Assembly (NCBI RefSeq): GCF_000732625.1
Contig: NZ_JPJI01000032.1
Coordinates: 310,001-374,000 of the forward strand
Reading direction: 5' to 3'
Length of the DNA stretch: 64,000 bases
Source: Nonlabens ulvanivorans
GTDB lineage: Bacteria > Bacteroidota > Bacteroidia > Flavobacteriales > Flavobacteriaceae
Each line of letters starts with the position of its first letter. The stretch's first letter is position 1. Positions 1-64,000 of this stretch are shown piece after piece. The position numbers were made by a program, and so were the translations under genes. The notes below the pieces were generated by a model, which made no database searches, was not told where the DNA came from, and saw only the letters and a program-made list of their open reading frames with translations.

Positions 1-673
1 TGTAACAAAACTCGTGTGCAGGCGATGGTGTTGAGCAACACTTACCATCCATTTTACAATGACTTTTAGTAATATCACTTTTTCTAATATGTCTTTTAGG
101 AACCCCATGATATGAGAACAATAAATGCTCATAATCCTTTCCTTCTAGAGATTCTTTTATCGACTCAGAAAGCACTCTTATATAATCTGGATGATTGTAG
201 AAAGGTGGCATTGTAGTAAAAGACATATGAGGAAAATGTTCCTGACGTAATTCTTCTGCTAGAACTAGAATGGTCTCTGTAGTTGCCATCGCAAATTGAG
301 GATATAAAGGAATAATCAACACCTCATCTACGCCTTTATCATTCAATTCTTTTAAACCACTTTCTATAGACATAGAACCATAACGCATTGCCAAAGAAAT
401 AGGCACACTGGTAAACTCGTCTATTTTTTCTTGTAACCTTTCAGATAGTACGATTAAAGGACTTCCTTCATCCCACCAAATCTTTCCATAAGCTTCAGCA
501 CTTTTCTTAGGCCTTGTATTTAAAACAATTCCCTTTACCAAAATTGCTCTCAAAATATATGGTAAATCTATAACGCGCTCATCCATTAAGAACTCGTCTA
601 GATATTTTTTAACGTCTTTAGGGCTAGGGCTATCTGGTGATCCCAGATTTACCAGTAAAACTCCTTTTTTCAT
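1..673 (-). CDS. hemH: Ferrochelatase, 3' part cut by window edge
   Basis: Inserts ferrous iron into protoporphyrin IX, the last step of haem synthesis. The reverse strand is open from ATG at 673 to the window edge, giving about 224 residues, roughly two thirds of the family's usual length; the C-terminus lies outside. The start MKKGVLLVNLGSPDSP is a typical ferrochelatase N-terminus. Also visible are AMRYGS in the middle and SYHGVPKRH, the motif with the catalytic histidine, near the cut end. A TAnnTTTG box at 695-688 puts transcription about 11 nt before the ATG. Other haem genes (hemD, hemE, hemF) lie about 34 kb away in this window, so hemH is separately transcribed. Confidence 0.95.
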   Translation of the reverse strand, partial: MKKGVLLVNLGSPDSPSPKDVKKYLDEFLMDERVIDLPYILRAILVKGIVLNTRPKKSAEAYGKIWWDEGSPLIVLSERLQEKIDEFTSVPISLAMRYGSMSIESGLKELNDKGVDEVLIIPLYPQFAMATTETILVLAEELRQEHFPHMSFTTMPPFYNHPDYIRVLSESIKESLEGKDYEHLLFSYHGVPKRHIRKSDITKSHCKMDGKCCSTPSPAHEFCY

Positions 674-687
674 AGTACTGCTTTGTG

Positions 688-695
688 CAAAAATA
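688..695 (-). promoter_or_regulatory. -7 box for hemH
   Basis: The reverse strand reads TATTTTTG, an exact match to the Bacteroidota -7 consensus TAnnTTTG, 15 bp before the hemH ATG. No clear TTG is seen at the expected -33 position. Confidence 0.5.
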
Positions 696-844
696 GAAGT
701 TTTATAGTCGGTATACCTTTTAGATAATTACCTAATTGTAATAATAAAATAAAGGATATTGATAGTAACTCAATTCACCACTGATTAAAAGTATTGACAA
801 TTATCCATTTGTAAACATTTAGTACCTTTAACAAAACCATTTTT

Positions 845-1201
845 ATGACATCTCAAAGAAAATGTCCTGAATGCAATGAAGAGATAAGAGGTCGTGCAGA
901 TAAGCGCTTTTGCAGCGATTATTGTCGCAACGTGGCAAACAATAAACTCAACAGAGACAGTAATGCACTCATGCGCAATATTAACAACAGACTGCGTAAA
1001 AACTGGCGAATCCTTAGTGAGCTTAACCCTAAAGACAAGACTAAAACTACACGCAACAAGTTACTAGCAAACGGTTTTGATTTCACCCTATTTACCAGTA
1101 TTTACACCACAAAGAAAGGTACGGTGTATTACTTTGTTTATGATCAAGGTTACTTACCTATGGATGATGATTCCTATTTAATTGTCAAAAGAGAGACTTG
1201 A
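845..1201 (+). CDS. Small zinc-ribbon protein, unknown function
   Basis: A 118-residue soluble protein. Residues 7-27 hold a likely zinc site: CPEC, then CSDYC about 13 residues later (C7, C10, C23, C27). A basic helix rich in Asn and Arg follows (NNKLNRDSN to NNRLRKNW). The C-terminal half has no motif I know. Zinc ribbons of this kind with a basic helix often bind nucleic acid, but that is inference. A near-consensus -7 box (TACCTTTA, 823-830) lies 14 bp before the ATG, so the gene probably has its own promoter, divergent from hemH. No signal peptide or membrane segment. Confidence 0.75.
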   Translation: MTSQRKCPECNEEIRGRADKRFCSDYCRNVANNKLNRDSNALMRNINNRLRKNWRILSELNPKDKTKTTRNKLLANGFDFTLFTSIYTTKKGTVYYFVYDQGYLPMDDDSYLIVKRET

Positions 1202-1319
1202 TTTTTATATCATCGTCATTACATAAGTATCAGCCATTATTAAATAAAAACCCATATAAGTATCTTTATCCATTATCTTTTTAAAGTGTGAGATACAACA
1301 AACCACCAAATTCAAAAAA

Positions 1320-3725
1320 ATGAGATCCTTTAAACCTAAATCCCATTTATCATCAGCATTATCGTTTCTAACAATTATCGCCATCATATGGTATGTATTT
1401 TATAGTCAGACACCATCTGCAGCAGTGGAAGATAGTTTGCCAGCAACTGAGTGGTCTACGGCAAGAGCGCTAGAACACGTTAAGGCGATGTCTGTACAGC
1501 CTCACCATGTAGGTAGTGCAGCCCATGATGATGTAAGAGACTATGTAGTTACTCAACTGCAAGCAATGGGATTGCAAGTTACTACCCAAAAAGGCTACAC
1601 CATGGATCCATGGGGAAACCTGGCAAATCCAGAAAATATTCTGGCACGTATTAAAGGTTCTCAAGAAAACAGTAAAGCTCTTTTATTATTAAGTCACTAT
1701 GACAGCGATCCACATTCTAGTAAAGGTGCCAGCGATGCTGCTAGTGGTGTCGCTACCATTTTAGAAGGTGTGCGCACGTTTCTTGCTCAAAATAAACAAC
1801 CTCTTAATGACATTATAATTTGTATTACTGATGCTGAAGAACTAGGCCTTAACGGTGCAGAACTTTTTGTGAATGAACATCCATGGGCACAAGACGTTGC
1901 GATGGTTCTTAACTTTGAAGCTCGTGGTAGCGGTGGACCTAGTTATATGCTTGTAGAAACTAATGGTGGTAACCGCAAGATTATTGAAGAATTTTCAAAT
2001 GCTGGAGTAGAATATCCAGTGGCCAACTCACTTGCCTACAGTATATATAAAATGATTCCTAATGATACTGACCTCACCGTTTTTAGAAAAGATGGCGATA
2101 TCAACGGACTTAATTTTGCCTTCATAGGTGACCATTACGACTACCATACAGAATTAGATAACTATGAGCGCTTAGATCGTAATACACTAGCTCATCAAGG
2201 CGCCTATTTAATGCCATTGATGAATCATTTATCAAACATTGACCTTAGTGATGAGCTCAAAGTTCCTGAAGGTGATGATTACGTTTATTTCCCTATGCCC
2301 ATCATTAAAATGGTGAGTTTTCCATTTAAATGGCTGCCATTTTTAATTATAGGTAGCGGTTTATTGCTAGTAGTACTCATTGTTTATGGTATTAGAAAAA
2401 GACGCATTTCCTTTGGTCAGATTCTGGCAGGATTTGTTCCGTTTTTAGGTAGTTTAATCATAGGGTATTTATTAAGTAACTATGGTTGGGTAGGAATCAA
2501 AAGTGGCTCTTTTTATGTCGATCAGCAACATGGTTTTCCATACAACGGTTATTGGCTTATCGCAGCAGCGGCAATGACAGCAGCAACCTTGTGTTTCTTT
2601 TTGTATCATAAATATTATAAGAAGGATAATGTAGCTAGTTTAAGTATCGCGCCATTATTTATTTTGTGGCTGGTTTGTTTATTAATAGCATTCCCTGTAG
2701 GTGATGGTGGTTTAATACCAGGTGTATTTTTACCAGGTGCCGGATTCTTTCTAGTACCGCTCATAGCAGGATTGCTTATGGTATGGCTCAATATTAACCA
2801 GCGCAGACCTAGTTACATTTTACTCGTTATTCTCGCGGTACCTGCCTTGTTCATTTTCACACCGTTTGTCAAAGCATTTCCAGTGGCACTAGGTATGGGA
2901 ATTTTATTTGTAGCCGCTATTCTCACCACACTGTTGATAGGTTTATTGATTCCTATTATTGGACATTATCGCAGGAAAGACCTACTATCCTTCATAGGAT
3001 TGATAGCAACGTTAGTTTGTGTGGGATACGCTTTCGCGAAAGCGGAATTTACACCATCACAACCACAATCAACTAGTCTAGTCTACATACAAAACCAAGA
3101 CGACCAGACCGCACAATGGGCCACATACGACGAAGTCCTGACAGACTGGACCAAAGCAAAACTGGGAGAATCGCCAGCAGCAGCCAGCGAACTTAATAAA
3201 AACACCATCGATTCAAAATACGGAACCGGTTTCAGCTATGCAGCCACAGCACCATATAAAGAATTAGCTCCTGTAATGGTAGACACATTAATTGATAGTT
3301 TACACGCAAATTTAAGAACAGTAAAAATGAAAATCTACAGTGAATCTGTCATCCAGCGTTTAGAAGTGTTTTGCGATACGACTTATGTTTTTGAAGACGG
3401 AAAAGTAAACGGTAAAGAAGTTTATAAGGCCAAAGTCTCTAAAAAAGCGCTACCTAATCGATGGGGAAATCGCATGTTGAGCTACTATGTAACTAACAAT
3501 GAACCACTAGAATTAGAGCTTACTTTTAAAGCTGATGTCGAGCCAGAATTCCAGTTCTATGCAGCATCATTTAACCTACTTAAAACCGAGGCGCTAGATG
3601 TAAAACCTAGACCATTAGAGCAAATGAGTATGCCGTTTGTTCTTAACGATGCTATTTTAAGAAAACGCTATATAACACTTAATAGGCCTACCGTAGTAAC
3701 CGATTCAATACTGTCAAATGAATAA
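1320..3725 (+). CDS. Membrane M28-family metallopeptidase
   Basis: An 801-residue zinc aminopeptidase-like protein. An N-terminal membrane anchor (about residues 10-28) is followed by an M28 catalytic domain. Visible zinc and catalytic residues are H126 in SHYDSD, D139 in KGASDAASG, the E173-E174 pair in TDAEELG, and a late His in DHYDYHTE. After residue 330 come about eight to nine hydrophobic segments and then a soluble C-terminal domain. The arrangement resembles the ER/vacuolar Fxna-type M28 peptidases. The active site is probably periplasmic. The gene overlaps the next one by 8 nt, so the two are likely co-transcribed. It contains a copy of the palindrome, read as AFAKA, just after the last membrane segment. 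Substrate unknown. Confidence 0.85.
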   Translation: MRSFKPKSHLSSALSFLTIIAIIWYVFYSQTPSAAVEDSLPATEWSTARALEHVKAMSVQPHHVGSAAHDDVRDYVVTQLQAMGLQVTTQKGYTMDPWGNLANPENILARIKGSQENSKALLLLSHYDSDPHSSKGASDAASGVATILEGVRTFLAQNKQPLNDIIICITDAEELGLNGAELFVNEHPWAQDVAMVLNFEARGSGGPSYMLVETNGGNRKIIEEFSNAGVEYPVANSLAYSIYKMIPNDTDLTVFRKDGDINGLNFAFIGDHYDYHTELDNYERLDRNTLAHQGAYLMPLMNHLSNIDLSDELKVPEGDDYVYFPMPIIKMVSFPFKWLPFLIIGSGLLLVVLIVYGIRKRRISFGQILAGFVPFLGSLIIGYLLSNYGWVGIKSGSFYVDQQHGFPYNGYWLIAAAAMTAATLCFFLYHKYYKKDNVASLSIAPLFILWLVCLLIAFPVGDGGLIPGVFLPGAGFFLVPLIAGLLMVWLNINQRRPSYILLVILAVPALFIFTPFVKAFPVALGMGILFVAAILTTLLIGLLIPIIGHYRRKDLLSFIGLIATLVCVGYAFAKAEFTPSQPQSTSLVYIQNQDDQTAQWATYDEVLTDWTKAKLGESPAAASELNKNTIDSKYGTGFSYAATAPYKELAPVMVDTLIDSLHANLRTVKMKIYSESVIQRLEVFCDTTYVFEDGKVNGKEVYKAKVSKKALPNRWGNRMLSYYVTNNEPLELELTFKADVEPEFQFYAASFNLLKTEALDVKPRPLEQMSMPFVLNDAILRKRYITLNRPTVVTDSILSNE
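3029..3044. repeat. Palindrome copy 1 (CGCTTTCGCGAAAGCG)
   Basis: Perfect 16-bp palindrome inside the M28 peptidase gene. It is read in the AFAKA frame (YAFAKAEF) at the boundary between the last membrane segment and the soluble tail. Confidence 0.97.
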
Positions 3726-4491
3726 GAAAACAATCGGTATCTTAGGTTGTGGATGGCTCGGTCTAGAGTTAGGAAAACAACTTGTTACAGAAGGATTTCC
3801 CGTAAAAGGAACCGTACGTCATAAAGATAAACTAGCCAACTTAAAAGAAGTTGGAATAGATGGTTATATCCTTGATTTAAAAGAAGATAAACTCTACGGT
3901 GATGTAGCCGATTTTCTAAGAAATATAGATGTGCTATTCATCAACATTCCGCCTGGACTGCGTAAAAATCCAGAAAGTGATTTTGCCCAGCGCATGAAAT
4001 TGCTCATGACATTTGTAAATACGGCAACTGTTGAACATGTCATTTTTGTATCGAGCACTTCTGTTTTTGAAGATGCGCAAGACATTCCAGTTTATGATGA
4101 AAACAGCAGACCTAACAGCACGAGTAGTAATGGCAAAAAAATCTATGCAGCAGAGTTGCTAGTTCAAGACTTCTTTGCCAACACGACGATTTTAAGACCA
4201 TGTGGTTTAATAGGCGGCGATAGACATCCTATAAAAATGCTCGCTGGTCGTAAGGGCGTTTCAAATCCAGATGCACCAATAAATCTTGTTCATAGGCAAC
4301 ATGTAATTGATATAGTAAAAAAGCTCATAACTGAAGAATTAAAAACTTCTATAGTTCACGCAATTAGTGAACCACATGAATCTAGAAAAAGTTACTATTC
4401 TCAAAAAGCCAAAGAATTTGGTGTAGAACCACCACAGTTTGCTGAAAATGGTAAATCGGTTGGAAAAAAAATGAAGTCTTTATACCATTAG
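3718..4491 (+). CDS. NAD(P)-binding SDR/epimerase-like protein, YeeZ type
   Basis: A 257-residue Rossmann-fold protein. The N-terminus IGILGCGWLGLELGKQL is the GxGxxG dinucleotide site and closely resembles E. coli YeeZ-type proteins. VIFVSSTSVF near residue 105 matches the strand carrying the SDR serine. A GENSRPNS-type extended-SDR segment follows. The substrate is unknown. The start overlaps the end of the peptidase gene by 8 nt in another frame, which suggests translational coupling. No signal peptide, so it should be cytoplasmic. Confidence 0.82.
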   Translation: MNKKTIGILGCGWLGLELGKQLVTEGFPVKGTVRHKDKLANLKEVGIDGYILDLKEDKLYGDVADFLRNIDVLFINIPPGLRKNPESDFAQRMKLLMTFVNTATVEHVIFVSSTSVFEDAQDIPVYDENSRPNSTSSNGKKIYAAELLVQDFFANTTILRPCGLIGGDRHPIKMLAGRKGVSNPDAPINLVHRQHVIDIVKKLITEELKTSIVHAISEPHESRKSYYSQKAKEFGVEPPQFAENGKSVGKKMKSLYH

Positions 4492-4615
4492 ATGTATTTA
4501 AGTTTAAAAAGTAATGAAGCGTAGATTTATTTGGTTAAGTTTTGGAGCAATACAAAAAAGTAACAAAGCTGTTCAAAAAATAAAATCATTATAAAACTAT
4601 TCTTAGCTTTCAACA

Positions 4616-6955
4616 GTGAAAAAATTCCTGTTCAAACATAAATTCAAATTAAGCATCGCTTTTATTCTACTCGTGTGGTATACGTTGTGCTTGCCAAAGC
4701 AATTATTTGATGTTCCGTACTCGACGGTAATAGAAAGTAGTGATGGGCGTTTGTTAGATGCGCATATCGCCAGTGATGATCAGTGGCGATTTCCGGCCGT
4801 AGATAGTGTTCCCTATAAATATAAAAAGTGTTTGTTGCAATATGAAGATGCGCATTTTTACGCGCATCCAGGATTCAATCCAGTTTCTATTGTTAAGGCT
4901 TTTAAAGAAAACATGAACGCTGGCAAAGTCGTGCGTGGTGGTAGTACAATTACACAGCAAGTGATTAGGCTTGCGCGAAAAAAGGATAGAAAATACTATG
5001 AGAAATTTATAGAGCTTATCTGGGCAACAAGGCTTGAGTTGAGATTATCTAAAGAAGAAATTTTAGAACTCTATGCTTCTCATGCGCCTTATGGTGGTAA
5101 TGTGATAGGACTCGATATGGCGTCGTGGCGGTATTTTGGAAGAAAACCACACGAACTCAGCTGGGCAGAAAGTGCCACGCTGGCTGTTTTGCCTAATGCA
5201 CCAGGTTTAATTTATCCTGGTAAAAGAGAAAGCCAACTCAGAGAAAAACGAGATGCATTACTGCTCAAGTTAAAAGAGGAAAACATTATTGATGATATGG
5301 ATTATGAACTGGCTGTTTCAGAATCTGTTCCTACTCGAGATTTTAGAGTACCGCAACTGGCACCTCATTTATTGAATAGAGCAAATAAGCAATACGGCAC
5401 TCAAAAAATCAGAACCACGATTGATTATCAAATGCAGGAAACAGTCAACCGCATCGTACAAAATCATCATCATATTCTGAAGCAAAACGGTATTAACAAC
5501 CTCGCCATGTTAGTTCTGGACATTGAAAACCAATCGGTATCTGCTTATGTGGGAAATGCTCCTACTACCAGAGAACACCAGAAAGATGTGGACATTATTA
5601 CCGCTCCACGTAGTACTGGCAGCGTTTTAAAACCCTTTTTATATGCCACCATGCTGGATAATGGCGAACTATTACCTCACAGCCTCGTAAAAGATATACC
5701 TACGGTTATTAATGGTTATAACACACAAAACTTTGACAAGAATTATAGCGGTGCTGTTCCGGCTTCACAAGCCTTATCGCGATCACTCAATGTACCTGCG
5801 GTGCGCATGCTACGCGATCATGGTGTTACTCGATTCTATGACAAATTGCAAGATTTAGGTCAATCACACATCAATCGTGGTGCGGGAACTTATGGACTGA
5901 GTTTGATTATAGGTGGTGGCGAGAGCAGTTTATGGGACATGAGCCATGCTTATCTATCTATGGCAACCATTTTAAAAGGGTACACTCAAACGAGTAGTGA
6001 ATACAATCACAACGTCATGGATGGATTGCACTATGTGGAGGATGATGGAAACGCTTTCGCGAAAGCGGACTTAAAAACAACACCTCATATCTATGGTGCA
6101 GGAAGTATTTACCACACTTTTGAAGCCATGAAAAATGTCAACCGACCGGAAGGCGAAGAGATCTGGCACTTTTTTAATCCTAATCACAACATGGCATGGA
6201 AAACAGGAACCAGCTATGGAAATAGAGACGCCTGGGCGATAGGCGTCACGCCACGTTACGTGATAGGCGTATGGACAGGAAATGCTGACGGAGAAGGACG
6301 TGCCGAAATGACCGGAATCAAAAGTGCGGCGCCAGTGCTATTTGACTTATTCAATAGATTACCACAACAAGAATGGTTTGCGCCGCCGTATGATGATATG
6401 GTTGAAATAGATATCTGTAAAAAGTCAGGTTATCTCGCCACACCTGAATGTGAGATCGAGAAACAATGGATTCCTGCCGTAGGAGAACGCTATGATTCTT
6501 GCCCATACCACAAACTCGTGCAACTCGATGCTACACAATCCCATCAGGTAAATGCAGACTGTGAACCAGTTTCTAACATGGTTGCAAAATCTTATTTCAC
6601 CCTACCACCAGTAATGGCCTGGTACTACCGTAGAACACATCCCGATTATGAACCACTTCCACCCTATCGAGCAGATTGTGAATCACCTGTAGAAAATGTC
6701 ATGACTTTTATAAGACCTAATGCTGGAACGACTATCACGCTCACTAAAAACATAGAAGGAAAAACAAACGAGACCGTTTTTGAGCTTGCCCATAAAATTC
6801 CTAATACAACAGTCTATTGGTATCTCGACGAGGACTATATAACGAGCACTAAAGATTTTCATGAAATTGCATTAAGCGCTGCCCCAGGAAAACATATAAT
6901 TACTGCTGTAGATGAGGATGGGAATGATGTGAAAATGAGTTTAAGGTTTAAGTAA
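4616..6955 (+). CDS. pbpC: Penicillin-binding protein 1C (bifunctional peptidoglycan synthase)
   Basis: A 779-residue class A PBP that polymerises glycan strands and can cross-link them in the periplasm. A short cytoplasmic tail and one membrane segment (residues 12-26) precede the glycosyltransferase domain, which has E77 in EDAHFYAHPG and RGGSTITQQ. The transpeptidase domain has S336-V-L-K339, S390-L-N392 and K529-T-G531. A BiPBP_C-type C-terminal domain follows, including Cys-containing segments near residues 600-660. The start is GTG. A near-consensus -7 box (TAGCTTTC, 4604-4611) sits only 5 bp before it. A palindrome copy is read as AFAKA in a loop before KTG. The alpha-2-macroglobulin partner often next to pbpC is not adjacent. 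Confidence 0.93.
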   Translation: MKKFLFKHKFKLSIAFILLVWYTLCLPKQLFDVPYSTVIESSDGRLLDAHIASDDQWRFPAVDSVPYKYKKCLLQYEDAHFYAHPGFNPVSIVKAFKENMNAGKVVRGGSTITQQVIRLARKKDRKYYEKFIELIWATRLELRLSKEEILELYASHAPYGGNVIGLDMASWRYFGRKPHELSWAESATLAVLPNAPGLIYPGKRESQLREKRDALLLKLKEENIIDDMDYELAVSESVPTRDFRVPQLAPHLLNRANKQYGTQKIRTTIDYQMQETVNRIVQNHHHILKQNGINNLAMLVLDIENQSVSAYVGNAPTTREHQKDVDIITAPRSTGSVLKPFLYATMLDNGELLPHSLVKDIPTVINGYNTQNFDKNYSGAVPASQALSRSLNVPAVRMLRDHGVTRFYDKLQDLGQSHINRGAGTYGLSLIIGGGESSLWDMSHAYLSMATILKGYTQTSSEYNHNVMDGLHYVEDDGNAFAKADLKTTPHIYGAGSIYHTFEAMKNVNRPEGEEIWHFFNPNHNMAWKTGTSYGNRDAWAIGVTPRYVIGVWTGNADGEGRAEMTGIKSAAPVLFDLFNRLPQQEWFAPPYDDMVEIDICKKSGYLATPECEIEKQWIPAVGERYDSCPYHKLVQLDATQSHQVNADCEPVSNMVAKSYFTLPPVMAWYYRRTHPDYEPLPPYRADCESPVENVMTFIRPNAGTTITLTKNIEGKTNETVFELAHKIPNTTVYWYLDEDYITSTKDFHEIALSAAPGKHIITAVDEDGNDVKMSLRFK
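6052..6067. repeat. Palindrome copy 2
   Basis: CGCTTTCGCGAAAGCG inside pbpC, read as NAFAKAD in a loop region of the transpeptidase domain about 50 residues before KTG. Confidence 0.97.
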
Positions 6956-7043
6956 AGTATTGGCAATTAAAGGCTAAATAAAAAATTAACGCACACTAAA
7001 TTCATTCAAATTGAGTTAATTTCATACAACTAAACGACCTTAA

Positions 7044-8318
7044 ATGAAAACTAAGCTTATTACACTGACCGTATTACTGTTATCTTATATTACAGTAAAT
7101 GCACAAGAGGATACTACAAATTGGTATCAAAACTTACATGTTAAAGTAGGTTATGCAGATAACTTTAGTTTCTCTTCAGATTTAAACGTTGCTGGATATG
7201 AAACCTATGTTCCGACGAATGCAACTTTTAGATTGGGATTAGGATATGATTTTAGCTTAGGAAATAAATGGACTTTATCTCCAAGTGCCGAAATAGATTG
7301 GATTAGAATAATAGATGAAACGGTTATCACCCCAGATAGTGGATTAGACAGATTCTCTACGTCTAGAACATCATCTGGTTCTGAGCTTAATATTATACTG
7401 TCAGCTCCTTTTGAATATCAAATTTTAAGCAATGATAAAAATAGCTTTGGCATTGCCGTTTCTCCACAAATTAACTTCAGATCTTTTAATGATGTCGGAC
7501 TAGGTACTTCTGTAGATGGAGATGCTAGCAGTAATAGAATCAGATACGAATCTACAGAGCGCAACAGAATATTTAGACCATCATTGTTGCTAGGTCTCAA
7601 TTACAACTTTAAACTGGGTGCACTTCCTGTAAGAGCTCAAGCGTTTTATAGTCATTCCTTTGCTCCAGCTTACTTTGGAGAATATACGTATTCAAATGAT
7701 TTTAATGGAGAAACACAAACGGGCGAGTATGAATTTGATGGTCATCAAGCAGGTGTTTCGTTAGCATTTTTCCCATTTGGAAATGGCAACAGAGAGAAAA
7801 AAGAAAAGAAAGAGAAAGTAGTTCAAGAAAGAAAAGAGCGAAGTGAGATTAAAGGTAGTAGTAGATTTGGCTATAAAATGGGAGTTAATTTTTCCGATAT
7901 CACAGCCATCGATTCTAATACTGGTGGATTAAGTGGTTTTGTAGGCACCGAATTATATGGAGGTTTATTCATAGATACAAAAATTAGTAACAAATGGAAC
8001 CTCCAAAATGAAGCGACTTTTTCCTTCACAGATGAAAACATGTTTTTAGAAATTCCTATCTTATTTAAAAGACAAGTAGGAAGGAATTTTTGGGCTTTTG
8101 CTGGGCCCAAAGCCCAAATCGTAGTGAATGAAAGTTTAGAAATCGATAGAAATTTTGGCGCTGGATTAGATTTTGGATTTCAATACGATCTTCCAAAGGA
8201 CTTTTTCATCGAGGCACGTTATGGGATAGGTCTATCCCGACAAATAAGTGATTTCCAACTAGGTTTTGAAGGCGGAAAGCGTAACGTATTGCGTGTAGGT
8301 GTTGGGATTAAATTTTAA
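7044..8318 (+). CDS. Outer-membrane beta-barrel protein with two barrel-like halves
   Basis: A 424-residue secreted protein with a signal peptide (MKTKLITLTVLLLSYITVNAQ). The first part (residues 25-250) and the second (275-424) both show alternating, aromatic-rich strands and Gly-rich turns, as in the outer-membrane beta-barrel (PorT/OMP_b-brl) families. They are joined by a very charged linker, KKEKKEKVVQERKERSE, at about residues 253-270. The last residues (RVGVGIKF) end in the aromatic typical of outer-membrane barrel insertion. Function unknown. The stop codon directly abuts the stop of the convergent CYTH gene. Confidence 0.78.
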   Translation: MKTKLITLTVLLLSYITVNAQEDTTNWYQNLHVKVGYADNFSFSSDLNVAGYETYVPTNATFRLGLGYDFSLGNKWTLSPSAEIDWIRIIDETVITPDSGLDRFSTSRTSSGSELNIILSAPFEYQILSNDKNSFGIAVSPQINFRSFNDVGLGTSVDGDASSNRIRYESTERNRIFRPSLLLGLNYNFKLGALPVRAQAFYSHSFAPAYFGEYTYSNDFNGETQTGEYEFDGHQAGVSLAFFPFGNGNREKKEKKEKVVQERKERSEIKGSSRFGYKMGVNFSDITAIDSNTGGLSGFVGTELYGGLFIDTKISNKWNLQNEATFSFTDENMFLEIPILFKRQVGRNFWAFAGPKAQIVVNESLEIDRNFGAGLDFGFQYDLPKDFFIEARYGIGLSRQISDFQLGFEGGKRNVLRVGVGIKF

Positions 8319-8783
8319 CTACCACTCACTAAAAGGCTTTTCACTTAAATAAGAATTATAATAACGAGTATCACCAGTAACTTCCTTGTCAATCCATTGA
8401 GGTAAAGTGAAAGTTTCTTCTTCGGTTTGTAGTTCTATTTCGGCAACTACTAGGTTGTTGTTTGCGCCGTGAAATACGTCTATTTCCCAAGTATGATTTT
8501 CTATCACAATTTCATATCTCGTTTTATCTATCACTCCTGGTAATGCAAGTTCTAGCAATTCCTCAGCCTCAACAATGGTGATTTCTTTTTCCCATTCATA
8601 TCTTGTGAGACCGCTGTCCGTAGACATTCCTTTTATGGTAATAAAACCTTGAGTTCCTTTAATGCGCACTCTTACCGTACGTGCAGGATCTGTAGAAAGA
8701 TAGCCTTGGGTAATGCGTTTTCCTTTAAGCTCTTTTAAGAAATCTGTATTTTTGACTAAGTACTTGCGTTCTATTTCTAGCAT
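8319..8783 (-). CDS. CYTH-domain protein (triphosphate-tunnel enzyme family)
   Basis: A 154-residue protein of the CYTH/triphosphate tunnel metalloenzyme family, which acts on inorganic or organic triphosphates with metal ions. The hallmark EIERKYLV is at residues 3-10. Further tunnel strands show alternating charged residues: TVRVRIKG, FITIKG, YEWEKEI, KTRYEI, WEIDVFHG and VVAEIEL. The length fits bacterial single-domain members. Inorganic triphosphatase activity is likely by family but the true substrate is not shown. It is convergent with the beta-barrel gene with no gap between the two stops. Confidence 0.9.
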   Translation of the reverse strand: MLEIERKYLVKNTDFLKELKGKRITQGYLSTDPARTVRVRIKGTQGFITIKGMSTDSGLTRYEWEKEITIVEAEELLELALPGVIDKTRYEIVIENHTWEIDVFHGANNNLVVAEIELQTEEETFTLPQWIDKEVTGDTRYYNSYLSEKPFSEW

Positions 8784-8962
8784 GGTTATTTATTGAAAAT
8801 GTAATAATAAGTAATTAGTTACAAGTATATGATTTGATCATTATGATTGGAATTTCAGGGTTTAAGTTTAAGTAAAAAACTAAAACCGTCCTCGACTCTC
8901 GCTCCAACTGACATATTACAGCTTTTCGTTTCGAACCATTAGACTGAAACTGAGACTATATT

Positions 8963-9628
8963 CTAAAGCGACGCAATCACCTTTAACTCATCACTTTCTA
9001 TTCTTGATTTTTCATAACCATTAATGGCTACATAAATCATAGATTGAGCAATCGTTTCTGGTTCTATGCTACGGTATTTTTTAAGAAAACCAATGAGTAA
9101 AGGATCAATAAGCTTTTGAAATTTTTTCCACGCACTTTCAAATTTGCGTTGCTCTTCTCGCTCGCCACCTATTAATGCTGGCTGGACAAAGTAAGCTTCT
9201 TTAAAACCTAGTTTCTCAATATCACGTTCCATTTCTCCTTTGCCTCGGTTGTACATAAACTTACTGTCAGGATTTGCTCCTAGTGCAGATATGGCAATGA
9301 CTTTTTGCACGCCGTTATGCAAAGCGACCTCGGCAACCTGTACTGGTAAATCATGTTCGATTCGATAGTATTCCTCCTTATCTGGTGTTTTGGCTTGGGT
9401 TGTTCCGGTACATATAAATAAGTGATCAGCTTTTAAGAAATCAGTATAAGTAGCCGGATCAAATAAGTCCACGATATGTGATTCATGTTTGCGGTGGTTG
9501 AGTTTAGTACGCTTTCGCGAAAGCGTAATCACACGCTCATATTGTGCATTATCAAATAATAAATTCACTAACCTACTTCCCGTAAGTCCTGTGGCACCGA
9601 TAACAACAGCAGTATATTTCATTAACAT
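8963..9628 (-). CDS. Atypical SDR NAD(P)-binding protein (TIP30/HTATIP2-like)
   Basis: A 221-residue Rossmann protein. VVIGATGLTGSRLV near the N-terminus is the atypical-SDR TGxxGxxG nucleotide site. FICTGTTQAK and IAISALGANP follow the pattern of NAD(P)H-binding proteins related to TIP30. The substrate is unknown. ATG 9628 or ATG 9622 (third residue) could be the start. A palindrome copy is read as TLSRKR at about residues 35-40, right after the second beta strand, where SRKR would be a plausible NADP-phosphate contact. It is divergent from dinB; the two -7 boxes lie 1 bp apart. Confidence 0.82.
   Translation of the reverse strand: MLMKYTAVVIGATGLTGSRLVNLLFDNAQYERVITLSRKRTKLNHRKHESHIVDLFDPATYTDFLKADHLFICTGTTQAKTPDKEEYYRIEHDLPVQVAEVALHNGVQKVIAISALGANPDSKFMYNRGKGEMERDIEKLGFKEAYFVQPALIGGEREEQRKFESAWKKFQKLIDPLLIGFLKKYRSIEPETIAQSMIYVAINGYEKSRIESDELKVIASL
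9510..9525. repeat. Palindrome copy 3
   Basis: CGCTTTCGCGAAAGCG inside the reverse-strand SDR gene. The palindrome extends to 20 bp (9508-9527, TA...TA). It is read in the LSRK frame (TLSRKR). Confidence 0.97.
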
Positions 9629-9639
9629 ATTTCTAGAGT

Positions 9640-9656
9640 TAAAGGTAGTAATTTTG
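9640..9656. promoter_or_regulatory. Divergent -7 boxes for dinB (+) and the SDR gene (-)
   Basis: The + strand has TAATTTTG at 9649-9656, an exact TAnnTTTG box ending 4 bp before the dinB ATG. The reverse strand has TACCTTTA at 9647-9640 for the SDR gene. The boxes are 1 bp apart, so each polymerase footprint would cover the other promoter and firing should be mutually exclusive (inference). Confidence 0.55.
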
Positions 9657-9660
9657 CACC

Positions 9661-10746
9661 ATGCACGAATTGGATGATCGCAAAATTATACACGTAGACA
9701 TGGACGCATTTTATGCGAGCGTAGAGCAACGTGATTTTCCAGAATTAAAAGGAAAACCTATTGCCGTAGGTGGTGGAAATAATCGAGGTGTAGTAGCAGC
9801 GGCAAGTTATGAAGCGCGCAAATATGGTGTGCGTAGTGCTATGCCTAGTGTCACGGCCAAAAAGCTATGTCCAGATCTGATTTTTGTGAAACATAGATTT
9901 GATAAATACCGAGAGGTATCTTCTCAAATTAGAGATATATTCTTAGACTATACAGACCTCGTAGAGCCTTTATCACTTGATGAGGCTTACCTAGATGTCA
10001 CAGAGAATAAGTTGAACTACCCTAGTGCTACTGTTATTGCATATGATATAAGAAGACGCATTTATGAAACTACTGGATTAACTGCCAGCGCCGGGATTTC
10101 TATCAATAAATTTGTTGCAAAAATTGCTAGTGATTATAACAAACCTAACGGACAAAAAACAATAACACCTGAAGAGGTGATTCCATTTCTAGAAGAATTA
10201 GAGATTAGAAAATTTCACGGTATAGGTAAAGTCACTGCAGAGAAAATGTACTTGCAAGGCATATTTACAGGAGCTCATTTAAAAGAACGCAGTCTAGAGT
10301 TTTTACAAGAGCATTTTGGTAAAAGTGGCGCTCACTATTATAATATTGTACGAGGTTTACACCATAGTCCGGTAAAACCAGATCGTATTAGAAAATCTCT
10401 AGGTGCAGAGCGTACTTTTTCTGAAAACATATCGAGCGAGATATTTATGAAAGAGCGTCTTACTCAAATCGCTGAAGAAATTGAAAAACGACTTGCAAAA
10501 AATGATGTCGCTGGTAAAACGGTTACTTTAAAAATAAAATATAGCGATTTTAAAACGCAAACACGTAGCAAAACCCTACCTCATTTTATAAGAACTAAAG
10601 ATTTAATACTGGCTACTGCTATTGAATTAATGGAACAAGAAGGTTTCCGTGAAAGTGTGCGCTTGCTAGGTATCACACTATCTAATCTTAATACTGATGT
10701 TGAGGAAGCTGATTTTGTTGAAGTTCAGTTAAAATTTATGTTCTAA
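9661..10746 (+). CDS. dinB: DNA polymerase IV (Y-family translesion polymerase)
   Basis: A 361-residue error-prone polymerase that bypasses damaged template bases. The catalytic acidic residues are visible in HVDMDAFYAS (D13, D15) and SLDEAYLD (about residue 104). ASAGISINKFVAKIASDYNKPNG and the thumb helix-hairpin-helix (FHGIGKVTAEKM) also match. The little-finger domain is complete and the length fits. The C-terminal VQLKFMF may be a variant beta-clamp-binding peptide (inference). The -7 box ends 4 bp before the ATG, so the mRNA probably starts at or next to the start codon. No LexA-like box is evident in the short upstream region. Confidence 0.95.
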   Translation: MHELDDRKIIHVDMDAFYASVEQRDFPELKGKPIAVGGGNNRGVVAAASYEARKYGVRSAMPSVTAKKLCPDLIFVKHRFDKYREVSSQIRDIFLDYTDLVEPLSLDEAYLDVTENKLNYPSATVIAYDIRRRIYETTGLTASAGISINKFVAKIASDYNKPNGQKTITPEEVIPFLEELEIRKFHGIGKVTAEKMYLQGIFTGAHLKERSLEFLQEHFGKSGAHYYNIVRGLHHSPVKPDRIRKSLGAERTFSENISSEIFMKERLTQIAEEIEKRLAKNDVAGKTVTLKIKYSDFKTQTRSKTLPHFIRTKDLILATAIELMEQEGFRESVRLLGITLSNLNTDVEEADFVEVQLKFMF

Positions 10747-10788
10747 AACATTAACTAGTAGTTGTAGGAATAAAAGTCACGTTTCCTA

Positions 10789-10796
10789 TAGCTTTG
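10789..10796 (+). promoter_or_regulatory. -7 box for the PAS protein
   Basis: TAGCTTTG, an exact TAnnTTTG match, 7 bp before the ATG at 10804, so any leader would be about 4 nt. Confidence 0.5.
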
Positions 10797-10803
10797 TTAG
10801 TAT

Positions 10804-11307
10804 ATGACCTTAGAAAACTCCCAATATACTGTTATCAATAGCCACGTCAACTCGCTACCCATGTTATCATGGGAATTAATTAAAAAGCTTTTATGGAATC
10901 TTGATAAAGAGATGTTAGAGCACATGAACCATCTGGCACAAGAATATAACTGGCATTTTAATTATTTTCTAGACAGCTATTCCCATTATAAAGGTTACTC
11001 TATAGTTATTACCGATCATAATTTTAAAATCCAGTGTTGTTCTGAAAATATCTTTAAAATGACTGGCTATAAAAGTCATGAATTAACGGGTCATTCACCT
11101 AAACTATTACAAGGTGAAAAAACGGATCAGAATTCAAAAAGACTCATAAAAAAAGCAACTCAAGATGAGTTGCCTTTTAATACTCGCTTAGTAAATTACC
11201 GTAAGAACGGTGAGTTATATGGTTGTGAAATTATTGCTTTCCCTATTTTCAATGGCACTTCTAAAGTCTCTCACTTTATTGCTTTTGAAAAAGAATATTT
11301 TGTTTAG
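10804..11307 (+). CDS. Single PAS-domain protein, LOV-like but without the flavin cysteine
   Basis: A 167-residue protein with an alpha-helical N-terminus (about 60 residues) and one PAS domain at residues 65-165. The segment GHSPKLLQGEKTD at about residues 97-109 aligns with the LOV signature GxNCRFLQGxxTD, but the Cys that forms the flavin adduct is replaced (S-P). The rest of a LOV-type PAS core (FKMTGY, NYRKNGELYGCEI) is kept. No output domain is fused. It may sense a ligand or act as a protein-interaction module. It is convergent with pyk; the two stop codons touch. Confidence 0.72.
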   Translation: MTLENSQYTVINSHVNSLPMLSWELIKKLLWNLDKEMLEHMNHLAQEYNWHFNYFLDSYSHYKGYSIVITDHNFKIQCCSENIFKMTGYKSHELTGHSPKLLQGEKTDQNSKRLIKKATQDELPFNTRLVNYRKNGELYGCEIIAFPIFNGTSKVSHFIAFEKEYFV

Positions 11308-12738
11308 CTATTCTATCTCAGTAACTCTTAGTGTATTTACCATTCCTTTATCTGTAACTGGCATTGCTGCAAGATTGATTAAGAAATCTCCTTTTTTGAC
11401 AAACTTTTTGTCTTTTGCAAATTGATTTACATCCTCAATAGTTTCATCAGTACTTACAAAACGGTCGTATAAAAAGGCTTTAACACCCCATAAGAGACTT
11501 AATTGAGTAAGTATACGTGTGTTACTAGTAAATGTTAAAATATGTGCATCTGGTCTCCAGGCGCTAATTTGAAACGCTGTATAACCACTATTGGTCATTG
11601 TTGTGATTGCTTTTGCATCAATCTCGTCAGCCATTTTTGCAGCATGATAACAAATCGATTTAGTGATATATCTCTTTGTTTTAATATGCGGCGCACTATG
11701 TGGTACATTAATCAAGTCACTGTTTTCAACAGATAAACAAATGCTGGTCATTTTTTCTATTACTTGAATAGGATACTGACCTACTGATGTTTCACCAGAT
11801 AACATTACAGCATCTGCACCATCCATTACAGAGTTTGCTACATCATTAACCTCTGCACGTGTAGGCGTAAGGCTAGTAATCATTGTTTCCATCATTTGTG
11901 TAGCGATGATAACAGGAATACGTGCTTGTTTTGCCTTTAAGACCAATTGCTTTTGAATAAGAGGTACTTCATGTGCAGGAACCTCTACACCTAAATCACC
12001 ACGAGCCACCATTAAACCATCACAATAAGCTACAATTTTATCGATGTTAGTGACAGCTTCAGGCTTTTCAATTTTAGCGATAATAGGAATTTTATGCTCT
12101 GAGTGTTCCTTAATTAAATCTTGTAATTCCATCAAATCACGACTATGACGTACAAATGAAAGTGCCATCCAGTCTACTTGCAACTCACAAGCAAATATGG
12201 CATCTACGACATCCTTTTCTGTAAGTGCCGGTAATGAAATATCTGTTTGCGGTAAATTGACTCCTTTTTTGGAACGTAGTGGTCCACCTTGAATTACTTT
12301 AGTAACTACATCTTTAACACCATCAGTAGAAACTACTTCAAACATTAATTTACCATCGTCTAGTAAAATACGTTCACCGGCTTTTACATCTCTAGGGAAA
12401 TGCTCATAATTCATGTAAACACGCTCTGCAGTACCTTTAAACGGCTCTCCAGTAGAAATAGTAATAATATCGCCAGGATTTACAACCACTTCTTCTTTCA
12501 TGACACCAACACGTAGTTTAGGACCTTGTAAATCTCCTAATATACCTGTTGCAAATCCGTGTTCTTCATTAAGGTCACGTATCATTTGAACACGTTCTTT
12601 TACATCCTCATGATCTGCATGTGAAAAATTAATTCTAAATACATTCACGCCAGCCTTCATCATACCTAACAATACTTCTTTTGAAGAAGTTGCAGGTCCT
12701 AATGTAGCTACGATTTTAGTCTTTTTTGTCTTTGGCAT
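11308..12738 (-). CDS. pyk: Pyruvate kinase
   Basis: A 476-residue glycolytic enzyme converting phosphoenolpyruvate and ADP to pyruvate and ATP. Motifs seen: KIVATLGPA at the N-terminus, FRINFSHAD, GDLQGPKLRVG, the active-site stretch PIIAKIEKPEAVTNID (with the proton-relay lysine), GLMVARGDLGVEVP, and IATQMMETM with PTRAEVNDVANSVMDGADAVMLSGETS. The C-terminal regulatory domain is complete. The start ATG shares bases with the stop of the upstream IPE gene (TAATG), so pyk is the last gene of the acpP-fabF-rnc-IPE-pyk block or is coupled to the gene before it. Confidence 0.97.
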   Translation of the reverse strand: MPKTKKTKIVATLGPATSSKEVLLGMMKAGVNVFRINFSHADHEDVKERVQMIRDLNEEHGFATGILGDLQGPKLRVGVMKEEVVVNPGDIITISTGEPFKGTAERVYMNYEHFPRDVKAGERILLDDGKLMFEVVSTDGVKDVVTKVIQGGPLRSKKGVNLPQTDISLPALTEKDVVDAIFACELQVDWMALSFVRHSRDLMELQDLIKEHSEHKIPIIAKIEKPEAVTNIDKIVAYCDGLMVARGDLGVEVPAHEVPLIQKQLVLKAKQARIPVIIATQMMETMITSLTPTRAEVNDVANSVMDGADAVMLSGETSVGQYPIQVIEKMTSICLSVENSDLINVPHSAPHIKTKRYITKSICYHAAKMADEIDAKAITTMTNSGYTAFQISAWRPDAHILTFTSNTRILTQLSLLWGVKAFLYDRFVSTDETIEDVNQFAKDKKFVKKGDFLINLAAMPVTDKGMVNTLRVTEIE

Positions 12739-13226
12739 TATTCAAAAATTAAATAATCTTTTTGTTTGATTACATGTTCATCTAGCTGGTATGCAGATAT
12801 CACATGTGGTATTTTGGTTAAGTCGTTAATTAGCTTTTTCAAAGGAAAAAACTCAGGATCCTTTTCTACTTTGATAATGAAGTCTACTCTTGCATACTCC
12901 TTAATTAACACTGTTTTTACTTCGGTTTGTTCTTGACTTTCAAAAAGACCGCCACTACTGGTAACGGTATTAAGATTAGCCCAAAATTTATTAGGTGTTA
13001 AGTAATAAGTGTTATAGTTTATAACATCATCATATTTATAAACTGGATACCTTACTGTAAAGTTAGGCATGGTCACATCTTGATCTACATCTGTTCTCTT
13101 GAAAGACAACCCTAAATACTTATTAACCATATAAGCCATTCTATAAGGCTCAATTGTAGAATGTATTCCTACAAGGGTATATGGCTCATCGTCACAATCC
13201 CATCCATCTAACTTGTAAGTAGCCAT
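12738..13226 (-). CDS. IPExxxVDY-family-like protein
   Basis: A 162-residue protein of unknown function. Its position between rnc and pyk, its length, and its pattern (IHSTIEPYRMAYMVNKYLGL at the start, then a region resembling IPExxxVDY, then LTKIPHVISAYQLD) fit the Bacteroidota IPExxxVDY family. The name-giving motif is degenerate here: KEYARVDFIIKVE. No signal peptide or membrane segment. It overlaps pyk by one base. The family assignment is from memory of the pattern and gene order, not from a search. Confidence 0.65.
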   Translation of the reverse strand: MATYKLDGWDCDDEPYTLVGIHSTIEPYRMAYMVNKYLGLSFKRTDVDQDVTMPNFTVRYPVYKYDDVINYNTYYLTPNKFWANLNTVTSSGGLFESQEQTEVKTVLIKEYARVDFIIKVEKDPEFFPLKKLINDLTKIPHVISAYQLDEHVIKQKDYLIFE

Positions 13227-13370
13227 ATCATCAACTTTACTAACAAATTTAAGAAGACAAACTACAAATTAGTCTTTAAAAGTCTTTAATAAATTGATAT
13301 TTTCTACGAAATGGTTGTCGTTACTGGATTCTAGTACGATTAAGAATTATGCAAGGTGCGAAATAAAGAA

Positions 13371-14111
13371 TTATTGGGTACTTATTTTATCTTGTAAGGC
13401 AAAAAAAGCTCTTTTACTTGCTTTTTCCTCAGCCTTTTTCTTTGATGTTGCACGTGCTTTTGCAAGAATTCTATCATCTATAGATAACTTCACAGAAAAG
13501 TGTCTGATTTCATTAACACCAGTATCCTCATAGGTATGATAATTAAAAGTCTTCTTGTTTTTTTGGCACCATTCTATTAAAATGCTCTTGTAACTAATAA
13601 CCTTACCTTCTAATTTCTCGATATCAACATAAGGTTCAATTACCCGACGACTAATAAAGTTTTGAGTTCGCTTATAGCCCTTATCAAGATAAATAGCACC
13701 TACTAATGCCTCAAATAAATTCCCATGAACATTTGCTCCGAAATTACGTTCTGGAACTTGTGTTTTAGCAAAATCAATAAGCCCAAAGTCCATTCCTAAC
13801 TCATTGAGATGTTCACGACTTACAATCTTAGACCTCATTTTGGTCAAGTAACCTTCATCGCCATGCGGCACTTCGTTATAAATATATTCTGCAATGACAC
13901 TTCCTAAAATAGCATCACCAAGAAACTCTAATCGTTCATAGCTAATAGGATTACCATCTGCATCTTTTAAGCTCATGGATTTATGAGTAAACGCTTTACG
14001 ATAAACATCGATATCCTTAGGAGTTATCCCAGTAATTTTTTTTATTCCACGCGATAGCGCCTCGTCATCTGTAGAGATTCGAGAGGAGAATATTTTTTTA
14101 AATCGATTCAT
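13371..14111 (-). CDS. rnc: Ribonuclease III
   Basis: A 246-residue endonuclease cutting double-stranded RNA in rRNA maturation. The signature ERLEFLGDAILGSVIAEYIY is at about residues 59-78. Acidic catalytic residues recur in LFEALVGAIYLDKGY. A double-stranded RNA-binding domain occupies about residues 170-240, ending in KKAEEKASKRAFFAL. The N-terminal extension of about 25 residues is basic. It lies 14 bp after fabF in the common Bacteroidota order acpP-fabF-rnc. Confidence 0.96.
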   Translation of the reverse strand: MNRFKKIFSSRISTDDEALSRGIKKITGITPKDIDVYRKAFTHKSMSLKDADGNPISYERLEFLGDAILGSVIAEYIYNEVPHGDEGYLTKMRSKIVSREHLNELGMDFGLIDFAKTQVPERNFGANVHGNLFEALVGAIYLDKGYKRTQNFISRRVIEPYVDIEKLEGKVISYKSILIEWCQKNKKTFNYHTYEDTGVNEIRHFSVKLSIDDRILAKARATSKKKAEEKASKRAFFALQDKISTQ

Positions 14112-14125
14112 TAAAAAGGTATCGC

Positions 14126-15373
14126 TTAGATTTTTCTAAATGCGATACAGCAGTTGTGACCACCAAAACCGAATGTGTTACTCAAAGCAATGTTTACCTC
14201 TCGTTTTTCTGGTTTATTCAATACTAATCTTAATGACGGATCAATATTCTCATCTACGGTAGTATGGTTAATGGTAGGAGGAATTATCCCTTCATTGATA
14301 GCCATAACACTTGCAATAGACTCTATAGCACCAGCAGCACCTAAAAGGTGACCAGTCATAGATTTTGTAGAATTAATACTAATGTTAGGCGCATGATCGC
14401 CAAAAACAGCTTTTATCGCCTTCAACTCTGCCACATCTCCTAGCGGTGTAGATGTACCATGTGTATTAATATGATCTACATCTTCAGGATTAATGCCTGC
14501 ATTTTGTAGCGTATTTTTCATTACTGCTATAACACCACGTCCTTCTGGATCCGGTGCAGTAATGTGATATGCGTCACTAGAGAAACCACCACCTATAACC
14601 TCTGCATAGATTTTTGCTCCACGAGCTTTTGCATACTCATAATCTTCTAGAACCAGCGCACCAGCGCCTTCTCCTAGAACAAAACCGTCACGTGTCGCAT
14701 CAAATGGTCGACTTGCGGTTTCTGGACTTTCATTACGTGTTGATAAGGCATGCATGGCATTAAAACCACCCATTCCTGCTTGAGCAACCGCAGCTTCAGA
14801 GCCACCAGTTACAATCACGTCACAATGTCCTAATCTAATATAGTTAACTGCATCCAGCATCGCATTTGCACTAGAGGCACAAGCAGATACTGTCGTATAG
14901 TTAGGTCCCATAAATCCATATTTTATAGAAATATGAGCCGGCGCTATATCAGCAATCATTTTAGGAATAAAGAAAGGGTTAAATCGAGGCGTACCGTTTC
15001 CAGCAGCAAACGCTTTAACTTCTTCCTGAAAAGTTTCTAGACCACCTATTCCTGCGCCCCAGATAACACCGACTCTATATTTATCTATAGAGTCGATATC
15101 TAATCCTGAGTCTGCTATCGCCTCATCACCTGCAACCAGTGCATACTGGGCAAAGCGATCCATGCGTCTAGCTTCCTTGCGGTCTATGAAATCAGTCACA
15201 TTAAAGTTCTTGATCTCACAAGCGAACTTAGTCTTGAAATGTTCTGTATCAAAATATGTGATAGGAGCGCAACCACTCTTACCTGTTTTTAACGCATCCC
15301 AATACTCCGTTAGATTATTACCTATCGGTGTAAGAGCTCCCATTCCTGTTATGACTACTCGCTTTAATTCCAT
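14126..15373 (-). CDS. fabF: Beta-ketoacyl-ACP synthase II
   Basis: A 415-residue condensing enzyme that elongates fatty acids from malonyl-ACP. The catalytic triad is visible: the Cys in TVSACASSANA (about residue 164), His in NTHGTSTPLGD and His in KSMTGHLLGAAGA. The N-terminus RVVITGMGALTPIG and the C-terminus NTFGFGGHN are typical. It is 10 bp downstream of acpP, its substrate carrier, and upstream of rnc. Confidence 0.97.
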   Translation of the reverse strand: MELKRVVITGMGALTPIGNNLTEYWDALKTGKSGCAPITYFDTEHFKTKFACEIKNFNVTDFIDRKEARRMDRFAQYALVAGDEAIADSGLDIDSIDKYRVGVIWGAGIGGLETFQEEVKAFAAGNGTPRFNPFFIPKMIADIAPAHISIKYGFMGPNYTTVSACASSANAMLDAVNYIRLGHCDVIVTGGSEAAVAQAGMGGFNAMHALSTRNESPETASRPFDATRDGFVLGEGAGALVLEDYEYAKARGAKIYAEVIGGGFSSDAYHITAPDPEGRGVIAVMKNTLQNAGINPEDVDHINTHGTSTPLGDVAELKAIKAVFGDHAPNISINSTKSMTGHLLGAAGAIESIASVMAINEGIIPPTINHTTVDENIDPSLRLVLNKPEKREVNIALSNTFGFGGHNCCIAFRKI

Positions 15374-15383
15374 GTGAAGTAAA

Positions 15384-15620
15384 TTAAGCTTTTGCTTCTT
15401 CTATGTATGAAACAGCTTGACCTACAGTCGCAATGTTTTCTGCTTGATCATCTGGTATCTGGATATCAAATTCTTTTTCGAATTCCATGATCAACTCAAC
15501 TGTATCTAGTGAGTCCGCGCCTAAGTCGTTTGTGAAACTTGCTTCTGTTACAACTTCATTTTCGTCAACACCTAATTTGTCAACGATTATCGCTTTTACT
15601 CTTGATGCAATGTCTGACAT
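15384..15620 (-). CDS. acpP: Acyl carrier protein
   Basis: A 78-residue acidic carrier for acyl chains in fatty acid synthesis. The 4'-phosphopantetheine site is S37 in [15 protein letters not shown]. The length and helix pattern are standard. It is first in the acpP-fabF-rnc block. An exact -7 box lies about 30 bp upstream on the reverse strand. Confidence 0.98.
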
Positions 15621-15650
15621 AATTTTCTAATTTTAATTTTAAATGAATGG

Positions 15651-15658
15651 CAAAAATA
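15651..15658 (-). promoter_or_regulatory. -7 box for acpP
   Basis: The reverse strand reads TATTTTTG, an exact TAnnTTTG match, with a leader of about 27 nt to the acpP ATG. That is long enough for a ribosome-binding region, unlike several other genes here. Confidence 0.5.
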
Positions 15659-15775
15659 ACAAACTTTGTGATAAAACCACTTTTTAGTTATTTGAGTTAA
15701 CTTGCCATCGCATTTGATAATGTTATTTTACTCAACTCTATCAGGTGGTTTACAACAAGCTTGCCATAAAAAAAT

Positions 15776-16339
15776 ATGAAAAAAATAGTAATTCTAGCAT
15801 CAGGTAATGGTACTAATGCTCAGGCGATTATAAATCATTTTAGCAAAAATGAATCCGTAGAAATCTCATTGGTTTTATCTAATAAACCACAAGCCTATGT
15901 GCTAGAAAGAGCGCAAAAAAATAATATTCCGGCGATGAGTTTTAATAAATTCGCTTTCGCGAAAGCGGGAAAAGTAGAATCTTTATTAAAGGCAGAAAAC
16001 CCAGATTTAATAGTGCTGGCGGGCTTTTTATGGAAAATCCCAGAAAGTCTCGTAAAATTATTTCCAAAAAAAATTATTAACATTCATCCTGCTTTATTAC
16101 CAAATTACGGCGGAAAAGGCATGTATGGTATGAATGTGCATCGCGCTATCATTGAAAATAAAGAAGAAAAAAGTGGTATTACCATCCATTATGTAAATGA
16201 ACATTATGATGAAGGTGCCATTATTGAACAGTTCACGTGTCCTGTTTATCAAAATGATACAGCAGATGATCTAGCCGCACGCATACATGAGTTAGAACAC
16301 TTACATTTCCCAATGGTCATTGAAGAATTACTTGATTAA
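15776..16339 (+). CDS. purN: Phosphoribosylglycinamide formyltransferase
   Basis: A 187-residue enzyme of purine synthesis that transfers formyl from 10-formyl-THF to GAR. The phosphate loop is ILASGNGTNAQAI. The catalytic Asn and His are in INIHPALLPNYGGKGMYG, and the Asp in VNEHYDEGAII. A palindrome copy is read as AFAKAG in the linker before PDLIVLAGFLW. The stop overlaps the rnhA start (TAATG). It is divergent from acpP. Confidence 0.96.
   Translation: MKKIVILASGNGTNAQAIINHFSKNESVEISLVLSNKPQAYVLERAQKNNIPAMSFNKFAFAKAGKVESLLKAENPDLIVLAGFLWKIPESLVKLFPKKIINIHPALLPNYGGKGMYGMNVHRAIIENKEEKSGITIHYVNEHYDEGAIIEQFTCPVYQNDTADDLAARIHELEHLHFPMVIEELLD
15952..15967. repeat. Palindrome copy 4
   Basis: CGCTTTCGCGAAAGCG inside purN, read as FAFAKAG. 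It sits between conserved strands, where other PurN proteins vary in sequence. Confidence 0.97.
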
Positions 16340-16818
16340 TGGAACAAGTACACATATATACTGATGGCTCTTCAAGAGGTAATCCAGGACCTGGTGGCTA
16401 TGGGATTGTGATGATATGGGTAGGGAAAAAATATAAAAAAGAATTTTCTCAAGGCTATAGACGCACCACTAATAACAGGATGGAATTGCTCGCTGTTATA
16501 GAGGCTCTAGAAAAGATTAAAATGGATCAAGTACAAATTACCGTTTTTACCGACAGTAAATATGTAAGTGATGCCGTTAATAAAAACTGGATTGCTGGAT
16601 GGATCAAACGCAAATGGAAAAACGTCAAGAACCCAGATTTATGGAAGCGTTTTATTAAAGCCTTTAATCGCACACAACCTAAAATGCAATGGGTAAAAGG
16701 TCATAATGATCACCCTATTAATGAAAGATGTGACGCACTGGCTGTAGGTGCTGCTCTAAATAAAAGTAATCATCTCGTGGATGAAGGATTTGAAGCTAGT
16801 GAGAAAGGCCTATTTTAA
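16339..16818 (+). CDS. rnhA: Ribonuclease HI
   Basis: A 159-residue nuclease removing RNA from RNA-DNA hybrids. All four catalytic acids are recognisable: D9 in IYTDGSSRGNPG, Glu in RMELLAVIEAL, Asp in VFTDSKYV and Asp in NERCDALA. His in VKGHNDHPIN is also present. The basic handle region (GWIKRKWKNVKNP) is kept. It is translationally coupled to purN by a one-base overlap. Its 3' end overlaps the convergent secreted-protein gene by 4 nt. Confidence 0.96.
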   Translation: MEQVHIYTDGSSRGNPGPGGYGIVMIWVGKKYKKEFSQGYRRTTNNRMELLAVIEALEKIKMDQVQITVFTDSKYVSDAVNKNWIAGWIKRKWKNVKNPDLWKRFIKAFNRTQPKMQWVKGHNDHPINERCDALAVGAALNKSNHLVDEGFEASEKGLF

Positions 16819-17438
16819 TTTGCTCGCCATTTCACCCAAATTGTAACAGTTGGATTACTTATAGTATCTGTACCTGTGTTTTGGGCTCTCACATGAATAT
16901 GGTTTCCAGCGCTAAAGTCAATATTTGCAGTATTATCATTATAAGTACCTCCTAAAAGATTAAAATTGATATTACCTCCCACTATTGTGGTATTACTTTG
17001 CCTAATCCTAACATTAAAAGGTGCTGCAAGATTATTAGTAGCTGTTCCACTTACTGTGTTAGAATTTGACGTAATAGCAATAATAGTCCCATCAAAAGGC
17101 AACAAAATACCAGAATTTGCGGTAGTTAAATTACCTGCCATTCTCAGACTTTGACTACCTATATCACCTCCACGTGAAAAAACAAGCGGCGTTGCAGCAA
17201 TGGTCAACCATTTTCCTCGAGACGCATCATACATATATAATTGATCACCTATTACCGCCATCTGTCCTGTGGCAGCACCAGTAGGTACTGATTGTGGCTC
17301 TAGCTCTAGTGCTGGTAAATTGGTTGTGCTCGCTGCGATATCTAGTTCTGCAGTTGGTGAAACAGTATTAATCCCTACCTGACCTTGTATCCATTGCGTA
17401 GTTGCTAATAGCGTTAAAGCTAAAAATAAATTTTTCAT
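16815..17438 (-). CDS. Secreted protein with fibre-like head, unknown function
   Basis: The open frame runs from 17498, but ATG 17438 gives a proper signal peptide (MKNLFLALTLLATTQWIQG) and is preferred, making a 207-residue protein. The mature start QVGINTVSPTAELDIAAS is common in Bacteroidota surface proteins that resemble phage tail-fibre or trimeric-adhesin head segments. MYDASRGKWLTI, a typical short fibre repeat, follows. The C-terminal 110 residues are rich in Asn, Thr and Gly and predict beta structure. No C-terminal sorting domain is seen. Function unknown. Confidence 0.68.
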   Translation of the reverse strand: MKNLFLALTLLATTQWIQGQVGINTVSPTAELDIAASTTNLPALELEPQSVPTGAATGQMAVIGDQLYMYDASRGKWLTIAATPLVFSRGGDIGSQSLRMAGNLTTANSGILLPFDGTIIAITSNSNTVSGTATNNLAAPFNVRIRQSNTTIVGGNINFNLLGGTYNDNTANIDFSAGNHIHVRAQNTGTDTISNPTVTIWVKWRAN

Positions 17439-17620
17439 GAAATCCCTAATTATCATAAATGTTAAGTTTTGCAAATTAGAACCTATAACCTGCTTCACCT
17501 AGTTTTCAATCATTTAAACGACAAAAGACTATCTAATGACTACATATTACATAACAGAACCTCAACAACAGGACATCAATTAACTCATGATGATTGTTCT
17601 TTAAGGACTGACTAATTCAT

Positions 17621-17628
17621 TACTTTTG
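17621..17628 (+). promoter_or_regulatory. -7 box for the PfkB-family kinase
   Basis: TACTTTTG, an exact TAnnTTTG match, 16 bp before the ATG. A TTG at 17594-17596 lies 24 bp upstream, slightly longer than the usual spacing. Confidence 0.55.
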
Positions 17629-17644
17629 CAAAAAAATATCAAGA

Positions 17645-18565
17645 ATGAGCAAACTCGTAGTTGTAGGTACAGTAGCTTTTGATGCTATCGAAACACCTTT
17701 CGGAAAAACAGATAAAATATTAGGTGGTGCAGCCACTTTTATAGGTCTAAGTGCTTCACACTTCAACACAGAAGTTGGATTAGTAAGTGTAGTAGGTGGA
17801 GATTTTCCACAAGAATATCTAGACATGCTTTCTAATAGAGGTATGAATATAGAAGGTGTTGAGGTTGTTAAGGATGGTAAAACATTTTTCTGGTCTGGCA
17901 AGTACCATAATGACATGAATACCCGTGACACACTTGCTACAGAGTTAAATGTACTAGCAGACTTTAATCCAGTTGTACCAGAATCTTTTAAAGATGCAGA
18001 GGTAGTAATGTTAGGAAACCTACATCCTGCAGTACAATTAGGCGTTATTGAACAAACGCCAGCAGCAAAGCTAATCATCTTAGATACGATGAACTTTTGG
18101 ATGGATAGCGCATTAGACATGTTGCATGAGGTCATAGCAAAGGTTGATGTCATTACTATTAATGATGAAGAAGCTAGACAGTTATCTGGTGAATACTCAC
18201 TAGTTGCTGCAGCACGCAAGATTCATACTATGGGTCCTAAGTATGTGGTCATTAAAAAAGGAGAACATGGTGCTTTATTATTCCATGAAGAACAAATCTT
18301 CTTTGCACCAGCCTTACCACTAGAGGAAGTTTTTGACCCGACAGGAGCAGGAGACACATTTGCAGGAGGATTTGCTGGTTTTCTAGCATCAAGTGAGGAT
18401 TACAGTTTTGAAAATATGAAGCGAGCTATTATTTATGGTTCTAACTTTGCTTCTTTCTGTGTAGAGAAATTTGGAACTGAGCGCATGCAATCTATCACGC
18501 CTGAAGAGATCAATACACGTTTAGAGCAGTTTAAAGCACTGACTAAATTTGAAATAAACGCATAA
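17645..18565 (+). CDS. PfkB-family sugar/nucleoside kinase
   Basis: A 306-residue kinase. The N-terminal PfkB signature region (ILGGAATFIGLSASHF) and the C-terminal signature DPTGAGDTFAGGFAGFLA, with the catalytic Asp, are both clear. The family phosphorylates sugars or nucleosides such as ribose, fructose or adenosine; the substrate cannot be told from sequence. It has its own promoter and a strong terminator behind it. The neighbouring PurF-like enzyme makes a role in nucleotide or ribose metabolism plausible (inference). Confidence 0.88.
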   Translation: MSKLVVVGTVAFDAIETPFGKTDKILGGAATFIGLSASHFNTEVGLVSVVGGDFPQEYLDMLSNRGMNIEGVEVVKDGKTFFWSGKYHNDMNTRDTLATELNVLADFNPVVPESFKDAEVVMLGNLHPAVQLGVIEQTPAAKLIILDTMNFWMDSALDMLHEVIAKVDVITINDEEARQLSGEYSLVAAARKIHTMGPKYVVIKKGEHGALLFHEEQIFFAPALPLEEVFDPTGAGDTFAGGFAGFLASSEDYSFENMKRAIIYGSNFASFCVEKFGTERMQSITPEEINTRLEQFKALTKFEINA

Positions 18566-18578
18566 TAAAAATTGATAG

Positions 18579-18606
18579 AGCCCTCAAATATTTTGAGGGC
18601 TTTTTA
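18579..18606 (+). terminator. Intrinsic terminator after the PfkB gene
   Basis: Perfect 10-bp stem AGCCCTCAAA / TTTGAGGGCT with a 3-nt loop (18589-18591), followed by a T run. Confidence 0.9.
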
Positions 18607-18632
18607 TTTACTTTTGACTTTTAGAATTCATC

Positions 18633-20531
18633 ATGAGCGATCCATTAAAACACGAGTGTGGTATAGCACTTATTAGACTTCTTAAACCTCTTGAATATTA
18701 TAAAGAGAAATATGGTACGGCATTTTATGGCATCAATAAAATGTACCTAATGATGGAAAAACAGCACAATCGCGGTCAGGATGGTGCTGGATTTGCAAGC
18801 ATAAAATTAGATGTAAAACCTGGTCAACGATACATCTCTCGTGTGCGCAGTAATGAGGCACAACCTATACAGGATATATTTGCACAAATTAATGAGCGTA
18901 TTAATTCAGAATTAGAGGAAAATCCAGAAATAAAAGATGATGTCGCTGCACAAAAAGCACAAATCCCTTACATCGGTGAATTGATGATGGGCCATGTACG
19001 ATATGGTACCTTCGGTAAAAATAGTATTGAATCAGTACATCCGTTTTTACGTCAGAACAACTGGATGCATCGCAACCTTATCATGGCTGGTAATTTTAAC
19101 ATGACTAACGTGTTTGAGTTATTTGACAAATTAGTAGAACTAGGACAGCATCCTAAGGACATGGCAGACACCGTAACCGTTATGGAAAAGGTAGGTCATT
19201 TTCAAGATCGTGAGGTTTCTAAATTATATAAAAAATTCAAGGCTGAAGGACTTTCTAAAATGGAATCCTCACCTAAAATAGCTGAACAACTTAACGTTGC
19301 CAAAGTTTTAAAGAAAAGTGCAAAAGATTGGGATGGTGGCTATGCCATGGGTGGACTTATGGGACATGGTGACGCTTTCCTATTAAGAGACCCATCGGGT
19401 ATTAGACCAGCATACTACTATCAAGATGATGAAGTAGTTGTCGTAGCTAGTGAACGTCCAGTAATTCAAACTGCGTTTAACGCACCGTTTGAAGAAGTAA
19501 AAGAACTGGATCCAGGTAAAGCTATTATCATTAAAAAGAATGGTAAAGTAAGTATTGAACAAATACTGAAACCACTAGAACGTAAGGCCTGTTCTTTTGA
19601 ACGTATTTATTTCTCTCGTGGTAGCGATGCCGAGATTTATCAAGAGCGTAAAAAACTGGGGCATTTATTATTCCCTAAAATCATGGAATTCATTGATCAT
19701 GATATAGATAACACCGTTTTTTCATACATTCCAAATACGGCCGAAACTTCATTCTATGGTATGGTAGAAGCGGCACATGCCGTTTTAAATGAACAAAAAC
19801 GAGATGCTATTATTGCTGGAGAAGGTAAACTGACCGCACAACAAGTTGAGGATACGCTTTCGCGAAAGCTGCGAACTGAAAAGATTGCGATTAAAGATGC
19901 AAAGTTAAGAACCTTTATCACTGAGGATTCTTCTCGAGACGATCTCGTAGCACACGTTTACGATGTAACCTATGGTGTTGTAAAAGAAAACGATAACCTA
20001 GTAATCATCGATGATTCTATCGTACGTGGAACAACACTTAAAAAATCCATTCTTAAAATGATGGACCGCTTGAAACCGAAGAAAATTGTAGTTGTTTCTA
20101 GTGCACCACAAATCAGATATCCAGATTGTTATGGGATAGATATGGCCAGATTAGAAGGACTAGTTGCTTTTAGAGCAGCACTTGCTTTACATGAAGATCG
20201 TGGAACCTATGACACTGTAGAGGACATTTATAAAAAATGTAAATCACAGATAAACTTTAAGGATAAGGATGTTGTCAATTATGTGAAGGAACTCTATGCA
20301 CCGTTTACAGATCAAGAAGTGTCTGATAAGATAGGTGAGTTACTCTCAGACGATGATTTAAATGCAGAAGTGAAAATCGTTTACCAAACCGTAGATAATT
20401 TACACAAAGCCTGCCCTAAAAACTTAGGTGATTGGTATTTTACAGGTGATTACCCTACTAATGGTGGAAATCGTGTGGTGAATCGTGCTTACATCAACTT
20501 CTTTGAGAAAAATGATGAGCGAGCTTATTAG
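18633..20531 (+). CDS. purF: Amidophosphoribosyltransferase, long Bacteroidota form
   Basis: A 632-residue enzyme, longer than the usual 460-510 of PurF. The glutamine-amidotransferase nucleophile is probably C9 in HECGIAL, so a short propeptide would have to be removed. HNRGQDGAGFASI and HVRYGTFG fit the class II amidotransferase fold. The PRPP-binding loop is VIIDDSIVRGTT. The extra length lies mostly in insertions of the N-terminal half and in the last 100 residues. Bacteroidota often carry a second standard purF, so this may be the paralogue; its exact reaction is inferred. A palindrome copy is read as TLSRKL. Confidence 0.85.
   Translation: MSDPLKHECGIALIRLLKPLEYYKEKYGTAFYGINKMYLMMEKQHNRGQDGAGFASIKLDVKPGQRYISRVRSNEAQPIQDIFAQINERINSELEENPEIKDDVAAQKAQIPYIGELMMGHVRYGTFGKNSIESVHPFLRQNNWMHRNLIMAGNFNMTNVFELFDKLVELGQHPKDMADTVTVMEKVGHFQDREVSKLYKKFKAEGLSKMESSPKIAEQLNVAKVLKKSAKDWDGGYAMGGLMGHGDAFLLRDPSGIRPAYYYQDDEVVVVASERPVIQTAFNAPFEEVKELDPGKAIIIKKNGKVSIEQILKPLERKACSFERIYFSRGSDAEIYQERKKLGHLLFPKIMEFIDHDIDNTVFSYIPNTAETSFYGMVEAAHAVLNEQKRDAIIAGEGKLTAQQVEDTLSRKLRTEKIAIKDAKLRTFITEDSSRDDLVAHVYDVTYGVVKENDNLVIIDDSIVRGTTLKKSILKMMDRLKPKKIVVVSSAPQIRYPDCYGIDMARLEGLVAFRAALALHEDRGTYDTVEDIYKKCKSQINFKDKDVVNYVKELYAPFTDQEVSDKIGELLSDDDLNAEVKIVYQTVDNLHKACPKNLGDWYFTGDYPTNGGNRVVNRAYINFFEKNDERAY
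19855..19870. repeat. Palindrome copy 5 (one mismatch at the edge)
   Basis: CGCTTTCGCGAAAGCT: the 14-bp core is perfect and the last base differs. Inside the PurF-like gene, read as TLSRKL. Confidence 0.92.
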
Positions 20532-20614
20532 TAATTAGTTGTCTGTTATTTGTTAATGGTTACAATTTAAGAATCTTATCTAGCGTTAGAATAGTAAATC
20601 TGTTTATATTTATT

Positions 20615-21400
20615 ATGAAGTTCCGTTTTTTTATTCTCCTTTTGTTATTGTCAATTTCTGTTAAAGCTCAAAAAGACAATACTAATGCCGTAATTCAAGT
20701 TGAATATGACATTATTCTCAACGACACTACTGATATAGAAAGTTTTCAACGTGCTTTTAAACATACGCTAGTGAGCGATGGTGAGCGAAGCCATCAAACT
20801 CTACATAGTCATATAGACACTACCCTATACTCTAATTATGGCACTGCTCATTCCTTCAATTCTGAATATATAAACAGACATAATTACTTTAAGAATATCA
20901 CAGAGAGTCAAATAAACTATGGAATGGAGTATGGCTTTTATGAAACTGAATTAATTAGAGATGATTGGATGTTTGTCAACTTTAAAGATGGGAATGAGAC
21001 CAAGAAAATCCTAGGCTATAAATGCAAGCAACAATTTGTATCATTTAGAGGTAGAGATTATGAGATTTATTATGCGACAGAACTAAGTGCATATAAAGAT
21101 GGCCCATGGAAGTTTATGGGCGCACCAGGATTAATCCTAGAGGTTAGAAGTCTTGATGGTTCTGTTTCAATGAAAGCAACAGACGTAAATACTACCACAG
21201 TATTGGAAGTAAAGAACATGCCTGATCATTGGGGTTCATCTTTAGGTATAGGTTATGACGAATTTGTAAAACGTTACAGACTATGGCGAGAAGAAGTAGT
21301 CAAAAAAAACAAATTTGAAGACCCAAATATTATAGTCGTTGTTCCTTATCGTGATTTTGAAATTTATAAGCATTACTTTGTAGATAACCATGAATATTAA
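20615..21400 (+). CDS. GLPGLI-family secreted protein
   Basis: A 261-residue protein with a signal peptide (MKFRFFILLLLLSISVKAQ). The family motif is seen as GAPGLILEV at about residue 170, preceded by YYATELSAYKDGPWKF, which matches the conserved block of the Bacteroidota GLPGLI family (TIGR01200). The family is periplasmic or outer-membrane-associated and has no known biochemical function. It stands alone between purF and sodA and is followed by a bidirectional terminator. Confidence 0.88.
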   Translation: MKFRFFILLLLLSISVKAQKDNTNAVIQVEYDIILNDTTDIESFQRAFKHTLVSDGERSHQTLHSHIDTTLYSNYGTAHSFNSEYINRHNYFKNITESQINYGMEYGFYETELIRDDWMFVNFKDGNETKKILGYKCKQQFVSFRGRDYEIYYATELSAYKDGPWKFMGAPGLILEVRSLDGSVSMKATDVNTTTVLEVKNMPDHWGSSLGIGYDEFVKRYRLWREEVVKKNKFEDPNIIVVVPYRDFEIYKHYFVDNHEY

Positions 21401-21422
21401 GGGTAAACTTCAAAGTATAAAT

Positions 21423-21456
21423 AAGCCTCAAATTTAAATAAATTTGAGGCTTTTAC
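21423..21456. terminator. Bidirectional terminator between GLPGLI gene and sodA
   Basis: Perfect 13-bp stem AAGCCTCAAATTT / AAATTTGAGGCTT with a 4-nt loop (21436-21439). A-rich 5' and T-rich 3' flanks serve both convergent genes. Confidence 0.88.
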
Positions 21457-21490
21457 TTTATTACGTTACCTGATTACCATTAATTCAGGA

Positions 21491-22096
21491 TTACTTAGCA
21501 GCGTTGTATTTCTCTGATACAGCATCCCAATCAATTACATTAAAAAATGCAGTTACATAATCAGGTCTGCGGTTTTGATAATTTAAGTAATATGCGTGTT
21601 CCCATACATCTAGTCCTAAAATAGGAGTTCCTCCACAACCTACACCTGGCATTAATGGATTGTCTTGATTAGGAGTTCCACACACTTCTAGAGCACCGTC
21701 TTTAACACATAAAAATGCCCATCCTGAACCGAATTGTGTTTTTGCGGCTGTAGCAAATTTATCTTGAAATGCATCATATGAACCAAAAGCACTATCGATT
21801 GCAGCAGCAAGATCTCCAGTAGGTTTTCCACCACCATTAGGTGACATTACTTCCCAGAATAATCTGTGGTTGTAAAATCCACCACCATTATTTCTGACCG
21901 CTTTATTTTCCATGTCTAGATTCGTAAGAATGTCTTCAATAGACTTTCCTTCTAGGTCAGTACCTTCAATGGCATTATTTAATTTAGTAGTATAACCATT
22001 GTGATGTTTTGAATGGTGAATCTCCATTGTTCTTGCATCAATATGTGGTTCTAGCGCATCATACGCATAGTTGAGTTTAGGTAATTCAAAAGCCAT
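21491..22096 (-). CDS. sodA: Superoxide dismutase, Mn type
   Basis: A 201-residue enzyme converting superoxide to peroxide and oxygen. The metal ligands are visible: H27 in MEIHHSKHH, His in NHRLFW, and Asp and His in [12 protein letters not shown]. The glycine-rich [11 protein letters not shown] and QDNPLM segments favour manganese over iron specificity (by family comparison, not proof). There is no signal peptide, so it is cytoplasmic. It is monocistronic. Confidence 0.93.
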
Positions 22097-22321
22097 AATA
22101 TATTGGTTTTAATTGATTTATTTATAAAGGATAAATTTAAACACAAACGATGATATGTTAAAATTTCTGATGTTATAATATACTTAATCTTGTAAAAGAT
22201 TCATCTTCAAAGAATTTATCATAATAAAAAGAGATCCTAATAACGTCACCGAAATCTAATTGACAATTAATCTAAACCTCAAATTAAGGATTAAGTTCAA
22301 TTACGTTTCAGTTTTTCATCA

Positions 22322-22329
22322 TACCTTTG
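22322..22329 (+). promoter_or_regulatory. -7 box that fixes the addA-like start
   Basis: TACCTTTG, an exact TAnnTTTG match, ends 3 bp before ATG 22333 and covers the alternative TTG start at 22327. The first transcribed base should be at or near the ATG, so the mRNA is probably leaderless. Confidence 0.55.
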
Positions 22330-22332
22330 AGT

Positions 22333-25300
22333 ATGACCTCATCTCCTACTACTTTTTATAGTGCCAGTGCTGGTTCTGGTAAAACTTATACACTAGCGAG
22401 AGACTATCTCACGCTTCTTTTTAAATCTCAATTTAATAATCATTATCGCAAGATTCTAGCAGTAACTTTTACTAACAAAGCTGTTGCAGAAATGAAAGAA
22501 CGTGTACTAGAGCATCTATACAATTTTGGAAAACAATCAATTCCGGATAGTAGTCTAGGCATCTTTGACCATATAAAAAAAGTTACAGGATTAAATGATG
22601 ATCAACTCACAAAGAGAGCAACCATCATCCATCAACGCCTTTTACATGACTACTCTGCTTTTGACATAGTTACAATTGATGCATTCAATCACCGCATCTT
22701 GCGCACTTTTGCAAAAGACATTGATTTGCCCGCTGGATTTGAAGTAGAATTAGACACAGATTCTTTAATTAATAAAGCAATTCAAAATTTACTCGCTCGT
22801 GCTGGTAGGGATAAGGAACTTACTAAAAAACTAGTAAGCTTCTCACTTTCCAAAATTGATAATAATAAAAGTTGGGATGTCGCTTATGATCTGATGCAAA
22901 TATCTGCATTGATAAAAAATGAAAACCATTTTAAATATCTAAAATCTCTTGAAAGCAAGACCAGCGAAGATTTTGATAGACTTGCTCAAAATCTGAAGCT
23001 TAAAAACAAAGACCTAAAAACACAATTAATTGAACTAGCTCAAGTTTTAATTGATAAATCAGCTCAGCAAGGTCTAGAACCTACTGATTTTAAAGGTGGT
23101 TCCAACAGTATTTTTAATACAATAGTAAAAGTCTCAAATGATATTTTTACTGTAAGCCCAGATTCAGGATCTGTAAAAAACCTAATTGCAGGAAATTTAT
23201 ATGCAAAAACTCAAAAACAATCTATTAAAGATAGCATCGATATTTTAAGGTCAGATATTGCAGATTTTGGTAATGCTTACAAGGCCACTTATGGACATAT
23301 AAAATTTCATGAAAACATCATTAAAAGTATTGTTCCGTTATCACTTCTTAACGAGTTGATGCATGAAATAAACATTATTAAAAAAGAAGAACAAATTGTA
23401 CCTATATATGAGTTCAATGGTCTTCTTAGAAATCAAATAAAAGATCAGCCTGCACCTTTCATATATGAACGACTAGGGGAAAAATATCGTCACTACTTTA
23501 TTGATGAATTTCAAGATACTTCTCGCATGCAATGGGAAAACATGATGCCCTTAATTAGTAATGCAATCCAAAGCATCGACGATTATGGAGATAGCGGGAC
23601 CTTAATGCTTGTCGGTGATGCAAAACAATCCATATATAGATGGCGTGGTAGTGACGCTAACCAGTTTTTAGATTTATTAAAAGAAGATCAATTATTTGAA
23701 CTTAATAAAAGTAATGAAACCCTAGAATATAACTGGCGTAGCTATGACAACGTTATTGAATTCAACAATGATTTTTTTAAATTTTATGGTGATTACTTAA
23801 ATAACGATACTTATAAAAATCTTTATCAAAATTATCTGCATCAAAATGCAACACATAAAAAAGGTGGATATGTTCAGGTTGACTTTTTAAACAAAGAAGA
23901 TTTTTCATTTGACGATGATGAAGATATAATAACTCCATATCCGCAACACGTGCACAGTTTAATCAAGAAAATTGTTTCACAAGGATTTGAACTAGGTGAT
24001 ATATGCATTCTAGTGCGCAAGCACACACAAGGTCATGAGCTTGCTCAATATTTAGTAAAACAAGACATTACTGTAGTATCTGGTGATAGCCTTCTAGTTG
24101 AAGCGTCACCGCGTGTACGTTTATTAGTCGAATTCATGAAAATGTCGCATCAACCTGACCAGCAAGCTCTTAAACTAGCATTTCTTCTTGAATATGTGCA
24201 ATATTATCAACTTGAAGACAAAAACACATTTATCGTTAATCATATTAATTTATCATTCAATGAGATCTTAGAGGTTGTATTTAATGACGATATATCGTTT
24301 ATGGAGTCCGCTTTCGCGAAAGCGCCTTTATTCAAAGCAACAGAACAAACAGCTCATGCATTAGGGCTATTTAAAGAGCAAGATTTAAGATTACAATCAT
24401 TTCTAGAATTAGTATTTGAATTTTCCAATAGTCAAGATGTTTCCCTGTCCAGATTTTTAGAACACTGGGAAAAGAAAAAAGAAAAATTGAGTGTTCCAGC
24501 AACGCCAGATCCGCAAGCTGTGCAAATCATGACCATTCATAAGTCCAAAGGTTTAGAATTTCCGGTTGTAATTGTCCCCTATTCCGACACACAAGCAGAC
24601 TTTTCAATTAAACCTACAGATTGGGTTTCAGTAAGCCCTGCAGCTTATGAAGGTTTTGAACACCTTTATATGTCGCTAGCAAGTGAGGCCAAGTTTTATC
24701 CTATTCATGCACAGGAAGTATATACAACCCATCTTCATAAAACACAAATGGACCATATTAATGGACTTTATGTTGCTTTTACTCGTGCAGTAGAACAACT
24801 ATATGTGTGCAGTATTGATAAACCAGAATCCAAAACTCAAAAGGAATCTTCACTAAGACATGGACAGCTACTGAAAAGATTCCTGGAACGTGATACGGCG
24901 TGGAATAAAGAAGAAATGGATCTAGTGACTTCTTTTCAAAAAGGTACGCCTATTCAATTAGCCACTAGTAAATCTAGCACACCAACTCTACCATTAGGCA
25001 ATTATCAGGTTTACTCTACAGGATCTCGCACAGACTTTTCTACCAGACGTGGAATGTTATGGGCTAGTGGTGTTCAAGAAGCTATTAATAAAGGTAATTT
25101 ACTTCACGATTATATGTCACAAATTGAGTCTATTGAAGACTTACCTGCGGTTGTGTTAAAGATTCAAAATGATGATTACATTTCTTCTCAGGTAAAATCA
25201 GAGTTAATAGAAACTCTCAATCTATTAATAAGTCCACAATATTTTGAAAAGTACTTCAAACCTGATTTAAATATCTTAAATGAACGTGGAATTTTAACAC

Positions 25301-25503
25301 CAGAAGGCAAGAAGTTTATTCCAGATCGACTTATAATAGACAATGGTCAGGTAACGATTATTGATTACAAAACAGGCGCGCAACTAGAGAAACATAGAGA
25401 TCAGCTAGATTATTATGCTGCCTTATTACTACAAATGGATTATAAAATAAAAGAAAAGGTATTGATATACACCGATGAGTTAAAGGAACTCGTCTGGAAT
25501 TAA
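22333..25503 (+). CDS. UvrD/AddA-like helicase-nuclease
   Basis: About 1056 residues from ATG 22333 (a TTG two codons earlier falls inside the promoter). It has all superfamily 1 helicase motifs: Walker [62 protein letters not shown] and YVAFTRA. A C-terminal PD-(D/E)xK nuclease has DRLIID and TIIDYKTG. This is the AddA/RecB layout for resecting double-strand breaks. The likely AddB-like partner starts 2.8 kb downstream, beyond kbl and ompA. A palindrome copy is read as SAFAKAP. Confidence 0.9.
24309..24324. repeat. Palindrome copy 6
   Basis: CGCTTTCGCGAAAGCG in the addA-like gene, read as SAFAKAP in a helical region of low conservation. Confidence 0.97.
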
Positions 25504-25519
25504 AACAAGTATTGTTTAT

Positions 25520-25527
25520 TACCTTTG
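25520..25527 (+). promoter_or_regulatory. -7 box for kbl
   Basis: TACCTTTG, an exact TAnnTTTG match. The predicted transcription start near 25531 lies downstream of the frame's first ATG (25512) and 17 nt before ATG 25548, supporting the latter as the start. Confidence 0.55.
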
Positions 25528-25547
25528 AAACACAAAAAAACGCAACT

Positions 25548-26744
25548 ATGTACGGTAGTATGAAAGAGTATCTTCAAAAAGAAATTGAAGAAATTAAAGA
25601 TCAAGGATTATATAAGAAAGAACGAATCATAACCTCTCCACAAGATGCAGTGATAACATTAGACGATGGCAGTGAGGTGATCAATTTTTGTGCTAATAAT
25701 TACCTAGGATTATCATCACATCCTGAAGTTATTCAAGCAGCAAAAGACACTTTGGACTCTCACGGTTTTGGGATGAGTTCTGTAAGATTTATTTGCGGTA
25801 CACAAGACATACACAAAGAGCTTGAACAAAAGCTAGCAGATTTTTACGGATGTGAAGACACGATACTTTATGCAGCATGTTTTGATGCAAATGGTGGAGT
25901 ATTTGAGCCTTTGTTAGGTAAAGAAGACGCCATCATATCTGACTCATTAAATCATGCATCCATAATTGATGGTGTCCGTTTATGTAAAGCTGCTAGATAT
26001 AGGTACGCAAGTGCAGATATGGCTGATTTAGAAAAGCAGTTAATTCAAGCAAATGAGAATGGAGCACGATTTAAAGTCATTGTTACTGACGGTGTGTTTT
26101 CTATGGATGGTATTTTAGCACCATTAGATAAAATATGTGATTTGGCAGATAAGTATGACGCCCTAGTCATGGTAGATGAATGTCATGCAGCAGGATTTTT
26201 AGGTGATACTGGTCGCGGTTCTTTAGAGGCTAAAGGTGTTTTAGGCAGGATAGATATCATAACCGGTACTTTAGGAAAAGCTTTAGGTGGAGCAATGGGT
26301 GGATACACCGTTGCAAAAAAAGAAATTATTGAGATCTTAAGACAACGATCTAGACCATATTTATTTAGTAATTCCTTAGCTCCTTCAATAGTAGGCGCTT
26401 CTATAAAAGCATTAGAGCTTATAGATTCTAGTACAGACCTTATCGATAAAGTGCAAGCTAACACAGCTTACTTTAAAAAAGGAATGAAAGAATTAGGATT
26501 TGATTTTGTAGATGGAGAAAGCGCTATAGTTCCTGTAATGCTATATGATGCAAAACTATCTCAACAAATGGCAGATGCACTTTTAAAAGAAGGAATTTAT
26601 GTTATAGGCTTCTTTTATCCAGTAGTACCAAAGGAAAAAGCAAGAATAAGAGTACAATTAAGTGCTGCTCACGATAAAAAACATTTAGACAAAGCCATAA
26701 ACGCATTCAAAAAAGTAGGACTTGAACTAGGAGTTATCGGTTAA
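25548..26744 (+). CDS. kbl: Glycine C-acetyltransferase (2-amino-3-ketobutyrate CoA ligase)
   Basis: A PLP enzyme joining glycine and acetyl-CoA to 2-amino-3-ketobutyrate (reversible), in threonine breakdown. From ATG 25548 it has 398 residues, the same as E. coli Kbl. The PLP lysine in GTLGKALGG falls at K244, as in E. coli. [15 protein letters not shown] and the N-terminal [13 protein letters not shown] are typical of the alpha-oxoamine synthase family. The frame is open from ATG 25512, but that lies upstream of the -7 box. No tdh gene is adjacent. Confidence 0.95.
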
Positions 26745-26800
26745 ATTAAGAGAAATTAACAATTAATCGACATTTTCACGAAAATTTATAGGTTAAAGTC

Positions 26801-26830
26801 TTGTGAATGCGCAATAACAGAGTAATTTTG
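26801..26830 (+). promoter_or_regulatory. Complete Bacteroidota promoter of ompA-like gene
   Basis: TTG at 26801-26803 and TAATTTTG at 26823-26830 with 19 bp between them. This is the best complete -33/-7 promoter in the window, fitting a highly expressed outer-membrane protein. The leader is about 24 nt. Confidence 0.75.
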
Positions 26831-26857
26831 TTCTGTTGATTAATAAAAAACCCCAAC

Positions 26858-28231
26858 ATGAAAAACATATTTAAAATTTTAGTAGCATGTGCTGTTCTTT
26901 TAGGAGCATCATCTGCTAATGCACAAGATGAAGGTAATAGATGGGCTATTTCTGTAGGTGTAAATGCTATTGACCTATATCCAGTAGGAGAAGCTGACCA
27001 AGGATTAGGTGACTATTTTGAAAATTTCTTTGACACTGATCACTACAACTTACTAGCAGCACCTAGCCGTTTTCAATTAGGTTACTATGTAGGCGATGGT
27101 ATTGTTGCAACAGGAGCTTTTTCAGTAAATAGTATTAATAAAGTAGGTGATACTTCAATTGATGATTTATCTTATTACTCTGTAGACGCTGGATTAGAAT
27201 ATAATTTCCGTAATCTTATCAAAGAAGATGGCATTATTGCTCCTTTCGTTGGTGTAGGTGGTGGTTATGTATGGTTAGATGAAAATGGCTTTGGTACTTT
27301 CAATGGTACTGCAGGTATCGATTTTTATATTTCTGACAACATAGCTTTCAATTTACAAACAACATACAAGCATGCTTTTGAAGATGCTAATCCAAAGCAC
27401 TTCCAACATACAGCTGGCTTAAAGTTTACTTGGGGTGGTACTGATACTGACGGTGACGGAATCTATGATGATAAAGACGCTTGTCCATCTGTTGCTGGTT
27501 TAGAGCAATTTATGGGTTGTCCTGATTCTGACGGTGACGGTATTGAAGACAGTAAAGATAACTGTCCTAACGCTGCAGGTCCTGCTGAGTCTATGGGATG
27601 TCCTGATACTGACGGTGATGGTACTTTAGATAAAGATGATAACTGTGTTAATGAAGCTGGTCCAGCTTATAACAATGGTTGTCCTGATCCTGATACTGAT
27701 GGTGATGGTGTTGTAGATAGTAAAGACAACTGTAAAACAGTTAAAGGTCCTGCTTCTAACAATGGTTGTCCTACAGATAGAGATAATGATGGTGTACTAG
27801 ATGCTGATGATAAGTGTCCAGACACTCCAGGTATTGCGTCACTAGCAGGTTGTCCTAAACCAGCTGCGCCTACAGTTGAGGAGCAAGAAAAGTTAAACCA
27901 GTACGCAAAAACAATCTTATTTGATACAGGTAAGGCTACGATTAAAGCTGAGTCTGCAAAAGTTCTTGCTGATATTACTGCGATTCTTAAGAAATACCCA
28001 ACTGCAAAGTTCTCAATTGACGGTCACACAGATAGTGTTGGATCTGCTAAATTGAACCAAAGATTATCTGATTCTCGTGCAAACGAAGTGAAAAATTACT
28101 TAGTTGCAAATGGAATTGATGAATTCAGACTTTCTTCAGTAGGTTATGGTGAGGCTCGCCCGGTTGCTGATAATAGTTCTAAAACAGGTCGTGCTCAAAA
28201 CAGACGTGTGGAAATCAACTTAGTAAACTAA
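26858..28231 (+). CDS. OmpA-family outer-membrane protein with TSP3 repeats
   Basis: A 457-residue protein with a signal peptide ending in ASSANAQ. Residues 22-190 form an eight-stranded OmpA-like barrel. Residues about 193-334 hold five thrombospondin type 3 repeats (DTDGDGxxD...DxCP units) that bind calcium. Residues 345-457 form the OmpA C-terminal peptidoglycan-binding domain ([27 protein letters not shown]). It links the outer membrane to the cell wall. It has a strong promoter and its own terminator. Confidence 0.95.
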
Positions 28232-28250
28232 TTGATTTTTAAACAATAGT

Positions 28251-28282
28251 AAAAGCGCCACTTCTCAGTGGCGCTTTTTTTA
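28251..28282 (+). terminator. Intrinsic terminator after the OmpA gene
   Basis: Perfect 12-bp stem AAAAGCGCCACT / AGTGGCGCTTTT with loop TCTC (28263-28266), then a T run. Confidence 0.93.
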
Positions 28283-28327
28283 TGTCTAATTTTTTAAGAC
28301 GTCATAGTTTATCAATATCTTGTACAT

Positions 28328-31069
28328 ATGAATACATTCTTACATGACGTTATTAGCTCGCTTTATTCTCAAAACTACAACCTCAGTAAACTTACTTATG
28401 TAGTTCCTAGTAGAAGAGTTGCAACCTTTCTCAATAAAACCATTGCTGCTTTTTTAGAACAACCTATTTTCGAACCTATTGTATATAGTGTTGAAGACTT
28501 CATTAGTCACACAGCACAAGTTGAAATTGCAAGCGATGTAGATTTATTATTTGATTTTTATAACAGTTATCTAAAAATAGAAGGAAATAATACCGCAGAC
28601 TCATTAGATGAATTTATAACCTGGGCACCAACTATTCTTAAAGATTTTAATGAGATAGATCGTTTTCTAGTACCACCTTCAGATTTTTTTAATTATCTAG
28701 GGAATTTAAAAGAACTAGAGCAAGGACATTGGTCCATCCTAGAACCCAAGACAGAGATGATTGAAAAATATCTTCATTTCTGGAAACGATTAGAACTATA
28801 CTATAGCCAGTTTACAAAAGACTGTACCATAAATGGGATAGTTTATCAAGGTCTAGCTTATAGACTCGCTTTCGCGAAAGCGGAATATCAATCCACCCAG
28901 TACAGTAAAGAAACACCAATTATTTTTTTAGGGCTCAATGCTCTCAACAAGGCAGAAGAGGAAATTATTAAGATATTTCTAGATAGCAATAATGCCAAAA
29001 TTTTTTATGACAGTGATCTTTATTTTCAAGAGAATGAATATCATGAAGCTGGTCGTTTTATAAGACGATATAAAAGTCACTGGAATTATTTTGAACAGCA
29101 CAATTTAAATATAACCAGTAATAATTTTAACGCGCCAAAAAGTATAAATATCATAGGAACATCTGGCCCTATAGGTATGTGTCAGGTGGCAGGTAAACTT
29201 ATCAATAAGCTCAATCTAGAATCGATTAATCTGGACACCACAGCCATAGTTCTAGCAGATGAAGCTCTTCTATTACCTCTTTTAAGCGCTATACCCGAAA
29301 GTGCTAAGCATCTCAATATTACTATGGGATTAACCTTAGATAAAACACCGCTTGCAAGTTTCTTTAATCAGCTCATCAAACTCAAAGTTGAAGCCACAGA
29401 TCAAGGTTTTTATTATAAGAATGTAATAGCAGTTTTAGAATCTCACTTTAGCTCTCTTTTAGATCAGACAGCTGTAAAAGAACTTATGAACACAATTCAT
29501 AAAGAAAATCTAGTTTATATACCCTTTCTAGAGGCTAATCAGGACACTGATAACTTATACATTAATCAATTAAGGTCGGAAGTTATTACGACAACAAACT
29601 TAATTAACTATCTCAGTAATATTTCTGATGCTTTACAATCGAAACTAATCGAAAATGAAAACAAGAGATTAGAGCTCGAACAACTATTAGGTATACACAG
29701 TGTCATTGAACAAATAAGGTCAATCATAGATGTGCAGTCAGGTATTACCGATTTAAGAACTATTCAATATTTATTTAAGCAATTTTTACCTCAAAAGAAA
29801 TTAGACTTTATAGGCGAACCTGTTAAAGGGCTTCAAGTAATGGGACTGCTTGAAACTAGAGCATTAGATTATGAAAACATCATTATGCTATCGGTTAATG
29901 AAGGCATTTTACCAGCAGGTAAATCTACTGCATCGTACATACCTTATGATATGAAAATCAAGTTTGGTTTACCGACTTACACAGACAAAGACAGCGTTTA
30001 TGCATATCATTTTTATAGGTTATTACAACGATGCAATAACGCTAATTTCATATACAACTCAGAAACAAATAGTTTAGGCGGTGGAGAAAAAAGCAGGTTT
30101 TTAATGCAATTAGAAACTAGTGGTATTAAAAATCATACGATCAATCATAGTCTGTATGCCAATAAAATTACTACTGAAAAAACAGATACTCTTTCCATTA
30201 ACAAAGACAATCACTACTTTGACAGACTCGGTAAAATAGCAATATCTGGCTTTTCACCATCTAGTATCACAAGCTATATTTATAATCCAATCGATTTTTA
30301 CAAATCTAAGATCCTAAAAATTAATGACATAGAAGAGGTAGAAGAAGATATGGCGGCTAATACTATGGGAACCATGATTCATAAAACTCTTGAGTCCTTA
30401 TACCTACCATATATCGATCAAGTATTAGATAGAATTCATTTTAAAGACATAAGAGAAAGATTAAATAATGCCATCAATACGGCCTATCTGGATAGCTACA
30501 ACACCATACATGATCCACAAGGGAAAAATATTATTATGTATGAGGTGGCTAGACATTACGTCAGTAAAATGATTGCTTATGATGAAGAGCTTGTAAAAAA
30601 TGGAAACATATTAATTATAAGAAAATTAGAAGTTCGTTATTCTACAACTATTGAAATTAACTCGATAGGAAGTGTAAAACTTCATGGTGAGGTAGACCGT
30701 ATTGATGAGCTCAATGGTCAAATTAGAATAATAGACTACAAATCTGGAATGGTTGGTAAATCAAATGTTGGTGTTGAGCCAGATAACTATCAAGCATTAA
30801 TTACAGATTATGATAAATCAAAAGCTTTTCAAGTTTTGATGTATGCTTTTCTATTTTCTAAAAACAATGAGTTTACAGAATGTGTCGCAGGTATCATAAG
30901 TTTTAAGAATTTTAAAGAAGGATTTATACCCTACTCGGTTAAAAATGGTAGGTCGTTTCAGCCACGACCTATCGATGTGTTTGAACTAGAGAAATTTGAA
31001 GAACAATTACATCAAATAATCATAGAGTTATACAATAAAGATATAGCACTAACTGCAAAGGATCATTAA
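28328..31069 (+). CDS. AddB-like PD-(D/E)xK nuclease
   Basis: A 913-residue protein. The N-terminal two thirds have the shape of an inactivated helicase (TYVVPSRRVATFLNK, then VMGLLETRALDYENIIMLSVNEG), as in AddB. The C-terminal third holds a PD-(D/E)xK nuclease: SPSSITSYIYNPIDFY, GTMIHKTLE, GEVDRID and IRIIDYKSG. The four-cysteine iron-sulphur cluster of Firmicutes AddB is not evident. It probably works with the addA-like protein upstream on DNA breaks. A palindrome copy is read as LAFAKAE. The stop is directly followed by the next ATG (TAAATG). Confidence 0.85.
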   Translation: MNTFLHDVISSLYSQNYNLSKLTYVVPSRRVATFLNKTIAAFLEQPIFEPIVYSVEDFISHTAQVEIASDVDLLFDFYNSYLKIEGNNTADSLDEFITWAPTILKDFNEIDRFLVPPSDFFNYLGNLKELEQGHWSILEPKTEMIEKYLHFWKRLELYYSQFTKDCTINGIVYQGLAYRLAFAKAEYQSTQYSKETPIIFLGLNALNKAEEEIIKIFLDSNNAKIFYDSDLYFQENEYHEAGRFIRRYKSHWNYFEQHNLNITSNNFNAPKSINIIGTSGPIGMCQVAGKLINKLNLESINLDTTAIVLADEALLLPLLSAIPESAKHLNITMGLTLDKTPLASFFNQLIKLKVEATDQGFYYKNVIAVLESHFSSLLDQTAVKELMNTIHKENLVYIPFLEANQDTDNLYINQLRSEVITTTNLINYLSNISDALQSKLIENENKRLELEQLLGIHSVIEQIRSIIDVQSGITDLRTIQYLFKQFLPQKKLDFIGEPVKGLQVMGLLETRALDYENIIMLSVNEGILPAGKSTASYIPYDMKIKFGLPTYTDKDSVYAYHFYRLLQRCNNANFIYNSETNSLGGGEKSRFLMQLETSGIKNHTINHSLYANKITTEKTDTLSINKDNHYFDRLGKIAISGFSPSSITSYIYNPIDFYKSKILKINDIEEVEEDMAANTMGTMIHKTLESLYLPYIDQVLDRIHFKDIRERLNNAINTAYLDSYNTIHDPQGKNIIMYEVARHYVSKMIAYDEELVKNGNILIIRKLEVRYSTTIEINSIGSVKLHGEVDRIDELNGQIRIIDYKSGMVGKSNVGVEPDNYQALITDYDKSKAFQVLMYAFLFSKNNEFTECVAGIISFKNFKEGFIPYSVKNGRSFQPRPIDVFELEKFEEQLHQIIIELYNKDIALTAKDH
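28867..28882. repeat. Palindrome copy 7
   Basis: CGCTTTCGCGAAAGCG in the addB-like gene, read as RLAFAKAEY. Confidence 0.97.
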
Positions 31070-31906
31070 ATGAAAATTGTCTTGAACAACATCATTGATA
31101 GAGATCATAGCAAACCTATATTGCTAGATCATTATCACGTACCATCTCAAACTAAATTGCCTGTGGTTATTTTTGCTCATGGCTACAAAGGATTTAAGGA
31201 TTGGGGTGCTTGGGAATTAATGGGTAAGGCATTTGCAAATGCCGGGTTTTGCTTTATAAAATTTAACTTCTCACATAATGGCGGAACTATAAATAATCCT
31301 TTGGATTTTTCAGATTTAGAATCATTCGGTTATAATAATTATAGTAAAGAGGTTCAAGATTTGAATGATGTGATCAACTGGTCTGTATCAAGCTTATCAG
31401 AAATAATAGATACCACTAGTATTAACATATTAGGTCATTCAAGAGCTGGAGGAATAACAACCATTGTTGCTTCACAAAACAAAATAGTTAAAAAACTAGT
31501 TACACTTGCATCGGTAAGTGATTATAAGTCTAGGTTCCTTAATGGAGAAGCATTACTCAAATGGAAAAACGATGGTGTTTTCTATGTTAAAAATGGACGC
31601 ACTCAGCAAGAAATGCCTCACTATTATCAATTCTTTGAGGATTACATTCAGAATGAAGAAAAACTATCTATTAAGAATGCTGCACTAAAACTTAAGATAC
31701 CACATTTAATTATTCATGGAGCCAGCGACGAAACGGTTATGATTCATGAAGGACATCAATTACATCAATGGAGTAAAAAATCAGAATTAGTTGTGATTAG
31801 GGAAGCAAATCACACTTTGGGAGCGAGGCACCCATGGAAATCCATCTATTTACCTCAACACTTAAGACAAGCTGTACAATGTTGTATCAATTTTTATAAA
31901 AAATAG
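31070..31906 (+). CDS. Alpha/beta hydrolase
   Basis: A 278-residue soluble hydrolase of the dienelactone-hydrolase/peptidase-like group. FAHGYKGFKDWG near residue 35 supplies the oxyanion-hole region. The nucleophile serine is in ILGHSRAGG (about residue 125). A later HGASDETVMI (Asp) and EANHTL (His) complete the triad. There is no signal peptide, so it is cytoplasmic. It starts at the base after the addB-like stop and is probably co-transcribed, but a functional link is not evident. Substrate unknown. Confidence 0.85.
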   Translation: MKIVLNNIIDRDHSKPILLDHYHVPSQTKLPVVIFAHGYKGFKDWGAWELMGKAFANAGFCFIKFNFSHNGGTINNPLDFSDLESFGYNNYSKEVQDLNDVINWSVSSLSEIIDTTSINILGHSRAGGITTIVASQNKIVKKLVTLASVSDYKSRFLNGEALLKWKNDGVFYVKNGRTQQEMPHYYQFFEDYIQNEEKLSIKNAALKLKIPHLIIHGASDETVMIHEGHQLHQWSKKSELVVIREANHTLGARHPWKSIYLPQHLRQAVQCCINFYKK

Positions 31907-31916
31907 AATACATCTG

Positions 31917-31990
31917 TGGAGAATACCGGATTCGAACCGGTCACCTCTTGCCTGCCAGGCAAGCGCTCTAGCCAAATGAGCTAATCCCCC
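31917..31990 (-). tRNA. tRNA-Ala (anticodon GGC)
   Basis: The reverse strand folds as a full cloverleaf. The acceptor arm is GGGGGAT / ATTCTCC (two G-U pairs). The D arm contains TTAGCTCATTTGGCTAGAGC. The anticodon arm is CTTGC-CTGGCAG-GCAAG with GGC at 31956-31954, and the T arm is ACCGG-TTCGAAT-CCGGT. CCA is not encoded. It reads the alanine codon GCC and is a stand-alone gene. Confidence 0.93.
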
Positions 31991-32059
31991 AAAAAATCAA
32001 TTCAAATATAAAGCATCAGAATTGCTATTAATAAATTTTCAAAACTATATTTTCGAAAA

Positions 32060-33397
32060 ATGCCTTCCACAAATTCGATAACACCTAGAAACATTTTAAG
32101 TCTTGCCATTCCGGCTATTATCGCTGGTATAGCAGAACCTCTTATAAGTTTAACAGACGTGGCTGTAATAGGTAATATGAAGGATAACGCTGTTGAAGGT
32201 TTACTTGCAGTAGGACTAGTCGGTTCTTTTTTAAGTGCTATTATCTGGACTCTTGCACAAACTAAAACTTCTATATCTAGTATAGTGTCTAACGCATTAG
32301 GAAGTAACCAATTAAATAGAATTCATTCTCTTATACCTCAAGTCATTTGGATTAACATCACCTTAGGCATATTAATCTATTTGGTAACCGCACCACTAGC
32401 AACATGGATATTTACATTATATAATGCAAAAGGTACAACACTAAATTTATCGATTTCTTATTATCAGGTTAGAGCCCTAGGTTTTCCACTTACCCTTAGC
32501 GCCTTTGCTATTTTTGGCGTTTTTAGAGGTATACAAAATACATCTTGGGCAATGATAGCAAGCATATCAGGCGCTATAGTGAATGTCATATTAGACTACA
32601 CTTTAGTTTATGGAATCGATAGTCTTATCCCGGCATATGGTGTAATGGGTGCGGCATATGCTAGTCTAGCGGCACAAATTGTTATGCTTATTATAGCATT
32701 GTATTTTTTATATCAAAAAACACCTTTTCGACTACATCAATTAACCTGGAAACCACACCCTAAACTTAGAAAACACATCATTTTAACGGCTAACTTTTTT
32801 TTACGCACCGTTGCCATAAATGTTGCCATATTTTTGTCTTACCGCTATGCCTCTGGATATGGAGATGAATATGGTGCCACACACGCCATATTGATGAATA
32901 TCTGGCTCTTCTTTTCCTTTTTCATTGATGGATTTGCGAGTGCTGGTAACGCTATAGGTGGAAAACTTTTAGGATCTAAAAATGTTCAAGGACTTAAATA
33001 TCTAGGTAAAACCACCACCACCTATGGCATTATCGTAGCACTAATATTAATAACTATTTGTGGACTTTTTTACAAAACTATAGGCCATCAATTCACAGAT
33101 AATGAGACTGTATTTGAATTATTCCTAAGTACATTCTGGATTGTGTTAATTATGCAGCCTATTAATGCTGTGGCCTTTGTATTTGACGGAATTTTTAAAG
33201 GTTGGGGCGAGGCTTCTTATTTACGTAATTTACTGTTTGGCCTTACAGCATTTGTGTTCATCCCAGCTCTTCTTATCTTAGATTATGTTAATTTTCAATT
33301 AAACGCTATTTGGGTAGCCTTTGGATTATGGATGCTAGGCAGAGCTGCCATTCTCGCTATAAAATTTCACTTAAAGATTAAAACAATGCAGAACTAG
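32060..33397 (+). CDS. MATE-family efflux transporter (DinF-like)
   Basis: A 445-residue inner-membrane protein with about twelve hydrophobic segments. The N-terminus ILSLAIPAIIAGIAEPLISLTDVAVIGN is typical of the DinF branch of the MATE family. A similar half recurs around residues 235-300 (ANFFLRTVAINVAIFLSYRYAS), reflecting the family's internal duplication. Such proteins export drugs or metabolites using H+ or Na+ gradients; the substrate cannot be told. A palindrome copy follows 13 bp after the stop. Confidence 0.88.
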   Translation: MPSTNSITPRNILSLAIPAIIAGIAEPLISLTDVAVIGNMKDNAVEGLLAVGLVGSFLSAIIWTLAQTKTSISSIVSNALGSNQLNRIHSLIPQVIWINITLGILIYLVTAPLATWIFTLYNAKGTTLNLSISYYQVRALGFPLTLSAFAIFGVFRGIQNTSWAMIASISGAIVNVILDYTLVYGIDSLIPAYGVMGAAYASLAAQIVMLIIALYFLYQKTPFRLHQLTWKPHPKLRKHIILTANFFLRTVAINVAIFLSYRYASGYGDEYGATHAILMNIWLFFSFFIDGFASAGNAIGGKLLGSKNVQGLKYLGKTTTTYGIIVALILITICGLFYKTIGHQFTDNETVFELFLSTFWIVLIMQPINAVAFVFDGIFKGWGEASYLRNLLFGLTAFVFIPALLILDYVNFQLNAIWVAFGLWMLGRAAILAIKFHLKIKTMQN

Positions 33398-33410
33398 ATT
33401 TATAATATCT

Positions 33411-33426
33411 CGCTTTCGCGAAAGCA
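33411..33426. repeat. Palindrome copy 8, intergenic (edge mismatch)
   Basis: CGCTTTCGCGAAAGCA: perfect 14-bp core at 33412-33425, last base differs. It lies 13 bp after the MATE stop and 28 bp before the -7 box of the next unit. Confidence 0.92.
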
Positions 33427-33453
33427 TAGTCAGAGAATGCATAATATTTCTAA

Positions 33454-33461
33454 TATCTTTG
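33454..33461 (+). promoter_or_regulatory. -7 box for the small peptide-queD unit
   Basis: TATCTTTG, an exact TAnnTTTG match, 30 bp before the ATG of the 39-residue peptide gene. Confidence 0.5.
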
Positions 33462-33491
33462 TCATTAATAATTTAAATGATTCTATTAATT

Positions 33492-33611
33492 ATGGAAGAT
33501 AATTGGTTTATCAGAATCTCTCAATTCATGGGTGGATCTGGAATTTTCTTAGTGATTGCAATTATTCTACTCATCGTAGTAGGATATAACAAATGGAAAT
33601 CTAAAAGATGA
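33492..33611 (+). CDS. 39-residue single-span membrane peptide
   Basis: A small gene with ATG at 33492 and TGA at 33609-33611. The product has a short polar start (MEDNWFIRISQF), one hydrophobic helix of about 19 residues (GIFLVIAIILLIVVGY) and a basic end (NKWKSKR). The positive C-terminus would sit in the cytoplasm. The stop overlaps the queD start as ATGA, the usual arrangement for coupled translation, and a -7 box lies upstream. Both support a real gene. Function unknown. I know no name for it. Confidence 0.7.
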   Translation: MEDNWFIRISQFMGGSGIFLVIAIILLIVVGYNKWKSKR

Positions 33612-34060
33612 AAAAAGTAAGAATAACTAAAGAATTTACTTTTGAAACTGGTCATGCACTCTATGGATATGACGGTAAATGCCGCAATGTACATGGGCAT
33701 AGCTACAAACTAGCTGTAACTGTAATAGGATCACCTATAAATGATGCTAACAATGTAAAGCATGGTATGGTGATAGACTTTACAGACCTAAAAAAGATTG
33801 TAAAAGAAGAGATCGTAGACCCATTTGATCACGCAACAGTCTTTAATAAAAACACACCTCACGTTGAGCTAGCTCAAGAACTTAGAGAACGTGGGCACGA
33901 CGTAATTCTAGCAGATTATCAACCTACTAGCGAAATGATGATTCTAGATTTTGCCGATAAAATTAGAAACAGATTGCCAGAAAATATTGAATTATTCTCT
34001 TTAAGACTGCGCGAGACTGAAACTAGTTATGCAGAGTGGCATGCGAGTGATCAACTATAA
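33608..34060 (+). CDS. queD: 6-carboxytetrahydropterin synthase
   Basis: A 150-residue enzyme that makes 6-carboxytetrahydropterin from dihydroneopterin triphosphate, the first committed step to queuosine. The zinc histidines are in FETGHALYG and NVHGHSY. DFTDLKKIVKEE, FDHATVFN and PTSEMMILDFA are family motifs. The LRETETSYAEW end carries the catalytic Glu. No other queuosine gene is adjacent. Translation appears coupled to the upstream 39-residue peptide. Confidence 0.93.
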   Translation: MKKVRITKEFTFETGHALYGYDGKCRNVHGHSYKLAVTVIGSPINDANNVKHGMVIDFTDLKKIVKEEIVDPFDHATVFNKNTPHVELAQELRERGHDVILADYQPTSEMMILDFADKIRNRLPENIELFSLRLRETETSYAEWHASDQL

Positions 34061-34084
34061 TAACGTATTAGTGAATATTAATTT

Positions 34085-34125
34085 AAAAGCCTCACAGATT
34101 TTAATGATCTGTGAGGCTTTTATTT
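34085..34125. terminator. Bidirectional terminator between queD and hemF
   Basis: Perfect 15-bp stem AAAAGCCTCACAGAT / ATCTGTGAGGCTTTT with a 7-nt loop (34100-34106). It serves queD and the convergent haem block. Confidence 0.92.
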
Positions 34126-34149
34126 ATAAGATATCCTGATTTTTCATGG

Positions 34150-35055
34150 TTATACCCAATCTTTAGGATTCTTCAAGACTTCAATCAATTGAGCCTCTGG
34201 TGTATCAGGTTCTGGATGGTGATCATAACGCCATTGAACATGTGGTGGCAAACTCATTAAAATACTCTCTATACGGCCGTTAGTTTTGAGACCAAATAAA
34301 GTTCCTTTATCGTGTACTAAATTAAATTCCACATAGCGTCCACGTCGTATTTCTTGCCAGTCGCGCTGCTCTTTTGTATACGTTTTATTTTTTCTTTTTT
34401 CTGCAATAGGTGTATAAGCATCTAGAAACTGAGATGCCATATCTTTTTGAAAAGCTAGCCAGTCTTCCATAGAATGACTCTCACTAGCCTTACAATAATC
34501 ATAAAACAAACCACCTATACCACGACCTTCACCACGATGAGAATTATGAAAATAAGCATCACATTTTTCTTTGAATAATGCATAATCTGCTACCTCATGA
34601 CGATCACATACTATTTTACATATTTGATGAAAGTGAGTCGCATCTTCATCATATAAATAATATGGAGTCAAATCCAATCCACCACCAAACCATGAATCTA
34701 CAACAGTTCCCTGCTTATCATACATTTCAAAATACCTAAAATTTGCATGAACAGTAGGTACATGTGGATTTACGGGATGTATTACTAGACTTAAGCCTGT
34801 GGCATAGAAATCTACATCGCCTACTTTAAAATAAGACTGCATTGCAAGTGGTAATGGCCCGTGAACCTCGCTAATATTAACGCCACCTTTTTCAAATACA
34901 GACCCATTTTCAATAACTCTTGTAAAACCGCCGCCACCTTCTTCACGATGCCATTGATCTTCTTTAAAACTAGCTTTATTGTCTATTTCCTCTAGACGAC
35001 TAGTAATAGTTTCTTGAAGTTCTTTTATAAAATTATAAAACTGTGTCTTAATCAT
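34150..35055 (-). CDS. hemF: Oxygen-dependent coproporphyrinogen III oxidase
   Basis: A 301-residue enzyme that decarboxylates two propionates of coproporphyrinogen III using O2, giving protoporphyrinogen IX. Motifs seen: WHREEGGGGFTRV, GGVNISEVHG, HPVNPHVPTVHANFRYFE, WFGGGLDLTPYY and EIRRGRYVEFNLVHDKGT. The length is normal. The start shares a base with the stop of the EI24 gene (TAATG). It is the last gene of the hemD-hemE-EI24-hemF block. Its oxygen need fits an aerobic lifestyle. Confidence 0.97.
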   Translation of the reverse strand: MIKTQFYNFIKELQETITSRLEEIDNKASFKEDQWHREEGGGGFTRVIENGSVFEKGGVNISEVHGPLPLAMQSYFKVGDVDFYATGLSLVIHPVNPHVPTVHANFRYFEMYDKQGTVVDSWFGGGLDLTPYYLYDEDATHFHQICKIVCDRHEVADYALFKEKCDAYFHNSHRGEGRGIGGLFYDYCKASESHSMEDWLAFQKDMASQFLDAYTPIAEKRKNKTYTKEQRDWQEIRRGRYVEFNLVHDKGTLFGLKTNGRIESILMSLPPHVQWRYDHHPEPDTPEAQLIEVLKNPKDWV

Positions 35056-35843
35056 TAAGCGTTAATTTGAGTCTTGTGAGGATCCGGCAGTTTCAGATTC
35101 TCTTCATTAATCATTTGTTCTAAGGTGACTCGAGATGCTGCTGTTACCGAAAACGGCAATACTAGTATCACACCTATTATAGGAATAAAAAGCATCCCCA
35201 TAAACACAATTCCTATTCCTATCGCAATACCTCTATGTCTCTTTACAAAATTGACACTATCTCGATAAGTAAAATGTCTTTCAAGCGTATAATCAATATT
35301 TCCAAAACCTGCATAATAAGCTTGGACTATAAAAGCTAACACCGTAAAAACGATACCTACAACCGGTATAAAACTTAACAATAATAAAGGAATTGTTATA
35401 GCAAACTCGTAAGCTATATTGCGCAGGTTGATACGTAAGCCACGCCATAATTGCTCCATATTACTAGTATCACGATGTTCTATATGATTGCGAGCATTAG
35501 GATAAAAGTGTTTTTCGATACGTTCAGAAACGGGTGACATAAATGGTGCACTCAATGCCATTACTAGATGTTTATATAATATAAACCCTAACAATAAGAT
35601 GCTTAAACCACTAATCCACTCTGCTACCGTATAAAACCCATCTTTTCCCCATTCCCATATCCATAATTTAGATATAAGATTTGCTAGGTTATCTGAAAGC
35701 CCATATGCAGCTAGCCCAACAATACCAGCTATTATAAAACTAATAGCCATAGGAACTAAAAAGAATTGCCATAGCTTTAACTTACCAATGAGAGAAAACC
35801 CATCAGCATAAGCTTTTAATCCTTTTATGATGTTTTTAAACAC
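35055..35843 (-). CDS. EI24/CysZ-family membrane protein
   Basis: A 262-residue inner-membrane protein with about four to five hydrophobic segments. It fits the EI24 domain family (FSLIGKLKLWQFFLVPMAIS at the start; APFMSPVSERIE in the middle; YYAGFGNIDYTLERH). CysZ of E. coli, a sulphate permease, is the best-known relative, but nothing here points to sulphate. It lies 2 bp after hemE and overlaps hemF by one base, so it is co-expressed with haem synthesis. A role in handling a haem precursor is possible but only inferred from position. Confidence 0.82.
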   Translation of the reverse strand: MFKNIIKGLKAYADGFSLIGKLKLWQFFLVPMAISFIIAGIVGLAAYGLSDNLANLISKLWIWEWGKDGFYTVAEWISGLSILLLGFILYKHLVMALSAPFMSPVSERIEKHFYPNARNHIEHRDTSNMEQLWRGLRINLRNIAYEFAITIPLLLLSFIPVVGIVFTVLAFIVQAYYAGFGNIDYTLERHFTYRDSVNFVKRHRGIAIGIGIVFMGMLFIPIIGVILVLPFSVTAASRVTLEQMINEENLKLPDPHKTQINA

Positions 35844-35845
35844 GT

Positions 35846-36865
35846 CTAGTATTCTTTTACTGCATCCACAAATGCTTGTGCATTAGGCACAGGTATATTT
35901 GGTAAAATACCATGACCTAGATTTGCTACAAATTTATCTTTACCAAATTCGTCTATCATTTGTTTCACCATCTTTTTAATGGTCGCTGGTGGAGAGAACA
36001 ATCGTGATGGATCAAAGTTACCTTGCAGTGTTATATTCCCGCCAGATAGGTAACGAGCATTACGGGCGCTACAAGTCCAGTCCACACCTAGTGCCGCAGC
36101 ACCACTTTTTGCCATATCACCCAGCGCAAACCAGCATCCTTTCCCAAAAACGATTACCTCAGTATGTGGTTTTAACGCATCCACAATTTGCTGAATGTAC
36201 TTCCATGAAAACTCTTGATAATCTACGGGAGATAACATTCCACCCCATGAGTCAAAAACTTGTACCGCATTAACACCATGTTGTACTTTTAACTTCAAGT
36301 AAGCAATGGTAGTATCTGTAATACGCTGTAGTAATTCATGAGCAGCCTCTGGTTGCGTAAAACAAAACTCTTTTGCCTTATCAAAGTTTTTACTGCCTTG
36401 GCCTTGTACACAATAACATAATATGGTCCATGGCGATCCCGCAAAACCTATTAACGGCACCTCATCATTAAGCTCTTGTTTAGTTAAATCTATAGCCTGC
36501 ATGACATAACTTAAAGAATCTGCCACATCTGGAACTACTACTCTATTTAAATCCTCGGCTGTTCTTATGGGATTAGGCAACCATGGTCCGACACCATTCT
36601 TCATCTCTACATCAATGTTCATCGCCTGTGGTATCACAAGGATATCAGAAAAAAGAATTGCGGCATCTGTTCCTATTTGCTTGATAGGCATTACAGTGAT
36701 CTCTGTAGCTAACTCTGGAGTCTGACAACGTGTAAAAAAATCATACTTCTCTTTTAACTTCATGAAATCTGGCAAGTATCTTCCTGCCTGACGCATCATC
36801 CATACCGGTGGTCTATCTACAGTTTCTCCTTTTAGTGCTCTTAAAAATAAATCGTTTTTAATCAT
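35846..36865 (-). CDS. hemE: Uroporphyrinogen decarboxylase
   Basis: A 339-residue enzyme removing four carboxyl groups from uroporphyrinogen III. The first signature [15 protein letters not shown] is at residues 18-32. [24 protein letters not shown] and [11 protein letters not shown] are further active-site motifs. Its start overlaps the end of hemD by 8 nt. The enzyme acts directly on the product of hemD. Confidence 0.97.
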
Positions 36866-37520
36866 TTTGTAATGCTTTTACAGCGGTGACTATGGTGTTT
36901 TCTACTGTGGTTTTATGTGCCACTTTCACATTTTGAGTATATATTCTTGCCGCTTCTGCGGTTGTTTCACCTATGCATATAGCTAGATGAATATTTTCAG
37001 GATTCGCTTTCGCGAAAGCGTGAACACCACGAGGACTGAAGAACATTACAGCATCAAAAATACAATCAAATGACTTTTCTACCGCGATAGAATCATACAC
37101 TTTTACCTCTATAAAACTTATTTGTGTCGATAAAAGTGCCTGTGGCAGCTCATCACGACGATGTGCACCACAGAAGTAGACAAATTTTAAGTGAGAATAT
37201 TTTTCTATAATAATCTGGGCTAGCTGTGCTGCGTTTTCTGCTTGCTCTTTTATGAAATAACCTTTCTCAATTAAATGAGATGCTGTTTTCTCACCTACTA
37301 CATAGAAATCATGATCAGATATTTGTAACGAACTTATAGCTTCTAATGCATTTGAACTGGTGACGATAATATGTTCACAATGGAGTCCAGTGGCATCATA
37401 GTCAATCTTTTTTATCTCAAGCACATCAAAATGCACCATCGACAATCCAGTAGCAAGTAACAACTCTGATTGTGCAGCAGTGAGCTTTTTAGTTGAAAGA
37501 ATACGTTTATTAATATTCAA
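36858..37520 (-). CDS. hemD: Uroporphyrinogen-III synthase
   Basis: A 220-residue enzyme closing hydroxymethylbilane to uroporphyrinogen III. The sequence is divergent, as is usual for HemD, but [41 protein letters not shown] and [13 protein letters not shown] fit the two-lobe fold. Position before hemE supports the call. hemC, which often precedes hemD, is absent from the 320 bp upstream. A palindrome copy is read as HAFAKAN directly after the conserved FFSPRGV, near the active-site cleft. Confidence 0.9.
37005..37020. repeat. Palindrome copy 9
   Basis: CGCTTTCGCGAAAGCG in hemD (reverse strand), read as HAFAKAN right after the conserved SPRGV. Confidence 0.97.
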
Positions 37521-37842
37521 TTTCTTATTTTATAGTCAGAATTGAAAGTAAGTTTTAAAGTATAAAGATAAGTAGTTCTACTATATCGATTTCTAGTTTT
37601 GGAAAACCCTATTTTATTGTGGAAGAATCTACGGACAATTTAAAAGTTTGATAAATAATTTAATCAAAAAACACACTTTATCGGATGCAGATTTTTAAAA
37701 TATGCAAAAAAATATTATGCCTTTAATAAACTGACTTAAAGCACTTTAAACAACGTTAAAGATATTAAAGTTTACACAATCAGTAGGTGTTCTAATTTAT
37801 TTGCAGCATCTTTAGCCTTGAAAAGAGTAAAATTGAGTTATT
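37521..37842. other. 322-bp divergent intergenic region, hemD / Crp-Fnr regulator
   Basis: Very AT-rich. No gene, hairpin terminator or exact TAnnTTTG box was found for either side; TTTATTTG, one position off, lies about 35 bp before the regulator ATG. An imperfect operator-like inverted repeat CTTTAA-N6-TTAAAG occupies 37744-37761. It could be a site for the adjacent Crp/Fnr regulator (inference). Confidence 0.5.
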
Positions 37843-38424
37843 ATGGAATTACCAAAGTTCCTTCACGAATTAACACAGGATGAAAACACTCCTAGCCTAG
37901 AATATGCGCAGGAAGTTTTTAATCTTTTGGAGGTCAAGAAAGTACGAAAAAAAGAAACTATTCTCTATTTAGGAGACACAGCAACTAAAATTTACTTTGT
38001 AAAAAAAGGGATTTTAAAGTGCAGTATCATGGATGATAGCGGCAACTTACACACGACTAGATTTGTTGCAGAAAATGACGCTGTTACCTCTATGGTAAGT
38101 TATATAGAACAAAAACCTTCTAATATACAAATTGACTGTGTAGAAGATGCTGAGGTATTGTGCTTCAAATATGAAGATTTCCAATACATGAGCAAGCTTT
38201 ATCCTGGACTAGCTACTGCCTTTCATAGAATTATGTTGCGCAGGTATCATGGTTTACTAGATGAAAAAGCTAGAATGATAAGTAGAGATGCCACCAGTAG
38301 ATATTTAAAGTTTATAGAGCTATATCCAGCAATAGTAGAGAGACTACCTCTTAAAGAGATTGCATCATTCTTAGGGATTAGACAACAATCCTTAAGTAGA
38401 TTGCGCAGTAAAATTGACGAGTAA
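37843..38424 (+). CDS. Crp/Fnr-family transcription regulator
   Basis: A 193-residue regulator. The N-terminal cNMP-binding-type beta roll spans residues 20-115 (KKETILYLGDTATKIYFVKKGILKCSI). The helix-turn-helix is at the C-terminus (LKEIASFLGIRQQSLSRLRSKID), with the recognition helix in QQSLSRLR. No Fnr-type Cys cluster is seen, so oxygen sensing by iron-sulphur is unlikely. The ligand is unknown. It is divergent from the haem block, which is an obvious candidate target (inference). Confidence 0.85.
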   Translation: MELPKFLHELTQDENTPSLEYAQEVFNLLEVKKVRKKETILYLGDTATKIYFVKKGILKCSIMDDSGNLHTTRFVAENDAVTSMVSYIEQKPSNIQIDCVEDAEVLCFKYEDFQYMSKLYPGLATAFHRIMLRRYHGLLDEKARMISRDATSRYLKFIELYPAIVERLPLKEIASFLGIRQQSLSRLRSKIDE

Positions 38425-38480
38425 GCTTTAACCTTGATTTGAGATTAACTTATCTTTGCTATTCTAAATGATAGAATAGT

Positions 38481-39356
38481 ATGATACTGTCCATGACTGG
38501 ATACGGTAAAAGTGTTACCCAACTCGCCCAGAAAAAAATCACTGTAGAAATAAGAACACTTAATAGTAAAAACCTAGATCTTAATATGCGTTTATCAAAC
38601 GCCTATAAAGAAATAGAGTTACCATTACGTCAACTTGCTGCAAGTGAGTTATCTCGTGGTAAGATAGATTTTGCTATTCACGTAGAAAAAACTGGCATTG
38701 ACAGCACCACTCAACTAAATACACAGGTATTAGAGTCATATATACAGCAATTAAAAACAGTTCAAGGGATAAATCTTAATGATACCGTGGATGATAGCCG
38801 TCTATTACAAATCGCGTCAAAGTTTCCAGACGTATTTGCTACTCAAATTGAAGAAGTCTCTCAAGAAGATTTTGATGCTATTCATCAAACGGCTATTGAA
38901 GCTCTCAAGGCGGTTAATCAATATAGACACGATGAAGGAAAAGGTCTTAAGGAAGAGTTTATTTTAAGAATAAACAACATCAATCAACTTCTAGAGCAAA
39001 TAAAAGCAGTAGATGAAACTCGTCTTGCAGATATCCGCACGCGATTAGAGAAAGCCGTAAGTGATCTTAAAGAAAAGGTAGATGCAAATCGTTTTGAACA
39101 AGAACTAATCTTTTATCTAGAAAAATATGATATCACTGAAGAAAAAGTGCGCCTTAAAAATCATTTAGATTATTTTAAAGAAACACTAGATAATGATATT
39201 TCTCAAGGAAAAAAACTAGGCTTTATAAGTCAAGAAATAGGTCGAGAGATCAACACCATTGGTAGTAAAGCAAATCATGCTGTAATGCAACAATTAGTTG
39301 TACAGATGAAAGACGAGCTGGAGAAAGTAAAAGAACAAATGTTGAACGTATTGTAA
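38481..39356 (+). CDS. YicC-family endoribonuclease
   Basis: A 291-residue protein starting with the family hallmark MILSMTGYGKS and EIRTLNSKNLDLNMRL. The C-terminal block QELIFYLEKYDITEEKVRLKNHLDYF and GRKLGFISQE-like GKKLGFISQEIGREINTIGSKAN is characteristic. YicC-type proteins are RNA endonucleases in E. coli. The stop overlaps the gmk start by one base, and yicC-gmk adjacency is widely conserved. Confidence 0.93.
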   Translation: MILSMTGYGKSVTQLAQKKITVEIRTLNSKNLDLNMRLSNAYKEIELPLRQLAASELSRGKIDFAIHVEKTGIDSTTQLNTQVLESYIQQLKTVQGINLNDTVDDSRLLQIASKFPDVFATQIEEVSQEDFDAIHQTAIEALKAVNQYRHDEGKGLKEEFILRINNINQLLEQIKAVDETRLADIRTRLEKAVSDLKEKVDANRFEQELIFYLEKYDITEEKVRLKNHLDYFKETLDNDISQGKKLGFISQEIGREINTIGSKANHAVMQQLVVQMKDELEKVKEQMLNVL

Positions 39357-39955
39357 TGACTGCGCAACCTAAACTTATTGTTTTCAGTGCACCTTCTGGT
39401 GCTGGAAAAACCACGTTAGTAAGACATCTCTTAAAAATTGAAGATTTAAATTTAGCTTTTTCAATTTCGGCAGCTTCTAGAGAAGCTCGTGAAGGAGAAA
39501 TTGACGGTATACACTACTACTTTCTAGGAATTCCTGAATTTAAAAATAGAATCAGAGCAAATGATTTTATTGAATTTGAAGAGGTGTATAAAGATCAATT
39601 TTATGGGACATTAAAAAGTGAGGTAGAACGCTTATGGGCACAAGGCAAAAACGTCATTTTTGACATTGATGTTGTGGGTGGATTACGTTTAAAAAATAAA
39701 TTTCCAGATCGCTGTATTTCAATCTTTGTAAAACCACCATCTATTAATGAACTTCAAAAAAGACTTAAAAATCGCAAAACAGAGTCTGAAGAAAAAATAG
39801 CAATGAGAGTCGCAAAAGCTAGTACCGAAATGGCTACAGCACCACAATTTGATGTTATTATTAAAAATGATGACCTTGAACTAGCAAAACAACAAGCTGA
39901 GGACATCGTCAGAAATTTTATTCATAAAAAAGTAGGTCCAGATGAAGAAGAGTAA
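39356..39955 (+). CDS. gmk: Guanylate kinase
   Basis: A 199-residue enzyme phosphorylating GMP to GDP. The P-loop is SAPSGAGKTTL at residues 11-21. SREAREGEIDGIHYYF and EFEEVYKDQFYGT bind GMP. DIDVVGGLRLK and the lid (RLKNRKTESEEKIAMRV) are complete. It is coupled to yicC by a one-base overlap, and its end overlaps nadD by 14 nt. Confidence 0.97.
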   Translation: MTAQPKLIVFSAPSGAGKTTLVRHLLKIEDLNLAFSISAASREAREGEIDGIHYYFLGIPEFKNRIRANDFIEFEEVYKDQFYGTLKSEVERLWAQGKNVIFDIDVVGGLRLKNKFPDRCISIFVKPPSINELQKRLKNRKTESEEKIAMRVAKASTEMATAPQFDVIIKNDDLELAKQQAEDIVRNFIHKKVGPDEEE

Positions 39956-40529
39956 CATCGGACTTTATTTTGGTACATTTAATCCAGTTCACATAGGTCA
40001 TCTTGCCATTGCAAATTACCTGATTGAAAACAGTGATCTGGATGAAATATGGATGGTGGTAACACCACACAATCCTCATAAAAAAAAATCAACGCTACTA
40101 GACGACTATCAGCGTTTACATATGGTATATATTGCTACAGAAGATTACTTAAAAATTAAAGCTAGCAATGCAGAGTTCAGCCTACCACAACCCAATTATA
40201 CAGTAAATACACTAGCACACTTATCTGAAAAATATCTCAATAATAACTTTACACTCATTATGGGAGAAGACAATTTAAAAAGTCTTCATAAGTGGAAAAA
40301 CTATCAAGTGATATTAGAAGATTATCATATTATAGTTTACCCTAGAATTTCACATGGTGACATCCCAGAAGATTTACTTCAACACAAAAGTGTAACTAAA
40401 ATCGATGCGCCAATAATGGAAATCTCATCAACCATGATACGTAATGGGATTAAAGAAGGGAAAGACTTGCGTTACTTCATGCATCACAAAGTACAAGAGT
40501 ATATTGAAGAAATGAATTTTTACAAATAA
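39942..40529 (+). CDS. nadD: Nicotinate-nucleotide adenylyltransferase
   Basis: A 195-residue enzyme that adenylates nicotinate mononucleotide in NAD synthesis. The nucleotidyltransferase motif is GTFNPVHIGHLAIAN at residues 12-26. VVTPHNPHKKK and the C-terminal ISSTMIRNGIKEGKDLRYFMHHKVQEYI (containing the ISxTxIR motif) confirm it. It is third gene of the yicC-gmk-nadD unit, with a 14-nt overlap with gmk. Confidence 0.96.
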   Translation: MKKSNIGLYFGTFNPVHIGHLAIANYLIENSDLDEIWMVVTPHNPHKKKSTLLDDYQRLHMVYIATEDYLKIKASNAEFSLPQPNYTVNTLAHLSEKYLNNNFTLIMGEDNLKSLHKWKNYQVILEDYHIIVYPRISHGDIPEDLLQHKSVTKIDAPIMEISSTMIRNGIKEGKDLRYFMHHKVQEYIEEMNFYK

Positions 40530-40568
40530 GAGCTTTCTTGTTATTCTTATCGCTGTTTTATAAAAACA

Positions 40569-40607
40569 AAAACCGCCTGTAATCAAAGAGATCCACAGAC
40601 GGTTTTC
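40569..40607. terminator. Probable bidirectional terminator nadD / lipoprotein
   Basis: A 12-bp stem AAAACCGCCTGT / ACAGACGGTTTT with one internal mismatch and a 14-nt loop, between convergent genes. The T run is only four bases, so efficiency is uncertain. Confidence 0.65.
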
Positions 40608-40621
40608 AACCAACCAATTTT

Positions 40622-41518
40622 TTACTTTTCTTTTTCAATTACTCTACTAGCATCTATTAATCTAGACTTTCCAGTAGTATTTTTCAATTGAATATATCCT
40701 CGCCCTTTAAATTCATAAGTCGTTCCAGACGCAGAATGATACAATTCAATAGTGTTGTCATTAATAACGTAAAGATCGAAATAATCATTGCCTATAAAAT
40801 CATAATCCATAGTTAAATGCTTGTTAATTGATCCAGGTGTCTCATCTTCTACCCAATATTCTCCTGTATAATCCCAGAATAAACTACTGTAATTAAGACC
40901 ATTCACGTCTGTAGAGCTTTTAAACTCGTCTCCATTAAAACCAGGAGTGAATTGTAAATAATTCTCTTCATCAAAATCATTAAGCGCTCCTACTTTACTA
41001 GTATACACTTTCTCCCATGCTCTATATTCTTGCAAGAAGTACTGAATGTTATCATAAAACAACTGATCATAATTAAAATTGTTACGATTATAACCGTCTA
41101 GATAATAAACCGTTCCACGATGCATATCAATCATCTTAATTCTATTATAGTTTAAAACAACAACTGTAAAATCATGCAATCCATCAATGTCATGTAGGAT
41201 AGAAACTTGATTGTTTAATATCTGATAACTACCTACATCTAGGCCTAGACCAGCTCCAGCACTACCTACGCCTACTAGGTTATTATTTGCATACAATGTT
41301 CCAAAATCAAAACTCATCGTAAAAGCTTTGGTCATAAATGGAATATCTGGATTTCCTTGCGTATCATTTAAATCAACATACCATAATTCTTGATTACTCA
41401 AGATTTCATTAAGTGTAGGACGATTATCAAAACCATTTCCTATCACTACTTCTGTTTCACAACTTGCGATAGTCACCGCAATCAACAGGCTTCCTAAAAT
41501 TTTGTAAAATGTTCTCAT
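40622..41518 (-). CDS. Predicted lipoprotein, unknown function
   Basis: A 298-residue secreted protein. A signal peptide ends in a lipobox (VTIASC, C20), so the mature protein should be lipid-anchored. The rest is rich in Asn, Asp and aromatic residues with no motif I recognise. Segments such as YHSASGTTYEFKGRGYIQLK suggest a beta-rich end, perhaps lipocalin-like (weak inference). It stands alone, convergent with nadD. Database annotations sometimes copy the nadD name onto its neighbours; nothing here is nucleotidyltransferase-like. Confidence 0.75.
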   Translation of the reverse strand: MRTFYKILGSLLIAVTIASCETEVVIGNGFDNRPTLNEILSNQELWYVDLNDTQGNPDIPFMTKAFTMSFDFGTLYANNNLVGVGSAGAGLGLDVGSYQILNNQVSILHDIDGLHDFTVVVLNYNRIKMIDMHRGTVYYLDGYNRNNFNYDQLFYDNIQYFLQEYRAWEKVYTSKVGALNDFDEENYLQFTPGFNGDEFKSSTDVNGLNYSSLFWDYTGEYWVEDETPGSINKHLTMDYDFIGNDYFDLYVINDNTIELYHSASGTTYEFKGRGYIQLKNTTGKSRLIDASRVIEKEK

Positions 41519-41610
41519 AATCGTAATATTTAATAGTTACTACAACGTTTGCGAAAAGTGTGCCATTTTTATAACGTGCTTATTTTCAAATATTTATATT
41601 TTTTCAATTA

Positions 41611-41626
41611 CGCTTTCGCGAAAGCG
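41611..41626. repeat. Palindrome copy 10, intergenic
   Basis: CGCTTTCGCGAAAGCG, extending to a 20-bp palindrome (41609-41628, TA...TA) between the divergent lipoprotein and gpsA genes, about 90 bp upstream of gpsA's probable -7 box. Confidence 0.97.
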
Positions 41627-41715
41627 TAGCTCAAATCCATCTATACAATCATATTCATAACCTTTTAGTGAACAACTGCTTTAAGGCTGTATTGAGCTAT
41701 CCACTTAAAAAATGG

Positions 41716-41723
41716 TATTTTTA
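41716..41723 (+). promoter_or_regulatory. Probable -7 box for gpsA
   Basis: TATTTTTA, one base off TAnnTTTG, 17 bp before the gpsA ATG. The same A-for-G variant appears before the genes at 845 and 9628. Confidence 0.35.
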
Positions 41724-41740
41724 CAGTCCAAGATTAACTT

Positions 41741-42736
41741 ATGGAGAATAACAAAAAATTTGCGGTAATAGGCGGCGGAAGCTGGGCTACAGCCATCGTA
41801 AAAATGCTTTGTGAAAACCTAGATCAAGTAGGATGGTACATGCGCAGTGTATATGCTATTGAACACATAAAACGTAACGATCACAACCCTAGCTATTTAA
41901 GCTCAGTAGAGTTTGATGTCAATCAATTGAAGTTATCAAACGACATCAACGAAATCGTTGCAGAAGCAGATGTATGCATATTTGCTATTCCTAGTGCATT
42001 TTTATATACTGAGTTAGAGAACTTAACAGTTGATTTAAAAGGTAAAATCATCTTTAGTGCTATAAAAGGAATTGTGCCAGAAACAGGACTTATTGTTGGA
42101 GAGCATTTCCACGAGCATTATGACATACCTCTAGAGGATATAGGTGTTTTAACAGGACCATGTCATGCAGAAGAAGTTGCCCTTGAACGCCTTTCCTATT
42201 TAACCATAGCCTGTGCAGATGAAGAAAAAGCAGACTATGTCGCCTCAAAATTAAGCAGTGATTATATCAACTGTAAAACTACAGACGACATTATAGGAAC
42301 TGAATATGCAGCAGTACTTAAAAACATCTATGCAATAGCTGCAGGAATAGCTCACGGACTAGGCTATGGAGATAACTTTCAAAGTGTGTTAATGAGCAAT
42401 TCTATTAGAGAAATGAAACGTTTCATTAAAAAAGTGCACAAAATGAAACGTAATATTAATGATAGCGCTTACTTAGGTGATCTACTAGTAACGGGATATT
42501 CTGTTTTTTCTAGAAATAGATTATTCGGGAATATGCTGGGTAAAGGATATACTGTAAGAAGTGCACAGCTAGAAATGAGTATGATTGCCGAAGGTTATTA
42601 TGCCACAAATAGTGCCTATAAAATAAACAGCGAAAAAGGAGCTCGTACTCCTATACTAGATGCCGTCTATAGCATCCTGTATGACAATAAAAACCCTAAA
42701 AAGGTATTTAAAAAACTGGCTGATAAGCTGGACTAA
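41741..42736 (+). CDS. gpsA: Glycerol-3-phosphate dehydrogenase, NAD(P)+
   Basis: A 331-residue enzyme making sn-glycerol 3-phosphate from dihydroxyacetone phosphate for phospholipids. The dinucleotide site is VIGGGSWATAIVKML. IFAIPSAFL, KGIVPETGL, LTGPCHAEEVA and the catalytic-lysine region TEYAAVLKNIYAIAAGIAHGLGYGDN are family motifs. The end of the gene lies 13 bp before the ALDH start, so the two are probably co-transcribed. Confidence 0.94.
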   Translation: MENNKKFAVIGGGSWATAIVKMLCENLDQVGWYMRSVYAIEHIKRNDHNPSYLSSVEFDVNQLKLSNDINEIVAEADVCIFAIPSAFLYTELENLTVDLKGKIIFSAIKGIVPETGLIVGEHFHEHYDIPLEDIGVLTGPCHAEEVALERLSYLTIACADEEKADYVASKLSSDYINCKTTDDIIGTEYAAVLKNIYAIAAGIAHGLGYGDNFQSVLMSNSIREMKRFIKKVHKMKRNINDSAYLGDLLVTGYSVFSRNRLFGNMLGKGYTVRSAQLEMSMIAEGYYATNSAYKINSEKGARTPILDAVYSILYDNKNPKKVFKKLADKLD

Positions 42737-42749
42737 ACTAACAACAGAT

Positions 42750-44303
42750 ATGTCAAATATTGCAAACAGCTTCGGAATGGATGAGGCTCTCAAACAACTA
42801 GGTATTAAAGATGTAAACCATGGAACTTCTACAGGAAGTGACAACTTTGGTAGTGGACCAGAGATCTCATCATACTCACCTGTAGATGGTCAGTTAATAG
42901 GTAAAGTTACCACTACTACACAAGCAGACTATGATAAAGTCATGGATAAAGCTCAAGCGGCTTTTATATCTTTCAGAGCTATGCCAGCTCCACAACGTGG
43001 AGAAATAGTTAGACAATTTGGTAATAAACTAAGAGACCTTAAAGAACCTCTAGGGAAATTAGTTTCTTATGAGATGGGGAAATCTTTACAAGAAGGTTAT
43101 GGTGAGGTTCAGGAAATGATCGACATCTGTGATTTTGCAGTAGGTTTATCGAGACAACTTAATGGTCAAGTTATCCCTTCAGAAAGACCTCGACACGTGA
43201 TGAGAGAACAATGGCACCCTATAGGTATAGTTGGTATCATATCAGCTTTCAATTTTCCAGTAGCCGTTTGGGCATGGAACACAGCTCTAGCATGGATTTG
43301 TGGAGATGTATGTGTATGGAAAGCTAGTGAAAAAGCACCATTATGCTCAGTAGCCTGTCAAAACATTATTGCAGATATCTTAAAAGAAAATGATTTACCT
43401 GAAGGTATTTCATGTATCATTAATGGAGATTATAAAGTAGGTGAAATGATGACTACAGATTCTAGAATTCCATTAATATCTGCTACAGGATCTACTAGAA
43501 TGGGAAGAATCGTAGGAGCAACTGTTGCTCAACGTTTTGGAAAATCTTTACTAGAATTAGGTGGTAATAATGCTATTATCATCACACCTACTGCAGATTT
43601 AAAAGTAGTTGTACCAGGTGCTGTATTTGGTGCTGTGGGAACTTGTGGACAGCGTTGTACTTCTACAAGAAGATTGATTATCCATGAATCTGTTTATGAT
43701 AAAGTACGTGATGCAATCGTTGGAGCATACGGTCAGTTAACTATAGGAAACCCACTAGATGAAAAGAATCACATAGGACCATTAATTGATAAAGATTCAG
43801 TAAACACTTATCTAGCAGCTATTGAGAAAGCAAAGGCTGAAGGTGGAAACGTACTAGTCGACGGTGGTATTTTAGAAGGTGAAGGATATGAAAGCGGTTG
43901 TTATGTAAAACCAGCTATCATAGAAGCAGAGAATCATTTTGAAATTGTACAACATGAGACCTTTGCTCCTATTTTATATTTAATGAAATATTCTGGTGAC
44001 GTAGAAAACGCTATCGGAAAACAAAATGGTGTAGCACAAGGATTATCAAGTGCTATTATGACTAATGAGATGAAAGAAGCAGAGAAATTTTTATCATTTG
44101 CAGGTTCTGATTGTGGTATTGCAAATGTAAATATAGGAACTTCTGGAGCTGAGATAGGCGGTGCTTTTGGAGGTGAAAAAGAGACTGGTGGTGGCCGCGA
44201 GTCTGGTAGTGATGCCTGGAAAGTTTATATGCGTAGACAAACCAATACGGTCAACTACTCTGATGAGTTACCGCTGGCACAAGGAATCAAATTTGATTTA
44301 TAG
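42750..44303 (+). CDS. Aldehyde dehydrogenase, ALDH7 type (aminoadipate-semialdehyde dehydrogenase-like)
   Basis: 517 residues from ATG 42750. The frame is open from 42660, but that part overlaps gpsA and ATG 42750 gives the usual N-terminus (MSNIANSFGMDEALKQLGI). The catalytic Cys is C303 in TCGQRCTSTRR and the general base E269 in LLELGGNNA, both in ALDH7 form. SAFNFPVAVWAWN and GGEKETGGGRESGSDAWK are also ALDH7-like. The family oxidises aminoadipate semialdehyde in lysine breakdown or related aldehydes. No other lysine-degradation gene is next to it. Confidence 0.9.
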   Translation: MSNIANSFGMDEALKQLGIKDVNHGTSTGSDNFGSGPEISSYSPVDGQLIGKVTTTTQADYDKVMDKAQAAFISFRAMPAPQRGEIVRQFGNKLRDLKEPLGKLVSYEMGKSLQEGYGEVQEMIDICDFAVGLSRQLNGQVIPSERPRHVMREQWHPIGIVGIISAFNFPVAVWAWNTALAWICGDVCVWKASEKAPLCSVACQNIIADILKENDLPEGISCIINGDYKVGEMMTTDSRIPLISATGSTRMGRIVGATVAQRFGKSLLELGGNNAIIITPTADLKVVVPGAVFGAVGTCGQRCTSTRRLIIHESVYDKVRDAIVGAYGQLTIGNPLDEKNHIGPLIDKDSVNTYLAAIEKAKAEGGNVLVDGGILEGEGYESGCYVKPAIIEAENHFEIVQHETFAPILYLMKYSGDVENAIGKQNGVAQGLSSAIMTNEMKEAEKFLSFAGSDCGIANVNIGTSGAEIGGAFGGEKETGGGRESGSDAWKVYMRRQTNTVNYSDELPLAQGIKFDL

Positions 44304-44323
44304 AAATCATATTATTTAGATAT

Positions 44324-44363
44324 AAAATCCGCTTGAGATGTGATTCTTAAGCGGATTTTTTTT
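44324..44363 (+). terminator. Intrinsic terminator after the ALDH gene
   Basis: An 11-bp perfect stem AAAATCCGCTT / AAGCGGATTTT with a 14-nt loop, followed by eight T. An in-frame ATG at 44340 lies inside it and is not a credible start for the next gene. Confidence 0.88.
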
Positions 44364-44432
44364 GCTTTACAAAAGAGTAAAGAAAATATATACAAGAAGT
44401 GCTTATATTGCAAACTTGATAAAAACCAACCA

Positions 44433-46079
44433 ATGAAAAAACTATTATTTACCCTTCTAATCACTGTGATTAGTTTTCAAGCTCATGCTCAAATGCAAGT
44501 CGGAAATGTAACTCTGGATTTCGGTCCAAAGATTACTGCCAAAAAAGGTGATGTTACTTATATCGCTGGAGAGAAAAATGGTACCATCTACACACTCGCG
44601 AGACAAAAGAAAATGTTCTATGTACAAACATTTGAATCTGGCTCAAACAAGTTTTTAAAAAGTAAACAGATCAAGTTTGATAAAATAAATGGAGGTAAAG
44701 TAACCATAGAAGACCTGGCTATTATTGATGGTGAGGTCTTTCTTTTTGGATCATATTATGATAAAAAAGCAAAGAAAAGTGTTTTTGCAGCATACTCTAT
44801 TGATGAGAAGCTAGTTTTAGGTAAACCTAAAACAGTTCTAGCTGTAGACGTTCCTAAAAGATCACAAAAAGGGGCTTTCTTTTTTGAACCTTCCTATGAT
44901 GGCGTTAATTACCTAGTGATGCACGTAGGGATTTTTGAAAGAGATGAAAAACTAAGATATGAAATCGCATTATTAGATAAGACGCTTGCTGCGGTACATA
45001 ATGAAGCCGTAGACTTACAATTTAAAGATCGCAAAGATCTAGAGTTTAGTCTAGACGATTTTGAGGTAAATGAAAAAGGAGACATTTTTGTAGTGGTAAG
45101 CGATAGCTACCGTAACAAGGCAAAAAAAACAACTGAGACCAACTTAACTGTTCATGCTTACTATGCCTCAAAAGGGTATGCTAAAGAAGACATAGACATC
45201 GATTTAAAAGGTAAAAAAGTACTCAACTGTAATGTAATTAATACTGCAGATGGTAGATTACAGTTAATAGGGTTCTATTCTAATCTTAGAAAAAGTGGAC
45301 GAGCAGATTGGAGATTAGAAGGGATTTTCGACGTTGCCGTTGAAACCAGTGATAACAGTGTAGTAAAGGAGACTTTTAATGAATTCAGTGTTGAGACCAA
45401 AACTAAATTGATAGGTGAAAGACGCGCCAAAAAAGGAAAAGATTTAAAGCCATTTTATCGCATTACACACCTTATTGAAAGAGAAAATGGTGGTGTTATT
45501 GTATTATCAGAATGGTACACTACTTATGTAGGTAACACATCTGGTATAGGTCCACTAGCCTTTACTCCTATTACATACAGTACAAATGAAATCATCGTTA
45601 CCGCTTTAAATCAAGATGGTACTATGGACTGGAGTAATGTAGTACCTAAAGAGCAACAGGTTACTGTAACTCAATTTTCCATAGGCCTCGCTGGCGGAAT
45701 GACAAATGGTTCTGTAAGCGTAGGTGTTGGAGTATTATTCCCGCTGGCTATACTTGGTGAAGGACCTGAATATTTAAGTAGTGTAGCATTATATGAAAAT
45801 GGAAAACTAAGCCTATTAGTAAATGATGATCCTAAAAACATAGGGACTACAGATATCGATGACGTTAGAAAAGTACGAAACATTAAAAAAATGATACCGG
45901 TAATATTCACTTTTGATGATTCTACTGGTGATATGGAACGTATCGACCCTACAGACTATGAGAAAAACCAGTTAGTAGTTAGACCTTCTGTGACCTATCA
46001 AAAGGGCGCTGGAAAATATTTAATATATGGATCTAATAAAAAAGGTGCTCATCTAGGAACCTTAACGATTACTAAATAG
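44433..46079 (+). CDS. Large secreted protein, unknown function
   Basis: 548 residues from ATG 44433, which gives a clean signal peptide (MKKLLFTLLITVISFQAHAQ); a longer frame from 44340 starts within the upstream terminator. The mature part has repeated short beta-type units with charged turns (GEVFLFGSYYDKKAKKSVFAAYS, GRLQLIGFYSNLRKSGRADW), suggesting a propeller-like fold. A hydrophobic Gly-rich segment (SIGLAGGMTNGSVSVGVGVLFPLAIL) lies near residue 420. I recognise no family and give no function. It is a single-gene unit between two terminators. Confidence 0.72.
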   Translation: MKKLLFTLLITVISFQAHAQMQVGNVTLDFGPKITAKKGDVTYIAGEKNGTIYTLARQKKMFYVQTFESGSNKFLKSKQIKFDKINGGKVTIEDLAIIDGEVFLFGSYYDKKAKKSVFAAYSIDEKLVLGKPKTVLAVDVPKRSQKGAFFFEPSYDGVNYLVMHVGIFERDEKLRYEIALLDKTLAAVHNEAVDLQFKDRKDLEFSLDDFEVNEKGDIFVVVSDSYRNKAKKTTETNLTVHAYYASKGYAKEDIDIDLKGKKVLNCNVINTADGRLQLIGFYSNLRKSGRADWRLEGIFDVAVETSDNSVVKETFNEFSVETKTKLIGERRAKKGKDLKPFYRITHLIERENGGVIVLSEWYTTYVGNTSGIGPLAFTPITYSTNEIIVTALNQDGTMDWSNVVPKEQQVTVTQFSIGLAGGMTNGSVSVGVGVLFPLAILGEGPEYLSSVALYENGKLSLLVNDDPKNIGTTDIDDVRKVRNIKKMIPVIFTFDDSTGDMERIDPTDYEKNQLVVRPSVTYQKGAGKYLIYGSNKKGAHLGTLTITK

Positions 46080-46100
46080 TATTAATGTAAATTTCATAAC

Positions 46101-46132
46101 AAAGCCTAGTAATTAATTACTAGGCTTTTTTT
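46101..46132 (+). terminator. Terminator with fully palindromic stem
   Basis: AAAGCCTAGTAATT/AATTACTAGGCTTT, a perfect 28-bp palindrome (46101-46128), then a T run. It nearly matches the terminator at 47935. Confidence 0.9.
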
Positions 46133-46135
46133 ATG

Positions 46136-46151
46136 CGCTTTCGCGAAAGCA
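46136..46151. repeat. Palindrome copy 11, intergenic (edge mismatch)
   Basis: CGCTTTCGCGAAAGCA with perfect 14-bp core at 46137-46150, 3 bp beyond the T run of the preceding terminator. Confidence 0.92.
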
Positions 46152-46285
46152 TAACATAAATAAATCCTTAAAACGTTTACTTTTAACGTTAAATAACCAG
46201 CATTAATTATTGTTTGGGCAAATTATTCGGATTTTGTTAAAATCAACATAACTTTAATGAGAATAATCAAAAACAAATAATTAAC

Positions 46286-47242
46286 ATGGGAAAACTTAAA
46301 TATCCTTTAGGGATACTGCTTACCATAATTATAGGTATGTTACTTAACATGCTATGGTGCTGTAATTGCTGGGGCAATGACAATGCTATAGACAATGATA
46401 AAACCACACCTGTAGTCATCGAGCAAACGGAAAAGATCAAAAACGTTGGCACTACAGCATCTGCTGTTAGCTATTTAATACTTAAGGATCAGGATGGAAA
46501 TCTAATAGAAGAAGCAACCAACCACCTCAACTTTAATATTAGTGATTATAAACATTTAGAACCTATCGAGGCTGATGTTGTTAAGAGCTATGGAAAAATC
46601 AAAACCTACCTTGATAAACATCCCGATCAAAAGTTTAATATCACTGGGCTTTACAGTTCTGAGGAGAAAAACAACTCTGCTTTCATAAACTTAGGAGAAG
46701 CAAGAGCAAATGATGTGAAAAATTATCTTTCCTCATTAGGGTATGACACAACCCATATGGAAATCAAAGGCAAACTATCTGATCAATTAGTCACGAGAAA
46801 TGGAGTAGTTCACGGACCTGTTAATTATCATTTGAGTGACTTCCCTAGTGGTAAGAGCGCAGTCTTACTAGAAAATGAATTAGATAATCTTGCTGCAGAT
46901 ATTAGAGCAAACCCTTTAGTACTTCATTTTGCAACCGGTGCTTCAACGATAAACTTATCCACCGAGCAGCGCGAGAAAATATCAAAAATGGTCCACTATC
47001 TAGATGCAAGACCTCAATCCAGTTTAATATCTGTAGGTCACACTGATAATACTGGGTCAAGATCAACAAATACAACCATAAGTGCAAAAAGAGCAGAATT
47101 TGCTAAATCCTATTTAGTCAAGAATGGAATTAATTCTTCTCGCATAGAGTCTAGTGGTAAAGGACCTGATGAACCTATTGCTACAAATGATACAGAAGAA
47201 GGAAAAAAACAAAATAGACGTGTAGTCGTAACTTTAAAATAA
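46286..47242 (+). CDS. Membrane-anchored protein with two OmpA-like domains
   Basis: A 318-residue protein. An N-terminal hydrophobic segment (YPLGILLTIIIGMLLNMLW) is followed by a Cys-containing stretch (CCNCWG). Residues 90-180 resemble an OmpA domain but lack the peptidoglycan residues (FNITGLYSSEEKNN where GHTD is expected). Residues 205-318 form a standard OmpA C-terminal domain with LHFATGASTI, VGHTDNTGS and NRRVVVTLK. The first domain looks like a decayed duplicate. It is 20 bp upstream of a membrane-anchored HhH protein; the pair forms one unit flanked by two matching terminators. Confidence 0.85.
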   Translation: MGKLKYPLGILLTIIIGMLLNMLWCCNCWGNDNAIDNDKTTPVVIEQTEKIKNVGTTASAVSYLILKDQDGNLIEEATNHLNFNISDYKHLEPIEADVVKSYGKIKTYLDKHPDQKFNITGLYSSEEKNNSAFINLGEARANDVKNYLSSLGYDTTHMEIKGKLSDQLVTRNGVVHGPVNYHLSDFPSGKSAVLLENELDNLAADIRANPLVLHFATGASTINLSTEQREKISKMVHYLDARPQSSLISVGHTDNTGSRSTNTTISAKRAEFAKSYLVKNGINSSRIESSGKGPDEPIATNDTEEGKKQNRRVVVTLK

Positions 47243-47262
47243 AAACAAAAAATTAAATAAAT

Positions 47263-47916
47263 ATGGATATTTCAAATATATGGTGCTGGCTATGTCCACT
47301 CCTTACAGGTATTATAGCAGGAATTATAGGTTACTACTGGGGAAAATCAAATTCTGTAGTAACAAACAATTGTGATGAATGGATTGATAAGAATCGTCAA
47401 TTACAATCTGCTCATGATAATCTAAAAGCAGATTTAAAATCATGTCAAACCAGATTAGACAATTGTATTAAAGATAAAGAAGCTGCAGTTAGTGCAAAAG
47501 TTTCTACTACCACTGGTATGGCTGCAGGAATGGCATCCGGATTTGTTGCTGGCACCGCTCAAGAAGGCAATAATGAATCAAATGATTTACATAAAAGCCA
47601 AGGAGTCGCAGTTCTCAATTTTGATGCTGCAGCTGCAAAAACCGCCATGGGTAAAAAAATAAAAGCAGATGACTTAACGACTGTAGAAGGAATAGGTCCT
47701 AAAATTGCAGAATTATTTCATAACAATAATATCAAAACATGGCATTCATTATCTACATCTAGCATAGAAGAAAGAAGGAATGTCCTTAACTCAGGTGGTA
47801 AAAGGTTTGAAATCCACAATCCTGAGAGCTGGGCTTTACAAGCAGGTATGGCATTTGACGGTAAATGGAAAGAACTAGCTAAATGGCAAGATGAACACAA
47901 AGGTGGACGCATGTAA
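47263..47916 (+). CDS. Membrane-anchored protein with C-terminal helix-hairpin-helix domain
   Basis: A 217-residue protein. One N-terminal membrane segment (about residues 6-26, LCPLLTGIIAGIIGYYWG) precedes a short coiled coil (residues 40-75). A small, Ala/Gly-rich second hydrophobic patch follows (GMAAGMASGFVAG). The C-terminal 80 residues hold a helix-hairpin-helix domain starting DLTTVEGIGPKIAELFHNNNI and ending WKELAKWQDEH. That module is known from other Bacteroidota proteins, for example fused to ribosomal or membrane proteins. HhH domains usually bind DNA or proteins; here the partner is unknown. It lies 20 bp after the tandem-OmpA gene. Confidence 0.82.
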   Translation: MDISNIWCWLCPLLTGIIAGIIGYYWGKSNSVVTNNCDEWIDKNRQLQSAHDNLKADLKSCQTRLDNCIKDKEAAVSAKVSTTTGMAAGMASGFVAGTAQEGNNESNDLHKSQGVAVLNFDAAAAKTAMGKKIKADDLTTVEGIGPKIAELFHNNNIKTWHSLSTSSIEERRNVLNSGGKRFEIHNPESWALQAGMAFDGKWKELAKWQDEHKGGRM

Positions 47917-47934
47917 TTCCATCGTGTAAACAAT

Positions 47935-47967
47935 AAAAGCCTAGTAAATATTTACTAGGCTTTTTTT
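47935..47967. terminator. Terminator with fully palindromic stem, bidirectional
   Basis: AAAAGCCTAGTAAAT/ATTTACTAGGCTTTT, a perfect 30-bp palindrome (47935-47964) with a T run, between convergent genes. It shares AAAGCCTAGTAA with the terminator at 46101. Confidence 0.92.
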
Positions 47968-47986
47968 AAGTCTTAATACCCGCAAT

Positions 47987-49090
47987 TTAACCACTATACT
48001 GCGCTACCAAAGTAATAAGCACGATAATAATAATCACTGCGAGAATAGCGAGGAAAATTTTCCAGAAGGAGTAAGGTCGTTTACCATAAATAGCACCAGT
48101 CTGGCCATTTACAAAGAAGTTATATTTTGTGCCATTAAAATTATAAGAACTAATGTAAACTGGCAATAAAATATGCTTAAACGTCTCTTCTGATAGTCGC
48201 ATATCCATATCGCTTATACGCTGAGTGTCACCACCAATGTCACGACGTATCCAATTCTGAGCTATCTTTTCTGCCTCTTTATTGGCCACTAAATGACCAT
48301 CTCTGAGAGGTATGGTATACTTTTCAGTTACATAACCGGCTAGGTACTTAGTATCAAAGTTTTTTAACCCATCGAGATTCCAGTTGCTTACTTCTCGAGG
48401 AATTTGACTACCACGTTGTTTTGTAGCTTTTACAAGTGTGTCATCAACAAAACCATTAATAGTTCCCGCAGCCGGTGACCAACTAGTTCTACGTTCTTGA
48501 ACTGTACGTTTATTTTTACCAGAACCTACGGTTTTGGTAACATAATAATAATCTCCTCGTTGACCTTCATAGTCCGCAATTAATTGAGCATCAAAGGTCC
48601 AATAAGGAACATAAAGTCCTTTAGTAAATTCTGGATTGATAGTAGCGCGTTGTAAATTATTAGGTGCCCACCATAACCCATCGACCCATTTCTTAAAAAT
48701 CTGATGTGCTTTTTTTTGATCTAGTTTAAACGGTAAAACCGCTCCAGGTACAATCCAATCTTCTTGATAACTATCCTCAATAATAAGTGGCATAGTGCAG
48801 TAAACGCAATGCAATGACTTATAGCTTTCTTCAATGTGCTGGTTTGCCCCACAATTTTTACAGTGCAACATTGATATTTCCATAGAATGCGATTGCGCAC
48901 CCATTTCTTGCAAATATTTATGTAACTCAAGTTCTTGAAAAAGCTGTTCACTTTGTTCAATCGTTTCTTGATGTCCACAATAATCACAGGTTATCAAATC
49001 TGTACCGGGCTCATAGGTAAGCTCTGCACCACAATTGACACAAGACTTTTTACGCTCTGAAGTTTGCGAAGATGTATTTGTTGAGTTCAA
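47987..49090 (-). CDS. Zinc-ribbon membrane protein, YdjG-like
   Basis: A 367-residue protein with two or more zinc-ribbon units at the N-terminus: CVNCGAEL...CDYCG (residues 17-41) and CKNCGAN...CVYC (residues 76-97). A middle domain rich in Trp and Tyr follows (VDGLWWAPNNL, YVPYWTFDAQL). The C-terminus is one membrane helix (FLAILAVIIIIVLITLVAQY). The layout resembles Bacillus YdjG, which forms a membrane complex with an SPFH protein. The upstream gene on this strand encodes such an SPFH protein, 107 bp away. Its role is unknown in Bacteroidota. Confidence 0.8.
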   Translation of the reverse strand: MNSTNTSSQTSERKKSCVNCGAELTYEPGTDLITCDYCGHQETIEQSEQLFQELELHKYLQEMGAQSHSMEISMLHCKNCGANQHIEESYKSLHCVYCTMPLIIEDSYQEDWIVPGAVLPFKLDQKKAHQIFKKWVDGLWWAPNNLQRATINPEFTKGLYVPYWTFDAQLIADYEGQRGDYYYVTKTVGSGKNKRTVQERRTSWSPAAGTINGFVDDTLVKATKQRGSQIPREVSNWNLDGLKNFDTKYLAGYVTEKYTIPLRDGHLVANKEAEKIAQNWIRRDIGGDTQRISDMDMRLSEETFKHILLPVYISSYNFNGTKYNFFVNGQTGAIYGKRPYSFWKIFLAILAVIIIIVLITLVAQYSG

Positions 49091-49197
49091 ATGAATTTCT
49101 AAATAAAAATAATCACTAAATAAATGGTGTATTCAAATTGTCAAATACCGTATATCATGCTAAATGACAGTTTAAAAAATGCCAACTAAAAATACTA

Positions 49198-50334
49198 TTA
49201 CGGCAATGGTGGTGGCGTATTACTGCCTAGAAAACCTTTCAACTCTTCTACTTGATTTAATGGTTTCCAGCCATCCATACCAGCTTTCCAAATTAAAGTT
49301 TCCTTGTTAATCGTACGACTGGCAAATAAAGATTGTAATTGAGCATAGCCTACTGGACCAGCTTGTGCACCATTATGCGCATAATAGTACTGAGTGGCTT
49401 GTGGCATAGGTGGCGGCACTTGAGCAGCTTGTTGCTGTTGTTGTGGCATCGATTGCTGTCCACCCATTTGTGGCGACATCATACCACCCATTTGCTGTGC
49501 AAGGACAAATCCCATTCCCATTCCCATTCCAGCACCGGCTGTTCCTCCTTCATTAACAGCAGCTGCTTCAATCGCTTTGGCAGTTTTAAATTTAGTAAGC
49601 TTGTCTAGATCTAGTTTATCAATACGGCTGTATTCAAAAATCTCTTTCTTAAGTTCTTCTGGCATCGATACATTCTCGATGTAGAAACGTTCTAAAGAAA
49701 TACCTACGCCCATAAATTCTGGTTGCATTACCGCTTGACATGTTTCTGAAAGTTCAGTGGTATTTGCAGCATATAATTCAATAGGCAGATTTGCTTCTCC
49801 TACAGTATCTGTAAATCGAGTTGCTATTAAACTTTTAAGATGCTCATTAATCTCAAAATTGGTAAAATTGTTATCTGTTCCAACGATATCGACAATAAAT
49901 TTTCCAGCATCAGCAATTTTAAATGCATAGGTTCCGAAAGCTCTAATCTCTACCAGACCAAATCGATCATCATTTAAAGTAATCGGGTTTTTAGTTCCCC
50001 ATTTTTCATCAGTAAATAAATGCGTATTCACAAAATAAACCTCAGCCTTAAATGGTGAGTTAAACCCATATTTCCATCCTTTTAAGGTTGAAAGAATCGG
50101 TAGGTTTTGAGTAGTTAAATCATAGGTTCCTGGTGTGAAAACGTCTGCTAGTTGCCCTTCGTTTATAAAGACTGCTGTCTGTCCTTCTCGCACGATAAGT
50201 TTTGCACCATTCTTGATTTCGTTTTGGTAACGTTCAAAGCGATGCGCAATGGTATCATCAGTGTAGTCCAGCCACTCGACTATATCTATAAACTCGTGAC
50301 TTAATTTTTCTTTTATTTTATCAAATATGCTCAT
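49198..50334 (-). CDS. SPFH-domain protein with C-terminal GYF_2 domain (YdjI-like)
   Basis: A 378-residue protein of the virion-core/YdjI type of SPFH proteins. It starts IFDKIKEKLSHEFIDIVEW, followed by the SPFH core (LIVREGQTAVFINEGQLADVFTPGTYDL). A Gly/Met/Gln-rich linker spans residues 265-310. Residues about 315-370 form a GYF_2 domain (YYYAHNGAQAGPVGY, ETLIWKAGMDGWKPL). No membrane segment is seen, so attachment would be through a partner such as the zinc-ribbon protein. In Bacillus the YdjG/YdjI pair anchors PspA; no pspA is next to it here. Confidence 0.87.
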   Translation of the reverse strand: MSIFDKIKEKLSHEFIDIVEWLDYTDDTIAHRFERYQNEIKNGAKLIVREGQTAVFINEGQLADVFTPGTYDLTTQNLPILSTLKGWKYGFNSPFKAEVYFVNTHLFTDEKWGTKNPITLNDDRFGLVEIRAFGTYAFKIADAGKFIVDIVGTDNNFTNFEINEHLKSLIATRFTDTVGEANLPIELYAANTTELSETCQAVMQPEFMGVGISLERFYIENVSMPEELKKEIFEYSRIDKLDLDKLTKFKTAKAIEAAAVNEGGTAGAGMGMGMGFVLAQQMGGMMSPQMGGQQSMPQQQQQAAQVPPPMPQATQYYYAHNGAQAGPVGYAQLQSLFASRTINKETLIWKAGMDGWKPLNQVEELKGFLGSNTPPPLP

Positions 50335-50513
50335 GATAATTACTGTATTAAAATTGGTTTTTCAAGTTAGCAAAATTTTAGATGAATCTGCATGCGCCAA
50401 AAGGTATTTTTGAAAAGCATTAAATGATCCCACCGACTATTAATATATGCCTTATTAATTAAGCTTGTTTTTACTATAAATGTTTACGTGAATAGATACT
50501 TAAAAACTATTTG

Positions 50514-51260
50514 CTAATTGCGCCCATTTTCTTCAGGATAAAATGTGTGTACAGGATCACTTTGCCACACTTCTTTGGTTTCTACACATAATGCCGTGAG
50601 TGGTCCTTTGTATGCCGCAGCGGTATCAATATTCCAAACATTAACAGCATTTACAGGTTCTAATTTACCTAATCGAGATGTTGGTGTATGACCTATAAAG
50701 ATCTCTTTATATAGCTTTAACCTATTAGGATACCGATCGTTATCTATAGATAAGTTAGGGTCTAAACATAATGCAAGCTCCCAAAGTGTACGGTCCCAAT
50801 AAGGCATATTATCATAATATTCATATTCAGGCCCTTTTAAGTTATGAAAGCCTGCATGAAAAAAGCCATTATTAGATTTATCGATATAATAGTTTTTTAA
50901 TCCTTTTTCAAAAAACTCAACGTGTCTTTCAAAATCTTTAGAAGATCTATTTTTGTAACTATCCATGGTACTTTGGCCACCATGGTGTAACCACATGCTG
51001 TTTTGAGTTTTAGTTTTTAAGTAATTTAAGAATAACTCATCGTGGTTACCTCTTAAATAAATAGGAGCTGTTTGATTGTTTTGAATACGTTTTCGCTTGA
51101 GCGAAATTAAAAATTCAATGACTTCAAAACTTTGAGACCACCCATCTATATAATCACCTAAAAATATTACTAAATCTCTTTCTTGTAAATCAATCTTTTC
51201 TATTAGTTGCTCTAGCGCCTTGTAACCGCCGTGGATATCTCCTATTGCTATAGTTCTCAT
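50514..51260 (-). CDS. Metallophosphoesterase, Ser/Thr protein phosphatase type
   Basis: A 248-residue enzyme with the full metallophosphoesterase motif set: AIGDIHGGY (residues 5-13), LGDYIDGW, and LRGNHDELF, plus later histidines (FHAGFH, IGHTPTS). This matches bacterial PrpA/PrpB-like phosphatases, including bis(5'-nucleosyl)-tetraphosphatase-like members. The substrate (phosphoprotein or ApppA-type) is unclear. Its start overlaps the end of the AlbA_2 gene by 4 nt (ATGA), which suggests coupled translation and possibly a joint role. Confidence 0.88.
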   Translation of the reverse strand: MRTIAIGDIHGGYKALEQLIEKIDLQERDLVIFLGDYIDGWSQSFEVIEFLISLKRKRIQNNQTAPIYLRGNHDELFLNYLKTKTQNSMWLHHGGQSTMDSYKNRSSKDFERHVEFFEKGLKNYYIDKSNNGFFHAGFHNLKGPEYEYYDNMPYWDRTLWELALCLDPNLSIDNDRYPNRLKLYKEIFIGHTPTSRLGKLEPVNAVNVWNIDTAAAYKGPLTALCVETKEVWQSDPVHTFYPEENGRN

Positions 51261-52393
51261 GAATTGTATGTTACTTTTCTTAATACTCTTAAAGCCTCTT
51301 TGTAAGCTGCATAAGTATCAGGATATTTTTTAAGTTTTAATTTGTGTAATTTCATTTTATCGATAGGTTCTCCTATGCTGTTAAAATAGCAAATCAACAT
51401 CGTCTCTGGTAATGCTCTAAGATCTACCAACTCTTGTTCTGACAGTGCTAAGTCGTTAGATATTTTGAATAATAACGCCAGATTTGTATTATAAATATGA
51501 TGCAACGTAGGCCTATCATAGTAAGGTGGATTAAATAAAATTTTTGTTTCCAGTGTGTAAGTACCATTAGGTGAAAACCTGAAAATCTGACGTTCTAAAG
51601 GATGATATTTTTGTTGCTTACCGATTCCTAATTCTACAAACTCTAAAATACTGAAACTATCGTTATCATAATTAATTTGAACTTCATCTAACGCACTATA
51701 GAATAATCTAACTTGCTCATTAACCAATTCGATGTCTACTCTTGAATAATACTGTTGACCATTTTTACTTTTTAGTTTTCCAGACCAGCATAGTACAAAT
51801 TGTTCTTTAAAAACTTTATAATGCGCCTCTAGACCGCGATTTTTATGAGCCATGAATTCCATAACCCTATCTAAAGTCAGTTCTATATTATTGCTGGCTT
51901 GTTTTTCTATTTGAGCTACAAGAGTTGAATTCACATCTTTTACCGAAATATCAAAATTCTTAGGCATAGAGATGCTACCATCTCTAAAAAATACTGCACC
52001 ACCATAATATTTCCAGATGTTCTTACGTAAAGAAGTAATACTATTTTGAGGTCTAATCGTCACTAACCCTACTACTTTACCAACAGGTAAATGTGGGAAA
52101 GGAATGTTTTCATATTGTATTATAGGTGGATTATTTAAATAAGCATTTACAAGATTTTGCAATTTTGAATCATCATAAAAGTCAACACCTATAATTTCGT
52201 TAGTGGCATCATCTATTCCTATGACTATGTAGCTATTATTTGCAGGATTTGAGTTAGACAAAGCGCAAATATGCTTCAGAAACTTTGCTTTGCCTTCTTT
52301 ATTACTGAAATTTAATTTCAACTTCTTATCATAGAAACTGTTCTCATCGTTATGCGCGAGCAAGTTTTTAATTAGAAGTCGTTTATTGATCAT
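51257..52393 (-). CDS. AlbA_2 (Schlafen-like) domain protein
   Basis: A 378-residue protein. Residues 25-140 resemble the AlbA_2 domain: EGKAKFLKHICALSNS, NNSYIVIGIDDATNEIIGVDF, VGLVTIRPQN and KYYGGAVFFRDGS. This gives the conserved pattern of core strand, GxDD loop and the final R-x-G-S. The C-terminal 220 residues are not recognisable. AlbA_2 proteins bind nucleic acid and occur in regulators and in some defence systems; the function here is not shown. It is co-encoded with the phosphatase at 50514-51260. Upstream is a 198-bp gap with a divergent LpxH-like gene. Confidence 0.75.
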   Translation of the reverse strand: MINKRLLIKNLLAHNDENSFYDKKLKLNFSNKEGKAKFLKHICALSNSNPANNSYIVIGIDDATNEIIGVDFYDDSKLQNLVNAYLNNPPIIQYENIPFPHLPVGKVVGLVTIRPQNSITSLRKNIWKYYGGAVFFRDGSISMPKNFDISVKDVNSTLVAQIEKQASNNIELTLDRVMEFMAHKNRGLEAHYKVFKEQFVLCWSGKLKSKNGQQYYSRVDIELVNEQVRLFYSALDEVQINYDNDSFSILEFVELGIGKQQKYHPLERQIFRFSPNGTYTLETKILFNPPYYDRPTLHHIYNTNLALLFKISNDLALSEQELVDLRALPETMLICYFNSIGEPIDKMKLHKLKLKKYPDTYAAYKEALRVLRKVTYNS

Positions 52394-52602
52394 GTGGCCT
52401 AAGATAGTTTCAAAAGAAAATAATATGTAGAAAATCCAATTAAACTTAAGTTAAGTGATTTTGTTATTAATAATACATTACATAAAACTGTACATCCTGA
52501 TCAATTATTCTATAAGTTAAATGAATCTATAGATAATAGTCCATTTTTAAAAACAAGAATTCTTACCTCATAGAATTAAAATTATAATCATGTGAAGAAT
52601 AC

Positions 52603-52610
52603 TATCTTTG
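52603..52610 (+). promoter_or_regulatory. -7 box that fixes the lpxH-like start
   Basis: TATCTTTG, an exact TAnnTTTG match, lies between a possible GTG start (52592) and ATG 52616. Transcription should begin about 2 nt before ATG 52616, giving a leaderless or nearly leaderless mRNA. Confidence 0.55.
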
Positions 52611-52615
52611 CCTTC

Positions 52616-53368
52616 ATGCAATTACCACAAGGCAAAAAAATTTATTTTTCCAGCGATAATCATTTAGGTGCTCCAACTCAAGAGTTAAGTAAGCCTAGAG
52701 AACGTAAGTTTCTAGACTGGTTAGATATGGTTAAAAAAGATGCAGCAGCCATATTTTTATTAGGAGACTTATTTGATTTCTGGTTTGAATACAAACATGT
52801 TGTTCCTAAAAATCAAGTACGAGTATTGGGGAAACTTGCCGAGATCGCTGACAGTGGTATCCCAATTTACTTTTTTGTAGGGAATCATGATTTATGGATG
52901 TTTGGGTATTTTGAAGATGAGCTAGGAATTAAAGTTTATCACGAGCCTAAAACATTTGAATTTAACGGCAAGAAGTTCTTTATAGGACATGGTGATGGAA
53001 AAGGACCAGGTGATAAAGGTTATAAACGAATGAAAAAAGTGTTTATAAGTCCTTTTTTTCAATGGTGCTTTAAATGGCTGCATCCTGACATAGGAGTCGG
53101 AATTGCTAGATATCTTTCAGTTAAAAACAAACTAATCTCTGGTGATGAGGATGCAAAATTCTTAGGAGAGGAAAATGAATGGCTAGCACAATATGCCAAA
53201 CGTAAATTAGAAACAAAGCATTACGACTACTTTATTTTTGGCCATCGTCACATGCCCATGGAAATTCCTGTAGGCGATCATAGCACTTACTACAATATAG
53301 GGGATTGGATTCATCATTACACGTATGGTGTTTTTGACGGAGATACTTTTCAACTCAAGAAAGAATGA
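52616..53368 (+). CDS. LpxH-like UDP-2,3-diacylglucosamine diphosphatase
   Basis: 250 residues from ATG 52616. A GTG eight codons earlier is upstream of the -7 box and is rejected. It is a calcineurin-type phosphoesterase with metal motifs SDNHLG, LGDLFDFWFEY, VGNHDLW, HGDG and FGHRHMP. The DxH motif is DNH here. LpxH-family enzymes split UDP-diacylglucosamine to lipid X in lipid A synthesis at the inner membrane. Bacteroidota often carry several such genes, so lpxH is not certain. Transcribed alone. Confidence 0.85.
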   Translation: MQLPQGKKIYFSSDNHLGAPTQELSKPRERKFLDWLDMVKKDAAAIFLLGDLFDFWFEYKHVVPKNQVRVLGKLAEIADSGIPIYFFVGNHDLWMFGYFEDELGIKVYHEPKTFEFNGKKFFIGHGDGKGPGDKGYKRMKKVFISPFFQWCFKWLHPDIGVGIARYLSVKNKLISGDEDAKFLGEENEWLAQYAKRKLETKHYDYFIFGHRHMPMEIPVGDHSTYYNIGDWIHHYTYGVFDGDTFQLKKE

Positions 53369-53463
53369 TCTCCCTTAAACGATTTAATAAGCACTTAATC
53401 GATGTTTTTTAACTATTACAAGTAATTCATCTTAATTAAGAGCATTTGAACATGATTCTGAAG

Positions 53464-53471
53464 TAAATTTG
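53464..53471 (+). promoter_or_regulatory. -7 box for the PAS histidine kinase
   Basis: TAAATTTG, an exact TAnnTTTG match, ends 4 bp before the ATG at 53476, so the predicted leader is 0-1 nt. A TTTG at 53445 could be a closely spaced -33 element. Confidence 0.5.
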
Positions 53472-53475
53472 AATC

Positions 53476-55317
53476 ATGGCTCAAGAATACAATACAAACA
53501 TCACAGATCAAATTAACATTTTGATACAAGCTCCTATTGCAGTTGCTTTTTTAGACAACAATTTGCGTTATGTTGCGCACTCTGCTAAATGGTGCGAAGA
53601 TTATAAACTTCAATACACCGATATTAAAGGAATGCATCATTATGATTTATTTCCAGAAGTTTCTGAAGAATGGAAAGTAAAGCTTCAAAATGTTTTAAAA
53701 GGTGCTGAAGAATACTGTGATGAAGAATTGTTTTCAAGAAAGGATGGCACAGAGCAATGGCTTAAATGGAATGTCAAACCGTGGTACGACTATGATAACG
53801 AAATTGCTGGAATGATTATCGTAAGTGAAGATATTACCTCTCAAGTAATCTTAAGAAAACGAGACCAGTTAGATTATAGAATATTATTGAGTGCCTGTAC
53901 TAAAGCAAGCATTGGCACCTGGCATTATAACAATATTAATGGAGAACTATACTGGTCTAGCGCAACAAAGGCACTACATGAATTACCAGAGGATTATCAA
54001 CCTGATGCCTCAAATGCAATTTTATTCTATAAAGAAGGTGACTCTAGAAATAAGATTACACAAGCCTTCATTAATTCTCTTACTAAGAATGAGTCCTATG
54101 ATTTAGAATTAGAATTAATAACCGCAAAAGGAAATTCAATTTGGGTAAGAGCAATAGGTCAAAGTGATTTTGTAGATGGTGTATGCCATCGACAATATGG
54201 AACATTTGAAGATATTAGTGATCGTAAGAAGAAAGAACATCAGTCTAAATTAAATTCTGAGAAGTTTCAAAAATTATTTAGAAACTCAAAAGTTGGTGTT
54301 GCTATCATGGACGCAACTACTCTTCAGTTACTAGATGTAAACAATGCCTTAGTATCCATATCTAAAATCAATAACGCAGACTTGTTAAACTCATCGTTTG
54401 AAGAGCTTATTGATAAGAAAGACTTCTGCATTTGGTTCGATAAGTTACAAAAATTATTAAATCGTAAAAGAGATCACATCAAACAACCTATCAAGTTTCA
54501 AGGACCTGATGGATCCATTATTTATACACAAACAATTTGTAATGTACTAGAAGATGAATATGGCGAGCCAGAAAACTTAGTAATTCAAATCATTGATATT
54601 ACCAAAGAAAAACAGGCTACTCAGGAACGTAAAGTTTTTGTTGATGAAATCATGCAAAAGAATGACCGACTATTAAACTTTGCTTACATAGTATCTCACA
54701 ATTTAAGATCTCACTCAAGTAATTTTAAAGGGTTAATAAATTTCTATTTAGAAAATGATGATGAAGAGATTAGATCTAAAATCATGTCTATGCTCAACAA
54801 CTCTAGTGATAACCTAAACCAAACTATTGAAGACCTTAATCAAGTAGTTTCTATACAAACCACTCATATTAATTTTCATTCTATTTCATTATGTGAGTTT
54901 GTACAAAAAGTGTTAGGTAGTATATCATTAGAACTTTTAAATAGCGATTACTCAATAACATTAGATATAGAAGATCAATTAAAAATTGATGCTTTTCCTG
55001 CATATTTAGAGAGTGCTTTATCAAACCTTATTACCAACAGTATAAAATATAGAGATTTAAATAAATCTCTATCCATTATTATTACTGCAACACAAGATAA
55101 TGGGGTATGTACGATAAGTGTTTCTGACAACGGATTAGGTATAGATCTATCCAGACATCAAGATAAAATATTTGGAATGTATAAGACTTTTCATAATCAC
55201 GAGAATGCAAATGGCTTAGGATTATTTATGACTAAAAACCAAGTTGAAGCCATGGGCGGCACTATCTCTGTAAGAAGTGAAGTAGGAATCGGCAGTACTT
55301 TCACTATTAAAATTTAA
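53476..55317 (+). CDS. PAS-domain sensor histidine kinase, cytoplasmic
   Basis: A 613-residue kinase. No membrane segment is seen. Three PAS domains are recognisable: residues 10-125 (IAVAFLDNNLRYVAHS, ending MIIVSEDIT), 135-255 (WHYNNINGELYWS, FEDISDRKK) and 260-385 (VGVAIMDATTLQLLDVN, IIDITKEKQ). The dimerisation helix carries the phospho-accepting His in VSHNLRSHSSNF (H408). The ATP-binding domain has NSIKY (N box), SDNGLGI and NGLGLFM (G boxes). It is a two-component kinase sensing a soluble signal. A receiver protein starts 122 bp downstream but lacks the normal Asp. Confidence 0.92.
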   Translation: MAQEYNTNITDQINILIQAPIAVAFLDNNLRYVAHSAKWCEDYKLQYTDIKGMHHYDLFPEVSEEWKVKLQNVLKGAEEYCDEELFSRKDGTEQWLKWNVKPWYDYDNEIAGMIIVSEDITSQVILRKRDQLDYRILLSACTKASIGTWHYNNINGELYWSSATKALHELPEDYQPDASNAILFYKEGDSRNKITQAFINSLTKNESYDLELELITAKGNSIWVRAIGQSDFVDGVCHRQYGTFEDISDRKKKEHQSKLNSEKFQKLFRNSKVGVAIMDATTLQLLDVNNALVSISKINNADLLNSSFEELIDKKDFCIWFDKLQKLLNRKRDHIKQPIKFQGPDGSIIYTQTICNVLEDEYGEPENLVIQIIDITKEKQATQERKVFVDEIMQKNDRLLNFAYIVSHNLRSHSSNFKGLINFYLENDDEEIRSKIMSMLNNSSDNLNQTIEDLNQVVSIQTTHINFHSISLCEFVQKVLGSISLELLNSDYSITLDIEDQLKIDAFPAYLESALSNLITNSIKYRDLNKSLSIIITATQDNGVCTISVSDNGLGIDLSRHQDKIFGMYKTFHNHENANGLGLFMTKNQVEAMGGTISVRSEVGIGSTFTIKI

Positions 55318-55439
55318 TTACCATTTCCTACAGTTTAACTTAAAATAAAACTCTTTAACGATTTTCATTCTTACTTCAATTTATTTATAGTCACATTGAT
55401 CAATAAATCGCAACTTTAGATCTCTGAAAATAAAATATT

Positions 55440-55838
55440 ATGAAGACTTCTAAAATTTGGATCATAGATGATAATCCTATCGACTCATACATTATTAAAA
55501 CGATGCTAGAGTTAAATGAATTATCAAAAGATATTCATGTTTTTTCAAATAATAAAGAGGCCTTAGAAAGTTTAGAAGAACTGGATAAAAGTGATTCAAC
55601 TGATTCTATTCATATCATTACAGAGAATAAAACGAACGCTGTAAATGGATGGAAATTAATTAAAAAAGTATCTAATAAAATAATAGAGCAAAAAGGAAAA
55701 CTCAATTTGAAATTTCACATGACTAGTGAAAAATACTCAGAAAAAGATCTGAAAAAATTTGCTGAAACAGCACCTCTTTACTCTTTAAACAAAAAGCCTT
55801 TGAGATTAGATCACCTAGTAAACATGCTCAACTATTAA
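55440..55838 (+). CDS. Response-regulator receiver with Glu in place of the phospho-Asp
   Basis: A 132-residue single receiver domain. The acidic pair D10-D11 (IIDDNPID), the switch Thr/Ser (MTSE, about residue 95) and the Lys of KKPL (about residue 120) are kept. The phospho-accepting Asp, aligned through the NGW of the usual LDxNMPxMNGW pattern, is E62 (IITENKTNAVNGW). This would make it unable to take phosphate, or permanently active-like. It has no output domain. It follows the PAS kinase and is convergent with recJ, with a 4-nt overlap of the 3' ends. Confidence 0.85.
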   Translation: MKTSKIWIIDDNPIDSYIIKTMLELNELSKDIHVFSNNKEALESLEELDKSDSTDSIHIITENKTNAVNGWKLIKKVSNKIIEQKGKLNLKFHMTSEKYSEKDLKKFAETAPLYSLNKKPLRLDHLVNMLNY

Positions 55839-57532
55839 GCTTTAATATCTTTAAGCATTAATTGTAAAGTAACATTACCATTCCATTCGTTCTCACTAAT
55901 GGTATAAGCAATATCAAATTTGTCATCGTTTTTTATAAGGTCAATCTTTTTACCCAGATGAAAACCTATAGCATCAATGGCATGTCTATCATTCTGTTTT
56001 TTTACCACTTTGATCTTTAAATGATCTTCTGCTTTCCCTACGCACTTACCATATCCTGTATCCATAACCTTTTCAGTCATAAAAACAGGTCGCATATTAC
56101 TCGGCCCATATGGTGCCATTTGTTGTAAAATTCGATAAAATTTCGGCGTTATACTTCCCAGTGGTAATATGGCATCAATTTTTATTTCTGGTGTCAGGTG
56201 TTGCTTTTCAATAGTAGCACAAACTACCTCTTCAAATCGAGCCTTAAAAGAACGATAATTTTCAGGTTTTAATGTTAAACCAGCAGCATATTTATGACCA
56301 CCAAACTGCTCTATAAACTCACTACATTGCTCAAGCGCGTTATACACATCAAAACCGCTTACACTACGTGCGCTAGCTGCTAGATACTCACCGCTTTTTG
56401 TAAAGACTAGAGTAGGTCTGTAATAAGTTTCAATTAATCGAGACGCAACTATCCCTATGACTCCTTTGTGCCAGTCTTCCTGGAAGACTACGGTAGTAAA
56501 AAGTTCTTCCTCTTTATTATTAATAATTTGCTGTTTTGCCTCTTCTGTTATCGACTGATCTGCCTCTCGTCTATCTGCATTATACTCTTCAATTTCTGCG
56601 GCAATACGTTGTGCCTCTTTAAAATCATCAGTCACCATTAACTCCACCGCATGTAGAGCGTGTTTCATTCTACCAGCCGCATTGATGCGTGGTGCTATAA
56701 TAAAAACAACATCAGTAATTGTTAAAGTATCTTTCTTTAATTGATGAATGATTGCTTTAAAACCAGCACGTGGGCTCGTATTAATCACATTCAATCCGTG
56801 ATAAGCTAATATTCTATTTTCATCTACTATAGGAACTATATCTGCACCTATAGCCGTAGCAACTAAATCTAAATACGGAATTAAAATATCAAAATCCCAA
56901 TCATTTGCCTCTACCAGCGCCTGACACAATTTAAATCCAACACCACAACCACATAACTCATCAAATGGATAAGAACAATCATTACGCTTAGGGTCTAGAA
57001 CAGCAACAGCCGCTGGTAATTGCTTTCCAGGTCTATGGTGGTCACAAATTATAAAATCAATGCCTTTTTCACTTGCATAAGCAACTTTATCAATAGCTTT
57101 CACACCACAATCCAGTGCTATAATTAGAGAAAAATCATTATCTGAGGCAAAATCTATTCCTTGATAACTCACTCCATAACCTTCACCATATCGATCTGGT
57201 ATGTAAGTAGCTACTCGATCATAAAAACTCAATAAAAAGGTAGACATTAATGCAACACTAGTAGTTCCGTCAACGTCATAATCCCCATAAACTAATATAT
57301 TCTCATTATTCCCTATGGCTTTTTGGATGCGTTTTACAGCCACATCCATATCCTTCATTAAAAAAGGATCATGTAATTCATTAAGATCTGGTCTGAAAAA
57401 GGATTTCGCTTTCGCGAAAGCGTCCACACCACGTTGCACCAGCAAACCAGCAAGAAAAGAGTCTATACCTAGCTCTTGAGCCAGTTTCTCTTGTGTTGCT
57501 ATATCGGGTTGAGGTTTTAAGGTCCAGCGCAT
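55835..57532 (-). CDS. recJ: Single-stranded-DNA exonuclease RecJ
   Basis: A 5'-3' single-strand exonuclease of recombination and mismatch repair. From ATG 57532 it has 565 residues (E. coli 577); the frame extends to 57577, but the -7 box lies between. MRWTLKPQPD is the usual N-terminus. Catalytic motifs include VYGDYDVDGTTS, ALDCGVKA, ICDHHRPG, CGCGVGFKL and the DHHA1 part with QFGGHKYAAGLTL. A palindrome copy is read as DAFAKAK in the N-terminal segment, replacing a variable RecJ stretch. Confidence 0.95.
   Translation of the reverse strand: MRWTLKPQPDIATQEKLAQELGIDSFLAGLLVQRGVDAFAKAKSFFRPDLNELHDPFLMKDMDVAVKRIQKAIGNNENILVYGDYDVDGTTSVALMSTFLLSFYDRVATYIPDRYGEGYGVSYQGIDFASDNDFSLIIALDCGVKAIDKVAYASEKGIDFIICDHHRPGKQLPAAVAVLDPKRNDCSYPFDELCGCGVGFKLCQALVEANDWDFDILIPYLDLVATAIGADIVPIVDENRILAYHGLNVINTSPRAGFKAIIHQLKKDTLTITDVVFIIAPRINAAGRMKHALHAVELMVTDDFKEAQRIAAEIEEYNADRREADQSITEEAKQQIINNKEEELFTTVVFQEDWHKGVIGIVASRLIETYYRPTLVFTKSGEYLAASARSVSGFDVYNALEQCSEFIEQFGGHKYAAGLTLKPENYRSFKARFEEVVCATIEKQHLTPEIKIDAILPLGSITPKFYRILQQMAPYGPSNMRPVFMTEKVMDTGYGKCVGKAEDHLKIKVVKKQNDRHAIDAIGFHLGKKIDLIKNDDKFDIAYTISENEWNGNVTLQLMLKDIKA
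57407..57422. repeat. Palindrome copy 12
   Basis: CGCTTTCGCGAAAGCG in recJ (reverse strand), read as VDAFAKAKSF close to the N-terminus. It comes after the longest gap between copies (11.3 kb). Confidence 0.97.
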
Positions 57533-57537
57533 AGTTT

Positions 57538-57545
57538 CAAATGTA
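57538..57545 (-). promoter_or_regulatory. -7 box for recJ
   Basis: The reverse strand reads TACATTTG, an exact TAnnTTTG match, 5 bp before ATG 57532. The predicted leader is about 2 nt, and the longer frame start at 57577 lies upstream of it. Confidence 0.5.
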
Positions 57546-57571
57546 ATACCAAAATATGATTTGGTTCTTAG

Positions 57572-57590
57572 TATCACAATTTCTGTGATA
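57572..57590. promoter_or_regulatory. Operator-like inverted repeat in the recJ / AhpD-like promoter region
   Basis: TATCACA-ATTTC-TGTGATA: perfect 7-bp arms with a 5-bp spacer, between divergent recJ and the AhpD-like gene. It has the size of a dimeric repressor site and could control one or both genes. The half sites resemble TGTGA but point outward compared with CRP sites. Confidence 0.4.
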
Positions 57591-57629
57591 GATAATTATT
57601 AACTTGCCCTAGAACTTACAATTTTTAAT

Positions 57630-58220
57630 ATGCCATTAGTAACTCCATTAGACGCTAGTCATGATCCTGAAACACGTGAACTAGCTGCCTTTTTTAATGA
57701 AACCTTAGGTTTTTGTCCTAATTCTGTACTGACCATGCAGCGCAGACCAGCAATCTCAAAAGCATTTATCAATCTTAATAAAGCAGTTATGGCAAATGAA
57801 GGTCGTGTGACTAGCGCTTTAAAACGTATGATTGCTTGGGTTTCTAGTAATGCAACAGGTTGCAGATATTGTCAAGCGCACGCCATAAGAGCTGCAGAAC
57901 GTTATGGAGCAGAGCAAGAACAACTTGATAACATATGGGAATACCGAACGCATGCAGCTTTTAATGATGCTGAACGTGCTGCACTAGATTTCTCACTAGC
58001 CGCTAGTCAAGTGCCTAATGCCGTAAATCAAGATATACAAGATCGATTACACCAACATTGGGATGAAGGAGAGATTGTAGAAATGCTAGGTGTAATTTCT
58101 TTATTCGGTTATCTTAATAGATGGAACGATTCTATGGGAACAACTCTAGAACAAGATGCAATAGATAGTGGTGATCAGTATCTAGGTAAACATGGTTTTG
58201 AAGTAGGGAAACACGTTTAG
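57630..58220 (+). CDS. AhpD/carboxymuconolactone-decarboxylase-like protein
   Basis: A 196-residue helical protein. The redox motif CRYCQAH (C78-x2-C81-x2-H84) lies in the helix pair typical of the AhpD/CMD superfamily of peroxidase-related enzymes. NSVLTMQRRPAISKAF and ERAALDFSLAASQVP are typical flanks. Such proteins reduce peroxides or act as thiol partners; the exact substrate is unknown. It is divergent from recJ, with an inverted-repeat operator candidate between, and convergent with the following gene at 5 bp. Confidence 0.88.
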   Translation: MPLVTPLDASHDPETRELAAFFNETLGFCPNSVLTMQRRPAISKAFINLNKAVMANEGRVTSALKRMIAWVSSNATGCRYCQAHAIRAAERYGAEQEQLDNIWEYRTHAAFNDAERAALDFSLAASQVPNAVNQDIQDRLHQHWDEGEIVEMLGVISLFGYLNRWNDSMGTTLEQDAIDSGDQYLGKHGFEVGKHV

Positions 58221-58225
58221 TCTCC

Positions 58226-59029
58226 TTATTTCTTTTGGAAAACAAGAAACTGAGTACCATTTTTATCATACTCGATAATAATGGTATTCTCTTTTTTATA
58301 ACCTATCCCAATAAACTCAGTAGTTACTGTTAGGTAACAGCCTGAAGCACTCTTTTTAAGAGTTCCGATGAGACTGTTGTTTTTATACACATTGTATCCA
58401 GAATCTGTAGATTGAATTTTATATTCTTTGGAGTTAGTAGTGTAGACTTCATCATCTATTAACTCAACCATTTCAGGTCTTGGAATCGTTTGAGGCTCAT
58501 CTTTCTCAACTCCATTTGATGGTGTAATCTCTAATGATGGTTTTACAGCGCTAGGTTGCATGACTTGAATAGGTGTTTCTATGCCAGATGGACGACCATC
58601 TAATGAAGCAGCATAAGAATAATTAAGACCATCCAGTGATGTCATCGCATCTCGTATAGCTTCTCGATATGCTTTTTCAAAATTCTTAGTCCGACCTATT
58701 CCTTCTTTAGTTTCAAATACGGTAATGCCATTACAATTTACAAATTCAAAAATCATCTTAACCCGTAAACCGGATCTCGTTTCAACTTTTAAGGAAAGTG
58801 CATTACAACCAGTCTCATTCAAATCATTTGGCAAGACATCATCAGCCAAGAAAGCACTAATTTCTCGTTTTTTTATCTCAAACACCATCATCTCATTGAG
58901 TCGATATTCATTGGGTTCTTGTTGGAAATCATATTGATTATCCACAATAACATATTTATAATTATTAAGATCTTGTGCCTCGCATAAGGCTGTCACTAAA
59001 ATCAATAAGAACGCTAGTAATCCTTTCAT
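58226..59029 (-). CDS. Secreted protein, unknown function
   Basis: 267 residues from ATG 59029 (ATG 59038, three codons earlier, is equally open). A signal peptide (MKGLLAFLLILVTALCEAQ) marks it as secreted; a Cys lies near the cleavage site but not in a clear lipobox. The N-terminal domain (residues 20-150) ends in FEKAYREAIRDAMTSLDGL, a pattern of periplasmic proteins with a repeated alpha-beta unit. A Pro-rich linker follows. The last 70 residues are beta-rich (YKIQSTDSGYNVYKNNSLIGTL). No family recognised. Confidence 0.7.
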   Translation of the reverse strand: MKGLLAFLLILVTALCEAQDLNNYKYVIVDNQYDFQQEPNEYRLNEMMVFEIKKREISAFLADDVLPNDLNETGCNALSLKVETRSGLRVKMIFEFVNCNGITVFETKEGIGRTKNFEKAYREAIRDAMTSLDGLNYSYAASLDGRPSGIETPIQVMQPSAVKPSLEITPSNGVEKDEPQTIPRPEMVELIDDEVYTTNSKEYKIQSTDSGYNVYKNNSLIGTLKKSASGCYLTVTTEFIGIGYKKENTIIIEYDKNGTQFLVFQKK

Positions 59030-59114
59030 TTTCAACATTTGTCTGATTGTATGCTTTGCTAAAATAGAATAAATTTGTCGCCTAAGATTTTATAAGCCAT
59101 ACAAACTAATTTTA

Positions 59115-61274
59115 ATGAACAAACACGATTTACTTAAAAAGCATTTCGGTTACGACAGTTTCCGACCTTTACAAGAACAAATTATAAATGATGTTCTTAA
59201 TCACAAAGACCTGATGGTTGTTATGCCTACTGGTGGTGGTAAGTCTATGTGTTTCCAGTTACCATCATTAATGCTAGATGGTATCACCTTAGTCGTTTCT
59301 CCACTTATTGCTTTAATGAAGGATCAAGTTGATTCTCTAAGAGCAAATGGCATTACAGCTGGTTATTTTAACAGCTCTCAAGTCGGTACAGAGCAGCAAG
59401 AAATGCTACAACTATTAAAAGAGAATCAACTAAAATTACTTTATGTAGCACCAGAAAGCATTCAACTTTTATTACAACATTTAAAGCCTACAGACGTCTC
59501 TTTAATTGCGATAGATGAAGCACATTGTATCTCTACATGGGGTCATGATTTTAGACCAGCATACACACAACTGGCTTATCTTAAACAATCGTTTCCACAG
59601 GCTAGTTTAATAGCACTAACCGCTACTGCAGATCGCGCTACACGTGCCGATATTAAAAAGCAACTTGCCATATCTCACGCTCAGGAATATGTAGCATCCT
59701 TTGATAGACCTAATTTAACTCTAGAAGTACGACCTGGTAACGACCGGTTAGCTCAAGTTCGTCGTTTTCTTAAAAAGTATAAAGACGACTCTGGTATTAT
59801 TTACTGCTTGAGTAGAAAATCATGTGAAAAACTAGCAGATAAGCTGTCCAGTCTAGGTTTTTCTGCTGCTGCTTACCACGCTGGGTTAGAACATCGCTTT
59901 CGCGAAAGCGTACAAGAACAATTCATTAAAGATGAAATTAAGATAGTATGTGCGACCATCGCATTCGGTATGGGAATAGACAAATCTAATGTGCGATTTG
60001 TGATTCATTATAATATGCCTAAAAACATTGAAGGATATTATCAAGAAATCGGTCGTGCAGGGCGCGATGGTATTGATGCTCATGCCCTACTATTCCATAG
60101 CTATGCAGACATGATTCAACTGCGCAATTTTGCAGGAGATAGTGGTAATAGTGAAGTGCAAATTGCAAAGCTAGAGCGCATGAAACAATTTGCCGAAGCA
60201 CTCACCTGTCGCCGTCGTATGTTACTATCTTATTTTAATGAATATCTAGAAAATGATTGCGGTAACTGTGACGTATGCCTTAATAAACCAGACTTCTTTG
60301 ATGCAACATTAATAACTCAAAAAGCACTAAGTGCTGTTTATAGAATGAAAGAAAGGGCATCACTCAATTTATTAATCGATGTATTGCGCGGTGCACAAAA
60401 TGCAAGTGTGATCGATAGCGGTTTTCAATCTATAAAAACTTATGGCGCAGGACGTGATATATCATGGAATAACTGGCAACAATATATCATACAAATGATT
60501 AATCAAGGATTGCTAGAGATCGCCTTTCATGAATTTAACCATCTTAAATTAACACCGCAGGCACAAGCTGTACTTTTTGAAAAACAAAAAGTACAACTAG
60601 CTGTTATCCCTAAACCCGAAGAGCTTGCTGCAAGAAATGCAAAAGCAGCACAAGAAGCCTTGCCTAGTGATATTAATAAAGATTTGTATGCAGGATTACG
60701 CAAGTTAAGAATGCAAATCGCGTCCCCAGAGAATCTGGCACCGTACATGGTTTTTAGTGACGCCACATTAAAAGACATCGCCTCTAGAATTCCACTAACA
60801 ATTGATGAGTTTGAAGATATTACTGGTGTCGGAAAACACAAGTTAGATACCTATGGAGAGTCATTTTTAAAACTCACGCAAGGTTTTAAAATGATGCGCG
60901 AGGGCGATTTTATATATCGTGTAGTGATTTCAAAACCTAAGAAGAAAAAAAAGAGCGGTCCAAAAAAAGACACTGTAATGGAAAGTGTAAAGCTCTACTG
61001 GGCTGGAAAAACCCTTGAAGAAATATCTGAAATTAGATCACTTAAAGTAGACACGATACTATCTCATCTAGGAAAACGATATGTAAGTCATAAAGATGTT
61101 GATTTAAACGCACATATTTCACAAGAAGAACTTGCAGAAATTGAACCATTATATGAAAGTTATGAGAAAGAAAATGCACTCAAGCCCATATTTGAAAAAT
61201 TCAATGGAAAATACAGTTATGGAAAATTGCGTCTCGCCATGTATTTAATAGAAGCTACAACCACTGTAAAATAA
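59115..61274 (+). CDS. recQ: ATP-dependent DNA helicase RecQ
   Basis: A 719-residue 3'-5' helicase. Walker A is MPTGGGKSMCFQLP (about residues 35-48), Walker B IDEAHCISTWGHDFRPAY, and the motif VI region IGRAGRDG. The zinc-binding domain has CRRRMLLSYFNEYLENDCGNCDVC. A winged helix and an HRDC domain (residues 515-590) follow, then a C-terminal extra of about 90 residues with a helix-turn-helix-like part (KTLEEISEIRSLKVDTILSHL). A palindrome copy is read as HRFRESVQ between conserved HAGL and QEQF; it replaces a variable helix. The gene is 7 bp upstream of the methyltransferase gene. Confidence 0.96.
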   Translation: MNKHDLLKKHFGYDSFRPLQEQIINDVLNHKDLMVVMPTGGGKSMCFQLPSLMLDGITLVVSPLIALMKDQVDSLRANGITAGYFNSSQVGTEQQEMLQLLKENQLKLLYVAPESIQLLLQHLKPTDVSLIAIDEAHCISTWGHDFRPAYTQLAYLKQSFPQASLIALTATADRATRADIKKQLAISHAQEYVASFDRPNLTLEVRPGNDRLAQVRRFLKKYKDDSGIIYCLSRKSCEKLADKLSSLGFSAAAYHAGLEHRFRESVQEQFIKDEIKIVCATIAFGMGIDKSNVRFVIHYNMPKNIEGYYQEIGRAGRDGIDAHALLFHSYADMIQLRNFAGDSGNSEVQIAKLERMKQFAEALTCRRRMLLSYFNEYLENDCGNCDVCLNKPDFFDATLITQKALSAVYRMKERASLNLLIDVLRGAQNASVIDSGFQSIKTYGAGRDISWNNWQQYIIQMINQGLLEIAFHEFNHLKLTPQAQAVLFEKQKVQLAVIPKPEELAARNAKAAQEALPSDINKDLYAGLRKLRMQIASPENLAPYMVFSDATLKDIASRIPLTIDEFEDITGVGKHKLDTYGESFLKLTQGFKMMREGDFIYRVVISKPKKKKKSGPKKDTVMESVKLYWAGKTLEEISEIRSLKVDTILSHLGKRYVSHKDVDLNAHISQEELAEIEPLYESYEKENALKPIFEKFNGKYSYGKLRLAMYLIEATTTVK
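59895..59910. repeat. Palindrome copy 13
   Basis: CGCTTTCGCGAAAGCG in recQ, read in the RFRES frame (residues 261-265), the only copy in that frame in this window. Confidence 0.97.
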
Positions 61275-61281
61275 TCTACAC

Positions 61282-61764
61282 ATGAAAATAGACCAATTAG
61301 AACCAGGTTACTTTGGTATAGGCATACAGCACGGTAAAACTCCTGAAAACCTAGGTGTCTTATGGCGTAGTGCTCAAAATCTAGGTGCTAGTTTTGTGTT
61401 TACAGTAGGAAAAAGATATGCAAAACAGGCCTGTGACACACATGATATTGTTAAAGCAATGCCTTATTTTCATTATGATACTTTTGAAGATTTTTATAAT
61501 CACCTACCTAAAGGCGCCATGATTATAGGTGTCGAGCTTGACGAGAGAGCAATAGATCTTCAGAAATTTAAACATCCTCGTAATTGTGTTTACCTATTAG
61601 GTGCTGAAGATCATGGACTTACTAATGAAGCTATTGAAAAATCTCATCATTTAATAAAGTTTAATACTCCTAAAAGCTTGAATGTAGCGGTGGCAGGCAG
61701 TATAATTATGTATGATAGATCAATTAAAGGCAGTCATATTTATTTAAAAGGCACACCTAAGTAG
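61282..61764 (+). CDS. TrmH-family RNA 2'-O-methyltransferase
   Basis: A 160-residue SPOUT-fold methyltransferase acting on ribose of tRNA or rRNA. The N-terminal motif HGKTPENLGVLWRSAQNLGA contains the catalytic arginine of the family. YLLGAEDHGLTNEAI and NTPKSLNVAVAGSIIMYDR form the knotted AdoMet site. The short length matches TrmL-like members, but the target nucleoside is unknown. It starts 7 bp after recQ, so it is probably in the same transcript. Confidence 0.9.
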   Translation: MKIDQLEPGYFGIGIQHGKTPENLGVLWRSAQNLGASFVFTVGKRYAKQACDTHDIVKAMPYFHYDTFEDFYNHLPKGAMIIGVELDERAIDLQKFKHPRNCVYLLGAEDHGLTNEAIEKSHHLIKFNTPKSLNVAVAGSIIMYDRSIKGSHIYLKGTPK

Positions 61765-61837
61765 CCTGTAAGCTCCTATAAATACTCAAAAAACTAAAAT
61801 AATCTGGGTATTAACAATTTAGAAATAATAATCCCTA

Positions 61838-61845
61838 TACCTTTG
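61838..61845 (+). promoter_or_regulatory. -7 box for the cold-shock gene
   Basis: TACCTTTG, an exact TAnnTTTG match, 28 bp before the ATG. The leader (about 25 nt) is short for a thermoregulated cspA-like UTR. Confidence 0.5.
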
Positions 61846-61873
61846 TTATTATTAATTATTACATTTTATTACA

Positions 61874-62068
61874 ATGAAAGAAGGTACTGTAAAGTTTTTC
61901 AACGAGTCTAAAGGATTTGGATTTATCGTTGAAGAAGGATCACAAAACGAATGCTTCGTGCATGTAACTGGACTTATCGATGAGATAAGAGAAGGTGACC
62001 GCGTTGAGTATGAAGAAAAAGAAGGAAAAAAAGGAATGAATGCTGTAAACGTAAGAGTTGTACAGTAA
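61874..62068 (+). CDS. Cold-shock protein
   Basis: A 64-residue OB-fold nucleic-acid chaperone. RNP1 is KGFGFI (residues 15-20) and RNP2 FVHV (31-34). One slight departure is GSQNECFVH where EDGKDVFVH is common. Single cold-shock domain of standard length with no extension. It binds single-stranded RNA and helps translation. It has its own promoter and terminator. Confidence 0.95.
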   Translation: MKEGTVKFFNESKGFGFIVEEGSQNECFVHVTGLIDEIREGDRVEYEEKEGKKGMNAVNVRVVQ

Positions 62069-62091
62069 TAAAGTCATATTTTTTTGTATTC

Positions 62092-62124
62092 AAAAGCCCT
62101 TTCAACTTGAAAGGGCTTTTTTAT
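62092..62124. terminator. Terminator between cold-shock gene and feo locus
   Basis: Stem AAAAGCCCTTTCAA / TTGAAAGGGCTTTT around a one-base centre (about 12 bp usable), then a T run. It serves the convergent genes on both sides. Confidence 0.88.
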
Positions 62125-62141
62125 TTCTATTACTGTTTTAA

Positions 62142-62270
62142 TTAATGACAGCCGCAGTTGCCATCACCACAGCCACTCGTTTTTTTAGATGGAAATAATG
62201 ATTTTCTAAATAACCAACCTAGTGCTACTAAGACGACAACTGCAACTAATATATATTGTAATAATTCCAT
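62142..62270 (-). CDS. FeoB-associated Cys-rich membrane peptide
   Basis: 42 residues from ATG 62270, which overlaps the feoB stop as TAATG; the open frame runs further upstream but that part is inside feoB. One membrane helix (LQYILVAVVVLVALGWLF) is followed by a basic stretch and a C-terminal metal-type tail GCGDGNCGCH with three Cys and one His. It matches the FeoB-associated Cys-rich family (PF12669). It probably helps iron uptake, perhaps by passing Fe(II) or regulating FeoB. Confidence 0.88.
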   Translation of the reverse strand: MELLQYILVAVVVLVALGWLFRKSLFPSKKTSGCGDGNCGCH

Positions 62271-64000
62271 TATTTGAGAATTTGATATGCTGCAAGAGCT
62301 GCAAAATAAGCTATAACAGTCATAGCTGTAAATTGTATAGCTGGCCATTTCCAGCTATTAGTTTCTCTTTTTACTATAGCCAGCGTACTCATACATTGCA
62401 TAGCAAATGCATAGAATAGCAATAACGATATACCACTAGCAAAATTAAATAACGGTCCGCCTAGAATAGGATTGACCTCGGCTCTCATACGGTTTTTAAT
62501 CGTCTCCTCTTCATCACTTCCAACACTATAAATTGTAGCAAGTGTACCCACAAAAACCTCTCTTGCAGCAAATGAGCTTACAATAGCGATACCTATTTTC
62601 CAATCATAACCTAGTGGTCTTACTGCCGGCTCTATCCCTTTACCTATATAGCCTATAAAACTGTGCTCTAACTGTTGTGATGCTATCTTATTAGTCAATT
62701 CTTCTTCTGATAAATTCTGACTTGCATATTGCTCTTTAACAATCTCTTCTGCATTAGTAAACTGCTCACCGATTCCATGACTAGCTAGCAACCATAAAAT
62801 CACTGATATTGCCATAATTATCTTACCTGCACCTAATACAAAACTCTTCGTTTTTTCAAGAACTGTGATACCCACATTTTTTAACATGGGCAACTTATAG
62901 GCAGGCATTTCCATTACAAAAAAGGCTTTGCGCTTGATAGGTAATATCTTATTAAGCACCCAAGCAGAGAATATTGCTGCTCCAAATCCTAACATATATA
63001 ATAACATCAAGGTTAACCCTTGCATATTGAAAATCCACCAAACTTCTTGCTCTGGTATTACTAAGGCTATAATTATTAAATAAACCGGTAATCTTGCAGA
63101 ACATGTAGTAAAAGGGACAACTAGGATGGTAATTAAACGTTCTTTCCAGTCCTCTATATTACGTGTTGCCATAACTGCAGGTATGGCACAAGCAGTACCA
63201 GATACCAATGGTACGACACTCTTACCACTCAAGCCAAATTTTTTCATAATGTGATCCATAAGGAACACTACCCTACTCATATAACCACTCTCTTCAAGGA
63301 TGGCAATGAATAAAAACAAAAAGGCTATTTGAGGAATGAATATGACGATACCGCCAAGTCCTGGAATGATTCCTTCAGATATTAAATCAGTAAAAGGACC
63401 TTCAGGAAGCGATGTTTGCGCCCATGAACTTGCTTTTGCAAAAAAGGTATCTATCCAGTCCATAGGATAGGTAGACCAATCATAGATCGCTTGAAATATC
63501 AGTAGTAATATCACAAAGAAAATAAGATAACCCCATACTTTATGAAGTAAAACTCTATCTAATCTAGTCCTTAAATCTTTTGCTTGCGATTTATCTACAT
63601 TCAATACCTTAGTCAATAGACTATTGATAAACTGGTATCTGACGACTGTTTCCTTGTGTTGCATTTTTTTTAAGTCACTTTCAGACTTAACAGCAAATGA
63701 ACTCGATTTTAAATCTTCTAAATCCCTATTCCTATCTATTTTACCAAAATTTACATCTTGAGTAATCACCAACCATAACTTATATATTGACTGTTTAGGA
63801 TAGGCTTTTCTTAAAGTTTCAAAATATTCTGGATCTATAGTAGAGGCGTTTACACAAGGTACAGATTTCAGGTTTTTATATTCTGAAATAGCTTTTTTAA
63901 GGTCATCGACACCTATATTTTTTCTAGCACTCACTAACACTACACGAGTATTGAGTTCTTGCTCCATTAATTCTATATCTAGAGAAATAGCCTTGCGTTG
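62270..64000 (-). CDS. feoB: Ferrous iron transporter FeoB, N-terminus cut by window edge
   Basis: The reverse frame is open through the window edge (577 codons visible), so the methionine at 63967 is not the start. The visible part begins in the end of the G domain (VVLVSARKNIGVDDL, the G5 SAR motif) and includes the whole membrane part with both gate regions; the first reads VPLVSGTACAIPAVMATR and TTCSARLPVYLIII. It imports Fe(II) through the inner membrane. The N-terminal G1-G4 motifs and any feoA lie outside. The Cys-rich helper gene overlaps its stop. Confidence 0.95.
   Translation of the reverse strand, partial: QRKAISLDIELMEQELNTRVVLVSARKNIGVDDLKKAISEYKNLKSVPCVNASTIDPEYFETLRKAYPKQSIYKLWLVITQDVNFGKIDRNRDLEDLKSSSFAVKSESDLKKMQHKETVVRYQFINSLLTKVLNVDKSQAKDLRTRLDRVLLHKVWGYLIFFVILLLIFQAIYDWSTYPMDWIDTFFAKASSWAQTSLPEGPFTDLISEGIIPGLGGIVIFIPQIAFLFLFIAILEESGYMSRVVFLMDHIMKKFGLSGKSVVPLVSGTACAIPAVMATRNIEDWKERLITILVVPFTTCSARLPVYLIIIALVIPEQEVWWIFNMQGLTLMLLYMLGFGAAIFSAWVLNKILPIKRKAFFVMEMPAYKLPMLKNVGITVLEKTKSFVLGAGKIIMAISVILWLLASHGIGEQFTNAEEIVKEQYASQNLSEEELTNKIASQQLEHSFIGYIGKGIEPAVRPLGYDWKIGIAIVSSFAAREVFVGTLATIYSVGSDEEETIKNRMRAEVNPILGGPLFNFASGISLLLFYAFAMQCMSTLAIVKRETNSWKWPAIQFTAMTVIAYFAALAAYQILK

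Follow-up and report, generated by a model that had tools for sequence, protein, structure and literature searches.

Which process would set the same 16-bp palindrome thirteen times into the window, as we call the whole 64-kb stretch of DNA analysed here, inside genes as well as between them? The initial annotation had listed 13 copies, three of them with an edge mismatch, in genes and in spacers, and each part of that description held. All 13 copies of the 14-bp core (GCTTTCGCGAAAGC) were recovered at the coordinates below, with none in 100 dinucleotide shuffles, and a search tolerating up to three mismatches to the 16-mer returned the same 13 places and no others. The 16-mer is perfect at ten places and carries one mismatch, at the last base of the 3' edge, at 19855, 33411 and 46136; ten copies lie within ORFs and three between genes. 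The sites are listed with the pentapeptide that they encode and, where recorded, their state in the relatives G001, G003, G016 and G004; no strand is assigned to any of them.

3029..3044, perfect 16-mer in ORF 1320-3725(+), weakly peptidase-like; frame AFAKA; core identical in G001, G003, G016 and G004
6052..6067, perfect 16-mer in the penicillin-binding protein 1C gene 4616-6955(+); frame AFAKA; identical in G016, one base altered in G001, split by a 24-nt insertion in G003
9510..9525, perfect 16-mer in ORF 8963-9628(-); frame TLSRK; identical in G003 and G016, one-base gap in G001
15952..15967, perfect 16-mer in ORF 15776-16339(+); frame AFAKA; identical in 4/4 alignable relatives
19855..19870, 14-mer with 3' edge mismatch in ORF 18633-20531(+); frame TLSRK; identical in 5/5 alignable relatives, down to ~75% DNA identity
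24309..24324, perfect 16-mer in the AddA/RecB-like gene 22327-25503(+); frame AFAKA; counterpart at about the same codon (1960-1984) in 18/21 Nonlabens loci
28867..28882, perfect 16-mer in the AddB-like gene 28328-31069(+); frame AFAKA
33411..33426, 14-mer with 3' edge mismatch, intergenic, directly past the stop at 33397
37005..37020, perfect 16-mer in ORF 36858-37520(-); frame AFAKA
41611..41626, perfect 16-mer in the spacer of divergent genes; core retained in G003, G016 and G004 despite a differing spacer, one-base gap in G001
46136..46151, 14-mer with 3' edge mismatch, intergenic
57407..57422, perfect 16-mer in recJ 55835-57577(-); frame AFAKA
59895..59910, perfect 16-mer in recQ 59115-61274(+); frame RFRES; GCTTCCGCGAAAGC in G001 and G016, identical in G003 and G004

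Distribution across genomes and along the chromosome

Enrichment extends over the genome and the genus, as had been proposed: the window genome (3.21 Mb, 45 contigs) holds 566 core copies, with none for a reversed, uncomplemented control, and all 22 Nonlabens relatives examined carry 288–857 copies each. Whole-genome counts thereby rule out a local artefact confined to 64 kb. That the genus is Nonlabens is made very probable by a rhodopsin of G019, which matches the chloride pump of entries 5fjg and 5g28 along its full length (E ~5e-149); PMC4999514 gives Nonlabens marinus S1-08 as the origin of a pump of this kind. Allowing two mismatches to the 16-mer raises the count in the window genome only to 682 (control, 5). 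The 16 non-Nonlabens genomes of the same comparison, one from another genus of the family and 15 from the order, contained no copy. A draw of 397 family genomes, the window genome included, yielded 80 with any copy, comprising four Nonlabens with 566–664, G226 with 408, G242 with 857 and all others with at most 19. In a draw of 395 genomes from the phylum, again including the window genome, 22 had any copy, with a maximum of one per genome outside Flavobacteriaceae.

A quick-search tree of a single protein, AddA, comprised 54 rows (21 of the 23 Nonlabens, 30 further genomes, G023 and two order outgroups; two Nonlabens with fragmentary AddA were omitted). Nonlabens formed a single clade to which the motif-rich G226 and G242 are not sisters, these two clustering elsewhere in the family with the motif-poor G180 (nine copies) at a support of 100 for the trio. 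Their AddA genes carry the word at 2825 and 2456, whereas most Nonlabens have it at 1960-1984 or 647-650. Since the word is common to these lineages and its placement is not, a putative reader probably arose or was taken up on more than one occasion. Within the family, the Nonlabens clade of this protein (window 22327-25503) sits on a long branch (0.51).

Spacing is more even than chance. The coefficient of variation (CV) was 0.52–0.57 in four related genomes, and at most 1 in 5000 random placements was as even in each; the 264-kb sample of the window genome contained no gap below 1 kb among 44 (7 expected). Among the 94 sites listed for G004, 5 of 93 gaps fell below 1 kb (18.4 expected) and the CV of 0.92 dropped to 0.56 once four gaps above 15 kb were removed. 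Spacing is looser in G242 (CV 0.69; 2/52 gaps below 1 kb, 10.3 expected) and G226 (CV 0.82; 0/42, 6.4 expected). By a simple ORF call, 15 of the 45 sites in the window-genome sample are intergenic, in 7.4% of the DNA. The 67% of sites in ORFs is near the 65% reported for Haemophilus uptake sequences, the figure for Neisseria gonorrhoeae being 35% (both from PMC1939737). The widest gap in the sample holds a gene for an 1838-aa alpha-2-macroglobulin, and a search of this gap for RNA families returned none. A canonical parS is present in the sample separately from the palindrome. Site density in this stretch, which ends near parS (45 sites in 264 kb), is close to the genome mean (566 in 3211 kb), indicating no strong origin bias.

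Footprint, conservation and protein imprint of the sites

The unit is longer than reported: a 14–16 bp core lies within a symmetric footprint of ~50 bp whose 5' side is C-poor and whose 3' side is G-poor. On either strand, the DNA 5' of the core has little C and is rich in G and T. In a profile folding both sides of 69 sites from three Nonlabens samples (138 half-sites), C occupied position -1 in 89% and was not depleted at -2 (21%), then fell to 0–5% at -4 to -7 and to 2–9% at -8 to -18, except for 17% at -14, compared with 18–21% in the genome. The half-sites are also T-rich, with T favoured at -3, -4, -7, -10, -12 and -13; several of these are third codon positions in the main frame, indicating that codon freedom shapes the signal in coding DNA. 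Spacer sites are C-poor as well, the avoided base making up 5.7% at 2–18 bp, 10.6% at 19–36 bp and 15.4% at 37–90 bp. G242 displays the same signature, and G226 a weaker and shorter one (C at -1 in 63%). The earlier view that copies share no flanking sequence therefore needs qualification: the flanks are unrelated in sequence, yet have this degenerate signature in common.

Single sites are strongly conserved in the 264–270 kb of syntenic sequence compared among the window genome, G001, G003 and G016. G003 retains 42 of the 45 window-genome sites without change, G016 retains 37 and G001 retains 33, most of the rest being one- or two-base variants; one site is disrupted by an insertion in G003, and one site each lacks an alignment in G016 and G001. 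Core identity was 0.976–1.000 against 0.87–0.905 in the surrounding DNA, dropping to background within ~20 bp of the core. Even in G004 (~65–76% identical), all eight alignable window sites are intact, the other five having no alignment. Beyond this range, DNA 20–160 bp from the sites showed no clear excess of conservation over shifted controls (50, 182, 21 and 475 of 500 shifts equally high), G016 alone scoring high with 21/500, and no clear recombination footprint beside the sites emerged.

The 45 one-mismatch variants in four Nonlabens samples, not independent because the genomes are related, fall at position 5 (29), 6 (11), 1 (3) and 7 (2), and never at 2–4. Such unevenness is what a binding protein would tolerate, judged from variant positions. 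The profile differs in G242 and G226, where position 2 holds 3/17 and 1/6 of the one-mismatch variants. G001 has more one-base variants than its relatives, single-base deletions among them, reflecting decay or assembly error; sequencing errors at modified bases were considered for these variants and dropped, as other genomes carry them too, in smaller numbers. Inserts of ~18–24 nt were seen inside the palindrome at three unrelated places (the G003 ortholog of 6052, and islands in G123 versus G048 and in G372 versus G344), two of which have GTCGAAGG-type letters in common, as though the palindrome were a preferred target of another small repeat.

In ~30 of 224 ORFs, the amino-acid sequence at the site is set by the DNA word. 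Among the 30 coding sites of the 264-kb sample, 22 encode AFAKA, four RFRES and four TLSRK. There are 24 instances of AFAKA in 81,660 residues, 22 of them coded by the motif, against 0.08 expected from residue make-up, and this excess implies that the force acting on each site is sufficient to change proteins. The pentapeptide is absent from 96,360 residues encoded by 14 loci of other Flavobacteriaceae and occurs 23 and 19 times in the motif-rich G242 and G226, respectively. A signal at the DNA level thus overrides protein sequence at hundreds of places within one genus.

Islands, acquired DNA and phages

All 16 copies in the motif-poor G112 lie within 78 kb of one contig, a stretch encoding copper/silver-type efflux, P-type ATPases, a multicopper oxidase and Eco57I-type methyltransferases. 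Kindred stretches occur in other motif-poor genera, ~69–96% alike in the pairs listed, with many sites kept and some decayed. In a tree of an island gene (30 of 39 places, from the 28 of 36 genomes in which it was found), copies from motif-poor hosts are interspersed with those from motif-rich ones (10 label changes; mean after shuffling, 9.8), G112 pairing with G013 and G123/G137 with G019. On the simplest reading, in which we infer the direction, metal-resistance islands would have been exported from motif-rich hosts into motif-poor genera. Whatever its function, the palindrome can serve as a marker with which to follow genes leaving these bacteria, as the islands illustrate. Compared with plasmids, island DNA gave partial matches at 60–80% identity to 17 records, none covering 80% of the query, and none of the matches listed came from Flavobacteriaceae. 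Several motif-poor hosts have large ParB-domain proteins (ParB_N hits of ~600–616 aa, e.g. L329:1181-2980) encoded close to motif clusters, possibly as part of integrative elements.

Two motif-free stretches of G004, totalling 34 kb and picked for lacking sites, carry Wadjet genes and a secretin/RHS cluster, respectively. The first (G004:C4:299001-314000) encodes Wadjet-type genes (JetD and an SbcC-like ATPase); the second (G004:C4:333001-352000, ~20 kb) encodes a secretin, a PilB-like ATPase and RHS genes. Both look acquired, as expected of fresh arrivals, a resemblance to be read with their selection for lacking sites in mind. Uptake sequences are described as under-represented in newly acquired segments (PMC7811141).

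Two closely alike phages recorded from a Nonlabens host contain no copy in 35.5 kb each and are annotated with their own ERF and YqaJ recombination genes. Uncultivated phage contigs bear motif copies with host-like flanks: three viral contigs alike in ORF sizes (L220, L241, L244) hold two copies 4480 bp apart, with flanks that are mostly host-like. L244 encodes capsid and portal proteins, and the capsid gene of one motif-bearing phage contig is 45% identical to that of Cellulophaga phage phi39:1. In a viral collection, 109 of 120 loci among the matches listed carry a single copy over a wide GC range; with at least 120 loci, mostly single-copy, these matches yield no rate.

Candidate readers of the signal

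Hundreds of copies, fairly even spacing and imposed amino-acid strings imply that something in the cells reads the word as a signal, most likely to recognize their own DNA. We favour, at a probability of roughly 0.4, a lineage-specific self-recognition signal resembling uptake sequences and maintained by biased transfer. The putative reader, a dimer that binds DNA and is located either at the cell envelope or along the import path, would prefer site-bearing DNA; such DNA would enter and recombine more often, so that the site would spread and be repaired by biased transfer (molecular drive) even where proteins change. Per-site force, relatively even spacing and intergenic share match the outcome of biased DNA import in Haemophilus and Neisseria, as set out in PMC7811141 and PMC1939737; a scarcity in acquired DNA, which the two G004 stretches picked for lacking sites may reflect, would match it too. 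Naturally competent flavobacteria exist, and the related Riemerella columbina takes up DNA sequence-selectively with a preference for its own (PMC7965970); among the matches listed in open-licence literature, as far as their text was available, no report of competence in Nonlabens appeared. The initial annotation's general reading of a DNA-recognition signal is thus supported, and the role itself stays at the level of inference.

The likeness to DNA uptake sequences (Neisseria DUS, Pasteurellaceae USS) lies in hundreds of exact copies at relatively even spacing. T-rich flanking segments are shared with USS, and a one-third intergenic share with the Haemophilus sequences; the scarcity of uptake sequences in new DNA may have a counterpart in the acquired-looking stretches, selected as these were for lacking sites. 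Here, however, the core is a 14–16 bp palindrome in a symmetric ~50 bp footprint, sites are 4–9 kb apart, the host belongs to Bacteroidota, with no type IV pilus ATPase over the cut-off in 11 of the 12 motif-rich genomes examined, and the uptake role is putative. PMC1939737 describes known uptake sequences as not palindromic, and PMC7811141 places those of H. influenzae ~1 kb apart. A PilB/PilT-type ATPase (PF00437) exceeded the family cut-off in 1/12 motif-rich and 4/25 motif-poor genomes, without a link to the motif; 11 of the 12 therefore seem to lack the type IV pilus through which known uptake sequences act. The palindromic form, the wider spacing, the missing pilus ATPase, the looser pattern in G242 and G226 and the presence of the motif on some phage contigs all count against an uptake signal, as do the lack of clearly raised conservation 20–160 bp from the sites and, among the literature matches listed, of any report of Nonlabens competence.

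More tentatively still, the palindrome might be a third, independently evolved code of DNA self-recognition: a palindromic signal of ~50 bp that is read without a pilus, was gained separately by two or more flavobacterial lineages, writes fixed pentapeptides into about one in eight proteins of the sampled stretch and tags genes exported on islands. Such a code would be the first in Bacteroidota, as far as the open-licence literature found shows. If the palindrome is an uptake signal, the long-standing question of why such sequences arise could be put to the test in a third lineage, unrelated to the others and using a different import machine; should it serve the nucleoid or repair instead, its size and regularity are unlike the systems compared here.

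A site for a putative nucleoid- or chromosome-organizing protein is the next candidate, though a doubtful one: a dimer every 4–6 kb would wrap or bridge ~50 bp, the spacing setting the loop size. The long palindrome with its symmetric flanks, the even spacing with few close pairs, the presence of copies in genes and spacers, the conservation of single sites and the tolerance profile would all suit it. It would nevertheless require selection strong enough to change proteins at each of several hundred sites, and the absence of a strong origin bias (density near parS close to the genome mean) does not favour it. ParB or Noc as the reader was rejected by an indirect test, since a canonical parS exists separately in the window-genome sample and 11 of 12 motif-rich genomes have a single ParB hit, with no extra paralogue (two hits in G019). 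The sites of parS, Noc, MatP and SlmA are likewise palindromes of 13–16 bp bound by a dimer, here a putative one, but number in the tens and occupy biased chromosome zones, whereas the present copies run to hundreds and are spread out. According to PMC1939737, uptake sequences are less even than a compaction signal should be.

It is unlikely that the word is a bidirectional Chi-like signal read by a resection enzyme of the AddAB/RecBCD type, with a G/T-rich 5' strand favouring RecA loading; being palindromic, such a signal would work from either side. One site per ~4–6 kb is comparable to the density of Chi in E. coli (1008 in 4.64 Mb, from a table in PMC1939737), and the C-poor, G/T-rich 5' flank on both strands, the long AddA branch of Nonlabens and the recombination genes of both motif-free Nonlabens phages point the same way. 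Yet the site is enriched between genes, and identity beside it shows no clear local rise. G226 and G242 share the site although their AddA is no nearer that of Nonlabens than other family members are (34% and 37% identity to the window's AddA, against 35–40% in the other 28 genomes, an indirect comparison limited to AddA). This palindrome gives no strand preference; the Chi sites known so far are short, lack symmetry and are recognized on a single strand.

Resemblance to HIP1 of cyanobacteria, suggested in the initial annotation, was not borne out, for the inner palindromes showed no enrichment independent of the 14-mer in the window-genome sample. A DNA methyltransferase or restriction enzyme reading TCGCGA or CGCG, which we regard as very improbable, would account for the perfect palindrome with its NruI-type centre, and seven C>T changes at position 6, like 6/17 one-mismatch variants of G242, could fit cytosine methylation. 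In the 264-kb window-genome sample, however, 45 of 46 occurrences of TTTCGCGAAA lie inside the 14-mer, and TCGCGA outside it numbers 21 against 22.1 expected; the corresponding counts are 51 and 70 in G242 and G226 (40.1 and 57.3 expected). A word of 14 bp plus a 50 bp footprint exceeds what known type II enzymes read. HIP1 is also a highly iterated perfect palindrome found genus-wide in genes and spacers, but it is only 8–10 bp long and far denser, and here the flanks matter. Its density is 5648 in 3.57 Mb (a table in PMC1939737). Outside the motif, CG is under-represented in the same sample (6148, with 8157 expected from base composition).

We accordingly class the palindrome as a genome-wide iterated signal sequence that belongs to none of the DUS, HIP1, Chi or parS families, each failing a tested feature, by indirect tests for Chi and parS. 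The 14-mer was not found printed in open-licence literature, and among the matches listed there, in the text available, no such motif is named for Nonlabens; the inner 10-mer does occur there, in ten papers, with no title among them concerning Flavobacteriaceae.

The spread of a tiny REP- or MITE-like palindrome is the least probable explanation of all, despite the dispersed copies and the few other short inserts inside the palindrome, given that motif-bearing and motif-less sites align mostly without gaps, copies within genes are in frame with no common insert or duplication, and positions are common to species that are ~70% alike. Alignments of relatives contradict a mobile element and bear out the earlier statement that this is not a classic one: where orthologous sites diverge, the change is mostly one or two substitutions or the gain or loss of 1 bp, and one spacer site is altered at 8–9 bases without a gap.
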